The position numbers were made by a program, and so were the translations under genes. Under the pieces are notes generated by a model. That model did no database searches. It saw nothing but the letters and a program-made list of their open reading frames with translations, and was not told the DNA's origin. From positions 1-45,059 of IMG/VR virus record IMGVR_UViG_3300030012_003430: a DNA stretch of 45,059 nt, one strand, 5' to 3'. The stretch is from a virus. Positions 1 to 45,059 of this stretch are shown piece by piece (position 1 is the stretch's first letter; every line of letters begins with the position of its first letter).

Positions 1-2
1 CC

Positions 3-3000
3 CTTGATCCATCTGGTGTTGGCGATCCAGCCTCCGCCGAAACTATTAAGGTATTTGATAACTCAGGAAACTTTGTATTATTTATATTCAATGCCACGAA
101 GCCCGCTGCGAGTGCAGCTAGAATAGATGCTACGAACTATCACGTTGGTTGTTTGGGTAATGCTAATGTTTTTGATGCTGCCACGGGATTATTCAATGCT
201 ATTGATTTAGCTAAGACAAACGCAGAGCTTTTAGTGTCAGCCGTAGCGCCAACATCGCCATCGGGATTAGTAACTATTGTTGCTGATAATCCTGGCGCTG
301 CAATAAATACAACCGCCGTTGGTGGCACAGGTATTGGCGTTGTAGCTACTCAAACACCTTATGCAGGTGGTGTTGATGCTGGTGTAAGAGATGGCGGCGA
401 AAGACCCGAACCACGATCTCCTGGCTCTGCTTATACGAGACCTGCTTGGACTGCTGGTATCGAGCGTCGTTATGTTGATGGCGGGAACAAAGGAACTCTA
501 GCACAGTCTCAATATCCTTTCTACAATACTTACGAAGACTTTTCTAAAGATATACGACTCGCAGCAAAGGACCACACAATCATACCAGAATATAGGGTAA
601 GTGAACATATATCTGAGTATGAACAGCAAGGTTCGTTATTCTCGGTTGTGGCTTCTTCTCTTGAAATTACAGGTGCTAATAGTACAAACTTCAACGGTAC
701 AAACCCTCTCTTTTACGAGAGATTCTCTCAAACTGATGATATTGAGTTTTTAGAAGATTTCATGCCAACAAATGAGGGAGATAGAAATTATATCTTCAAC
801 AAGTACCCAAGACATTTTGAAATAAACTCGGAAGCAATAGTCAAGCTTCTTCCATATAATGGCTTCTATCCAGTAGATAGAACACTAGATTTGGCAACAT
901 TGTTCAGTTCTTCTTATGGTCCTAATGCCATAGTGACTGGTGGAGCAGCCGCTAATAAGGCTTCTTGGAGATCTGTCCTCAGACCTTTCTACTCGCCAGG
1001 TATTATGTACAACTCAATTAAGTCTGGTCTCGCTGTTGATTACCCAATAAGAAGATCAGGTAGAAATGATACTCAGTTCGAAACAGTGTCAGTGAGTGAT
1101 CCTGATCCTTTGAAAGGTTGCCTAAGCGGTACATTGGCTGCAACCACCGAAGGGACGATCCCAGCAGGAAAGAGAAGAAATCTTTCAGATTTAGAAAGAC
1201 AAAATCCTGATGTTAATAGATTCTATTGGGGAGATAGATTGCCTTTTGAAGCTATTCTTGATCCAGCAGAAGCACTAAGATCTGGATTCGAAAGACCAAC
1301 AGTATTATCAGATATCAATAGTTTACTAGCACTTGACGCTAGTGGTTCCATCAGCATTAAGAGTTTGGATGATTCTTTGTACAAAAAGGCTGTCTCCAAC
1401 TTTTTGGCTAATGTTCCCAGGTTCTTCCTAAAGAAAAAGGAAAACAAATACGGCTCAGATGGTCATCTAACAAAGTTTGTATCTCAATTTGGTTCTCCGC
1501 CAAAATCAGGTGGAGAGACAGATAGCCCTGTCAGAACTGTAAGTGTAGAGAAGGACTCTGCATATATGATGGAAATTGGCTTACTAAAGACTGAAGACTT
1601 TAACTTTTATAGTAATCCGTATGCTTTTGGGATTCCAACAGCTACAGGGTCAACAGGATGGGGAGCGCTTACCACAGCACAAACACCATCAGGATCTAAC
1701 TGGCCTACTCATCGTGGCGAGTTCGCCCCTTATACTCCTCCGCATTATTATGGACCCTCTATTGTTAGAATCACATTTATGCCAACAGGTGACAAAACTG
1801 ACTATACACTTGAAGAGATTATAAACAATGATCGAAACGAAGTATTTGTAAGTTTCTTGAATGAGAGCGGAAGTTATTATGATGTTGACTCTGGTTCTTT
1901 TGTGGACAGGGATGGTAACACAGTAACAACAACCCACAGTCCAGATTATGGTTGGAACCGTGCTTGGCAAAACCGAATGGATATCGATGCATCAATTAAT
2001 ATCGGTAACGAGTTCCCAATCGACTCAGGCGGAAAATATAAATCAGTTGATCCTAACAAGTGGGTGATTATGCCAAAATGGGAATGTCCAACTTTAGATT
2101 TTCCAAATAGAGATAGTGCAGCAGATATCTATGAGTTCTCTTCTTCTGTTGGTCCAGGATCCTACACGCAACAAACTCAAGGAATGTGGCACCAATATGG
2201 CGTGATGCCAAATAATAACCAGGGCTCTTATCTTTATATTAAGGATGTCTCAGAAGAAGAGTACGACTATGTTGCGATAGGTACAGCCCCTGTTACTAAC
2301 ACAGAGATAGCATATAAATATGTAAGCAAGGTTCCATCGTTTGTGTCGGATGCTAATAAGGTGGTAAGATCTCTCGCTGATCTTGTTGGTTTTGATCCAG
2401 ATGAGATTATTCGAAAAGGCTTTGACCCAGGGAAAGCTAAGAGACTTGGTGAATTGGCAGAAACAGATGAAAAGTCTATTTCTGAAGCTATACTGGCTCT
2501 TCCTTTCTATATCGACAAAGAACAGAAGCCTAGACTTATAACTTTACAAGCCCCAGCAGACAAGCTCGGACCAAAGATTAAGAAGTTCAGAAAACAATTT
2601 ACTAAGTTCTCTCTTCCACCATCATTGGCAACTAAGTTATTAGGTATGGTCCCTCGTGGTTATCCAGATATTCCTGACCTTATCAATCCTTTTGGCGGCG
2701 ACGAATATGATTCAATCTTGACTGGCGAGGTTATGGGTAGAACTCCCGTTGTATATTTGATGGAGCATAAAGTAAATCTTACAAGACAAGATCTATCTGA
2801 CATATGGCAAGGTATTATGCCTGATTTGTCAAAAGGTTTCTCTACAAGCCTTGCAGCAGTAGACCATTACATGCCTGGTGATAATGTAGAGGAAGAAACA
2901 ACAAGATTCCCAGAAGTCCTCAGGCAACAGATAAACTTGGGAACTCAACGCAGCGGTCATCCACGTTATGATTTATTAGATATTGCTAAGTTTCCTGATA

Positions 3001-3443
3001 AACAAGGCCTCTTCCCTGATATTAAGTGGCTTGTGTTCAAAGTTAAAGAACGGGGTATAGGTGATTATTCTCAAATGATCGTAGAAGAAGTCGAAGGCGA
3101 AGCCGCTTTCACGTTTGATAGTGTTCGCCAATCACTCATAGGTGCAGGACTTTCAGAACAACAGGCTTCGGCATTGCTAACAAGTAGAGATGAGTTTTCT
3201 AAAAACATGTATATCTACAAGCACCGATTGTCTGACCCAACTTTCAACTGGCCTTATGATTATTGTTCCTTACTAGAGTTAGGAAAAATAAACACTAAGA
3301 TAGGTTTCCGACCTGAACTTGATAGAGAGAACTCTGAGGCAGAAAGAGTTGCCCAAGAGATAGAAGAAGCAGTTGAAGATGGATTACCTGATGGTATTGG
3401 TGCCGGAGGTTTACCAGGACTACTTCCAGATGGCGGCTTATAA
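3..3443 (+). CDS. Large virion structural protein, 5'-truncated by the window edge
   Basis: The frame is open from base 3, so the gene begins before the window; the TTG at 153 is only the first possible start inside it. About 1146 residues are visible. There is no signal peptide or membrane segment. The sequence is rich in Asn, Ser, Tyr and Pro, as in beta-rich phage surface proteins, and ends in a short acidic stretch followed by a Gly/Leu/Pro-rich tail. The central part, with short motifs such as NGFYPVDRT and SGLAVDYP, resembles large structural proteins I associate with marine tailed phages; this is recollection. It heads a run of seven structural-looking genes with 11 to 70 base gaps, so it is probably co-expressed with them. 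Whether it belongs to the tail, baseplate or capsid exterior cannot be decided here. No enzymatic motif was seen. Confidence 0.75.
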   Translation, partial: LDPSGVGDPASAETIKVFDNSGNFVLFIFNATKPAASAARIDATNYHVGCLGNANVFDAATGLFNAIDLAKTNAELLVSAVAPTSPSGLVTIVADNPGAAINTTAVGGTGIGVVATQTPYAGGVDAGVRDGGERPEPRSPGSAYTRPAWTAGIERRYVDGGNKGTLAQSQYPFYNTYEDFSKDIRLAAKDHTIIPEYRVSEHISEYEQQGSLFSVVASSLEITGANSTNFNGTNPLFYERFSQTDDIEFLEDFMPTNEGDRNYIFNKYPRHFEINSEAIVKLLPYNGFYPVDRTLDLATLFSSSYGPNAIVTGGAAANKASWRSVLRPFYSPGIMYNSIKSGLAVDYPIRRSGRNDTQFETVSVSDPDPLKGCLSGTLAATTEGTIPAGKRRNLSDLERQNPDVNRFYWGDRLPFEAILDPAEALRSGFERPTVLSDINSLLALDASGSISIKSLDDSLYKKAVSNFLANVPRFFLKKKENKYGSDGHLTKFVSQFGSPPKSGGETDSPVRTVSVEKDSAYMMEIGLLKTEDFNFYSNPYAFGIPTATGSTGWGALTTAQTPSGSNWPTHRGEFAPYTPPHYYGPSIVRITFMPTGDKTDYTLEEIINNDRNEVFVSFLNESGSYYDVDSGSFVDRDGNTVTTTHSPDYGWNRAWQNRMDIDASINIGNEFPIDSGGKYKSVDPNKWVIMPKWECPTLDFPNRDSAADIYEFSSSVGPGSYTQQTQGMWHQYGVMPNNNQGSYLYIKDVSEEEYDYVAIGTAPVTNTEIAYKYVSKVPSFVSDANKVVRSLADLVGFDPDEIIRKGFDPGKAKRLGELAETDEKSISEAILALPFYIDKEQKPRLITLQAPADKLGPKIKKFRKQFTKFSLPPSLATKLLGMVPRGYPDIPDLINPFGGDEYDSILTGEVMGRTPVVYLMEHKVNLTRQDLSDIWQGIMPDLSKGFSTSLAAVDHYMPGDNVEEETTRFPEVLRQQINLGTQRSGHPRYDLLDIAKFPDKQGLFPDIKWLVFKVKERGIGDYSQMIVEEVEGEAAFTFDSVRQSLIGAGLSEQQASALLTSRDEFSKNMYIYKHRLSDPTFNWPYDYCSLLELGKINTKIGFRPELDRENSEAERVAQEIEEAVEDGLPDGIGAGGLPGLLPDGGL

Positions 3444-3469
3444 AACCTCTGCAAGGTGATATTTAGATT

Positions 3470-4378
3470 ATGGTAAAGTTTTTCAACCAAAAAGAAGAAG
3501 TCATTAAGATTGAGCTAACACCTTATGGTAGGCAAAAGCTTTCAGAGGGAGAGTTTAATCCTTCGCATTACGCTTTTTATGATACAGGTATTTTGTATGA
3601 TGGCGCTCATGGTGGAGTGTCTGAAACACAAAATCAAATAGTTAACAGAATTAAAAATAGTACACCTCATTTAAGACCAATAACTAAATTTACCACTTTG
3701 AGGAAATCAATGATTTCTTTATCAAGTGCAAATTATAAAAACTATTATACTCAACAGGAAGAATATTGTGCAAACTATAATAGATTCCTGGGGAAAAACA
3801 GTACTTTTTCTGATTTTGCACCTTCTTGGGAGATCGTTGTTTCGGAAAACAGTGACACAAAGTTCACAGGCACATTCCAATATAGGGCTAATAATACATT
3901 GCCAGAGGCAAGTGCTACATTAGATTTGACTTATTCTTTGCATCAAGATAATGACGCAACCCTTTATACTCTTGAAGAAAATAAAAATATATCTCTTGAT
4001 ATTTTAGAGTTGAATACATTTTTTAGTGTCAACGGAAATTTTGATCTTGAGGTGTTTAAGGTAGATCAAAAGGGAAATATGCAAGCATTGGGGTTCATCA
4101 ATGATGAGTCTGCTAATGCTCAGGATCTCATAGATCAAATCGATCCTAATGTTTTATCAAATACTATAGAGGGGTCAAATCAACAAATATTAGACAATTT
4201 CCCAGTGTTGGACGATACATACGTGGAATATTATTTTGAAGTACTATTAGATCAAGAAGTACCAGGAGTACAGATGCCATCAAACTCCTCGATCTACAAG
4301 AGAAACATAGACAGAAACCCAGGGAATATATGTAAAGTTATTCAATCAAACAGAGAACATTTCCCAATAGTTCAGTGA
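3470..4378 (+). CDS. Virion structural protein, first of the LTxxGR paralogue pair
   Basis: This 302-residue protein has no signal peptide or membrane segment. The ATG at 3470 follows an AAGGTGA ribosome-binding site. Its N terminus (residues about 1-50) carries the pattern IELTPYGRQKLSEG, then a Phe/Tyr-rich segment and ILYD. The protein encoded at 11109 has the same arrangement (VLTDAGRKRLAAG, then a segment with FALGDDEIDY), so the two are probably paralogues that diverged after the first 50 residues. The remainder is a non-repetitive beta-type sequence. Its position between much larger structural genes suggests a tail or baseplate role. No specific function is recognised. Confidence 0.75.
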   Translation: MVKFFNQKEEVIKIELTPYGRQKLSEGEFNPSHYAFYDTGILYDGAHGGVSETQNQIVNRIKNSTPHLRPITKFTTLRKSMISLSSANYKNYYTQQEEYCANYNRFLGKNSTFSDFAPSWEIVVSENSDTKFTGTFQYRANNTLPEASATLDLTYSLHQDNDATLYTLEENKNISLDILELNTFFSVNGNFDLEVFKVDQKGNMQALGFINDESANAQDLIDQIDPNVLSNTIEGSNQQILDNFPVLDDTYVEYYFEVLLDQEVPGVQMPSNSSIYKRNIDRNPGNICKVIQSNREHFPIVQ

Positions 4379-4391
4379 TATAGGATAAAAA

Positions 4392-7300
4392 ATGTTATTA
4401 AGGTCAATAAAGAGTTTAGATTTTGGTTCGATCACTTTAGAGGTGTCTAGATCCAAAGAAGAAAATGCAAATGTCCAAAGGTTAGGCATAGTAAATGCTT
4501 CCTTTGTTCAGGCTACATCTGATATTGAAAACATGGACAAGGAACTCGAAGACCTAAGAGTAAGAATTGTTGCTTCTTATAGTAAAAAATCCTGTCAACT
4601 TATTGACTATGTTACACAGAGAACTAATGAATATCTTATAAATGAAAAAGAAAACAGTCAATTCAAGAGAGAAATACCAGCAAATAAATATGTGAAATCG
4701 CTAAGAAATGATTTAGGGAACGAATCATATGTCCTTAGCGAAGCTCAACCTTTTTCACCATATTCTGTAGAAAGATCGATTGTTCCACAAAAGTTTGTGA
4801 ATAGTTTTTCTTCTTTAGATGTGCTGGATGGTACAATATACTACGATATTCCTTTGACCAATACATTGAAAAACTCAGATGGTGAGTTAGTAGTGAGAAG
4901 ATCAGTCACTAGCACTGATCCAGCACGGATTGTCGGATATCCAGAATCTCAACTGGCTAATCAAGAGTGGAGCGAGATCCTTATTCGACTTTCTTCTAGA
5001 GTAAGTTCTCAGAATCTACAAAGAGTATATCTAGAGCCTGTTGTATTTGATTTTACTGGCTTAACTGAAGGTGACCTTGAACAACTAACTTTTTATATGT
5101 TTGTGTATGATTCAAATTTTGCAGATCCAGGGCAACAGTTTAATCTGTCTCAAATATCTCTTGTTACTGGTATGAGTTTTTCAAGGACCGCCAATGTTAT
5201 TGGCGAGAGAACTTTTTGGTCTAGAATGGCTCCAGAGAATCCGTTCCCTACGATAGGTAAACTTTTACCTGATGGTGAATATCAAGACACAAGAGTTCTT
5301 CAAGCTCCTGAAGCAGAACTATTTCAAAGAATAGATATTAATCCTCAAAACGTTATGATCGAACGTGTTAATAGTATGTTTGATAGGGTCTACGGAAGAC
5401 TCTCTAAATCAATACTTGACAGTAAACCAGAAATGAATAAGGTTGTCAAAAGAGACAACTTCTTTAGTGACTTGTGGGTAACAAAAGATAGTGATGAGAA
5501 TAACAGATTTATGTTTGCATTTGATCTTGAGTCAAGCCTAATAGCAAACAGTTATTTTCCATTCTTATACCGCAGCCCTAATATATCAGATCAAATAATA
5601 AATAAGAAAGGTCTAATGGATAATCCAAATTCTGATCCTTCAAGAGTCCTAATGATGAATGTCAAGAGAAGGCTTGTAGATAGCGATGCCAGGATGCCTA
5701 TTAATGACCTGGGAACTTCTGGAGGCAAAAAGCCACTAGGTCCAAGTTATACTTTCCCAGAGAAGGTTATTGGGGAGGCAACCCCGGTAAGTATTTATCT
5801 TAACCCTGATAATACTCGAAGCGTAGAAAACAAAACAATATTCTATGAGGGCAAGGATTCTATAAAGACGGGCTCAGAGGATAATCCTGGAAAATATGAG
5901 ACACTGAACACAGATGTTGTTTATGGTGCTGAGTACGTTGTATACGATGCGGCTCCTATTTTTATGAGAAATATGATAAAATTTCTTACAGATAAAAAAT
6001 CATTAGTAACACAAGTGTTTGATAATATTGTTAACTCTGTCCCCTCAAACGCAGGGTACCAAGGTGGAGTTGTAAATGATGGTAGAGATTTATATAATCC
6101 TGCAACTCTCGCTCTAAATGTTCCACTTTCTAATATAAAGGGAATCCTCGATGGAAGAGTTCAGATATATGAAACAGTTCTCTTAGATGCACTGTCAGAA
6201 TATCAACAAGTCTTAGACGATCTGGTCCCATTTGAATTTGAGGCGGGTCGGATAAATATTAGAGCTTTTTATGAAAACGAGTTCCAAAAGAATGGCGGCT
6301 TGATTGATCCTCTAGTTATAAAAGATATAGAAAAGCTAATGGACATCGGCATCCAGATGATATATCGTAAGTTAACTGAAATATTCCCAAATGATCCTAT
6401 GGGGCGAGGTCTAGATATTAGCCAGACTTCAAACTTAGAAAGAAGGGGTTTTTGCCAAAGAAAACTGCCGCTAGTTCGAGGAGAGCATTATTTCGATCCA
6501 GCGAAAACTGAGGGTGAGAGTTTCGGTCTTGGTTATGATTTTATATTCCAAAGAGAGCCTGATGGTGGACTTTTGAATGGTTTATCGAGAATATCTACAG
6601 ATGGGTATATAAACAGATTGAACTCTGAATTCAGAAAATACTTTCTATCAAACAGTATTCCTTCAGAGCAAGTAATCCCAATGGATAGTTTTATACCCTC
6701 TTCATATTCTTACTTCGCACCCAGAGTTATCAGAACTCCTGGGAGAGAAGACTTTAATCAAATCAGTACTGATGGCATTAGACCTATCATCAGATATAAT
6801 CTAAACAAATATGGTCAAATATTTTCGGATATAATAAACCTAAAGTATTTTGCCGAGAATCGCCAAACAAACCCATCAGTTGTTGGTATCAATCAATCAC
6901 AAACTGAAAACAACGAACTTTATGATTCTGTTATGAAAGCTTTAGAGGAACAGTATGGTGTTGAGATAGATTTTAATATAAAGCCGCAATATAATCCACC
7001 AACAATAATCACTGGTGATACACCGCCTACTGTCGGCGAAGATTTTTCAAGATCATCAATTTTTATTTTTAGGAACGGACCTTTGGCTATACCGTCAATT
7101 ATCGGCGGCGAGAATAACACAGATCCTAGTATTTTAACTTTTATTGATAGTGTTGATGATACTTTGTCACAAACAGATCCGAATAGATCAAAGGGATCTT
7201 TCGATAAAGAAAATACTACAAGACTACAAGAAGAGAGACCAATTAAACTTCCGTTTGCTATTTTGGGAGAGTTGACTATAGATAAAGTTCTTGATTTCTC

Positions 7301-8123
7301 AACAGACTATGAGGATAAAGAATTCAATTCTTTGAGACAATTTGTTAATATAACAAACCTTACAGAAGACACCCTACAAAATAAAATAAAAAATACTTTC
7401 CTAAGTAATTTACCTAATCAAATAAAGAGTGCCATAATAATATCAACAACAGAGAATAGTTTGGATTTTGGTTCTGGGGTTGTGTCCTATGATGCTACTC
7501 GTCCTGTCCTAAAGGATCAGGATGCTGGAGAAGATGATCATTTGATTAGTTTTTCTGATAATAATGCGGCTGAGCCACCTTACCTTAAAACATATGACCC
7601 AATGAAGATATATGCTAAGTTTATGGCTTTTTGGATGAACTACAAAAACATAGCCGTTGTAGAATATCTTGATAGTTTTGGAAATTTATCTGACAATCCC
7701 GATTTTTACACTGAAACATTTGAACTTGGTCAGATAGATGAATCCATTGTTGATAGAACTAAACTCCCCAGGTGGAGAAGAATAACCCCTGGAGCAATCG
7801 ATGACGCCACTCAAAAATTTCAAAAGAACCTTCTTTGTCGTGTTAGGATGATGTCACCTACGGATTATAGAAAAATCCTTGGCGATTATAAAGATCAAGA
7901 CCTTGACTTATTGAGTAAATATTTTGAACAAAAACAAGAAATAGAGATACCATTGTACAACAAATATTTCTTGCTTGGGCTCGAAGAAGAGGAAGAGGAC
8001 CAACCAGAAGAAACCCCCGAAAAATACCCAGAGGGTCTTTTTGATGAGCCCGAGGTAACAGAGGAATCCGCTCAGTCCGCCGCTATGATTACTATGGTTG
8101 GAATGGGATATGGAGGAGAATAG
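4392..8123 (+). CDS. Very large virion structural protein (1243 aa), function unassigned
   Basis: The ATG at 4392 lies 13 bases after the preceding stop, and the stop codon abuts the next ATG at 8124. The first 80 residues include a predicted helical stretch (ENMDKELEDLRVRIV), followed by a long beta-rich, Asn/Asp/Ser-rich body. The last 50 residues or so are strongly acidic (LEEEEEDQPEETPEK), then a short Ala/Met/Gly tail. There is no signal peptide, transmembrane segment or enzymatic motif. Size, composition and context fit a tail or baseplate component. I do not recognise a characterised family. Confidence 0.75.
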   Translation: MLLRSIKSLDFGSITLEVSRSKEENANVQRLGIVNASFVQATSDIENMDKELEDLRVRIVASYSKKSCQLIDYVTQRTNEYLINEKENSQFKREIPANKYVKSLRNDLGNESYVLSEAQPFSPYSVERSIVPQKFVNSFSSLDVLDGTIYYDIPLTNTLKNSDGELVVRRSVTSTDPARIVGYPESQLANQEWSEILIRLSSRVSSQNLQRVYLEPVVFDFTGLTEGDLEQLTFYMFVYDSNFADPGQQFNLSQISLVTGMSFSRTANVIGERTFWSRMAPENPFPTIGKLLPDGEYQDTRVLQAPEAELFQRIDINPQNVMIERVNSMFDRVYGRLSKSILDSKPEMNKVVKRDNFFSDLWVTKDSDENNRFMFAFDLESSLIANSYFPFLYRSPNISDQIINKKGLMDNPNSDPSRVLMMNVKRRLVDSDARMPINDLGTSGGKKPLGPSYTFPEKVIGEATPVSIYLNPDNTRSVENKTIFYEGKDSIKTGSEDNPGKYETLNTDVVYGAEYVVYDAAPIFMRNMIKFLTDKKSLVTQVFDNIVNSVPSNAGYQGGVVNDGRDLYNPATLALNVPLSNIKGILDGRVQIYETVLLDALSEYQQVLDDLVPFEFEAGRINIRAFYENEFQKNGGLIDPLVIKDIEKLMDIGIQMIYRKLTEIFPNDPMGRGLDISQTSNLERRGFCQRKLPLVRGEHYFDPAKTEGESFGLGYDFIFQREPDGGLLNGLSRISTDGYINRLNSEFRKYFLSNSIPSEQVIPMDSFIPSSYSYFAPRVIRTPGREDFNQISTDGIRPIIRYNLNKYGQIFSDIINLKYFAENRQTNPSVVGINQSQTENNELYDSVMKALEEQYGVEIDFNIKPQYNPPTIITGDTPPTVGEDFSRSSIFIFRNGPLAIPSIIGGENNTDPSILTFIDSVDDTLSQTDPNRSKGSFDKENTTRLQEERPIKLPFAILGELTIDKVLDFSTDYEDKEFNSLRQFVNITNLTEDTLQNKIKNTFLSNLPNQIKSAIIISTTENSLDFGSGVVSYDATRPVLKDQDAGEDDHLISFSDNNAAEPPYLKTYDPMKIYAKFMAFWMNYKNIAVVEYLDSFGNLSDNPDFYTETFELGQIDESIVDRTKLPRWRRITPGAIDDATQKFQKNLLCRVRMMSPTDYRKILGDYKDQDLDLLSKYFEQKQEIEIPLYNKYFLLGLEEEEEDQPEETPEKYPEGLFDEPEVTEESAQSAAMITMVGMGYGGE

Positions 8124-11039
8124 ATGACATATAAGAGAAAAATACAGTTATCAACACCAATTGATTCTCAAAAATATGATCCTTTCAAGAGATATTATGT
8201 AGCCGCCGGGTTTGTCAAGCCAGTACGAGAAGACTCATCTTTGCATGCTGTCAAGACAGAAGCTGGGAGTAAAGTTTCTTGGTCACTCGGTGGTTATCAA
8301 CAAGACAACCAAGATGCAGCAAAGATTCCAACTCAGAAGCAAATGGACGACTGGGTTCTTGCTCATAAATCTGATTTACAAGATGAGGCAGAGGCTCTTG
8401 ATAATGAGTATTTGGCAATAGCTCCTGATGGTGAATCTATCATAAGTTTGCCAAAAGTATTACAGCAACTAAGAATCAATACAGTTGATAAGGTAATGAG
8501 AACCCAGGCAGATGCTGTCAAAACATTCCTCACTCCTGTCAGGCTTTACAATGAGGATGGAAACATCTCAGAGGATGCTCGTCCATTTCTAGAAACAATA
8601 GCAAGACTTTCAGATACACAGGGTCCTCTGTATGAAAGAGTGACTGCTATCTTAAATAGAGAACCAATCCCAGGTCTAGAAGATGATCTTGGGGATATCT
8701 TTGATTTCTCAACTTTGTACTTGTATGCTGGAGTTGGCACTGAAGCAGTTCAAGATAAGTTGGCTGTCTTTGAAGCAGTTAGGCAGCAGCTTGGGATGGA
8801 AAGAATAAAAAGAATACTAAGCTTTGTACCACAAGAACAAAGAACAACTTACGAACTCCTTCAGGTATTAGAAGACACTCCTTATGTGTCAAGATCTGAC
8901 ATTTACCCTTTTTTAGAACAGAATGCTGGACTGGCAAATGATGAGGGAGTATCTGAGGTTGACCCTGAGTATAACTCATTCAATGATAAATATGAACAAG
9001 CAATAAGTGCTAGCAGCGTTATTGAAACAACTCAGCCTAATATTTATCTGTATGATTTATATACTTCCGCCGATATTGATGACGAAGGTCGCCGTGTTGC
9101 TGGTTCTTGGCAAGGTGACCCTTCATTATCCAATGTTGTGCAGCTAAAATATGGAACATCTGTGACGTTAGACGGGAACATAGAACAAGGTCAAGGGGTA
9201 TTGAATGATAGAAGCCTATCAGATTATTTAGATGTTTTTTCGAAAGAACTAGAATGCAATCTTACAGATGATCAAAAAATAAAGATTGACAATCTTTTGA
9301 AAAAAGTTATCATCCCTAGTACAGACAGTCAGATGTTGGGAAAGATCAATGATAAGAAGCGATCTTTCCCAATGTATATTGGAATATCATTCTCATCAGA
9401 TGATATCGGCTCTATAGGTCAGATCATACAAAATAATAACACAAGTACGACTGTCCTTGATTATCTTACCCAAGAAAATGGGCAAACAAAGCAATACAAT
9501 GTAAAGTCTGACCTTTTTATTGGCAATGAATACTCTGATAGGTCAAATGAAAATGAATATATAGCTAGTTTATATAATCTTGGTGACAAATCCCTAAAGA
9601 TTTCTGACATAGGCTTGGCTCTTGAATATGGCACTAACGGAGAGGTCGTTCAGGGTCTTACAATCACGGAGAGTGGATTAGAGCCACTTACTGGTGTTGG
9701 ATTGTCTGATCAACAAAAAACCAACCTAGACAGAGCATCTGTCAATATAAGCTCCATCATCCAGGAGAAAGCAAAAAGTTATGCAGATTACCTATCAGAC
9801 TTGAGGACACAGAGCTATTCTGAGGTTTTGGGATATAAGATAAGCAAGTTCGATTCAGATGATCGGAAGATGCAAGAAATAATATTCGGGAATAGTTTAG
9901 AGACAAAAGAGACAACATTCGTTGACACACAGGTAAAATATAATACAAATTATAGATACGAACTCAGCGAGTTCAGAGTTGTTGTAGGGACTCAGTACGA
10001 TATGTTAGTATTTGGTCAAGAGCCATCAGAATTGAATACTTTGATTGATCAGGAAAAACCAGAGACACTAGTCCCATCATTAGTATCATATGAAATAGAA
10101 ACACTAGAAACTCCTATGGTTGAAATTGTAGAAGTTCCAATATATGGGTCATTTTATAAAATTGACGCATTTCCAGAGCTTACTTTTGGAATAACATATC
10201 CACCGGTCAAAATAATGGACTACCCTCCTGCTGCTCCTGATCTGCAAATACTTCCGCTCTTGGACAACTATAGGCAAATCAAGATCAATGTTCAGTTGAA
10301 TACTGGTGACTATACGGGTGACTTCGCACTCCCGCTAATAAATATGCCAGGAAATCAAGAGATAATACAATCTTTATTTGAGTATCAAAAACAGTTTGAG
10401 AACTTTGGACTAAAGACCGGTCATCTAGAATACAAGAACGAAGGCTTAGACGAGATACAGAAAGTGCATTTATTAAGATCAAGAGATCTTGATCTATCTG
10501 TGGCAGAATATAACGATTTGTATGCATCTTTCTTTACAGGTGAGACTGGAGAAATAAGAACTTTATCTACTGATCCTGACTCTGGTGAAGAAGTAGTAGT
10601 ATCTTATGATATATTGGATGATTTGCAGCCAAATATTTATTATTACTATTCTTGTTATGTCGAAGACATTCATGGTAATCCATCTTTACCAACTCCGATT
10701 TATCGTGTAAGATTAGTATATGAGAAAGGTTTATATATCCCAGAGATTGAGTTGTTTAACTTCAAGCCTACTTCTAACAAAGTTTCAACAAAGAAGTTTG
10801 CTAGGTTTATACAGATAGCTGCTTCCGAGATTCAGACATTCCCATTTACAGAAAGAGATGAAAACGATGTTTTGAAGGGTATTAAAAACCTAGCCTCCGA
10901 GCAAGGAAAAACAGTGTCTGATCATTCATTCATATTCCGCTTTACTTCTCGTGATACCGGTCGAAAGTTTGATTTGAAAATCAACGTGAATGAAAAAACA
11001 TTATCTGCCGAAGATGAAAATATTTTGGATTGTGAATAA
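8124..11039 (+). CDS. Large virion structural protein (971 aa) with a possible fibronectin-like segment
   Basis: The start codon directly follows the stop of the preceding gene, which implies translational coupling. The protein has no signal peptide or membrane segment. Around residues 830-870 it contains LQPNIYYYYSCYVEDIHGNPS, a Tyr-rich strand followed by an Asp/Gly/Asn turn. That is typical of fibronectin type III-like beta sandwiches in phage tail and fibre proteins, but the fold is inferred only from this pattern. The last 100 residues contain FIFRFTSRDTGRKFDL. It probably belongs to the tail or baseplate with its neighbours. Confidence 0.72.
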   Translation: MTYKRKIQLSTPIDSQKYDPFKRYYVAAGFVKPVREDSSLHAVKTEAGSKVSWSLGGYQQDNQDAAKIPTQKQMDDWVLAHKSDLQDEAEALDNEYLAIAPDGESIISLPKVLQQLRINTVDKVMRTQADAVKTFLTPVRLYNEDGNISEDARPFLETIARLSDTQGPLYERVTAILNREPIPGLEDDLGDIFDFSTLYLYAGVGTEAVQDKLAVFEAVRQQLGMERIKRILSFVPQEQRTTYELLQVLEDTPYVSRSDIYPFLEQNAGLANDEGVSEVDPEYNSFNDKYEQAISASSVIETTQPNIYLYDLYTSADIDDEGRRVAGSWQGDPSLSNVVQLKYGTSVTLDGNIEQGQGVLNDRSLSDYLDVFSKELECNLTDDQKIKIDNLLKKVIIPSTDSQMLGKINDKKRSFPMYIGISFSSDDIGSIGQIIQNNNTSTTVLDYLTQENGQTKQYNVKSDLFIGNEYSDRSNENEYIASLYNLGDKSLKISDIGLALEYGTNGEVVQGLTITESGLEPLTGVGLSDQQKTNLDRASVNISSIIQEKAKSYADYLSDLRTQSYSEVLGYKISKFDSDDRKMQEIIFGNSLETKETTFVDTQVKYNTNYRYELSEFRVVVGTQYDMLVFGQEPSELNTLIDQEKPETLVPSLVSYEIETLETPMVEIVEVPIYGSFYKIDAFPELTFGITYPPVKIMDYPPAAPDLQILPLLDNYRQIKINVQLNTGDYTGDFALPLINMPGNQEIIQSLFEYQKQFENFGLKTGHLEYKNEGLDEIQKVHLLRSRDLDLSVAEYNDLYASFFTGETGEIRTLSTDPDSGEEVVVSYDILDDLQPNIYYYYSCYVEDIHGNPSLPTPIYRVRLVYEKGLYIPEIELFNFKPTSNKVSTKKFARFIQIAASEIQTFPFTERDENDVLKGIKNLASEQGKTVSDHSFIFRFTSRDTGRKFDLKINVNEKTLSAEDENILDCE

Positions 11040-11108
11040 GAAAAACCAATTTTGATAAAAGGATACTACTTAATAAGAACTACCACAGTAGTGTAAAGAG
11101 GAAAAGTT

Positions 11109-12050
11109 ATGGCATTTTTAGACAATAGCGGCGACATTATTTTAGATGCTGTCCTGACTGATGCGGGCAGAAAAAGACTAGCCGCTGGCGATGGAAGCTT
11201 CAAGATTACTAAGTTTGCCCTTGGTGATGATGAAATTGATTATTCACTCTATAATAAGAGTGCAACAAGTGGACAAGAAGACTTGAGAATCCTACAGCTT
11301 CCAGTTTTTGAAGCTTTCACAAACAACACAAGCGTATTGAAGAACAAGTTGCTAACTTATGCTGACAACTCTTTATTATATTTGCCAGTTATTAAGCTCA
11401 ATGATAATTCCATTGACTCTCAATATGGTCACCCAACGCTTTCCAGCGGAGGATATAATGTATCAGTAGATGCAAACACCTCACAGGCAATAAACTTTTC
11501 TACTGCTGGTTTTAGAGACGCTAAGCCAAATGCCACGAACGCCTCTTCAAGAATATCTTTTGATCAGGGCCTAGATTCAGCAGATTTAGCCATCGCCCAA
11601 CTTGCAGATACTCAAAGACAATTGATGGAGACTCAGTATATTGTTGAGGTTGACAATCGATTGTTGAATATCTCTACTCCTGCTGATGGTTCGTTAGCTA
11701 CTCCAACATTTATTGATGATGATAGTGTCGCAAGTTACTACTTCTCAATGAACTCAAACGGTGATTATTTTGCTAATTATGATATCCTTGATCCAAACCA
11801 AGGAATCCAAGGTAAGGTCATCGGACCAACAGATACAACCGGTCGCCTTGGTCCAAGATTCTTCTTCGGATTAAGATCAACGCTCGACCTTCAGGTAAGC
11901 ACAACTCTATTTTCTCAGATGGGTGCTACAGGTCAAACAGTGTCTGGGTTAGCTGGAACTTATGGTACAATAGATACCGTCATCAGAGTCACTGGCTTTA
12001 CCACTGGGTATCGTGTAGACGTACCTGTAAAACTATTGAAGAAAGAATAG
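11109..12050 (+). CDS. Virion structural protein, second of the LTxxGR paralogue pair
   Basis: This 313-residue protein begins MAFLDNSGDIILDAVLTDAG, followed by RKRLAAGDGSFKITKFALGDDEIDY. The same layout (LT-x-x-GR-x-x-L-x-x-G, then Phe/Ala, then D-x-I-x-Y) is seen at the start of the protein at 3470, so the two are likely paralogues. The rest is Ser/Thr/Asn-rich with beta character and no membrane segment. A 69-base gap separates it from the preceding gene, with GAGG before the ATG. It is probably a tail or baseplate component; the exact role is unknown. Confidence 0.75.
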   Translation: MAFLDNSGDIILDAVLTDAGRKRLAAGDGSFKITKFALGDDEIDYSLYNKSATSGQEDLRILQLPVFEAFTNNTSVLKNKLLTYADNSLLYLPVIKLNDNSIDSQYGHPTLSSGGYNVSVDANTSQAINFSTAGFRDAKPNATNASSRISFDQGLDSADLAIAQLADTQRQLMETQYIVEVDNRLLNISTPADGSLATPTFIDDDSVASYYFSMNSNGDYFANYDILDPNQGIQGKVIGPTDTTGRLGPRFFFGLRSTLDLQVSTTLFSQMGATGQTVSGLAGTYGTIDTVIRVTGFTTGYRVDVPVKLLKKE

Positions 12051-12062
12051 AAGGAATAAAAA

Positions 12063-13157
12063 ATGGCAACAAGCTTTAAAACACTACTAAGCGAGAATGT
12101 TCTACAGAACATGACCAAGCTTCACGAGGCTATTCCTCTAACTGGTACTATTCTATCTGGAACATACAATGATGCGAGCGTCCCCCCAGATCCAACAAAC
12201 GTAAAGAACTATTCTCACGGAATGTTCCAGTCTGTTTATGATTATCCTTTTCTAAGTTCATCCGCAAATCATATTATGGATTTGACTTTGGGTATGGATG
12301 CTGCTAATATGTCGTCTGCTGATCTTGTTAGTGTAGCTCAACAAAACCAAAAGCAAGACATTTATAATGAAATGGCTCAAATGCTTTGTGGTTATGATTC
12401 CCAAGGTAGAATCAATAAGTTTGATGCTAGTGGGTCCTTTGCTTTTTCCCCAACAACTAAGATGGGTCAGGTATATTTCATCAACTTCGCCAGACTATTG
12501 ACAAAAGATGAAATGCAAAAGGTCGCTGGTGGTGGCTTTATTATGAGCTTGAACGTTGACGATGGTTTCTCAATACCACAAACAACTACCAAAAGACTAA
12601 CACTTCAAGATGTCAATGCAACAAACTGCTTGACCAACTCCCCAGTTGGTGAATACAATGTTTTGCGTGGTAAGATTGGCGGCACTCCCGCTGCTAGTGA
12701 TAAGGCTTTGGGTCTTGTATTTTATCAAGCAGGTATTGCTGTAGTTACAGCTTCTGTTTTCACTACGGCAATCACATCTGAAGCATCAGATTCTCAGATG
12801 GATAGTGCAGGCTTGTCATCTATCCAAATGATGGTTTCTGGCACTATTGTTGACTCTGCTGACGCTATTCGTCATCGTGTCAACGATATTGATTTCAACA
12901 ATACAACAGAATTGAATTCTACAATATATTTCTGCCGTGCAGGATCAAATGAGTTCAACTATAGTAGCAACCCAACATATCTTGATTCCAGTCAGATCCG
13001 TGTTAAAGAAGTAAGCACAGATGATCCTGCTTCATATATTACAACAGTTGGTCTATATGGTGCTAATAACGAACTGCTTGCTGTTGGTAAGTTGAGCGAG
13101 CCTCTAAAGAAGACTCCTGCTGATGAATATACTCTTAGGGTCAGACTAGACTACTAA
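12063..13157 (+). CDS. Virion structural protein, first of a tandem SSNPT paralogue pair
   Basis: This 364-residue protein lies 12 bases after the preceding stop, with AAGGA upstream of its ATG. Near the C terminus it has AGSNEFNYSSNPTYLDSS and then ITTVGLYGANNELLAVGKLS, ending EYTLRVRLDY. The next gene product has the matching series ELNNSSNPTWLSSS, then ITEIGIFDDDKNLIGVAKM, ending EYTFKLKLDL. The pair therefore share a C-terminal domain of about 80 residues and probably arose by tandem duplication. No enzyme motif or membrane segment is present. A role in the tail tip, baseplate periphery or fibre attachment is a guess from context. Confidence 0.75.
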   Translation: MATSFKTLLSENVLQNMTKLHEAIPLTGTILSGTYNDASVPPDPTNVKNYSHGMFQSVYDYPFLSSSANHIMDLTLGMDAANMSSADLVSVAQQNQKQDIYNEMAQMLCGYDSQGRINKFDASGSFAFSPTTKMGQVYFINFARLLTKDEMQKVAGGGFIMSLNVDDGFSIPQTTTKRLTLQDVNATNCLTNSPVGEYNVLRGKIGGTPAASDKALGLVFYQAGIAVVTASVFTTAITSEASDSQMDSAGLSSIQMMVSGTIVDSADAIRHRVNDIDFNNTTELNSTIYFCRAGSNEFNYSSNPTYLDSSQIRVKEVSTDDPASYITTVGLYGANNELLAVGKLSEPLKKTPADEYTLRVRLDY

Positions 13158-13168
13158 AAGGAGGCTGC

Positions 13169-14350
13169 ATGTCATACCTCCACAAATTTGGTAGAGATGA
13201 TATCTTCATAAACAGGATGATTACTCATCCTGAGTATGAGTTCTTAATGTATAGTGGTTCTGCTTATATCAATAATGATAGACATATGGGTCGTAATATA
13301 CCCACTGGCTCATTAAGTTTGTACGAAATAAATGTCGATAGAGACGGAACAAGTCAGGAACTAATATTTCCTTTCATAACTAAAGACGGTTCGTGGCTCG
13401 CTTTCCCATCGGTTACCACCACAGCTTATGAAGGCTTAGACTATGGCGATACCATAGTGGGTACTTATCCTTTGACTGCATCTATATATCGTCAATATTT
13501 TGGTGCAACAACCAATCCATTTCCTGCTGGTTCAGATGCGGCAAAAGATACATATATTACAAATAGAAAAAAACTAGTAGCTCTCAAGAACACAATGAAC
13601 TACTACCGTTATATTAGTGACAGTTATAGATATGACGGCACCTATGACGAAGCCGCAGTCAATATGTTTGAGATCCCATCAGTATTCTTCGACTCAGGGA
13701 TAGAAAAAGGATCAGTAAGTCTAAAGTTTTATTATACTGGCTCCTTGATGGATGAAGCCAAAGACCTTAGACACAATGGAGAGCTTGTTTCTACAATGGG
13801 AGCAACTGCTGGCAAAACGGTCGGAGTCGTTCTTTATAATGAAGGATTTATATTATTAACTTCTTCTGTTGAAATATCTGATAATCTTGATAACTATGAA
13901 GGTACTGGTACTCCAGTCAAGCCCAGGTGGACATATTTTGGAGCTTATCAGCCAACAGGAAGTACAAGTACTTTCGCTTCCGCAAGTCACGGCACGATCA
14001 CTTTTCGGGGTACCCAAAAAATACCAACAATGACAATGTTTGCTACAGCACAACCAGGAGAACTAAACAACTCATCAAATCCAACTTGGTTGAGTTCATC
14101 GAATGGGAGTTGGCGCAGCCTCACAGTGACAGGGCCAGATTCTTATATTGAACCTCGACAGTTAGTAATCAAGAATACTATTCAGAGTCAGTACTGCAAC
14201 TTTGAAGACGAGTTTCAAAAGCAGACTTTTATAACAGAGATCGGCATCTTTGATGATGATAAGAATCTTATTGGTGTAGCCAAAATGGCAAATCCTGTTA
14301 TGAAAAAAGAGATTGACGAATATACATTTAAACTTAAGCTCGATCTGTAA
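13169..14350 (+). CDS. Virion structural protein, second of the tandem SSNPT paralogue pair
   Basis: This 393-residue product follows the preceding gene by 11 bases, with a strong AAAGGAGG ribosome-binding site before the ATG. Its C-terminal third parallels that of the protein at 12063 (SSNPTW, TEIGIFDDDKN, EYTFKLKLDL), while the N-terminal two thirds differ. This suggests a conserved docking domain with a variable partner region. The N-terminal part is Tyr/Thr/Ser-rich. It is the last gene of the structural run; the next gene is a recombination nuclease with its start 11 bases away. Confidence 0.75.
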   Translation: MSYLHKFGRDDIFINRMITHPEYEFLMYSGSAYINNDRHMGRNIPTGSLSLYEINVDRDGTSQELIFPFITKDGSWLAFPSVTTTAYEGLDYGDTIVGTYPLTASIYRQYFGATTNPFPAGSDAAKDTYITNRKKLVALKNTMNYYRYISDSYRYDGTYDEAAVNMFEIPSVFFDSGIEKGSVSLKFYYTGSLMDEAKDLRHNGELVSTMGATAGKTVGVVLYNEGFILLTSSVEISDNLDNYEGTGTPVKPRWTYFGAYQPTGSTSTFASASHGTITFRGTQKIPTMTMFATAQPGELNNSSNPTWLSSSNGSWRSLTVTGPDSYIEPRQLVIKNTIQSQYCNFEDEFQKQTFITEIGIFDDDKNLIGVAKMANPVMKKEIDEYTFKLKLDL

Positions 14351-14361
14351 TAAACTAAAGT

Positions 14362-14934
14362 ATGATTTTAGGATTAGATATTTCCACAGCCGTGGTCGGT
14401 GTGGCAGTCATTGATGAGGGCAGACTAGTTCTCAGTACGCATTGGGATATTTCCAAGGCTGATACGCTGTTTGCTAAGGCAGAAATGATCGGCGCAGAAC
14501 TTTGGCAAATCAGAAACGAATATAAAATAGATAACATTTTTATCGAAACAGCTTTGAAGAAGTTCATCCCAGGGCGATCAAGGGCTGATACTATTATGAA
14601 ACTAGCGAAGTTCAATGGCATTGTATCTTGGATTTGCTACGAAAGTTTTGAAACAGAACCAACATATATCAATGTGAACAGCGCACGCTCACTTTATGGT
14701 TTATCTTTTCCCAGAGGAACAAAGGGACCACAAAGAAAGAAAATGGTTATTGAGGCAGTAATTGAGAAAGAGAAGACTGCTTTTACATACGAAATGGCTC
14801 GTGGCGGAAGGAACTATAAAAAAGGAACTGACGACCGGGCAGATGCCATCGTCATTGCAAGAGCGGGTGAGTTCCTTCTAAAAAACAAAGACAACAAAGG
14901 GTTCCTTACGGAGAAGATCGTTTTAGTTGATTAG
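14362..14934 (+). CDS. RuvC-like Holliday-junction resolvase
   Basis: This 190-residue protein is the usual length for RuvC-type resolvases. It opens with MILGLDISTAVVGVAVID, giving the first catalytic Asp at residue 6. The second acidic residue is E62 in FIETALKK, and the C-terminal acidic residues are D158 and D161 in DDRADAIVIA. These match the conserved acidic residues and RNase H-like fold of the RuvC family. In phages such enzymes cut four-way or branched DNA before packaging or during recombination. T4 uses the unrelated endonuclease VII for this, so a RuvC-type enzyme is a different solution. Function is inferred from motifs only. Confidence 0.85.
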   Translation: MILGLDISTAVVGVAVIDEGRLVLSTHWDISKADTLFAKAEMIGAELWQIRNEYKIDNIFIETALKKFIPGRSRADTIMKLAKFNGIVSWICYESFETEPTYINVNSARSLYGLSFPRGTKGPQRKKMVIEAVIEKEKTAFTYEMARGGRNYKKGTDDRADAIVIARAGEFLLKNKDNKGFLTEKIVLVD

Positions 14935-14948
14935 AGCATATTTATTGT

Positions 14949-15506
14949 ATGCGTATTACAATGTCCCAGGTCAAAGAAGTTGTCCGAGAACTAATGTCCG
15001 AAGTCTACAGCGAAAAGCAACGCCGCTGGGCGTGTTCTCAGGCTGGCAAGTCACGCAAGAATTTCAAAGGCAAACCAAGCCTAACAAAAAAAGAAGCCGA
15101 CGAAATGTGCGCAGACACAAAGATCTCCAAAAAGAAAGCACAGACCGAGACCAGGACACGATATGGTAATAAATCCTTGCAGGAAGCCGACCCTAAAAAA
15201 GGAACAGGTAAAAAACCTAAAGGTTCAGGTCGCAGGCTGTACACGGACGAAGATCCAAGCGATACAGTGTCAGTCAAGTTTAGAACTGTGCAAGACATAA
15301 AAGATACATTATCTAAATCGTCTTTCAAATCTAAGTCACACAAACGTCAGTCGCAGATAATCAATTTGATACATCAGAGATCTAGGGCAGCATATCAGAA
15401 CGCTAAAGATCCAAAAGTCAAAGCTCGTCTGAAAAAGGCGTACGACTATGCCGCAGAGCGCAAAGAAGCGTCAAAGAAAAAGACACAACAAAAAAAGAAA
15501 AAGTAA
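14949..15506 (+). CDS. Small very basic protein with MRITxSQ tag (DUF5872-like)
   Basis: This 185-residue protein is rich in Lys and Arg and ends in a poly-Lys tail. It begins MRITMSQVKEVVRE, a variant of the N-terminal tag found on several proteins here, with V12-x-E14 at the same place as in its relatives. The middle contains SQAGKSRKNFKGKPSLTKKE and later GTGKKPKGSGRRLYTDEDPS, which resemble a short basic domain I recall as DUF5872 from marine phages; that name is from memory. A helical Lys/Arg/Ala region follows. A packaged nucleic-acid-binding role is plausible from charge and tag but not shown. It follows the resolvase by 14 bases. Confidence 0.75.
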   Translation: MRITMSQVKEVVRELMSEVYSEKQRRWACSQAGKSRKNFKGKPSLTKKEADEMCADTKISKKKAQTETRTRYGNKSLQEADPKKGTGKKPKGSGRRLYTDEDPSDTVSVKFRTVQDIKDTLSKSSFKSKSHKRQSQIINLIHQRSRAAYQNAKDPKVKARLKKAYDYAAERKEASKKKTQQKKKK

Positions 15507-15512
15507 AAACAC

Positions 15513-15543
15513 TTGACCTAACAACAGTGTATGCTATTATAAT
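15513..15543 (+). promoter_or_regulatory. Sigma70-like promoter before the HAD nucleotidase
   Basis: The 56-base gap between the basic protein and the HAD gene contains TTGACC (15513-15518) and, 16 bases later, TATTAT (15535-15540), overlapping a perfect TATAAT (15538-15543, 19-base spacer). A strong ribosome-binding site, GGGAGGTG, follows at about 15550. This would allow host RNA polymerase to transcribe the nucleotide and primase genes separately from the structural run upstream. It is a sequence match only. Confidence 0.6.
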
Positions 15544-15562
15544 ACTGAAGGGAGGTGCTCCT

Positions 15563-16168
15563 ATGAAGTACCAAGTCTTTAGCGATATGGATGGCGTCCT
15601 TGTCAATTTCGAGGGTGGCGTTCTAGAGTTTATGAATCGGCGCTTTAAAGAGCTTCAATATGATTTGGGTCACCCTGATCATAAACTTGCCCGATCGGCA
15701 GCCAAAGAGCTTGGCGGCTGGGACGTTGAGATCAGTAAGTGGCATATCGCTCGCTCGGATCAAGAAGGTAGTCTCAAAAGAAACTACCGCACGAGAGACT
15801 TTATGTACCGACTGGTTGAGGATAATGTAGACCTCTGGGCTAACCTCGGTTGGGAGCGTGGCGGCAAAGAACTTTGGGATTACATCAAAGGTATTCCAGG
15901 TCTTGAGATTTTGTCTGCTCCGATGGCTGAGGGTTCCAAGGTTGGCAAGCGGATGTGGGTTGAGCGAGAACTGGGTTTCCCAGTTGAAAAAGTTAATCTT
16001 TCTGATAGCAAGAAACCCTACGGAGTTTGGAACGGAAAACAAGGACTTCTGATTGACGACCGTGACAAATATGTCAACGAGTTCCGTGAGGGTGGTGGCA
16101 TCGCTATTAAACATAATCCAGATGACGTGGATAATACGATTAGGCAACTCAAGGAACTCGGACTATAA
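15563..16168 (+). CDS. HAD-superfamily 5'(3')-deoxyribonucleotidase-like phosphatase
   Basis: The chosen start is the ATG at 15563, 201 residues, because GGGAGGTG lies just upstream; an in-frame ATG at 15527 would overlap the likely promoter. Residues 8-12 are DMDGV, the HAD catalytic DxDGV motif (nucleophile D8, acid-base D10). ILSAP (S118) fits motif II, and GLLIDDRDKY (D165, D166) fits motif IV. Size and motif spacing suit the deoxyribonucleotidase branch, which dephosphorylates nucleoside monophosphates. In a phage it would tune nucleotide pools during replication. The substrate cannot be read from sequence. Confidence 0.75.
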   Translation: MKYQVFSDMDGVLVNFEGGVLEFMNRRFKELQYDLGHPDHKLARSAAKELGGWDVEISKWHIARSDQEGSLKRNYRTRDFMYRLVEDNVDLWANLGWERGGKELWDYIKGIPGLEILSAPMAEGSKVGKRMWVERELGFPVEKVNLSDSKKPYGVWNGKQGLLIDDRDKYVNEFREGGGIAIKHNPDDVDNTIRQLKELGL

Positions 16169-17116
16169 TTGCTTAACGATCCCAACTCAGCCAAAAAGAA
16201 AAGGATTCTTGACGAGATCCTTGGCAGACCACATCGCCAGGGCAAAGAATACCTGTATCTTTCACGCTGCTGCGATCATCACAAAAAGAAACTATCTGTC
16301 AACTTTGATAAGAACGTTGCCAAGTGTTGGACTTGTGATTGGCGAACAAAAAACTTACGACGACTTGTACGTCGTTGGGGTGATATCTCTCACATCAATA
16401 GATGGAAGGATTTTGACGCCGACGTTGAGCTAGGCGACCTAGACAACCTATTCTCCAAGGAAGAGGAAATAAGACAGCGAATCGACCTTCCAAATGAGTT
16501 TCAAACGCTTACTGGTCGTTCTCACCCACCCTCATCTCGCTTGGTCTTCAACTACCTCCGCAAACGTGGGGTAACAGAAAAAGATATTTTATATTGGAAG
16601 ATAGGTTACTGCGGAAGCGGGGAATATAAAAACAGAGTCATCCTGCCATCATTTGACGAAGACGGCTACTGTAACTTTTTTACGTCCCGAACATACGACC
16701 CTAATGTATGGCCTCCATATCTCAACGGACCAGGGAACAAAGATATCATCTTCAATGAACTGTTGATTGACTGGGAGCGAGAGGTCACTCTGGTTGAAGG
16801 CGTCTTTGATGCTATCGTTGCCGGCGAGAACAGCATTCCACTGCTTGGTTCAACTCTGCGAGAGAACAGTAATCTGTTCAAAAAGATTGTAAAAAATGAC
16901 ACCTCAGTCCTACTTGGACTCGACGCTGATGCTCATAAAAAAGCTATGAAACTTGTAAAAGCTCTATTGACTTATGACATTGAAGTTCGTCTGATGGATA
17001 CATCAGGTTACAAAGATATTGGAGAAATGCCCAGAGACATATTTCAACAGAGAAAAGAAGATGCGCCTTTTATTGATTCTGATGCCTATTTATTCAAGAT
17101 TGCGTTAATGGCATGA
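16169..17116 (+). CDS. DNA primase with CHC2-type zinc finger and TOPRIM domain
   Basis: This 315-residue protein starts at a TTG immediately after the preceding stop, with AAGGAACT 14 bases upstream; no ATG is better placed because the zinc finger begins at residue 34. The finger is CCDHH (residues 34-38) with CWTC at 53-56, as in DnaG-type primases. The TOPRIM domain shows VTLVEG with the catalytic E210 and GLDADAH with D252 and D254. There is no helicase domain, so a separate helicase must exist outside the window. It would make RNA primers for lagging-strand synthesis. The domain order is that of DnaG-type primases. Confidence 0.82.
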   Translation: MLNDPNSAKKKRILDEILGRPHRQGKEYLYLSRCCDHHKKKLSVNFDKNVAKCWTCDWRTKNLRRLVRRWGDISHINRWKDFDADVELGDLDNLFSKEEEIRQRIDLPNEFQTLTGRSHPPSSRLVFNYLRKRGVTEKDILYWKIGYCGSGEYKNRVILPSFDEDGYCNFFTSRTYDPNVWPPYLNGPGNKDIIFNELLIDWEREVTLVEGVFDAIVAGENSIPLLGSTLRENSNLFKKIVKNDTSVLLGLDADAHKKAMKLVKALLTYDIEVRLMDTSGYKDIGEMPRDIFQQRKEDAPFIDSDAYLFKIALMA

Positions 17117-17125
17117 GGACTCAGA

Positions 17126-17731
17126 ATGAAAATCACTCTTTCTCAAGTTCGAGAAGCTTTAAAAGAAGCTATCCTCGACGAGAAAAAGAAAAGTAAATCT
17201 AAGAAGAAGGCTTCATCTAAGCGGAAGTCCAAGAAGAAGTCTCGCCGTAAAAAGAGAAAAGCAAAGCGTGATGCATGTTATCATAAGGTAAAATCACGCT
17301 ACAAGGTCTGGCCTTCTGCTTATGCCTCAGGCGCTCTTGTCAAGTGTCGTAAGGTTGGCGCTAAGAACTGGGGCAACAGCAAAAAAGAAAGCTTGGATCT
17401 TGACTCTCTTCAAGATGTAATCCAAGAAAAAGTAGATGAGCTAGTTGAAAAGAAGAAAAAAAGCAAGAAAAGAAAACTAACCAAAAAGCCATCTTCTGAG
17501 ACAAGTCTAAGAGACTGGTTCGGTCGCAAAGGAGCTAAAGGCAAAAAGAGCGGCTGGGTAGATTGTAACACCTGTCGCAAAGACAAAAAGACAGGCAGAA
17601 AGAAATGCAGCGCTTGTGGACGTTCTACAGGTGAAAAAAGATCAAAGTACCCAAAGTGTCGTCCCACACCAGGGGCTTGCAGTGAGAGGGGCAACTACGG
17701 TAAAAAATCAAAGGCAGGGAAAAAGGGATGA
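17126..17731 (+). CDS. Basic Cys-rich protein with MKIT tag and two DUF5872-like segments
   Basis: This 201-residue protein is extremely Lys/Arg-rich. It begins MKITLSQVREALKEA: the tag with L12-K-E14 followed by A15, a perfect match to the T4 gp21 cleavage rule [LI]-x-E before A or G. A first domain has CYHKVKSRYKVWPSAYASGA with a second Cys further on. A C-terminal domain starts SLRDWFGRKGAKG and contains CNTC, CSAC and a final Cys pair, suggesting a small zinc ribbon. Both resemble short domains I recall from marine phage proteins (DUF5872-like). Its last bases overlap the next ATG (ATGA). A DNA-binding internal protein is plausible. Confidence 0.75.
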   Translation: MKITLSQVREALKEAILDEKKKSKSKKKASSKRKSKKKSRRKKRKAKRDACYHKVKSRYKVWPSAYASGALVKCRKVGAKNWGNSKKESLDLDSLQDVIQEKVDELVEKKKKSKKRKLTKKPSSETSLRDWFGRKGAKGKKSGWVDCNTCRKDKKTGRKKCSACGRSTGEKRSKYPKCRPTPGACSERGNYGKKSKAGKKG

Positions 17732-18417
17732 AAATAACAAAGTCAAAACTACTAGAAATAGTTCAAGAAGAAGTAAAGAAAGAGCTAGAATCTAAAGTAG
17801 AAAAATCCATATTAGACACTCTTACGGACGAAGGCGGTGCCGCCGGTCTTGACCCTCTTGTAAAGACAGCAAAAGAAGTTCAGCCTGGTGTCAGTGAAAA
17901 AGACATCAAAGATCTTTTAAAGAAAATGAAGAAGGTTGTACAACACAGGGACGGCGACTATATCAAAGAAGAGGTTGAAGAACTTTCTGAAGCGCATGGT
18001 CTAGATTCTGGTGATGCCAAAATCCTACGACAACACGCAACAACTCTCGATGACGGTTCTGAAATTAAAAGAATAATTAACTTTATACTAAAATCAAACG
18101 TCAAAGTTGACCAAACACAAGATGTCACCAAGATGAAGAAAGAGGAACTTGAAGAAGCTAGTAAATCATTCGACAAAGATAAGATGAAGTGCAACAAAAA
18201 GCGTTACCTTAGGAAAGGCGAGTCTGGATATGGTAAGAAGCAGAAAGTCGTCAAGGCTTGCGATAAAGGTAAAGAAAGAATTGTCAAGTTCGGCGACGGG
18301 AAAATGAAAAATAAATCATCAAGCCCAAAAAATAGAAAGAACTTCCGTTCAAGGCACAATTGTGATAATCCTGGCTCTAAGTTGAAAGCAAGATATTGGT
18401 CTTGTAAGGACTGGTAG
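17728..18417 (+). CDS. MKIT-tagged protein with C-terminal basic DUF5754-like domain
   Basis: This 229-residue protein starts within the stop of the preceding gene (ATGA). The tag is MKITKSKLLEIVQEE, with V12-Q-E14. A helical acidic and basic middle region follows (residues about 20-140). The last 75 residues form a basic domain containing IVKFGDGKMKNKSSSP and then RHNCDNPGSKLKARYWSCKD. This resembles a small domain common in marine phages that I recall as DUF5754-like; the name is from memory. No catalytic motif is visible. The context of consecutive tagged genes suggests a shared fate with its neighbours. Confidence 0.75.
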   Translation: MKITKSKLLEIVQEEVKKELESKVEKSILDTLTDEGGAAGLDPLVKTAKEVQPGVSEKDIKDLLKKMKKVVQHRDGDYIKEEVEELSEAHGLDSGDAKILRQHATTLDDGSEIKRIINFILKSNVKVDQTQDVTKMKKEELEEASKSFDKDKMKCNKKRYLRKGESGYGKKQKVVKACDKGKERIVKFGDGKMKNKSSSPKNRKNFRSRHNCDNPGSKLKARYWSCKDW

Positions 18418-18418
18418 C

Positions 18419-18874
18419 ATGAAAAATGTAATGATAGAATGGAGAAAGTTTCTCCAAGAGCAAACAACAGTCTCTATTGTGGCACCAAAAGAGTCTTCTT
18501 GTCCTCCAGCAACGCAAGACTTGAAACTTAATACCAAAAATAGAGACAATGCGATACACTCAGAGCATATTAAATATGGACCATTAAACGTTGATGAACC
18601 TGGAGATTACTGGGAAAAAATAGCCAAGTATTGGGACACCACTGTAAAGGCTGCCAAGAAGTCACTTTGTTCAAACTGTATAGCCTTTGACATATCCCCT
18701 CGAATGGACGAATGTATGCCAGGTGTAACCTCCGATAAAGATGGTAGGCTAGGCTACTGTTGGATGCACCACTTCAAGTGTCACTCTGCTAGAGCTTGTT
18801 ACACTTGGGCTAAGGGCGGACCAATATCCGAAGATAGTGTATCATATGATTGGCAGGAAAGAAGCAGTCTGTAG
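18419..18874 (+). CDS. Cys-rich protein with WRKFLQE N-terminal tag
   Basis: This 151-residue product starts one base after the preceding stop. The N terminus is MKNVMIEWRKFLQEQ, a different version of the tag in which L12-Q-E14 occupies the same position as in the MKIT proteins. The body has conserved-looking Cys residues in CPPATQ, LCSNCIAFD, DECMPG, YCWMHH and the HSARACYTW segment, suggesting a metal site or disulphides. There is no signal peptide. I recall close relatives from marine phage metagenomes but no known function. It lies in the run of tagged genes before the giant protein. Confidence 0.75.
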   Translation: MKNVMIEWRKFLQEQTTVSIVAPKESSCPPATQDLKLNTKNRDNAIHSEHIKYGPLNVDEPGDYWEKIAKYWDTTVKAAKKSLCSNCIAFDISPRMDECMPGVTSDKDGRLGYCWMHHFKCHSARACYTWAKGGPISEDSVSYDWQERSSL

Positions 18875-18884
18875 GGCGTGTGAG

Positions 18885-19061
18885 ATGAAAGAGTTGTTAA
18901 CAAAACATCTCAGAGAGCAGGAAATGAGTTATTTCCAGCACCTTCTACATGCACTAACATATTCAGCAACTCTTGCGGTCTGTTCTGTTGTTTTAGTTTT
19001 CCATGCTTTCTTTCCATTTGTTCTTGAAAAGTTTGCTTCAGATAGGGTTGAAATGAAATGA
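18885..19061 (+). CDS. 58-residue membrane protein, DUF6356-like, with LREQE tag
   Basis: The ATG at 18885 gives 58 residues; an upstream in-frame ATG at 18837 would overlap the previous gene by 38 bases and lacks a ribosome-binding site. The sequence opens MKELLTKHLREQEMSYFQHL, with L9-R-E11, another tag variant. One hydrophobic helix runs from about residue 27 to 47 and includes VLVFHAFFPFVLEKFAS. The pattern (N-terminal H-x-x-x-QEMSYxQH, then a membrane helix with HAxFPF) resembles the DUF6356 family as I remember it. The stop overlaps the start of the giant gene (ATGA). Confidence 0.7.
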   Translation: MKELLTKHLREQEMSYFQHLLHALTYSATLAVCSVVLVFHAFFPFVLEKFASDRVEMK

Positions 19062-22000
19062 AATCGATTATTGATCAATTAATAGATGAAGAGTTGATGA
19101 TAACTCAACATCCAAGAAAAGATATGATTGTTTCTGCGATCGGAAACCCAGATTTTCTCTTAACCTTTTCCGACGTTAATAAAGTTGGCATCAATCCAAA
19201 GACAAAGTTCAATACTCCTGCTGGTATTTATGGCTGGCATTTTAATCAGGAAACAATTGACGGAGCAAAGAGAAACGAGATTTTTGCTTCAGGTAGAGAT
19301 TACGGACACTTGATGAAAGTCAGGGATGGTGCCAAAGTTCTCTGGCTTGGTGATGATGGCAAGACGGGCGATGTTCCTTCACGAGAAGAAATTAATGCTG
19401 CGATTGCTAGAAAGTACCCGGCATTTACGGAAGACACTTTCCCAATTTATAATATGCCTTCTGGACCTCCAGGTTCGGATTCGCCACCTAAAAAGATGTT
19501 GGCTCAAAATAAAGAAGCCGCTCATGGTTTTGTTACGCCACAAGAATGGCTAGAAGATCCCAAACACGTTGAAACTTTGTCCAAGGTTTCCCAGCGAGAG
19601 TATGGCGGCAGCACAGAATCCGAAAAGCTTTATGACTACGTTCAGGCTGCGGCTAAGGCGTTAGAAATAGCAACTGATAAAAAGATTACTCTTTTATCCA
19701 ACGGTATTCTTCGAGCTATTGGGTACGATGCCGTCATTGATGCTGAAGGTAAGGGGATCATCCACAAGGCAGAAAGACAACAAGGTTTTTTCACACACAG
19801 GGGTGCATTGGATCATATAACAACAATCCCTAACAAGCAATATGTTTTTAGAGATTCTACTTTATATAAACTGCTTCGAGAGCCTGGTGTTCCTGTAGAC
19901 AAAAAAGCGGCAGCCCTAAAAATACTTTTGAGCAACAAACCAAAAGTAGCTCCAGGTGCCGATCCACAATTCGCCGCTGATTTTCAGAAGAGTGATATAT
20001 TTGATACTTTAGATTATATGACAGACGACCTAAGAAATCCGCTTAGTTCTGAGATGATTGGGGACATACTGAACTGGATTGACAAGAATGGCGAGCAGAG
20101 TCCTTTGATGATAGGTAAGATATTGCAGAATCTGTTCAAACACCCTGGTATGTCTAAGGAAATGATCGAACAAGCCCTAAAGAAAGAACAAGACCCAGAG
20201 ATTTATCGCTCGATACTTCTAAATCCTAATGCTCCAGAAGACTTCCTAAAGAAAGTATACTTTGGTAATTTAGTTATTCCCTTTGACGGTGACGAGGTTG
20301 CTGCTGTTTTGGGTAGTCCCAATGTTCCTGTCGGTCTTTTAAACTATGAGGCAGCCCAGTATGCTGCGGTAGAACCCAATGAACAACTTGGAAGATATCG
20401 TGGTGGAGACAATAGGCGTGCTCGCCGAGCTAGAGAAGTCTTGATGAGTCCTAATGTTACAGAGGAAATATTTAACAAAGTCGCCAGGCTAGAAAATGGC
20501 GAACTTGATTTGAACAGAAGACTTGTTAGTGATGCCCTTAGTGGCAAGAACGTCCCTATGAGTTATTACAGGGACATCTTAGATAGCATGTATGATGGAA
20601 CAATCCCAGACTATACATCAGACGAGCATCTTTTTGATATGATTCGTAGTCAATACACTCCTGAAGAAGTTCAGATAGAGGTATTGAAGAACTACGAAAA
20701 GCTTGCTGGGCTTAGCAATTATCGTGTGACTCTTATGCCAAGTCTAAAGTTTGCCCTTCGTTCTCGTTTCAATGCCTCTGGTAAAAGACCGTCCAAGAAA
20801 TATCTGGAAGCAATGAAAGAGGTATATAATACAATTGCTAGCGATAAGAAAAAGTTTGTTACTGATGGGTTTTCTTTAGAAAAAATTGAAGCACTATTTT
20901 CTAAACTTGGAGTGAAAGTAAACGAGGGTATGGATTTAAAGTCTTTATTGAGAAAAGTCATAAACGAAACAATAAACCAAGAGCGAGTTTATCAAGTCAA
21001 CAAAAAACTTTACGAAGAATATGCTGAATGTCTTGGCGAAGATATGCGAACAACTTTTTGGGATCTGCCCGAAGAAGCCAAGAACTTTGTGATTGAAGAT
21101 TGGATAGAACAAGGCAAACCAGGACAATCTATCGCAGAACAACTTTTCGGTTCCCGATCAGAATTAGAACAACCCTTCCACCAACTCAATGAGATTAGTA
21201 GCGAAGTTTATGATTATCTTGCTGATGCTGCTGCTAGTTTGTCTGCCTCAGAGTTGCGACCATTGTTCGGAGACAACGAACGTGTAATCATCCCTATGGT
21301 CTCAGAAGAGAATGAGCAGGTCAAAGAATTTTACGAGATGATCGTTGAGCCGCTCGCAGCCAAAGGCATCAAGGTTGACCTTAAGAATGGTGTCGCAACC
21401 AAAGAGATTGAGACACAACGAGGGAAACAAGAAAGAAAAACAAAACTAGGCAAGACCATCGGCAAAGAACTTTCAGCCGCTACACAAAAGTGGTGGAACA
21501 AGTTCCAAGCTGACTTCCTAGGTAATCCAGAAATCTTAGAAGCCCAAGACGCTATCATAATCACTCAGCACCCACTCGACGTAGCAAGAATGTCAGATTT
21601 CAGCGAATCAGATATTCAATCCTGCCACTCAGAAGGTTCTGACTATTTTAGATGTGCTTTAGCTGACGCAAACCGTGCGGGTGCCGTGGCCTATTTGATT
21701 GATGGCGAAGATGTGCCCTATGCTCAAGAACACATCAAAGATACAGAGTTGTTTGCTGATCGCCAAAGAGACGTTGAAGGTATTACGCCAAGAGCCCGTG
21801 TTCGTCTCCGCAGATTTGATAACATCAATGCTGCGAAAGAGGGCGGACCTCTAGCCCTTCTTGCTCCAGAAACCAGAGTGTATGGCAAGAAGGTACCAGG
21901 ATTCTTGAGTACTGTTGCTGCTTGGGCTCGCAGCGTCCAACAGGGAAACCCAGTCTTCAAAGAAAAGCAGAATCTTAATAACTTTATAATGCGTGGTGGT

Positions 22001-24637
22001 TCGTACACTGATACACCACCTTACAAAATGTTTAATGCTTTGCTTGGAGAAGATGAGTATGACGGCGCAGACTACACCCGAAAAATGGGCGAAGAAAGCG
22101 ATGTGGATTATGAAGACCCCGCCCGAGTACAGGAAATGATTGATGCTGCTGCTGAGGCAATGGCTGAAGCCAAATATGATTATCTTAATGACGAGAATGT
22201 TGAGTTTGATTATGATGTCCAGTGGGATGAATGGAGTGAAGCACCAGAGATAAACTATAGCATTAAGGTTATGTTTGACTATCCAGTCTATAAGTTTATT
22301 GGTGCCCCAAATGTTGGAAGCGAAGAAGAATATAGCAAAGAAGAGATGATTAGTGCTCTACGCCGTCAGTCAGCAATGGGAGCCGTAAGAGATGTAGCCG
22401 AAAACGCATACGACAACTCCGACTACTACGACCAGTACATGGACTATAGGTGGAGTGCCAGCATCCAAGAGCGAAGGTTCGGCAGTGAGACAAGACCCGT
22501 AGTTGAGGTCATCGCATTTATTGAAGATGTAACTCACGACCCTGACAACTTTGGATACGAAGTTGCTGATAAAGTTAAGTCTTACCTCTTAGATGAATGG
22601 GAAGAAATTGACAGAGAAATAGAAACCGCTCTTAAAGAAGACGGTTGGATGATCCAACAACCTTATGACAGAATCAAGGTTGACCCAGAAGATGTGAAGA
22701 AACTAGGTTCAGAATCTTTTGAGAACTTCAGCATAGTTAAAGATGCCGATAGGGGCATTAAAGCCTCGATGTCTGAAAGACTTCAGGGCTATCCACTAGG
22801 CGGCACTCGTGTGGCTTACTCAGTGGTCAATGACGAGAAAGTGCCCGTTAGGTACCCATCAGGTCCAAAACTTGTTGAGATCATTAGGGAAACAGGCGAA
22901 GACTTTAATGTCATCTCAGGCACAGGTTGGACTATTTTGGGGTTCTCGCCAGAGCGACGAAACAATGTCCTAAAGACAATCAGAAAAGAGATTATGGATG
23001 CCGCCAGAGCAGCAGCCTCACAACCTAGCCTGCCGCTTGACTTGCCTGATGGCGAGAAGCAAGATGTAGAAAAACTGTTGCCGGCTGTGGATGAAGTTCA
23101 GGTTGGACTCAGACAGGAGTCTGTAACATTACAACCATACAGAAGAAAAGGTCAGCCAGAGTATGCTGCTCAGGGTGCCATTATCTTTACATTTAAGCCA
23201 AGCGATAGCCAAGAACAGATTGATACCAATCTCAAGTTTGTTAAGTATCTTGATAATAACCCAGAGCCAATCTACGATGCCATTCAAAAAGAGTGGACCG
23301 AGATCTTAGACATCTTTGAAAAAGAGTTGCCCTTACAAAAGGAGCCACCAAAACAAGAATCTCTAAAATCAACCTTACAAAACTTGATTAAGGAAGTTCT
23401 AACTGAAGCCAAGTTTGAGAACGAAGCAACGAAGATGGTAAGAGATGCTGTAAAGAACATTAAGGACCATCTACGAGCTAACGGCGGAGAGCCTAGGATC
23501 AAGCCACGCTTTGGGTCAATAGAGAATCCTCTAGAAAGTATTGTCTATGATAAGAAGTACTTTGGAGGACTTCCCGACAGGTTAGCTGACCAAGGCATCG
23601 TCAAGGTAACTTTCAGTATGAAGGTCGAGCCTTCTACCGCTTTTGGCGAAGGTAAGAAGTTCGGCGTTGACGGGAAGACAATCACATATGACGACGATGA
23701 CCCTCGTTCAGGGGAAACCGCAAGAGAGCGTCAAGTTGTTGTGAATGTTTATCTTTCAGACGAGTTCAGTATGAAGGATATGTCTAGACTTGTTGAGAAG
23801 ATGAAAGATACGGCGGTACATGAGATTACTCACGGTGGTCAATCTACTGATATATTAAGAAAGTCAGGGAGAGCCCAGATGAAAGCTTTTCAGTACGGAT
23901 TGACTTCTATAGACGCTCTTCGGCTTTATTATCTTGATCCCGCAGAAACCGAAGCATATGCTCGTGGTCTTTATAAGCGAGCCAAGATGTCTAAAGTACC
24001 TTACACAGCCAAGTTAGATGAGCAGATAAACGAGCTTTTAGACTTCTACAGTCACCCCAAAATGTTGGAGAAGAAAGACACTCAATACACAGAAGAAGAG
24101 GTAAAAGACTTTTTCAAAAACGAATATCGACAATCACTTATCGACTATGCTAAAAAGAACTTGCCTGCTGCTGTGATTGAGAATCTAATTAGAGAAGCTA
24201 TGGAAGATGAAGATTACGACGGAGTAGACTCAATTGACTACAAGGGCGAGCACTCTGCCCCAGTGGCGGAAGACGGTGCTCCTCTATGGAACGTTTCAGC
24301 CAACGGTATATATCCAGATGATGTCTACGGACCAAATGGTTTGAGTTGGTACGGAACTGGCGATAACGACAAGGATGAAATAGCTTATAATATTATAGCA
24401 GGTAAAAACGGTGCCCAGAACAACCCCGAGTATGAAGTAGAAATACACCGAGCCGTCCCAAGAGGTATACAAGGTATCAATCGGGGTGATTGGGTTACAA
24501 TCGTAAAGGGATATGCTGAAGACCATGGCGAGAGTGCTCTTAAAGGTGAATACGAGATCATAAGTAAAACCGTCAAAGCTAAAGACATTTTCACTGACGG
24601 TAACTCTTGGCTAGAGTGGGGATACGACCCGCAATGA
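19058..24637 (+). CDS. Giant multidomain protein: ART-like, LRV-repeat, central and HExxH zincin modules
   Basis: This 1859-residue protein (about 210 kDa) starts in an ATGA overlap. The N terminus, MKSIIDQLIDEELM, is a tag variant. Residues about 15-270 include TPAGIYGWHF (53-62) and GYDAVID (222-228) followed by GIIH and a Phe pair, a layout like ADP-ribosyltransferases of polyvalent phage proteins; weak evidence. Residues about 386-500 hold LRV-like repeats with the cores LNPNAP, GSPNVP, MSPNVT and GKNVP. A second tag-like segment lies at 625-637 (MDLKSLLRKVINE). The middle contains ITQHPLDVARMSDF and QSCHSEG (854-860); ITQHP also occurs at 15-19. A third tag-like segment (1434-1451) ends LTEA, an exact gp21-type site. 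The last module has HEITH at 1588-1592 and ETEAY at 1630-1634, a zinc metalloprotease signature. It may be a polyprotein. Confidence 0.8.
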   Translation: MKSIIDQLIDEELMITQHPRKDMIVSAIGNPDFLLTFSDVNKVGINPKTKFNTPAGIYGWHFNQETIDGAKRNEIFASGRDYGHLMKVRDGAKVLWLGDDGKTGDVPSREEINAAIARKYPAFTEDTFPIYNMPSGPPGSDSPPKKMLAQNKEAAHGFVTPQEWLEDPKHVETLSKVSQREYGGSTESEKLYDYVQAAAKALEIATDKKITLLSNGILRAIGYDAVIDAEGKGIIHKAERQQGFFTHRGALDHITTIPNKQYVFRDSTLYKLLREPGVPVDKKAAALKILLSNKPKVAPGADPQFAADFQKSDIFDTLDYMTDDLRNPLSSEMIGDILNWIDKNGEQSPLMIGKILQNLFKHPGMSKEMIEQALKKEQDPEIYRSILLNPNAPEDFLKKVYFGNLVIPFDGDEVAAVLGSPNVPVGLLNYEAAQYAAVEPNEQLGRYRGGDNRRARRAREVLMSPNVTEEIFNKVARLENGELDLNRRLVSDALSGKNVPMSYYRDILDSMYDGTIPDYTSDEHLFDMIRSQYTPEEVQIEVLKNYEKLAGLSNYRVTLMPSLKFALRSRFNASGKRPSKKYLEAMKEVYNTIASDKKKFVTDGFSLEKIEALFSKLGVKVNEGMDLKSLLRKVINETINQERVYQVNKKLYEEYAECLGEDMRTTFWDLPEEAKNFVIEDWIEQGKPGQSIAEQLFGSRSELEQPFHQLNEISSEVYDYLADAAASLSASELRPLFGDNERVIIPMVSEENEQVKEFYEMIVEPLAAKGIKVDLKNGVATKEIETQRGKQERKTKLGKTIGKELSAATQKWWNKFQADFLGNPEILEAQDAIIITQHPLDVARMSDFSESDIQSCHSEGSDYFRCALADANRAGAVAYLIDGEDVPYAQEHIKDTELFADRQRDVEGITPRARVRLRRFDNINAAKEGGPLALLAPETRVYGKKVPGFLSTVAAWARSVQQGNPVFKEKQNLNNFIMRGGSYTDTPPYKMFNALLGEDEYDGADYTRKMGEESDVDYEDPARVQEMIDAAAEAMAEAKYDYLNDENVEFDYDVQWDEWSEAPEINYSIKVMFDYPVYKFIGAPNVGSEEEYSKEEMISALRRQSAMGAVRDVAENAYDNSDYYDQYMDYRWSASIQERRFGSETRPVVEVIAFIEDVTHDPDNFGYEVADKVKSYLLDEWEEIDREIETALKEDGWMIQQPYDRIKVDPEDVKKLGSESFENFSIVKDADRGIKASMSERLQGYPLGGTRVAYSVVNDEKVPVRYPSGPKLVEIIRETGEDFNVISGTGWTILGFSPERRNNVLKTIRKEIMDAARAAASQPSLPLDLPDGEKQDVEKLLPAVDEVQVGLRQESVTLQPYRRKGQPEYAAQGAIIFTFKPSDSQEQIDTNLKFVKYLDNNPEPIYDAIQKEWTEILDIFEKELPLQKEPPKQESLKSTLQNLIKEVLTEAKFENEATKMVRDAVKNIKDHLRANGGEPRIKPRFGSIENPLESIVYDKKYFGGLPDRLADQGIVKVTFSMKVEPSTAFGEGKKFGVDGKTITYDDDDPRSGETARERQVVVNVYLSDEFSMKDMSRLVEKMKDTAVHEITHGGQSTDILRKSGRAQMKAFQYGLTSIDALRLYYLDPAETEAYARGLYKRAKMSKVPYTAKLDEQINELLDFYSHPKMLEKKDTQYTEEEVKDFFKNEYRQSLIDYAKKNLPAAVIENLIREAMEDEDYDGVDSIDYKGEHSAPVAEDGAPLWNVSANGIYPDDVYGPNGLSWYGTGDNDKDEIAYNIIAGKNGAQNNPEYEVEIHRAVPRGIQGINRGDWVTIVKGYAEDHGESALKGEYEIISKTVKAKDIFTDGNSWLEWGYDPQ

Positions 24638-24675
24638 AAAAACTATGGATACGCTAGACTATGTTTTGGGGAACA

Positions 24676-24683
24676 AATAAATA
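24676..24683 (+). promoter_or_regulatory. Candidate T4-late-type promoter element
   Basis: The 73-base gap after the giant gene contains AATAAATA at 24676-24683, one base different from the T4 late element TATAAATA and 27 bases before the next ATG. The gap also has a weak inverted repeat, TTTGGG with CCCAAA, spaced about 22 bases apart and without a T run. Low confidence, because the region is AT-rich. Confidence 0.25.
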
Positions 24684-24710
24684 AAAGAATCTTCCCAAAC
24701 TATTTACTAT

Positions 24711-25211
24711 ATGGATAGAGAAAGGGAAGCGTGGCAGAATATAAAAGACAACGCCACATCTGACTATCATTATGCTGAGGTGTATGACGCCACACCTGTG
24801 ACTAGACCAAACTATATTACGGCTACTGTATGGACGACCGTGGTTGCCGTGTTAGTGTGTGCTGTATTCTCAGGTTTCCTTCTCTATCTTTACAACGAAA
24901 GCAATATAGAGGAAACATTGTCACAGGCTGTCAATGAAGCAATCATTTCTCTAGAGCAAACCATAGAACTTCAGAGCAAAGAAATCTCTGCTTTGAAGGA
25001 AGAAAATAAAAAGATACACAAATATCTTGAACTCTGGACCCCGCTTGACACACAACGCCTGCGCAAACAATACGAAGACAGTCGCAAACCACCGACAGAT
25101 GATGATTTATTTAACCTAGGACCAGATATTATTATAAACGGTCGAGCATTACCACCCCTTAGAAGACTACAAAGCAAGGAGCAAAAACTATGCTTACCTT
25201 TCTTGGAATAA
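24711..25211 (+). CDS. Single-pass membrane protein with coiled coil, coupled to the M50 protease
   Basis: This 166-residue protein has a polar N-terminal region of about 36 residues, one membrane helix at about 37-61 (VWTTVVAVLVCAVFSGFLLY), then a heptad-like coiled coil at about 66-105 (SLEQTIELQSKEISALKEEN) and a Pro/Arg-rich tail. No signal-peptidase site is evident. The gene overlaps the M50 protease gene by 22 bases, so the two are probably translated together. It could be a partner, substrate or adaptor of that protease; a spanin-like role is an alternative. Function is unknown. Confidence 0.7.
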   Translation: MDREREAWQNIKDNATSDYHYAEVYDATPVTRPNYITATVWTTVVAVLVCAVFSGFLLYLYNESNIEETLSQAVNEAIISLEQTIELQSKEISALKEENKKIHKYLELWTPLDTQRLRKQYEDSRKPPTDDDLFNLGPDIIINGRALPPLRRLQSKEQKLCLPFLE

Positions 25212-25993
25212 TTGTTTTAGTAATATTTGTCCACGAAATGGGACATTATCTCGCTGCCCGAGCAATGGGTGTCGCAGTTGATAGTTTTTCAATCGGGTTC
25301 GGCAAAGTTCTCCTCAAAAAGAAACTGTGGGGAACTGAATGGCGAGTGTCACTCTTACCTTTCGGCGGATATATTATGCCCCGAGGCGAGCAAGATTACA
25401 ACAATCAAAAAGAAGACCCAGAATCCTTTTGGGCTGCTGCTCCCTGGAGGCGTGCAGTCATTGCAGTAATGGGACCAGTTTTTAACTTATTGCTCGCCTG
25501 GCCTTTGTACTTTATTTTCCTTGTGGGTCAGCCATACCCTGATGTTGTAGTTCCTGAGGGTGCCGAACCAGCAAGGATTAGTGTATCTGAAGCAGCTTAC
25601 TATTCTCATAAAATTTCGACTAACTTTTACAAGAAAATATGGACAGCAGTATCAACCCCTAAGCCAGAGTCGATGTCAATTAGAGACGTTGGCGGACCTG
25701 TTGCTGTATACCAATACACAGAGACTGCGAGAAAGCGCAGTGTAGAAACAGGAGATTGGGGATTCCTTATTGATTGGATTGTATTTTTCTCAATCAATCT
25801 CGGTATAATAAATCTTTTACCAATACCAGTGCTAGATGGTGGTCATATAGCGATGGCTGGTTATGAAACAGCCACAAGAAAAAAACTATCAATCATAGCC
25901 CGCCACAGGTTAAACTATGTTGGACTGTTTATGGTGGGTGGAATATTCATTCTAGCAATATTATCAGATACGTTTAGACTGATAGGTATTTAG
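25190..25993 (+). CDS. M50-family site-2 protease (RseP-like, PDZ-less)
   Basis: This 267-residue membrane protein has the zinc site HEMGH at residues 15-19 at the end of the first membrane helix and the third ligand D216 in NLLPIPVLDGGH. A second conserved RseP motif, GPVFN (95-99), is also present. Four hydrophobic helices fit the minimal S2P core. RseP has about 450 residues because of periplasmic PDZ domains; here only about 70 residues separate the two core halves, so PDZ is absent. Such enzymes cut membrane-bound anti-sigma factors or other single-pass proteins. The gene overlaps an upstream membrane coiled-coil gene. The catalytic residues appear intact. Confidence 0.88.
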   Translation: MLTFLGIIVLVIFVHEMGHYLAARAMGVAVDSFSIGFGKVLLKKKLWGTEWRVSLLPFGGYIMPRGEQDYNNQKEDPESFWAAAPWRRAVIAVMGPVFNLLLAWPLYFIFLVGQPYPDVVVPEGAEPARISVSEAAYYSHKISTNFYKKIWTAVSTPKPESMSIRDVGGPVAVYQYTETARKRSVETGDWGFLIDWIVFFSINLGIINLLPIPVLDGGHIAMAGYETATRKKLSIIARHRLNYVGLFMVGGIFILAILSDTFRLIGI

Positions 25994-26028
25994 AAACTAT
26001 TTATACTATTCCACAAATGGAGACAAAA

Positions 26029-26280
26029 ATGAAAATCACCAAATCACAACTAAGACAACTTATCAAAGAAGAGCTTCTTAGGGAAACAAGGGAACTACAA
26101 GGAGACCCAATTGAGATTATGGGCGGATTCAAGATGTTAAGCTCAGGGCTCCGAAACCTTCAGAGAGGTCTTTCTAAAGAGCAAGGTCTTTCTAAAGAGC
26201 AGCAAGGTGAATATTCACGTGAATTTATGGAATTAAGAAAAGAACTTGTCGCTTTGCGAAAAAAAGTGCTGGGAATGTAA
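26029..26280 (+). CDS. Small MKIT-tagged helical protein (83 aa)
   Basis: The ATG at 26029 is preferred over 26017 because GGAG lies six bases upstream of it and because it places the standard tag at the N terminus: MKITKSQLRQLIKEE, with I12-K-E14. The rest is predicted helical and charged, with a short repeat GLSKEQGLSKEQ around residues 47-58 from an 18-bp tandem duplication. There is no membrane segment. Its stop is directly followed by another tagged gene. Function is unknown. Confidence 0.7.
   Translation: MKITKSQLRQLIKEELLRETRELQGDPIEIMGGFKMLSSGLRNLQRGLSKEQGLSKEQQGEYSREFMELRKELVALRKKVLGM
26167..26202 (+). repeat. 18-bp tandem duplication inside a tagged gene
   Basis: Two adjacent 18-base units (26167-26184 and 26185-26202) differ only at their last base and encode GLSKEQ twice. 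The duplication keeps the frame. It looks recent and suggests tolerance of length change in this part of the protein. Confidence 0.9.
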
Positions 26281-26281
26281 A

Positions 26282-26428
26282 ATGAAAATAACCAAGTCCC
26301 AACTCATAAAAATGATCAGAGAAGAGATTATGGCAGAGCGCTGCCAGAAGGGTTACAAGACCCACGAAAAACGCAAGACCAAAAAGATGTTCGGCAGAAC
26401 ATACAGAAACTGCGTCAAAGCAGACTAA
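26282..26428 (+). CDS. 48-residue MKIT-tagged basic protein
   Basis: This very short gene starts one base after the preceding stop. Its first 15 residues, MKITKSQLIKMIREE, closely match the tag of the upstream gene, and the DNA is similar too, so the pair may share a recent origin. I12-R-E14 sits at the tag position. The remaining 33 residues are basic with two Cys (ERCQKGYKTHEKRKTKKMFG, then NCVKAD). Removal of the tag would leave a peptide of about 34 residues. No function is recognised. Confidence 0.7.
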   Translation: MKITKSQLIKMIREEIMAERCQKGYKTHEKRKTKKMFGRTYRNCVKAD

Positions 26429-26439
26429 TCTAAAAAACC

Positions 26440-26467
26440 TTTACAACTAAAATATACCTGATACAAT
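26440..26467 (+). promoter_or_regulatory. Sigma70-like promoter before the Mre11-Rad50 fusion gene
   Basis: The 70-base gap holds TTTACA (26440-26445), a 16-base spacer and TACAAT (26462-26467). A strong ribosome-binding site, AGGAGG, at 26484-26489 is followed by the ATG at 26499. The layout parallels the candidate promoter at 15513, so both replication-related blocks could be read early by host RNA polymerase. Confidence 0.6.
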
Positions 26468-26498
26468 AGTTCTGGAAAACTATAGGAGGAGTTCGTCT

Positions 26499-29400
26499 AT
26501 GGTACGGCTCGCACATTTTGGTGATACTCACATCAAGAACCTTAAATATCACTACGAGTATCGCAAAGTCTTTGAACAAGCTTATCAAATGCTACGAGAG
26601 CAGAACGTGGACTACATTATCCACTGCGGCGACCTAGCCCACACAAAGACACAGCTTTCACCAGAATATTTTGAGTTGGCTACAGAGTTCCTAAAGAACC
26701 TAGCAGACATCGCTCCAACTCACATCATCCTTGGGAATCACGACGGTAACCTGCGAAACAGTACTCGCCAAGACGCCATCACTCCGATCGTTGATGCCTT
26801 GGAGCATCCCGATCTTCACTTGCACAAGTTTTCAGGGGAAGTAAAATTAGATCATAACGTCACACTAAACGTCTTGTCAGTCTTCGATGAGACCAACTGG
26901 ACAGACCCCACCGACACAGATCGTATCAATATTGCTCTATATCATGGTGCTGTGAATAATAGCCGCACCGACCTTGGTTGGATTATGGATCACGGCGATC
27001 ACGACGTATCTGTCTTTGACAAGTTTGACTATGCGTTCCTAGGGGACATCCACAAGACCAATCAGTGCCTCAATGATTCAGGGACCATCCGCTATTGTGG
27101 TTCCACTATTCAGCAGAATCACGGCGAGACAAACGACAAGGGGTTTCTAGTTTGGGATATTGAGGATAAGACCAACTATGAGGTCAATCATTACGTCTTG
27201 GAGAACCCTAAACCGTTCACTACGATTGAGCTTACACCTAAAGGCAATATGCCTCGCAACTTGAACATCCAGCAGGGTTGCCGCCTGCGTATCGTTACTC
27301 ATCACAAAGTATCGCTGGATAAGATCCGCCGTGTGATGGACACTGCCAAGAGCAGATTTAAGCCTGAGAGTTTATCTTTTGTTAATAAGGCTGGGCTCAA
27401 GCGCTCTAGTGTAGATGTTGACGACCTAGGCAGCACAGAGAATCTTCGTGACCCACAAGTCCAAGAACGACTTATACGGGAATATTTAAAAGAGTATGAG
27501 CCTGATACCAAGACTCTAGAGAAGGTCTTCCAGCTTAACTCTAGGTATGATGCCCGAGTTAATGGTGAAGATGCAAGTCATCGCAATGTAAAGTGGTCGC
27601 TAAAGAGTATGCAGTTTGACAACCTCTTTAATTATGGAGAGGGAAACACAGTCAACTTCGAGAAGCTCAATGGTGTTGTTGGGATCTTCGGAAAGAACTA
27701 TTCAGGCAAAAGCTCTATTATTGATAGTGCGTTGTATACGATTTATAACTCTATCAGCAAGAACAATCGCAAGAATCTAAATATTATCAACCAGAATAAG
27801 CCGGCTGGTTGCGGTCGAGTTGAAATCGATGTTGCCGGCAAAACATATATCATTGAGCGTAAATCTGAAAAGTATACTAAAAAGCTTCACGGCGAAGAAA
27901 CAGAGGAAGCCAAGACTGATGTAGAGTTCACAATGATTGACCCAGCTACTGACGAAGAAGTTAGCTTGAACTCTCTTGATCGCAATGGTACAGACAAAGC
28001 TATCCGTAAGATCTTTGGTAGTCTTGATGATTTCCTGTTGACTAGTATGTCCAGTCAGATGGGTGCGATGACTTTCATCAACGAGGGCTCAACCAAACGT
28101 AAGGAAATCCTAGCCAAGTTTTTGGACCTTGACCAGTTTGAAAAGAAGTTCAAACTTGCCAAGGGCGATAGTCTTGAGACTCGTGCGCTACTAAGAAAGT
28201 TAGAAGATAATACTTTTGATGATGATATAGCGCAACTTGTCGGACAAATGTCCGATAATGAAAAGGCAAAGGAAAAGCAAGAAAGAAAGTGTGCTAAACT
28301 AACTACACAGCTAGAAACCACTATTGAGAGAATTAAAGAAATCGATGGACTTTTCGCATCTGCCCCTGTTGAGCTTATTAATATTAGAAAAGAGACGAAA
28401 AGACTTGCAAAAGCAGAGCAAGAAAAAACAGACTGCGAGCTTCGAACAGCGGGTGCAAAAACCAAAAAAGAAATCCTCTTAGCTAAGTTAGAAAATATCG
28501 ACTCTTTTCTGAGCGAGTTTGATAGTGAATCTTTGGATTCTAAGATCGCAGAGGTTCTAACTCTTAAGGATGAGATTCGAGAACTAGAGACAAGTCTTAA
28601 GATCGAAACTCGCAACAAAGAGACTTATGAGAAAAAGCTAAGCGTATTAGATGAAGTACCTTGCGGTCCTGACTGTGGGCTGCGTAAGTACATTAAAGAT
28701 GCTTATGAAGCAAAAAAGCTTTTGTCGGAAACCAAGATTACAATTTATAATCTTCAAACCGAAATAAGATTACGCAATGAAACACTATCCGAAATGGACG
28801 TGGACAGTCTAAGATCTCAGAAAGAAAAGTACGAAAAACTTCTGGAGAAGCAGCGCAATCTGTCAACCGAAGCAACCAGTCTAGATTTGCTGGTAGAAAG
28901 AACAAACAATGAAATTAATACGCTTACTAATGATATCAAGACTGCTTCCGAACGGATCCAAACTTACGAAGACAACAAGGAAGCTATTGAGAACCGTGAG
29001 GAGCTTATTCAAGAACAGTCCGATCTAGCTGACCAGAAGATCCTGGCTGAGAATGAGTTGGCTATCTGTGAAGCGAAGATCATGGATTATATCAAGCAGC
29101 ACGGTGGCATCGAACAACAGATTATCAATCTTCAGGCTAAAAAGCAAGAACTAGAAGACCTGCGTACAGAATACGCTGCCTATGATTTGTTCATGCGCTG
29201 CACTCACAGTAATGGCATCAGCTACGATGTTGTAAAGCGGATGCTCCCTCTCATCAACGAGGAGATCAGCACGGTGCTTGCCAACGTCACCGACTTTGAT
29301 ATTTTCTTTGAGGCAGAAAAGAATAAGTTAGATATCTTCATCAAGCATCCAAAGTACGAAGCACGACCTTTAGAGATGGCTTCTGGAGCAGAGAAAACGC

Positions 29401-29651
29401 TCGCAGCGATTGCCATTCGTATCGCCCTAACCAACGTGTCAACCCTACCAAAATCAGACATTATGATTATGGATGAGCCGGGCACAGCACTGGACGCTGA
29501 AAACCTTGAAGGCTTTATGCGAGTGATGGAAATGATTAAGGGCTACTACAAGACTGTGCTTTTGATTACTCACTTGGATAGTCTCAAAGATATTGCCGAT
29601 ATGACTATTGACATTGAACGTCAAGATGGGTATGCTTATGTTTCCCAATAA
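26499..29651 (+). CDS. Single-chain Mre11-Rad50 (SbcD-SbcC, T4 gp47-gp46) recombination nuclease
   Basis: This 1050-residue protein joins two enzymes that are usually separate. Residues 1 to about 350 are an Mre11/SbcD phosphoesterase with GDTH (8-11), GDLAH (44-48) and GNHD (79-82). Residues about 370-1050 are a Rad50/SbcC ATPase: Walker A GKNYSGKS (398-405), two long coiled-coil arms, an apex with PCGPDCG in place of the usual CxxC zinc hook, the ABC signature SGAEKT (962-967) and Walker B IMIMDEP (D992, E993). The complex resects DNA ends for recombination-dependent replication. No stop or frameshift separates the halves. Its last codons are duplicated downstream of an inserted methyltransferase gene. 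Confidence 0.92.
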   Translation: MVRLAHFGDTHIKNLKYHYEYRKVFEQAYQMLREQNVDYIIHCGDLAHTKTQLSPEYFELATEFLKNLADIAPTHIILGNHDGNLRNSTRQDAITPIVDALEHPDLHLHKFSGEVKLDHNVTLNVLSVFDETNWTDPTDTDRINIALYHGAVNNSRTDLGWIMDHGDHDVSVFDKFDYAFLGDIHKTNQCLNDSGTIRYCGSTIQQNHGETNDKGFLVWDIEDKTNYEVNHYVLENPKPFTTIELTPKGNMPRNLNIQQGCRLRIVTHHKVSLDKIRRVMDTAKSRFKPESLSFVNKAGLKRSSVDVDDLGSTENLRDPQVQERLIREYLKEYEPDTKTLEKVFQLNSRYDARVNGEDASHRNVKWSLKSMQFDNLFNYGEGNTVNFEKLNGVVGIFGKNYSGKSSIIDSALYTIYNSISKNNRKNLNIINQNKPAGCGRVEIDVAGKTYIIERKSEKYTKKLHGEETEEAKTDVEFTMIDPATDEEVSLNSLDRNGTDKAIRKIFGSLDDFLLTSMSSQMGAMTFINEGSTKRKEILAKFLDLDQFEKKFKLAKGDSLETRALLRKLEDNTFDDDIAQLVGQMSDNEKAKEKQERKCAKLTTQLETTIERIKEIDGLFASAPVELINIRKETKRLAKAEQEKTDCELRTAGAKTKKEILLAKLENIDSFLSEFDSESLDSKIAEVLTLKDEIRELETSLKIETRNKETYEKKLSVLDEVPCGPDCGLRKYIKDAYEAKKLLSETKITIYNLQTEIRLRNETLSEMDVDSLRSQKEKYEKLLEKQRNLSTEATSLDLLVERTNNEINTLTNDIKTASERIQTYEDNKEAIENREELIQEQSDLADQKILAENELAICEAKIMDYIKQHGGIEQQIINLQAKKQELEDLRTEYAAYDLFMRCTHSNGISYDVVKRMLPLINEEISTVLANVTDFDIFFEAEKNKLDIFIKHPKYEARPLEMASGAEKTLAAIAIRIALTNVSTLPKSDIMIMDEPGTALDAENLEGFMRVMEMIKGYYKTVLLITHLDSLKDIADMTIDIERQDGYAYVSQ
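29603..29641 (+). repeat. 39-bp direct repeat, copy A (left junction of methyltransferase cassette)
   Basis: This 39-base segment lies at the 3' end of the Mre11-Rad50 fusion gene and is identical to 30621-30659, a distance of 1018 bp. It also contains candidate starts of the methyltransferase. After the identical part, copy A reads TTTCCCAATAA through the stop, encoding the same final V-S-Q as copy B with different codons. Confidence 0.95.
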
Positions 29652-30669
29652 TGTTTTTAAAACTAATTTTACCTCCCTTTATTGTGGGGATGCGTTGAAC
29701 CTCTACGAAGAGTGGGACGCCCCTGATGTAATCATATCTGACGGGGCATATGGGGTGTCTGGTTTTGATGGGGATACACACACTCCCTCAAATATTCCTG
29801 ACTGGTATGAACCTCATATAAAAGAGTGGACACGGTTTTCTAAACCAAATACAACACTTTGGTTCTGGAATACGGAGATAGGCTGGGCCCTTGCTCATCC
29901 AGTCATAGAAAAGAATGGTTGGCGATATGTTGGCTGTAATACTTGGAACAAAGGGTCGGGACATATCGCAGGAAATATTAATACAAGCACCATCAAAAGG
30001 TTCCCTCCCGTTACGGAGGTGTGTGCTCACTACGTCAGGGAACCACAAATAGGAACAATGACTATAAAAAAGTGGATAATCAGCGAATGGAAACGCAGCG
30101 GTCTACCGCTTTATAGAGCCAATGAGGCGTGCGGGGTAAAGAACGCCGCCAGCCGAAAATATTTAACCAGCGACCACTTGTGGTATCGTCCGCCTCCCGA
30201 TGCTTTTGAAAAGATGGTAAGATATGCTAATCAGCATGGCGACCAAAATAATACCCCTTATTACTCTCTTGATGGAATCAACCCAATGACTCGTGCGGAG
30301 TGGATAAACTACCAGCCAAGATTTGCGTGTCCTTATGGAACAACAAATGTGTGGGAACTTCCTCCATTGCGAGGAAAAGAGCGTGTGAAAACCGAAACTA
30401 ATAAAGCCGCCCACCCCAATCAGAAGCCGTTGGTTTTATTGTCTCCGCTTATTGAGGCTACTACGGAGAGCGGAGGTGTTGTTTGGGAGCCTTTTGGTGG
30501 AATGTTTTCGGCTGCTTTGGCGGCTGAAAGTTTAGGGCGACTTGCTTTTGCCGCAGAAATAAACCCCGACCATTTCAAATATGCAACCCAGCGATTTACT
30601 TCAAGGGCAACAAATAAAAAGACTATTGACATTGAACGTCAAGATGGGTATGCTTATGTCAGTCAATAA
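29638..30669 (+). CDS. Site-specific DNA methyltransferase, inserted cassette
   Basis: The start is placed at the ATG at 29638, inside the end of the previous gene; ATGs at 29632 and 29626 are also possible and no clear ribosome-binding site decides. The product has about 343 residues. ISDGAYGVSGFDGD resembles catalytic motif IV with DGAY in place of DPPY, and VWEPFGGMFSAALAAESLGR resembles the SAM-binding motif I near the C terminus, so the order is that of beta-class amino-methyltransferases. The middle has conserved-looking LWFWNTEIGWA and NEACGVKNAASRKYL. No restriction enzyme lies next to it. The last 15 residues copy the C terminus of the preceding protein. It probably protects phage DNA; the target base is unknown. 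Confidence 0.85.
   Translation: MFPNNVFKTNFTSLYCGDALNLYEEWDAPDVIISDGAYGVSGFDGDTHTPSNIPDWYEPHIKEWTRFSKPNTTLWFWNTEIGWALAHPVIEKNGWRYVGCNTWNKGSGHIAGNINTSTIKRFPPVTEVCAHYVREPQIGTMTIKKWIISEWKRSGLPLYRANEACGVKNAASRKYLTSDHLWYRPPPDAFEKMVRYANQHGDQNNTPYYSLDGINPMTRAEWINYQPRFACPYGTTNVWELPPLRGKERVKTETNKAAHPNQKPLVLLSPLIEATTESGGVVWEPFGGMFSAALAAESLGRLAFAAEINPDHFKYATQRFTSRATNKKTIDIERQDGYAYVSQ
30621..30659 (+). repeat. 39-bp direct repeat, copy B (right junction of methyltransferase cassette)
   Basis: This is identical over 39 bases to 29603-29641. It encodes the last residues of the methyltransferase in one frame and contains the start codon of the lipoprotein gene in another. It is likely the original junction between the recombination gene and the lipoprotein gene, separated by the inserted cassette. 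Confidence 0.95.
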
Positions 30670-31087
30670 ACTTGCTGCTTGTATTATATTACTAGTTGCG
30701 TGTGGCGATACTAAAGAACGAGATTGTGTTGTTGGACAAGATACGCAGAATGGACTTTATGAACTGCGTCTCACACAACACGGTGGCGACTGTGGTAGGG
30801 TGTGGGAATCTATAGAGACCGAGTTGATCGACGGCGCACCAATGCCACCTGATGATCAAGCGGGTTGTTCCCTGAACGTTAGTAACTGGGAGCCTAACAG
30901 TTGTACCACCAGGACTAACTTTGATTGTAATGACGCTGCTTTCTGGGAGATGCAAATGGACTGGATCATCTCCAGTCATCAAGATCAACCAGATATGGTG
31001 TTCGGCTCGCTAAGGCTCCAAGCCATAAACTATGCTCAGCTTTATATGTGCGAATCAGTATATTATGTTGAAGGAATTAAGAAGTGA
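30656..31087 (+). CDS. Small secreted lipoprotein, Cys-rich
   Basis: From the ATG at 30656 the product has 143 residues; an in-frame ATG at 30650 adds two. The N terminus, MSVNKLAACIILLVACGDTK, is a short lipoprotein signal peptide with lipobox LVAC and lipidated Cys at residue 16. The mature part has six or more Cys residues and CSLNVSNWEPNSCTTRTNFD, a pattern that reminds me of small secreted proteins of deltaproteobacteria; this is an impression. Its start overlaps the repeat at the end of the methyltransferase gene. It may act at the host envelope, for example in superinfection exclusion. The stop overlaps the next GTG start. Confidence 0.72.
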   Translation: MSVNKLAACIILLVACGDTKERDCVVGQDTQNGLYELRLTQHGGDCGRVWESIETELIDGAPMPPDDQAGCSLNVSNWEPNSCTTRTNFDCNDAAFWEMQMDWIISSHQDQPDMVFGSLRLQAINYAQLYMCESVYYVEGIKK

Positions 31088-31554
31088 AGGTGCTGGTTAG
31101 TTCCTGTGTTTATGGGAATAATGTCAGGTGGAATGGCAGCAATAGGTATTATGACGAGATTCACACCTGGGCTAAAGAAAATGATTTTGAACTTATTCCA
31201 ATATGCCCAGAGCACGAACTTTTTGGAACACCTAGAGCCTCAATCCGCCTGCGTCAAAAAGGTGACGAAGTTTTGGGAATAATGGGAAGCCAAGAAGTTT
31301 TTGGACAGATAAAAGATAAGTGTAGAGAGATAGCTTCTCGGTACCAAAATGTAGTTGGATTCATAGGTTTTTCTAACTCTCCAACTTGTGGTTTATCTGC
31401 CGGCGTAAAGGATAGGGGATCGACTATAAAAGCACCAATGCACCAGAATCTTGAGTGCCCTACAACAGAAGCAAGTTCAATGAACACCGAGGCAAACCGC
31501 AGTAGGTTTTTGGCAAGGATAAGAAAGTGGATGGAAAATGAAAAAAATATATAA
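31084..31554 (+). CDS. DUF523 family protein, TudS-like
   Basis: This 156-residue protein starts at GTG in a GTGA overlap with the lipoprotein gene. It opens VKVLVSSCVYGNNVRWNG and has CPEHELFGTPR and NSPTCGLSAG. The three Cys (C8, C41, C102) match the spacing of DUF523, whose characterised member TudS uses three Cys to hold a 4Fe-4S cluster that removes sulphur from thiouracil. The fit is to the motif pattern; the substrate here is unknown. A role in clearing modified bases or in RNA sulphur metabolism would suit its place next to a MazG-like gene, which it overlaps by 17 bases. Confidence 0.8.
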   Translation: MKVLVSSCVYGNNVRWNGSNRYYDEIHTWAKENDFELIPICPEHELFGTPRASIRLRQKGDEVLGIMGSQEVFGQIKDKCREIASRYQNVVGFIGFSNSPTCGLSAGVKDRGSTIKAPMHQNLECPTTEASSMNTEANRSRFLARIRKWMENEKNI

Positions 31555-31855
31555 CAAACTAGTCAGAGACAAAATACCAGAGATAATCAAAGAATCTGGT
31601 TCACATTGTGCTTATCACCGGGCTACTGGTGCAGAGCTTGAGGAAGCGTTGCTCAATAAGCTTATAGAAGAAGTTAATGAGTTTGTACAGGATCCCTGCC
31701 TAGAGGAGATGGCAGACATACAGGAAGTCCTGTGGTCTATTCAGGAGTTTTTCAAATTGTCTGAATATGATCTGATGGCTACAATAAACACAAAGTCAAA
31801 TGAACGAGGATCCTTTGAGCAAGGTATCGTCCTAGAATACGTTTCTGACAACTAG
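31538..31855 (+). CDS. MazG/PRA-PH-like nucleoside triphosphate pyrophosphohydrolase
   Basis: This 105-residue helical protein begins MKKIYNKLVRDKIPEIIKES, the typical start of a subgroup of all-alpha NTP pyrophosphatases. The metal-binding pattern is LIEEVNEFV (E44, E45, E48) and LEEMADIQEV (E57, D60). These enzymes hydrolyse nucleoside triphosphates to monophosphates; phage versions are thought to alter nucleotide or alarmone pools. The gene overlaps the upstream DUF523 gene, so the two are likely made together. Confidence 0.82.
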   Translation: MKKIYNKLVRDKIPEIIKESGSHCAYHRATGAELEEALLNKLIEEVNEFVQDPCLEEMADIQEVLWSIQEFFKLSEYDLMATINTKSNERGSFEQGIVLEYVSDN

Positions 31856-31856
31856 T

Positions 31857-32018
31857 ATGTTGTGGTTTTTACAGGAATACCCAATAATAAGCGGGCTAAT
31901 ATTATCAATAGCGTTAGGACTCCCTACAGGATTAGGAACAGTTTGGACAATACGGGCTTATCACGAGCCACCCAAGAAAGATGAAAACGCTTGGGACGAT
32001 GAATGGGATTTAAAATGA
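31857..32018 (+). CDS. 53-residue single-pass membrane protein
   Basis: The ATG at 31857 starts one base after the MazG stop and the TGA overlaps the ATG of the next gene. The product has one hydrophobic helix at about residues 10-32 (IISGLILSIALGLPTGLGTV) and a charged acidic tail with Trp residues (AWDDEWDLK). Tight coupling to both neighbours is the main support for translation. Function is unknown; small phage membrane proteins of this kind are often lysis or envelope factors. Confidence 0.55.
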   Translation: MLWFLQEYPIISGLILSIALGLPTGLGTVWTIRAYHEPPKKDENAWDDEWDLK

Positions 32019-32212
32019 AAATAGGTGACTTAGTACAAACAACCATATTTGACAGCAACGGCTCAGGGGGGTATGGTCTCATTATTTCGAAGCACGAGTT
32101 GGAGGACCATTGGGTTGTTCGCTGGTGTTCAGAAGAGTGGGAACTCAATTTTGGTTTGATCGGATCCTACGAGGTGCATGAGAAAGACCTCGCAGTGGTT
32201 TCAGAATCTTGA
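32015..32212 (+). CDS. Small GDLV protein 1 (SH3-like fold likely)
   Basis: The ATG at 32015 lies in an ATGA overlap with the preceding small membrane protein gene; an in-frame ATG at 32003 is less likely. The 65 residues begin MKIGDLVQTTIFD and contain YGLIISKHELEDHWVVRW, a short beta-rich pattern seen in SH3-like barrels. The next gene encodes a similar small protein (MRAGDLVRFRQ). The two may be diverged copies. No function is assigned. Confidence 0.65.
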   Translation: MKIGDLVQTTIFDSNGSGGYGLIISKHELEDHWVVRWCSEEWELNFGLIGSYEVHEKDLAVVSES

Positions 32213-32412
32213 GAGCAGGAGACCTAGTTCGGTTTAGGCAGTGCACGTTTCACGGAACACCTAAAGTTTATTCCGAATGGAAAATAGGCTTATTACTTGA
32301 GTATCACACCTGGGAAAAAGTAGCAAAGATAAGTTACAACGGTCAGGTTGTTCGTGTTCGGGCTTGTGATACAGAGATCCACAAGCAAGCCAAAAGAGTT
32401 ACTCAGAACTAA
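32209..32412 (+). CDS. Small GDLV protein 2 (SH3-like fold likely)
   Basis: This 67-residue protein starts at TTG in a TTGA overlap with the preceding gene. It begins with the same GDLV strand at residues 4-7 and continues WKIGLLLEYHTWEKVAKISY, followed by RVRACDTEIHKQAK. Length, composition and order resemble the preceding small protein. A start other than TTG is not available in this frame without losing the GDLV strand. Function is unknown. Confidence 0.6.
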   Translation: MRAGDLVRFRQCTFHGTPKVYSEWKIGLLLEYHTWEKVAKISYNGQVVRVRACDTEIHKQAKRVTQN

Positions 32413-32440
32413 TTATTGTTACTGAGGAGGTGCTATAACT

Positions 32441-32626
32441 ATGCAAGAAAAAATTGATAAAGCACTTGGAAAGTGGGCTTCTCGCAAACTTATTGTTTGG
32501 GGTACAGCCACGGTTTTTTTAGCAGTAGGTTCATTGACTAGTAGCGATTGGGTTGCTGTGTCTTTAGCTTACATTGGTTTACAGGGCGCTGCTGACATTG
32601 CAGCTACTTGGAGACACGGAAAATGA
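32441..32626 (+). CDS. Small membrane protein, holin-like
   Basis: This 61-residue protein has a strong ribosome-binding site, GAGGAGGTG, 10 bases before its ATG. After a charged N-terminal segment (QEKIDKALGKWASRK) come two hydrophobic stretches, about 17-31 and 36-53 (VAVSLAYIGLQGAADIAA), and a basic tail. This resembles small holins in size and layout, but many short phage membrane proteins look alike and no endolysin gene is visible here. Its TGA overlaps the next ATG. Confidence 0.6.
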   Translation: MQEKIDKALGKWASRKLIVWGTATVFLAVGSLTSSDWVAVSLAYIGLQGAADIAATWRHGK

Positions 32627-32937
32627 AAACAGTTTGGTATAAGATAAAGAGTAGCGCCTGGTGGCTAGCATCCCTTGTGGTGTTATCTATTGGGATGTTT
32701 TGGTTTCTTTATAATCTTGTCCGACCAACTGAGAACAAGACTGAGTTTATGGAAAATGCTCAAACTAAAGTTCATACAGCTATTAAAGAAAATGAGATCC
32801 GTGCTAAATTACAAAAAGATAAGATTGGTGCAATCAAAAAGATTTACGATCAAAAACTTAAAGAGACAAAAGAAATCCAAGATCGTGAAGAAAGGTTGAG
32901 AGCATTGATTAGATTACATGATGAATTAGATTTATAA
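32623..32937 (+). CDS. Membrane-anchored coiled-coil protein, possibly i-spanin-like
   Basis: The ATG at 32623 overlaps the preceding stop. The 104-residue product has one membrane helix at about 12-34 (WWLASLVVLSIGMFWFLYNL) followed by a long charged helix to the C terminus (residues 45-104), rich in Lys, Glu and Arg. That arrangement is seen in inner-membrane spanins, but an outer-membrane spanin partner is not evident next to it. It lies directly before the FtsZ-like gene, so an alternative is a membrane anchor for that filament protein. Confidence 0.65.
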   Translation: MKTVWYKIKSSAWWLASLVVLSIGMFWFLYNLVRPTENKTEFMENAQTKVHTAIKENEIRAKLQKDKIGAIKKIYDQKLKETKEIQDREERLRALIRLHDELDL

Positions 32938-32948
32938 GGAAATGTTTT

Positions 32949-34196
32949 ATGGCTAGCCCGAGACTTCGAAGACTTAGACGGGCACGAAGAGTAGAGCTAG
33001 CACGTAAACGTTTAGGAAACTATATATCACATACCACTATTACAGAGGAGAGCGAAAAGATGGTAGATATCCCTACACTAGATATTGAAGATTATGATCC
33101 AGACCTCAATGAGGAACAGGAGACAGTAGAAGATAAATCAGGTGGTGCTCTGACCTATGCTATTGTTGGCGCAGGTCAAGGTGGCGGTCGTATGGCTAAA
33201 GCCTTTTATGATATGGGCTACACTAAGACGGTAGCAGTCAACACTGCTCGATCTGATCTCAATGGACTTGATATCCCAGAAGAGCAAAAGTTCTTGGTTG
33301 ACGAGCACGGCGATCAGGGTGCTGGCAAGGACCAAGCCAAAGCTGAAGCAGCGATTGAGCGTAAGGAGCAAGAAGTATTTAATAAGTTCCGTGAAGTATT
33401 TGGGACTAATGTTGACCGCATCTTGATTTGTCTTGGTGTATCTGGCGGCTCTGGTGGTGGTACAGTGAACACCTTGATCAAGGTAGCCAAGAAGTATTTC
33501 ACTTATATCGGCGTTGAGAACGTTGACGAACGTGTCGGCGTGGTTGCTTCTCTTCCAACTGCTGGCGAGTCAGCCTCCCCAACGGTCGCTAAGAATGCTC
33601 ACGCTCGCATTACCCAACTTTGCGGGCTCGCAGAAAAAGGAAAGATTGCTCCCCTTATTATGGTGGACAACGAGAAGATTAAAAGATTGTACCCAAAACT
33701 CACAGTCAAAAAGTTCTGGACTACAATCAACAACACAGTCGCTGGCTTGTTCCACGTCTTCAACGTACTGGCAAACCAAGACTCAGAGTACACAACCTTT
33801 GATGCTACAGACTACGACAGTATTATGAAGCAGCCAGGCTGTATGATTATGGGTGTAACTAGTGTCAAGAACCTTGAGAACGAAACCGCTGTCTCAAGTG
33901 CCCTCAAGAAGAACCTAGAGAAAACCCTTCTCGCTGAAGGTTTTGACTTGACAACTGCTACAGGTGCTGCTTGTATTGTTGTTGGTAGTGAAGAGATCTT
34001 TGAAGAGACTGTCGGCTTGATGGATAACATTGAGTTTGGTTTTGATACTTTGGCTGCTTTGACTGGAGGTGCTATGGTTCACCGTGGTATCTACGAAGAT
34101 GACAACAAGGATAAGCTTGTGACTTACACTTTGGTCAGCGGTCTTAAGCGTCCAGCTAAGCGTATCGAGGGACTAAAGAAGTTCCTAAAGAAGTAA
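32949..34196 (+). CDS. Divergent FtsZ/tubulin-superfamily GTPase
   Basis: This 415-residue protein has a basic N-terminal extension (RLRRLRRARRVELARKRL) and an acidic linker, about 65 residues in all, before the GTPase core. IVGAGQGGGRMAKAF (from residue 72) matches the FtsZ nucleotide loop, followed by VAVNTARSDL. GVSGGSGGGT (163-172) matches the tubulin signature. IMVDNEKI (237-244) corresponds to the FtsZ PND segment, and FDATDYDSIM (284-293) to the T7 loop with D285 and D288. FtsZ sequence order is kept throughout, while short PhuZ-type phage tubulins lack the long extension. It may form filaments for genome or particle positioning or interfere with host division. Polymerisation cannot be shown from sequence. 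Confidence 0.82.
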   Translation: MASPRLRRLRRARRVELARKRLGNYISHTTITEESEKMVDIPTLDIEDYDPDLNEEQETVEDKSGGALTYAIVGAGQGGGRMAKAFYDMGYTKTVAVNTARSDLNGLDIPEEQKFLVDEHGDQGAGKDQAKAEAAIERKEQEVFNKFREVFGTNVDRILICLGVSGGSGGGTVNTLIKVAKKYFTYIGVENVDERVGVVASLPTAGESASPTVAKNAHARITQLCGLAEKGKIAPLIMVDNEKIKRLYPKLTVKKFWTTINNTVAGLFHVFNVLANQDSEYTTFDATDYDSIMKQPGCMIMGVTSVKNLENETAVSSALKKNLEKTLLAEGFDLTTATGAACIVVGSEEIFEETVGLMDNIEFGFDTLAALTGGAMVHRGIYEDDNKDKLVTYTLVSGLKRPAKRIEGLKKFLKK

Positions 34197-34197
34197 A

Positions 34198-34578
34198 ATG
34201 AGAATACTGGTTATAACATTGTTGTTTTCTCTTGGTGCTACTGCTGGCGAGGTCACTGATTTCAAACCTCGTCCAGCAGCAGTTGAGGAAGGTACGGACA
34301 CCTATGTCGGTATTTTACTGAGTGAAGAAGATTTCCGTAAACTTTTACAGGATAAGATAGATATCGACGCAAATATTGCAGAGTGTAATGTTGATAAAAA
34401 AGTATGCAATAAACTAAGTGAAACGTATAAAAGTTATATTTCTCAACTTGAAGGAAAAATAAAACAAGATAACACTTGGTTTATAAGGAACAAGGGTACA
34501 CTTGGTCTATTGTCTGGTATTGTAATTGGAGTGGGAACTTCTATTGCTATTGTGAAAGCGGTGCATCCATCACAATGA
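34198..34578 (+). CDS. Exported membrane protein with signal peptide and C-terminal helix
   Basis: This 126-residue product starts one base after the FtsZ-like stop. Its first 17 residues, MRILVITLLFSLGATAG, form a signal peptide with a plausible ATA-G cleavage site. The middle is charged and helical with two Cys (AECNVDKKVCNKL), and the end has a membrane helix at about 101-121 (TLGLLSGIVIGVGTSIAIVK). This gives a periplasmic domain tethered at its C terminus. It may act in lysis or at the envelope. Its end overlaps the next start. Confidence 0.7.
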   Translation: MRILVITLLFSLGATAGEVTDFKPRPAAVEEGTDTYVGILLSEEDFRKLLQDKIDIDANIAECNVDKKVCNKLSETYKSYISQLEGKIKQDNTWFIRNKGTLGLLSGIVIGVGTSIAIVKAVHPSQ

Positions 34579-35015
34579 AAACAAACAAAGATCCAAATTA
34601 TATAGCCGCTGTCGAAAGAGCGATTACAGAGAAGTACGGCAAGAATACCGTGCAGGACTTTCGAAATGATTGGGAAGAGGAAAAAGAAAAAGAATACCTT
34701 AAACAATTAAAAGACCGTTCTAAAAACAGGGATGCAAAAAACAAAAATCATATTAATATTGAAGATGGCTCGGTACTAATAAAAAGACCAAACAAAGAGC
34801 AGCCAGCAGACAGAACTTGCCCAGTGTGCAAAACATATTCATTTTCGCCTAAGGACGACCTATATATGAATAGGTTTGAATGTTGTTATGACTGCTACAT
34901 TGATTTCGTCGATGATCGCCTTGAGCGATGGAAATCTGGCTGGCGTCCCGATGAAGAGCATTTACAAACTTACTTAAGGAGAAGAAAAAATGGCAACAGT
35001 CCTAGACGTAATTAA
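34575..35015 (+). CDS. Small zinc-ribbon protein upstream of the terminase
   Basis: The start is placed at the ATG at 34575 (146 residues) in an ATGA overlap; the longer open frame from 34476 would overlap the preceding gene by 100 bases. The N terminus is DPNYIAAVERAITEKYGKN. A zinc ribbon is formed by CPVC and, 23 residues on, CCYDC, followed by a basic WKSGWRPDEEH segment. I recall similar proteins beside terminase genes in marine phages. It may be a packaging accessory or regulator. It overlaps the next gene by 26 bases. Confidence 0.72.
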   Translation: MKTNKDPNYIAAVERAITEKYGKNTVQDFRNDWEEEKEKEYLKQLKDRSKNRDAKNKNHINIEDGSVLIKRPNKEQPADRTCPVCKTYSFSPKDDLYMNRFECCYDCYIDFVDDRLERWKSGWRPDEEHLQTYLRRRKNGNSPRRN

Positions 35016-35541
35016 GGGTTTGAACCAGGCAGCAGCAAATGCTTATGATGGTGCAGATCTAGAAGAAAACATTGGTCTCAACAGAGAAGAGGGTGATCCT
35101 ATTCTTGATAGTCGCATGATGGACGGATTCAAAGTTCGTTTTGCCGCAGACAAAATGATTCTAACATATCACGGGGAAGTGATGCTAAAAGAGCTTCACC
35201 CAAGAAATCAGTTTGAGAATGAGATGGAACAGCGTTTTGTAGACATTGTCAAGTTCCTTAAGAAAGAATATAAGAATATAACAAAAGAGTCCGTAACTCT
35301 ATCAGAGGTAGCGCCAGTAGATATGATGGTTCAATCTACCTCTAGAGTTCGCTCCTGGGTTCAGGCTTCTAAACAATATAGCATTGGTCAACTCAAGGAT
35401 GTTGTTGCTGTCCGTCGTCCATCAGGACAACCTGAGGATCGCCCACACGAGAAGGTATTTCGTGATTTTCTTGAACTAGCTTCTGACAAAAGACCATCTA
35501 ACGATACATCTACTAAGAATCCTGAAACACCGGAGGCATAA
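34990..35541 (+). CDS. Conserved packaging-region protein, possible small terminase or head-completion factor
   Basis: This 183-residue protein starts with MATVLDVIKGLNQAAANAYD and has a clear GGAG ribosome-binding site. It has mixed helical and beta content with no nucleotide or metal motif, and a disordered Pro/Asp/Ser tail. Its stop overlaps the ATG of the large terminase. Position would suit a small terminase subunit, but there is no helix-turn-helix I can point to. A neck or tail-completion protein is equally possible. Confidence 0.7.
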   Translation: MATVLDVIKGLNQAAANAYDGADLEENIGLNREEGDPILDSRMMDGFKVRFAADKMILTYHGEVMLKELHPRNQFENEMEQRFVDIVKFLKKEYKNITKESVTLSEVAPVDMMVQSTSRVRSWVQASKQYSIGQLKDVVAVRRPSGQPEDRPHEKVFRDFLELASDKRPSNDTSTKNPETPEA

Positions 35542-37112
35542 TGCCGTCCAATAAAAAGGAGGTAATGGCAGAGATCGTCCGCTGCGGAAAAGATCCAGTC
35601 TACTTTTGCAACCATCACGCAAAGATCTCCCACCCATTGAAAGGACTCATTCCTTTCGATATGTACGAATTTCAGGAAGACACCCTAAGAGACTTCAAGG
35701 ATAACAGGTTTAGTGTCATCCTCAAGGCTCGTCAGTTAGGTATTTCGACGAGTGTGGCAGCTTACGTCTGCTGGATGATGCTTTTTCATCGAGATAAGAA
35801 TGTTCTTATTGTAGCCACAAAGCTACAAACTGCTACTAACCTAGTCAAGAAAATAAAGGCAATCCATAAAAACTTACCAAGCTGGCTAAAGATTGCAAAT
35901 ATTTCTATTGACAACCGAACCTCTTTTGAGTTATCTAATGGTTCACAGGTAAAGGCTTCATCTACTTCTGGCGATGCTGGTCGTTCGGAAGCCTTGTCAC
36001 TTCTCGTTGTTGACGAAGCTGCTTTCGTTGATGGTATGGAAGAGCTATGGGCTGGTCTCTATCCTACCCTGTCAACTGGTGGTCGCTGCATTGCCTTATC
36101 TACACCTAACGGTGTTGGTAACTGGTTTCACAAAACATATACAGAGGCAGAAGAAGGAAAGAATGACTTCCACACTATCTGTCTTCCTTGGGAAGTACAC
36201 CCAGAGCGTGACCAAGAATGGTTTGATAAAGAAACCAGAAATATGTCTCGTCGTGAAATCGCACAGGAGCTTGAGTGTAACTTCAATGCTTCGGGCGAAA
36301 CCGTGGTTCACGGGGATGACTTAAAATTAATCTTAGAAAATGTAAGAGAACCAGAGAGAAGAACTGGCTTTGATAGAAACTATTGGATCTGGAAGGAGCC
36401 AAGAGACGGACACGAGTATGTTCTAGTAGCTGATGTGGCTAGAGGCGACGGTTCAGATTTTAGTGTTGCTCATGTTTTTGATACACACAGTATGGAGCAG
36501 GTCGCCGAATATCAAGGGAAGGTAACTCCAGATATGTTTGCTCCTTTGCTTTATTCAATAGCTGGAGAGTACAACGATGCTTTACTTGTGATTGAGAACA
36601 ACTCTTTGGGCATTGGTGTCCTAAGTCGATTACAGGACCTAGACTATAAAAATTTATATTATAGTGTAAAATCTACTCACGAATATGTTGATGAAGTCAC
36701 CGCAGAAGCTGTTGGTGGTGTGCCTGGATTTACTATGTCTATGAAAACTCGACCACTTGTTATTGCGAAGTTTGAAGAATTCGTTAGAAATAAACTAATT
36801 ACCATTAATTCCATGCGTTTAGCAAATGAGATAAAAACATTTGTTTGGCACAATGGAAGACCACAGGCAATGAGAAGCTATAATGATGATCTTGTTATAG
36901 CTGCTTCTATTGGTTGCTGGGTTCGAGGAACAGCACTGACTGCAAACAAGCGGGAGGAGACCTATAAAAAAGCCTTACTAAGCAGCATATCAAAAACTAA
37001 TAAAACTTTGAACACAAGAATTGAGGGGCAACATGGATTCAAAGCGCAACCCCAAAAATTTAGAGGAACAGATGGCAGAATGCACGACTTAGGATGGATA
37101 ATAAAGGGATAA
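35541..37112 (+). CDS. terL: Terminase large subunit, T4 gp17-type
   Basis: This 523-residue protein is near the usual terminase length. The ATPase half has the variant Walker A KARQLGIST (62-70), Walker B LLVVDEA (154-160, D158, E159) and the coupling motif ALSTPNG (185-191). The nuclease half has D298 in LVADVARGDGSD, E352 in LVIENNS and D448/D449 in YNDDLVIAA, the RNase H-like acidic cluster. The enzyme powers DNA packaging and cuts concatemers. The portal gene follows after three bases, as expected for a packaging operon. Confidence 0.95.
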   Translation: MPSNKKEVMAEIVRCGKDPVYFCNHHAKISHPLKGLIPFDMYEFQEDTLRDFKDNRFSVILKARQLGISTSVAAYVCWMMLFHRDKNVLIVATKLQTATNLVKKIKAIHKNLPSWLKIANISIDNRTSFELSNGSQVKASSTSGDAGRSEALSLLVVDEAAFVDGMEELWAGLYPTLSTGGRCIALSTPNGVGNWFHKTYTEAEEGKNDFHTICLPWEVHPERDQEWFDKETRNMSRREIAQELECNFNASGETVVHGDDLKLILENVREPERRTGFDRNYWIWKEPRDGHEYVLVADVARGDGSDFSVAHVFDTHSMEQVAEYQGKVTPDMFAPLLYSIAGEYNDALLVIENNSLGIGVLSRLQDLDYKNLYYSVKSTHEYVDEVTAEAVGGVPGFTMSMKTRPLVIAKFEEFVRNKLITINSMRLANEIKTFVWHNGRPQAMRSYNDDLVIAASIGCWVRGTALTANKREETYKKALLSSISKTNKTLNTRIEGQHGFKAQPQKFRGTDGRMHDLGWIIKG

Positions 37113-37115
37113 AAA

Positions 37116-39005
37116 ATGGCAGACGATTATAACTCAAACAATAATGACGGAAACAACCCCCGCAACCAACAGTCACCTCTCTTCAAGAGACTGACAAGGC
37201 TTTTCAGTGGTCCAATCGTAAACTACGACCGACCATCTTTTAGTCGTTCTAGTCGGAAGGACGTTACAAAATATACTTTCACTAGCGGCACTGGTCGTGA
37301 GTTCAAGAAAAAAGAATACCACAACCCTTTTGGAAGTCTTAGCAATCAGGTTCTGCATGCAAGAAGCAAGCAAATTAGGTACACTGATTTTGACCAGATG
37401 GAATATATGCCTGAGATTGCATCAACACTTGATATTTATGCAGATGAAATAACAACTTCAACTGCGCTTAGTCCAATCATCTCTATCGAGTGTGCCAACA
37501 GAGAGATCAAAGAGATCATCAGCACCTTGATGTTTACTGTTCTAAATATCGAAGCTAATCTATTTGGTTGGTCCCGAGGGATGTGTAAATATGGCGACTA
37601 CTATCTTTATCTAGATATCGATGATAAGATGGGCATTACCAATGTTATCCCACTCCCAGTCCGTGAGATTGAGCGAATTGAGGGAGCAGATAAAACAAAT
37701 CCAAATTATATTCAATACTTCTGGACAGGTGCTGAAGGCAATAAGGGCGTAACCTTTGAGAACTGGCAGGTATGCCATTTCAGAGTTATTGGCAATGACA
37801 AGTATGTTCCAAACGGAACTTCAGTGCTTGAGCCGTCACGTCGTATTTGGCGTCAGCTAACTCTGCTCGAAGATGCTATGATGGCTTATCGTATTGTTCG
37901 TTCCCCTGAACGACGAGTTTTCTATATCGATGTTGGCAACATTTCTCCAGAGGATGTTGAGGGCTACATCGAGCAAGTCAAAACACAAATGAAGCGCAAC
38001 CAGATTGTTGACGAAGACAGCGGTCGTGTTGATTTGCGCTACAATGCAATGAGTGTCGATGAGGATTACTACATCCCTATTCGTGGCGCTGCCAGCAATA
38101 CAAGAATCGAAACCTTGGCTGGTGGACAGTTTACAGGCGATATCGACGACGTTAACTACTTGAGAGATAAGCTCTTCTCAGCGCTTAAGATTCCAAAGGC
38201 TTACTTGGCACAATCTGACGCTATCGAAGACAAGACAACTCTATCACAAAAAGACATTCGCTTTGCAAGAACTATCCAAAGGCTGCAAAGAACTGTTATT
38301 GCTGAGTTGGAAAAGTTGGCAATCATTCACCTTTATACCCTAGGGTACAGGGATTCTGACTTAACATCTTTTAATATTACCCTAAACAACCCATCTAAGA
38401 TTGCTGAACTGCAAGAACTTGAGCATCTTCGTACTAAGTTTGATATTGCAGGTGCAGCAACAGATGGCTACTTCTCCAAGCACTGGGTGTACAAAAACAT
38501 CTTCAAGCTTGATAACGAAGAGATTGACAGAATCCAGATCGAAATGTATGGCGATGCCCAGTTCGGCGCTGCTATCGAAGAGGCAGGCACAATTCCAGAA
38601 ACAGAAGGTGGTGCAGGTGGTGACGATCTTGACTTAGGTCTTGGCGGCGAAACACCCGCAGAAGATACACCAGCCGAAGAGGAAGAACCAGGACCACTAC
38701 TAGCAGAACCAGAGCCCGGTCAGCGTGATGATGGCAAACCTCGTGGCAGACAGAGCCGAGGAGCCAACAAGAGATCGCAACTTGCTTCTGGTGGCGGACA
38801 AAATGTAGCGTCCGTTGGAAATAAAAGAGCACTATATAGAGGAGACAATATCTCTAATCTTGCCCGTTCAATCAATTCTCTAGGCAAAGGAATAGTTAGA
38901 ACTAGAGAATCAGTTGATAAAGAAGAACAAATATTGTTTAGCAACCAGTATGAGATTGATAGACTAATAGAACAACTAGGGACAAAAAATGAAGGTCAAG
39001 CATAA
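37116..39005 (+). CDS. gp20: Portal protein, T4 gp20-type
   Basis: This 629-residue protein lies directly after the terminase. Motifs such as YTDFDQMEYMPEIASTLDIY, VRSPERRVFYIDVGN, GDIDDVNYLRDKLFSALKIP and KTTLSQKDIRFARTIQRLQR fit gp20-type portals, which form the dodecameric ring at the special head vertex. The last 130 residues or so are an acidic Pro/Glu/Gly-rich segment followed by a basic one, probably disordered and longer than in T4. Its end overlaps the next gene by 17 bases. Confidence 0.92.
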   Translation: MADDYNSNNNDGNNPRNQQSPLFKRLTRLFSGPIVNYDRPSFSRSSRKDVTKYTFTSGTGREFKKKEYHNPFGSLSNQVLHARSKQIRYTDFDQMEYMPEIASTLDIYADEITTSTALSPIISIECANREIKEIISTLMFTVLNIEANLFGWSRGMCKYGDYYLYLDIDDKMGITNVIPLPVREIERIEGADKTNPNYIQYFWTGAEGNKGVTFENWQVCHFRVIGNDKYVPNGTSVLEPSRRIWRQLTLLEDAMMAYRIVRSPERRVFYIDVGNISPEDVEGYIEQVKTQMKRNQIVDEDSGRVDLRYNAMSVDEDYYIPIRGAASNTRIETLAGGQFTGDIDDVNYLRDKLFSALKIPKAYLAQSDAIEDKTTLSQKDIRFARTIQRLQRTVIAELEKLAIIHLYTLGYRDSDLTSFNITLNNPSKIAELQELEHLRTKFDIAGAATDGYFSKHWVYKNIFKLDNEEIDRIQIEMYGDAQFGAAIEEAGTIPETEGGAGGDDLDLGLGGETPAEDTPAEEEEPGPLLAEPEPGQRDDGKPRGRQSRGANKRSQLASGGGQNVASVGNKRALYRGDNISNLARSINSLGKGIVRTRESVDKEEQILFSNQYEIDRLIEQLGTKNEGQA

Positions 39006-39813
39006 CAAGAAAAGAAACACAGCATTTTTGTTTGAAGCTCTGGTAAGAGAAGTAACAAAGTCAGTTGTCAAAAGGGATACTAAGAGAACAAAGATAGTTA
39101 AAAGTATTCTTGCTGAACATTTTTCTAAAGGCAAAATCCTAAACAAAGAGATTGAGTGCTATAACTCTATTGTTGCTGAGCAGGGACTTGACAAAGAAAC
39201 CGCCGAAAAGATCCTGTCAGTGGCTAAAGATTCTTACAACGAGATAGACCCTCAAGAGATTTTCTCTGAGCAATCTAAAGTCATTAAGAAGATCAACACT
39301 CATCTTGGTCGTTCTGTATATAATAACTTTGTTCCAAACTATAGATCCTTTGCAACTATCGCTCAAGTCTTTGGCTCAAAGGGAACAATCAAGAGTCGTG
39401 TTTTGATGGAACAAACGGTTGTTGATGAAATGGCAACGATCAGAGAAGAAAAAGAAGGAATGAAGCCTGTTGATTCTCTAGTGGTAAAGAAGTTTGCCGA
39501 ACGATTCAACGACCAATATACTGGATTACTCAAAGAACAGAAAGAGTTGCTAGGAAAATATGTTGTCTCTTTTGGACCAAGTGAAGTTGATTTCCGTGTT
39601 CACGTCGGTACAGAACTCCGACGCATCAAAGAAGCGATCGAAAAGTCCGTGGAACTTGAAGAAGTAAAACAAGACAAAGAGATGGTCGCAGCCACTCAGA
39701 ATGTTTTGAAAGAAATAGAAAATATAAATGTCTCAAGCTTAGAACACGAAGACATTCTTAAGATCTTAAAGTTACAGAAGCTAGTAGACGAGTACCAATC
39801 TGATGACAATTAA
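38989..39813 (+). CDS. Head-module protein between portal and protease, function unknown
   Basis: This 274-residue, mostly helical and highly charged protein has no membrane segment. It begins MKVKHNKKRNTAFLFEALVR and contains long Glu/Lys-rich helices toward the end (SVELEEVKQDKEMVAATQNV). Genes at this position often encode core, scaffold or portal-associated proteins, but no family is recognised. It overlaps the portal gene by 17 bases and the next gene by 11, so it is part of the same translational unit. Confidence 0.75.
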   Translation: MKVKHNKKRNTAFLFEALVREVTKSVVKRDTKRTKIVKSILAEHFSKGKILNKEIECYNSIVAEQGLDKETAEKILSVAKDSYNEIDPQEIFSEQSKVIKKINTHLGRSVYNNFVPNYRSFATIAQVFGSKGTIKSRVLMEQTVVDEMATIREEKEGMKPVDSLVVKKFAERFNDQYTGLLKEQKELLGKYVVSFGPSEVDFRVHVGTELRRIKEAIEKSVELEEVKQDKEMVAATQNVLKEIENINVSSLEHEDILKILKLQKLVDEYQSDDN

Positions 39814-40345
39814 GATAAAGCTAAACGTACCAAAACAAAAACCAGTACAGGCTCAGATCGAGCTTAAGATAACCAAAACTCTTGATGGCAATCTAATCAT
39901 TGATGATCACGAATATATGGATATTGTTGTTAATCCAACTGAGGGTAAGATTATGTCTTTACCTAAACCATATGCAGAAAAAGATGTTTATGATTACCAA
40001 AGAGAGCTTATGTATCACTTGTTCAAGGGCGGTGTGACCGAAGCAGTCAACCCTAGAGGCGGTATCGCTTTTGGTATGATGGAAACTCCTTATATTGTTG
40101 ACAGTACTATTGGAGTCAACTCATTGCAGGCAGTGCTTCTTTTGATCAGTGAGTATGTTAAGAAAAGTGCCAGTGACGATGAGTTTGCTAAAGAGTATGA
40201 CAAACACGTTGAAGATAGGTTTGTTGATCCTTCGGAAGCAGAAACAACAGACCCAGGCTCAATTCCACCACACGAAGATAATCCAGAGGCATACCAGATT
40301 GGCGACCCAACATATAGTTTCGCTGGTTATGGATACCTTTACTAG
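39803..40345 (+). CDS. Head-module protein (180 aa), function unknown
   Basis: The product begins MTIKIKLNVPKQKPVQAQIE, a beta-rich start, then a helical stretch and RGGIAFGMMETPYIVDSTIG. The last 30 residues are Pro/Asp/Tyr-rich and end YSFAGYGYLY. No catalytic motif or membrane segment is present. It is translationally coupled to the preceding gene. The context between portal and prohead protease suggests a head assembly role. Confidence 0.72.
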   Translation: MTIKIKLNVPKQKPVQAQIELKITKTLDGNLIIDDHEYMDIVVNPTEGKIMSLPKPYAEKDVYDYQRELMYHLFKGGVTEAVNPRGGIAFGMMETPYIVDSTIGVNSLQAVLLLISEYVKKSASDDEFAKEYDKHVEDRFVDPSEAETTDPGSIPPHEDNPEAYQIGDPTYSFAGYGYLY

Positions 40346-40356
40346 AAAGAGGAAAA

Positions 40357-40701
40357 GTGCAGCTAATATATTTTATATTGTGCTCTTATGGGCTAACACA
40401 GATTTTAGTTTACTCAAAAATCCTTTCCCCTGTGCGTCCAAAGTCATACTTTTTTAACTGCCCTATGTGTATGGGCTTTTGGGTTGGAGTCATTCTAGTG
40501 CTCCTAAACCCATTTACAGAACTATTTACCTATGGTGTAAGCGTAACTAATGCGTTGCTCCTAGGCTGCTTATCATCTGGGACATCATATGCATTATGTT
40601 CGCTCATCTCAGATGGGGGCTTTCAATATGAGAACCGAAATATTAGGAGTGTGGACACAGAAGTGGATGCTCAGACCAGTAACCAATTGTTGCAGGGGTA
40701 G
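40357..40701 (+). CDS. Membrane protein with CPMCMGFW motif, DUF1360-like
   Basis: This 114-residue protein starts at GTG with GAGGA just upstream. It has three hydrophobic stretches (about 1-22, 37-51 and 60-85). NCPMCMGFWVGVILVLLNPF lies at the second; a C-x-x-C-x-GFW motif at a membrane boundary is typical of the DUF1360 family, whose function is unknown to me. The soluble tail of 30 residues is polar. A membrane protein inside the head module is unusual and might mark the site of prohead assembly. Confidence 0.68.
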   Translation: MQLIYFILCSYGLTQILVYSKILSPVRPKSYFFNCPMCMGFWVGVILVLLNPFTELFTYGVSVTNALLLGCLSSGTSYALCSLISDGGFQYENRNIRSVDTEVDAQTSNQLLQG

Positions 40702-40708
40702 TAGTATC

Positions 40709-40727
40709 GTGCGGGTAACGCCCGCAC
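40709..40727 (+). other. GC-rich RNA hairpin just before the prohead protease gene
   Basis: GTGCGGG (40709-40715) and CCCGCAC (40721-40727) form a perfect 7-bp stem with a 5-base loop, in an otherwise AT-rich sequence. It lies 15 bases before the protease ATG and directly before its AAGGAG ribosome-binding site. There is no T run, so a classic terminator is unlikely. It may set an RNA processing end or adjust translation of the protease. Confidence 0.6.
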
Positions 40728-40742
40728 TCTAAGGAGATAAAA

Positions 40743-41339
40743 ATGAATAACAAATATGTCTTACAAGAGTTTATGGATCTGGATTACAGTGGTGATCTCC
40801 TCACAGAAGAAGAGCGTGAGGGGAATCGTAACGGTACCCACCTTGTTGTAGCTGGCAAAATCCAGTGTGCAAACACTCCAAATGGAAATGGTAGAGTTTA
40901 CTCAGAAGATCTACTAAGACGAGAGATGAAGAACTATGAGAAGTTGGTCAAAGAGCGCCGAGCAACAGGAGAACTAGATCATCCAGACAATTCAGTCGTC
41001 ACTCTAGCAAATGTGAGCCACCTTGTCACACAGGTCTGGTGGAAGGGTAATGATGTGATGGGTAAAATCAAAATCTTAGACACCCCGGCAGGTCAAATTG
41101 CTAAGCAGCTTGTTGGTGGCGGAGTCCAACTTGGAATTTCTAGTCGTGGTTTGGGCTCAACTCGTCAAGAGAATGGAGTCACAATGGTAGAGGACGACTT
41201 CCAACTACTATGCTTCGACTTAGTATCAGAACCAAGTACAGCAGGAGCCTTTATGGTAGCCGAGAGCAAAGAGTTGAAAAAGTACCTAACAAAAGCAGAT
41301 CGAATCAATCGTGCCTTGAACGACATTTTAGGCACATAA
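40743..41339 (+). CDS. gp21: Prohead protease, T4 gp21-type
   Basis: This 198-residue protein is of usual gp21 length. It carries TPNGNGRVYS (45-54), GELDHPDN with the catalytic His at residue 80, and QLGISSRGLG with the catalytic Ser at 133 or 134, the pattern of the herpesvirus-protease-like gp21 family. T4 gp21 cleaves head proteins after [LI]-x-E, before A or G. Its own N terminus has DLLTEEE, a candidate autocleavage site. The protease is central to the tag hypothesis because its expected rule fits the E at the end of the tags, the scaffold and the capsid protein. Confidence 0.93.
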   Translation: MNNKYVLQEFMDLDYSGDLLTEEEREGNRNGTHLVVAGKIQCANTPNGNGRVYSEDLLRREMKNYEKLVKERRATGELDHPDNSVVTLANVSHLVTQVWWKGNDVMGKIKILDTPAGQIAKQLVGGGVQLGISSRGLGSTRQENGVTMVEDDFQLLCFDLVSEPSTAGAFMVAESKELKKYLTKADRINRALNDILGT

Positions 41340-41352
41340 AAAAGAGGTTATA

Positions 41353-41796
41353 ATGAAAAAGTCGGAACTAAAAAATCTTATCAAAGAATGTATTAAAGAA
41401 GTTATCTTTGAGGAAGGCGTACTCTCCAACATTGTGACAGAGGTCGCAACAGGAATGAGAGCAACTACCAATGTTGGTGTGGTCAGAGAATCACCAACAC
41501 CACAGGTGGAATCTCAAATGAGAGACCTAGCCAGAGTGAGTAACGAGGCAGCTAAAATTCTTGATGGTAAGAGGAGCGAAGTTATGAACGCTCTTGGAAG
41601 AAGTGCATATGACGGCTTGGCAAGCAAGTTCTCTGACCAGGGATATTTCGAAGGCACTCAGCCCCTCAGAGAGGGAGCCCAGAAAGGAAACCCATTATCA
41701 AGCCAAGCACCCGGCGATGCAGGATTAGATATTTCAAATATCCCAGGATTTCAAAACTGGGGCAAAGTTTCAAACAAAATAGAAAGTAAAAAATAA
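41353..41796 (+). CDS. Tagged head-module protein (147 aa)
   Basis: The gene starts 13 bases after the protease. Its N terminus, MKKSELKNLIKECIKEVIFEEG, is a shortened tag with I10-K-E12, and IFEEG gives a second possible site. The remainder is Ser/Asn/Gln/Gly-rich with one helical part (QMRDLARVSNEAAKILDG). It is the only tagged gene inside the head module, which links the tag to head assembly. Its last base overlaps the next start. Confidence 0.72.
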   Translation: MKKSELKNLIKECIKEVIFEEGVLSNIVTEVATGMRATTNVGVVRESPTPQVESQMRDLARVSNEAAKILDGKRSEVMNALGRSAYDGLASKFSDQGYFEGTQPLREGAQKGNPLSSQAPGDAGLDISNIPGFQNWGKVSNKIESKK

Positions 41797-42086
41797 TGAG
41801 AAGAAATAATAAGTTCAACAAAAGAAAACCTACAGTAATCGAAACTTGTATTACAGTTCACGCAGAAGAGTGCAATGGCGATCCTGAAAAGATGATTCGC
41901 CGTTTTACAAAGAAGGTAAAGCGTGACGGCATCATTGATGAAATGCGCAGCAGAACTCATTTTACTCCACCAAGCGAAATCAATCGCCAGAGAAAGTTGG
42001 AGAAGAAAAGAATTGTAACTCAAGTGAATAGAAGAAGAAACGAACTACTTACACCTAGGGACAGGTATAAGAGGAGGAGACGATAA
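41796..42086 (+). CDS. rpsU: bS21-like ribosomal protein
   Basis: This 96-residue very basic protein begins MRRNNKFNKRKP. Residues about 20-80 follow the bacterial bS21 pattern: ITVHAEECNGDPEKMIRRFT, then KRDGIIDEMRSRTHF, TPPSEINRQRKLEKKR and a basic Arg-rich tail. Bacterial bS21 has about 70 residues; here an N-terminal extension of about 20 is added. bS21 sits on the 30S platform near the mRNA 5' region, so a phage copy could steer ribosomes to phage messages. It lies, unusually, inside the late head module. A generic basic head protein is the alternative. Confidence 0.7.
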   Translation: MRRNNKFNKRKPTVIETCITVHAEECNGDPEKMIRRFTKKVKRDGIIDEMRSRTHFTPPSEINRQRKLEKKRIVTQVNRRRNELLTPRDRYKRRRR

Positions 42087-42511
42087 TGGCTACATCCCCA
42101 GATCAAAGCGCACATTTCCAAGGGTTTTATAATAGGAGCCCAGGCATTACAAGTGTGGGGTCTTACCAAGTTGCTGGGAAACCTTTCCTTACAGGGAGTG
42201 TTGTTGCCAACCTAGCAGAAGTTCAAATAGATTTCCCAAACGTAACAAAGTCTATTACAGTCATCAATAAAGATGCCTCGGGCAATGATGCTATCAGAGT
42301 GCACTTTGTCCCTCAAGCCCAGGCTACCCCAAACTTTAATTTTATCACACTTGATGCTAAAAACTCATCTGTAACATTGAATGTAAAGGCAACCTCTATT
42401 TACATTTCAAATGATTCAGGAAACTCCAGCAACTTTGAATTGTTTGCAGAGCTAACTGGAATAGGTCCGGGCGCTATGTTTGCACTAACAGGTCCTGGTA
42501 TTGACGCATAA
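42086..42511 (+). CDS. Beta-rich head-module protein, possible decoration protein
   Basis: The ATG overlaps the preceding stop (TAATG), with a GAGGAGGA ribosome-binding site. The 141-residue product is rich in Ser, Thr, Asn, Val and Phe with no Cys and no membrane segment, fitting a beta sandwich. Strand-like segments include VQIDFPNVTKSITVINKDAS and VTLNVKATSIYISNDSGNSS. Its place between the protease and scaffold genes suggests a capsid surface or head-tail component. No known family is recognised. Confidence 0.68.
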   Translation: MATSPDQSAHFQGFYNRSPGITSVGSYQVAGKPFLTGSVVANLAEVQIDFPNVTKSITVINKDASGNDAIRVHFVPQAQATPNFNFITLDAKNSSVTLNVKATSIYISNDSGNSSNFELFAELTGIGPGAMFALTGPGIDA

Positions 42512-42526
42512 TCGGAGGATTAGATA

Positions 42527-43333
42527 ATGAGTGGATTCGGCGGCGGAGGTTTTACACCCTCACCAAATAATATTAATGGTGATGCTACTGTAAGTGGCAA
42601 CTCTACTGTATCTGGAGATATGACAGTAGTTGGAACCCTTGTTGTCAATGAGAACTCAACTAGTACTGGTGATCTCCGAGTAGAGAGCAATAACAACGAG
42701 CATATGTTGTTTGTTGATGCAAGCTCCAATCGTGTAGGTATTGGTAGCAACTCTCCACAGAATCTCTTAGATGTTAAAGATCCTTTCCACAGTGCAGATG
42801 TTGCGTTTGCGCAGCCTGCTGTATTGTGTTTGACTAGTAGAAAAGAAGTAGGCATTAAACTTGTGGCAGATACTGATAATCTAACTGAGGTAGACAACCC
42901 TTACATAGATTTCTATACAGACGGCTCTCCAGATACTTCTGGCAGAAATAACAGGATAGCATCGATAGCTGTCGAGGGTAATGCTGGTACAAGTTATACA
43001 GATTCTCTATCAAATGCCTTTTTTCTAGATGCCTTTGTTCCAAACGCAACACCATCGTCTGTGAGGACCTTTCAGATCGCTACAGACTCTACAGGTGATG
43101 GGCATAAAGCTCGTATAACAATTGAAGGAACTAACGGCTTCCTCGGCATAAATACAAATGCTCCAACTCAAAAACTTGACATCAATAGTGATAGTTTTAG
43201 ACTTAGAACAGCCAAGACGCCATCTTCTGCCGGTGCAACTGGTGACCAAGGAACAATAGCTTGGGATGCAAACTATATCTACGTTTGTATTGCAACTGAC
43301 ACTTGGCGGCGTGTAGCTCATTCTACTTTCTAA
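42527..43333 (+). CDS. Fibre- or spike-like repetitive protein in the head module
   Basis: This 268-residue protein begins with a Gly-rich stretch (SGFGGGGF), then a beta-repeat region with DATVSGNSTVSGDMTVVGTL. Two NRVGIGSNSPQNLLDV-like units occur (also GFLGINTNAPTQKLDI), a pattern common in trimeric phage fibres and spikes. The C terminus, ATDTWRRVAHSTF, resembles fibre ends. A fibre gene next to scaffold and capsid genes suggests a head fibre or whisker, though a tail fibre cannot be excluded. It is followed by the longest non-coding gap of the window. Confidence 0.72.
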   Translation: MSGFGGGGFTPSPNNINGDATVSGNSTVSGDMTVVGTLVVNENSTSTGDLRVESNNNEHMLFVDASSNRVGIGSNSPQNLLDVKDPFHSADVAFAQPAVLCLTSRKEVGIKLVADTDNLTEVDNPYIDFYTDGSPDTSGRNNRIASIAVEGNAGTSYTDSLSNAFFLDAFVPNATPSSVRTFQIATDSTGDGHKARITIEGTNGFLGINTNAPTQKLDINSDSFRLRTAKTPSSAGATGDQGTIAWDANYIYVCIATDTWRRVAHSTF

Positions 43334-43444
43334 TATACTGTTACAGCCCGCTGCTGGTATGTTGGCGGTATAAAAAATAGTCTTTTAGGATAATAATCAA
43401 CTATTTATTTTTGATGTATTTTCATCAGACAAGGGGATTATTAT
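43334..43444 (+). promoter_or_regulatory. 111-base non-coding gap before scaffold and capsid genes
   Basis: This is the longest gap. It contains TATAAAAAATAG near 43370, AACTATTTA at 43399-43407 and an AGGGGAT ribosome-binding site ahead of the ATG at 43445. The position upstream of the most highly expressed head genes makes a promoter likely, but no consensus can be fixed from a single copy. No strong terminator hairpin is seen. Confidence 0.4.
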
Positions 43445-44452
43445 ATGTCTAGTATGCTAGAGCAAGCAATCATCGATGCCCAGACACTACGTGAGGCTGC
43501 GATCAAAAATGCTGAAACAGCAGTGGTCGAGAAATATTCTGACGAAGTTCGAGAGGCAGTTAGCAATCTTTTAGAACAAGAGGATGACCTAGGATTAGAC
43601 CTAGGGCTAGAGGACACTGATACAGCAGAAACTCCAGCCGAGGCATCCCCTGAAACAGAAGAAGTAGTCGATCAGGCTCCTGCCGCACATCTTGCAGAAG
43701 ATGAAACTGTCGTTATCGATCTAGATGACATCGGTGCTACTCTAGAGAAAGAGCTTGCATCTGGCGAAGCTAGTGAAGATGATGGCGTCTCTCGTGATGA
43801 AATGATGGATAGTCTTGAACTAGACACAGAAGAAGAGCCAGCAAATCGTCCTGATCAAGAACTAGAAGAAGAGCTTGACCTTGACGAAGGCGAGCTAGTT
43901 GATCTGTTCAAAGAGATCCTAGCTGTTGATGTCCCTCAGGGCGACATTGATATGGCTTTAGAAGAAGCTCCAGAAGAAGAGTTGACACAAGACGAACTTC
44001 AGGAAACCCCTCCAACTGACGGCATGAATAAAGAAGATGTCGAAGAGCTTCAAGCTGAGTTGGAAAAAGAAAACGATGAATTAAAAGAACAAGTAGCTAA
44101 GTTGACAGAAACATTAAACGTAGCTAAAGAAACATTTGAAAAATTAAACTTGCATAATGCAAGATTATTGTATGCGAACCGTGTACTATCTGACTCCTCC
44201 CTGAATGAGCAGCAAAAATCCAAAATTGCTGAGATGGTTGATAAGGCACGATCAGTAGAAGAAGCGAAGTTGGTTTTTGAAACCCTTCAAAAGACAATGG
44301 CGACAACCAAAAAGGTTGCTCCACAATCATTGTCTGAAGCAGTATCAAAATCATCATCAGTTATTCTTGGCGGAAATCGTAGAGATGAAAGCACTACTGA
44401 GAGTAATCCAACAACAAATCGTTGGGCAACACTCGCAGGTCTTAACAAATAA
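43445..44452 (+). CDS. Prohead scaffold/core protein, T4 gp22-like
   Basis: This 335-residue protein is strongly acidic up to about residue 200, then forms a coiled coil (about 196-245) and a helical region (AKLVFETLQKTMATTKK), ending NRWATLAGLNK. Its place directly before the major capsid gene is that of gp22 in T4. It contains at least three exact gp21-type sites: LRE|A at 15-18, LEE|A at 172-175 and LSE|A at 296-299. T4 gp22 is shredded by gp21 to make room for DNA, so these sites support the same fate here. Confidence 0.82.
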   Translation: MSSMLEQAIIDAQTLREAAIKNAETAVVEKYSDEVREAVSNLLEQEDDLGLDLGLEDTDTAETPAEASPETEEVVDQAPAAHLAEDETVVIDLDDIGATLEKELASGEASEDDGVSRDEMMDSLELDTEEEPANRPDQELEEELDLDEGELVDLFKEILAVDVPQGDIDMALEEAPEEELTQDELQETPPTDGMNKEDVEELQAELEKENDELKEQVAKLTETLNVAKETFEKLNLHNARLLYANRVLSDSSLNEQQKSKIAEMVDKARSVEEAKLVFETLQKTMATTKKVAPQSLSEAVSKSSSVILGGNRRDESTTESNPTTNRWATLAGLNK

Positions 44453-44482
44453 ACTGATAAAATCATTTAAGGAGATATAAAA

Positions 44483-45059
44483 ATGTCAGTATTAGAAACA
44501 CTCACAGAAGGCATCAAGGCTCGTTCCTTGGCCAATGAGGGTGAAGCACTTCTAGGGAAGTGGGAAAAAACTGGTCTTCTTGAAGGTCTAGGCGATGTTA
44601 CACGTAGTAACATGGCTCGTCTTCTAGAAAACCAAGCAGCCCAACTTCTCAAAGAATCCAGCACAATGCAGGCTGGTGACGTAGAAGGCTTCTCCGCAGT
44701 TGCATTCCCAATCGTTCGTCGTGTATTCGGCAACCTATTGGCACAGGATCTTGTATCCGTCCAACCAATGAGCCTACCTTCAGGTCTCATTTTCTTCATG
44801 GACTTCACCTACAATAAGGCAGTCACTACTGCTGGTGCGCTTGCAAACAAGTCAGTTTACGGTGGTAACGTCGTTGCCAGCCAGTTGACCGGTGGTGTTG
44901 ACTTGGGTAATGACCCCGTTCTAAGACCAGAAGAAAGCTTCTATGCTCTTAACAATGGTTATAGTGCTGCAACCAGTTCCGCTACAACTAACATCGGTGG
45001 CGGCGCTGCTGGTGAGGTCCGCTTTGCCTATGGCGATGGCGATGGTAACCTAGGTAGCT
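44483..45059 (+). CDS. gp23: Major capsid protein, T4 gp23-type, 3'-truncated by the window edge
   Basis: The ATG at 44483 follows an AAGGAGATA ribosome-binding site. The frame stays open to the last base, giving 192 residues of a protein that should be about 450-520 long. The N-terminal region has LLGKWEKTGLLEG and MARLLENQAAQLLKE, then VEGFSAVAFPIVRRVFGNLL and VQPMSLPSGLIFFMDFTYN, the gp23 pattern. Candidate gp21 processing sites are LKE58 before S59, close to the T4 cleavage at E65, and LTE9 before G10. The antisense open frame at 44467-44808 is a shadow of this gene. Confidence 0.93.
   Translation, partial: MSVLETLTEGIKARSLANEGEALLGKWEKTGLLEGLGDVTRSNMARLLENQAAQLLKESSTMQAGDVEGFSAVAFPIVRRVFGNLLAQDLVSVQPMSLPSGLIFFMDFTYNKAVTTAGALANKSVYGGNVVASQLTGGVDLGNDPVLRPEESFYALNNGYSAATSSATTNIGGGAAGEVRFAYGDGDGNLGS

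Follow-up and report, generated by a model that had tools for sequence, protein, structure and literature searches.

Why should several proteins encoded by one virus share their first residues and little else? In the window, the whole 45,059-nt stretch of DNA from a T4-like marine phage analyzed here, five proteins, named like the others below by their start coordinates (14949, 17126, 17728, 26029, and 26282; Table 1), begin with M[KR]IT-x-S-[QK]-[LV] and carry a hydrophobic residue at position 12 and Glu at position 14, their exact N-termini agreeing with the pattern given in a preliminary description of the sequence. The central claim of that description, a cohort of proteins sharing N-terminal tags and linked to a gp21-type protease, is strongly supported by cross-phage comparison, and we consider it highly probable that the tags are capsid-targeting propeptides of the phage T4 kind, which would be cleaved by the S77 protease and load diverse cargo into the head.

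Table 1. Tagged proteins, tag-like sites and head-module genes of the window (a slash marks a joint or predicted cut)
Feature	Coordinates	Strand	Details
Class A tagged protein	14949..15506	+	N-terminus MRITMSQVKEVVRE; basic body, SEKQRRWAC motif
Class A tagged protein	17126..17731	+	N-terminus MKITLSQVREALKE, then A; VWPSAYASG domain, very basic
Class A tagged protein	17728..18417	+	N-terminus MKITKSKLLEIVQEE; RHNCDNPGxKxKARYWSC domain at C-terminus
Class B tagged protein	18419..18874	+	N-terminus MKNVMIEWRKFLQE; L12-x-E14; Cys-rich body
Multidomain protein (1,859 aa), candidate cargo polyprotein	19058..24637	+	N-terminus MKSIIDQLIDEEL
Internal tag-like segment of 19058	23366..23407	+	KSTLQNLIKEVLTE, then AKFENEA; residues 1437-1450, domain boundary
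HEITH, metallopeptidase-like, within 19058	23819-23833	+
LIRE/A site	24188..24196	+	position in 19058 where stand-alone homologue ends
Class A tagged protein	26029..26280	+	N-terminus MKITKSQLRQLIKEE, also given as MKITKSQLRQLIKEELLRE; tag profile E 7e-11
Class A tagged protein (48 aa)	26282..26428	+	N-terminus MKITKSQLIKMIREE, body CQKGYKTHEKRKTKKMFGRTYRNCVK; tag profile E 4e-9
T4-type portal (gp20)	37116..39005	+	PF07230, E 3.5e-82
S77 (gp21-type) prohead protease	40743..41339	+	PF03420, E 1.3e-25; phrog_207 head maturation protease, E 3e-52
Class C: conserved head-module gene, candidate prohead core protein	41353..41796	+	N-terminus MKKSELKNLIKEC, also given as MKKSELKNLIKECIKEVIFEEG
Scaffold-like protein, gp22 position	43445..44452	+	LREA and LLE sites
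Major capsid protein gp23, cut off by contig end	44483..45059	+	PF07068, E 9.9e-15; TGLLEG and LLKES sites

Interchangeable Tags on Unrelated Proteins

Across hundreds of viral contigs, one of a few short, interchangeable tags fronts unrelated proteins, and the combination of a conserved tag with unrelated bodies, initially proposed from the window, recurs in phage after phage. The class A tag, with the pattern MKITKSQLKQIIKEE, is present in more than 119 stretches of viral DNA, compared with 0 matches for a scrambled pattern and 0 in 84,980 bacterial and archaeal genomes; this joint motif exceeds chance by a wide margin and is specific to viruses. Among 206 in-frame occurrences in the retrieved loci, 198 come right after a Met. 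The pair of [ILV]12 and E14 carries little weight by itself, given that it is also found in 122 of the 3,239 untagged ORFs of at least 80 aa (3.8%). A tag profile yielded up to 14 matches per record and E values of 7e-11, 4e-9, and 7e-9 for three of the five window proteins, with 26029 and 17728, both also scored with it, being among the 40 rows from which it was built. Searches of annotated phages with tblastn gave nothing useful because the tag queries are too short.

The SEKQRRWAC motif of 14949 recurs in MKIT-tagged proteins of other phages (L038, L043, and L120), 17126 matches phrog_727 (E 3e-23), and tagged homologues were found for 17728 (L061), 26029 (L099), and 26282 (L057, L066, L087, and L089). 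A body homologous to 17728 is encoded in L062 with a class B tag. Several of the tagged genes stand in tandem.

The class B tag (MKxLFENWRKFLxE) heads at least 46 different proteins, and in 44 of 46 residue 14 is Glu. Its representative in the window, 18419, has a body whose counterparts in other phages are annotated as high-potential iron-sulphur proteins, and its WRKFLQE segment with L12-x-E14, recorded in the preliminary description as a sixth, divergent case, belongs to a genuine second tag class, a point missed at the time. W8 and E14 are kept in the 18419 homologues of L005 and L087; counting against the tag reading, a near relative in L061 has Arg at position 14, and the homologues in L066 and L070 are untagged although these phages possess tags. 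Among the supposed shorter variants, 41353 stands: it is conserved, lies directly downstream of the S77 protease gene in a neighborhood that is conserved with S77 in relatives, and has an N-terminus similar to the tags. The candidate at 18885 was discarded, because residues 3-56 match DUF6356 (PF19883; E 7e-13) and this match covers the N-terminus of what is an ordinary DUF6356 protein.

The tagged bodies mostly have no assigned function and are slightly acidic on average, unlike the basic T4 internal proteins; this tells against the capsid-targeting reading, and a generally basic cargo of the T4 kind was rejected. The window itself has three strongly basic cargoes; the net charge is +32 in 14949, counted after residue 22, and +49 in 17126. 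The cargo also includes predicted ADP-ribosyltransferases (ART-PolyVal, E 6e-15 and 7e-8), and Alt of T4 is an ADP-ribosyltransferase. For a tagged ART-like protein, AlphaFold produced no usable model (mean pLDDT 43.7).

Tag–Body Joints and Predicted Cut Sites

The motif [ILVMF]xE[AGS] occurs at residues 17-30 in 60 of 178 proteins, compared with 17 in shuffles (maximum 29), and no enrichment was observed with D, K, or Q in place of Glu. Homologous bodies are found under either tag, with the class A and class B joints coinciding at [ILV]-x-E (SIIE/GDGQVSN versus HLNE/GDGQVSN); the preference for a small residue after Glu is evident in class A, but not in class B. Because of these joints and the motif enrichment, the predicted class A cut is probably located mostly at Glu18-22, much as in T4 IPI. 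The cut after Glu14 that had been suggested for the tags at large fits class B, but for the most part not the MKIT class. Joint coincidence over all homologous pairs (237 of 243, with 233 expected) carries no information, as class A tags align with one another, and the joint evidence retained consists of the class A-B pairs and the long protein 19058.

The latter protein matches phrog_2579 (ParB C-terminal domain; E 9e-31), and its internal segment aligns at the joint with a stand-alone class B protein of L005, FLQE/GRYEAAT. This tag-like segment had been overlooked in the preliminary description.

Association with the S77 Prohead Protease

The reading of a gp21-type protease in the window proved correct: the profile matches of 40743 and the gene order portal-protease-scaffold-gp23 identify it as an S77 prohead protease. 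The gene at 43445, first read as a capsid protein, is scaffold-like, and its homologue in Flavobacterium phage immuto directly precedes gp23. That phage, the nearest cultured one located, has tags of the form MKKSQL...IIKE.

When viral records were scanned for co-occurrence of the tag with gp21-family proteases, the tags were found to track S77, which is present in 28 of 40 tagged records versus 6 of 24 random ones (p = 0.0007). Among large contigs (≥50 kb), S77 is present in 4 of 6 random and 17 of 22 tagged ones and does not discriminate, so a reciprocal test and a portal truncation check were used. Among records not chosen by tag, 10 of 26 S77-positive ones are tagged versus 1 of 18 S77-negative ones (p = 0.016). 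Where tagged records without S77 were checked for the T4 portal, the portal is absent or the contig ends before the protease position, and none of the tagged records checked lacks S77 while covering that position; many tagged contigs are fragments without the head module, so that only those extending to it bear on the linkage. Pointing the other way, one record, G016, has weak gp23-like pieces and no S77. The cargo bodies of five complete phages without S77 are untagged. Two S77 cyanophages gave no match to the tag profile, and the tags are thus not a feature of all S77 phages.

Proposed Function of the Tags and Alternatives

We propose that, during head assembly, the short N-terminus, which probably forms an amphipathic helix, attaches to the prohead core, where the conserved gene 41353, with its similar N-terminus, has its place, and so brings both enzymes and basic proteins of a DNA-binding-like character into the prohead. 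S77 would cut after [ILVF]-x-E, at Glu14 in class B and mostly at Glu18-22 in class A, and free the cargo within the head, probably for injection along with the DNA. As only the tag would be recognized, new bodies could be recruited by tag fusion, duplication, and swapping. The tags themselves, how they are distributed and swapped, where their joints coincide, and their link to S77 are seen directly in the sequences; core binding, packaging, cleavage, and injection are inferred.

The alternation of hydrophobic and charged residues would also suit an uncleaved amphipathic helix that localizes proteins to the inner membrane, the replication site, the tail, or the baseplate, with LxE being a helix pattern, and such a reading finds room in the shortage of assigned functions among the bodies and in cleavage of the tag being a prediction. 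We nevertheless judge it unlikely, considering the specificity of the enrichment for Glu over Asp, Lys, and Gln, the location of the swapped joints directly after [ILV]xE, the similar N-terminus on the protease neighbor 41353, and the S77 linkage, with the same bodies being untagged where phages lack S77.

A role of the conserved element as DNA or RNA, be it in recombination or as a leader for translation, with an incidental peptide, might be suspected from the position-specific codons of the tag DNA (Q7 CAA and Q10 CAG) and from its fewer differences within a locus than between loci (2.8 versus 5.2, with 6.5 expected). However, synonymous codons vary wherever synonyms exist, the same bodies follow class A and class B tags, whose DNA sequences are unrelated, and the same peptide logic reappears within the long protein 19058, making this explanation very improbable; the likeness within loci and the kept codons show spread by duplication or recombination. 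The tandem arrangement could, in principle, mean that these are ordinary paralogues whose common N-terminus is inherited and does not serve as a tag, but the conserved tag covers unrelated bodies in phage after phage, and homologous bodies bear different tags. These swaps already contradict descent, and we give this possibility hardly any credence.

Building on the capsid-targeting reading, we suggest, with some confidence, that in a large group of T4-like marine phages, a few interchangeable zip-code peptides make almost any protein head cargo. Each phage would deliver with its DNA a cohort of tagged proteins, reaching a dozen or more and including ADP-ribosyltransferases, acetyltransferases, peptidases, and nucleic-acid binders, cargo genes would spread by tag shuffling, and some polyproteins would be split by the prohead protease at internal tags. 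If so, sequence alone would tell which of thousands of unnamed proteins of large marine phages ride in the virion and probably enter the host. The effectors injected by uncultured phages could then be listed and tested, and packaging tags beyond the single T4 one would become available for loading proteins into phage capsids.

Comparison with Known Systems

T-even phages are already known to keep the tag constant while the internal proteins behind it vary (PMC3012670, PMC9026906); by contrast, the sequences and scale of the present tags are not described in the literature searched, which contains no mention of MKITKSQL, KITKSQLKQ, or KITKSQLRQ. In T4, IPI, IPII, and IPIII likewise carry a short N-terminal propeptide that ends in L/I-x-E and is removed by gp21 (PMC9026906, PMC3012670). 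The tags described here are short N-terminal peptides common to otherwise unrelated proteins, end in the same gp21 motif, and occur in a genome with an S77 protease. Judging from the N-termini of the T4 internal proteins, the T4 capsid-targeting sequence (CTS) is MKTYQEFIAE/A, whereas the propeptide of IPI (MKTFKEF...ITE19/A) appears to run to Glu19; the CTS is thus of variable length (10-19), as are the present tags. Neither tag class, MKITKSQLKQIIKEE or MKxLFENWRKFLxE, matches the CTS sequence MKTYQEFIAE itself, with class B sharing F-[LI]-x-E and class A only M-K and I-x-E; agreement with that sequence is a matter of family likeness and is not strictly required of a CTS. The tags would work like a CTS, but, as far as can be judged at the sequence level, do not belong to the T4 CTS lineage. 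Unlike T4, the present system combines two or more classes in one genome, tag swaps, an internal tag copy in a long protein, and up to 14 profile matches per record.

In SPN3US and phiKZ, ejected head proteins have N-terminal propeptides cut after Glu by a related S80 protease, but these are mostly 111-254 residues long, in contrast to the short tags found here, and the consulted passages mention no short tag common to many unrelated proteins (PMC5694885, PMC10052503). Phage polyvalent proteins, which are predicted to be packaged and injected (PMC5512222), share cargo domains with the present system, namely, ART-PolyVal, GNAT, metallopeptidase, and ParB-like domains, and 19058, with its metallopeptidase-like HEITH domain and its ParB C-terminal match, may likewise combine several effector-type domains. 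Unlike in the polyvalent proteins, these domains are mostly separate and individually tagged, and 19058 carries a tag-like predicted cut site between its domains.

Two tag classes and related N termini

All six window proteins, five of the MKIT/MRIT type and the one with WRKFLQE, have exactly the N termini given in the preliminary description. Searched with a degenerate DNA version of the MKIT (class A) tag, viral DNA gives more than 119 matching stretches; a scrambled-residue control gives none there, and the tag pattern itself gives none in 84,980 bacterial and archaeal genomes; by these sequence searches, the class A tag is not a product of chance. The fetched viral loci (L-numbers) contain 214 tagged ORFs, 178-184 of them unique by body (the protein following the tag), depending on the length cut. 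The class A consensus is MKITKSQLKQIIKEE[LIV], with position frequencies inflated by a search pattern that itself partly fixed most tag positions. Met immediately precedes the tag in 198 of 206 in-frame occurrences, and conservation among 110 aligned tagged proteins is confined to the tag (mean column identity, 5%).

The W-containing N terminus of 18419 (class B) is kept by its homologues in other phages. The class B search yielded 46 unique proteins with the consensus MK[KL]L[FLM]ENW[RN][KR][FY]L[NK]E, Glu14 being present in 44 and conservation stopping abruptly there; a stricter DNA pattern picked out nine viral stretches, and bacterial and archaeal genomes gave no match. MK[KNQ]LLTEWR[KQ][FY]L[KAN]E N termini, one with a GTG start, precede very different bodies in further loci, which were fetched using one class B protein, the tag itself partly seeding the search.

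Directly downstream of the protease gene, 41353 encodes the N terminus MKKSELKNLIKECIKEV; relatives sharing the window's protease also have this gene. The corresponding N terminus in more distant tagged phages is MKKSDLKxLIKPxVKECIHEVLLEEG, and phage immuto encodes four proteins, all different, with MKKS[QE][LI]-type N termini. The presence of a cargo-tag relative on a head-module gene is compatible with core assembly, by analogy with T4 core proteins.

Other N termini also recur. In cultured immuto (L149:2087-18932), the MENFDLKKFLVENKLTxNSKxLxE and ILSEQFRRMQKLAGIITES types, each common to different proteins, are probably further tag classes; LKELAGIISEN is also found in L233 (record G016). 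The N terminus MKIKKSILIEAVRKVIKE / MTKKLLTEVVRKVLLE recurs in L005, L196, L216, L221 and L223 on one body family, which bears the class B tag in L118 and L051. In Microcystis phage Mel-JY01 (L242:45277-47719), MIKL[KM]SLxxE starts three adjacent genes, followed by RVWH[LV]T bodies, and in L006 MIKLKSLIRES heads a body whose L056 counterpart has the MKIT tag.

Tag exchange and the predicted cut site

T4 gp21 cleaves after L/I-x-E (PMC9026906). Downstream of the class A tag, [ILVMF]-x-E↓[AGS] (arrow, proposed cut) is strongly enriched, with Glu mostly at 18, 21, 22 and 27: a site lies at 17-30 in 60 of 178 class A proteins (shuffles: mean 17, maximum 29), and Asp, Lys and Gln versions of the motif are not enriched in these proteins. 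The best evidence on cut position is tag exchange. One body carries a class B tag in L105 and a class A tag in L043, and BLAST pairs HLNE↓GDGQVSN with SIIE↓GDGQVSN; the own L/F-x-E of L120, L090 and L030 aligns likewise at the joint with the shared body, and in three further cases (L050, L054 and L078) the joint falls within one residue of the aligned L/F-x-E. Because tag-body joints align after exchange, class B is compatible with a cut at Glu14, but in class A the joints and the motif enrichment both indicate a predicted cut mostly at Glu18-22. In view of the SPN3US precedent for several cuts within a single propeptide (PMC10052503), class A Glu14 may also be cut.

Among tags with the same 15 encoded residues, those from one locus differ at 2.8 bases and those from different loci at 5.2, with 6.5 predicted from codon use alone, and adjacent identical residues retain distinct preferred codons; tag DNA thus seems to have been copied from gene to gene. 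Synonymous change, seen at every tag position having synonyms, shows selection to act on the tag peptide.

Link to the prohead protease

The window, a 45,059-base viral contig, contains a T4-type head module that runs from TerL to the gp23 capsid gene (table). RpsU is annotated in Mel-JY01 at the place equivalent to that of the S21 homologue.

Features of the window and portals of tagged, S77-negative records (G-numbers) whose contigs stop before the protease position
Record	Feature	Position	Strand	Remark
Window	M50 (site-2 type) membrane peptidase	25190-25993		phage-encoded; PF02163, E 1e-55
Window	SbcCD-like gene	26499-29651		1,050-aa single protein; fusion of SbcD (calcineurin-type phosphoesterase) and SbcC (AAA/SMC) domains
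Window	DNA methylase	29603-30669		PF01555, E 9e-19
Window	TerL	35541-37112		45% identical to that of Flavobacterium phage immuto, the closest annotated relative
Window	Portal	37116-39005		
Window	S77 prohead protease	40743-41339		
Window	Ribosomal protein S21 homologue	41796-42086		between protease and scaffold; PF01165, E 1e-10
Window	Scaffold-like gene	43445-44452		
Window	gp23 capsid gene			incomplete, runs off contig end
G031	Portal	100-1263	minus	
G037	Portal	22080		contig 23,964 bases
G089	Portal	1190-2353	minus	
G091	Portal	10158		of 13,704

The tag co-occurs with the gp21-type (S77) protease: S77 is present in 28 of 40 tagged versus 6 of 24 random records (p = 0.0007). Because large contigs often carry S77 anyway, the reverse comparison was needed; among records not selected by tag, 10 of 26 with S77 have a tag match versus 1 of 18 without (p = 0.016). 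In S77-negative tagged records examined for a T4 portal, the portal is also absent or the contig stops before the protease position, which would lie ~3.5 kb downstream from where the portal starts. G016, with weak gp23-like pieces, is the single ambiguous case, and tag genes lie close to a contig end in several large S77-negative records (G097, G098, G103 and G107). Five complete genomes that lack S77 carry homologues of window cargo bodies, and there these bodies are untagged; the phages are Roseobacter phage CRP-902, Actinomycetia phage DSL-LC01 and three from spring water.

Cargo and a candidate polyprotein

Tagged bodies are mostly without assignment. Class B cargo includes predicted ADP-ribosyltransferases, with PF18760 (ART-PolyVal) matches exceeding the family cut-off in L258 (6.3e-15) and L252 (6.6e-8) and below it in L015 (2.8e-4); other matches are acetyltransferase-like, transglutaminase-like and DUF2608. 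Three window cargoes are very basic; cargo overall is not, which rules out strong basicity as a general trait. A 49-base direct repeat, its copies 92% identical, lies on either side of the methylase gene, which immediately follows the SbcCD-like gene. The repeat duplicates the upstream gene's 3' end with its stop codon, and the arrangement looks like a cassette insertion.

The long protein 19058 contains, at residues 1437-1450 and on, KSTLQNLIKEVLTE↓AKFENEATKMVR ahead of a metallopeptidase-like domain (HEITH at 1588). This domain stands alone in L005 as a class B-tagged protein, FLQE↓GRYEAATTELTR; when the two proteins are aligned, their joints coincide at Glu, and 19058 has LIRE↓A (Glu1713) where the stand-alone protein stops. 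The simplest reading, which draws on a single protein plus its relative and is the least certain part of the analysis, makes 19058 a candidate cargo polyprotein carrying protease sites where domains meet.

Comparison with T4-like systems

T4 propeptides span 10-19 residues (PMC9026906). In the T4 genome, IPII and IPIII begin MKTYQEFIAE↓A and IPI has ITE19↓A, so that the propeptide end varies among these internal proteins, as it would between classes A and B. T4 Alt, an ADP-ribosyltransferase that is packaged and injected (PMC9026906, PMC5512222), has its enzyme type in common with what is predicted for the class B cargo of L258 and L252. According to PMC3012670 (citing Repoila 1994), diverse internal proteins of T-even phages have in common only a conserved capsid-targeting sequence, which has been proposed as a general route into capsids (PMC9026906). 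That principle is already established; what appears to be new, within the open-access literature searched, is the existence of two tag classes, how many tags occur per genome and per environment, the exchange of tags and the copy inside a long protein.
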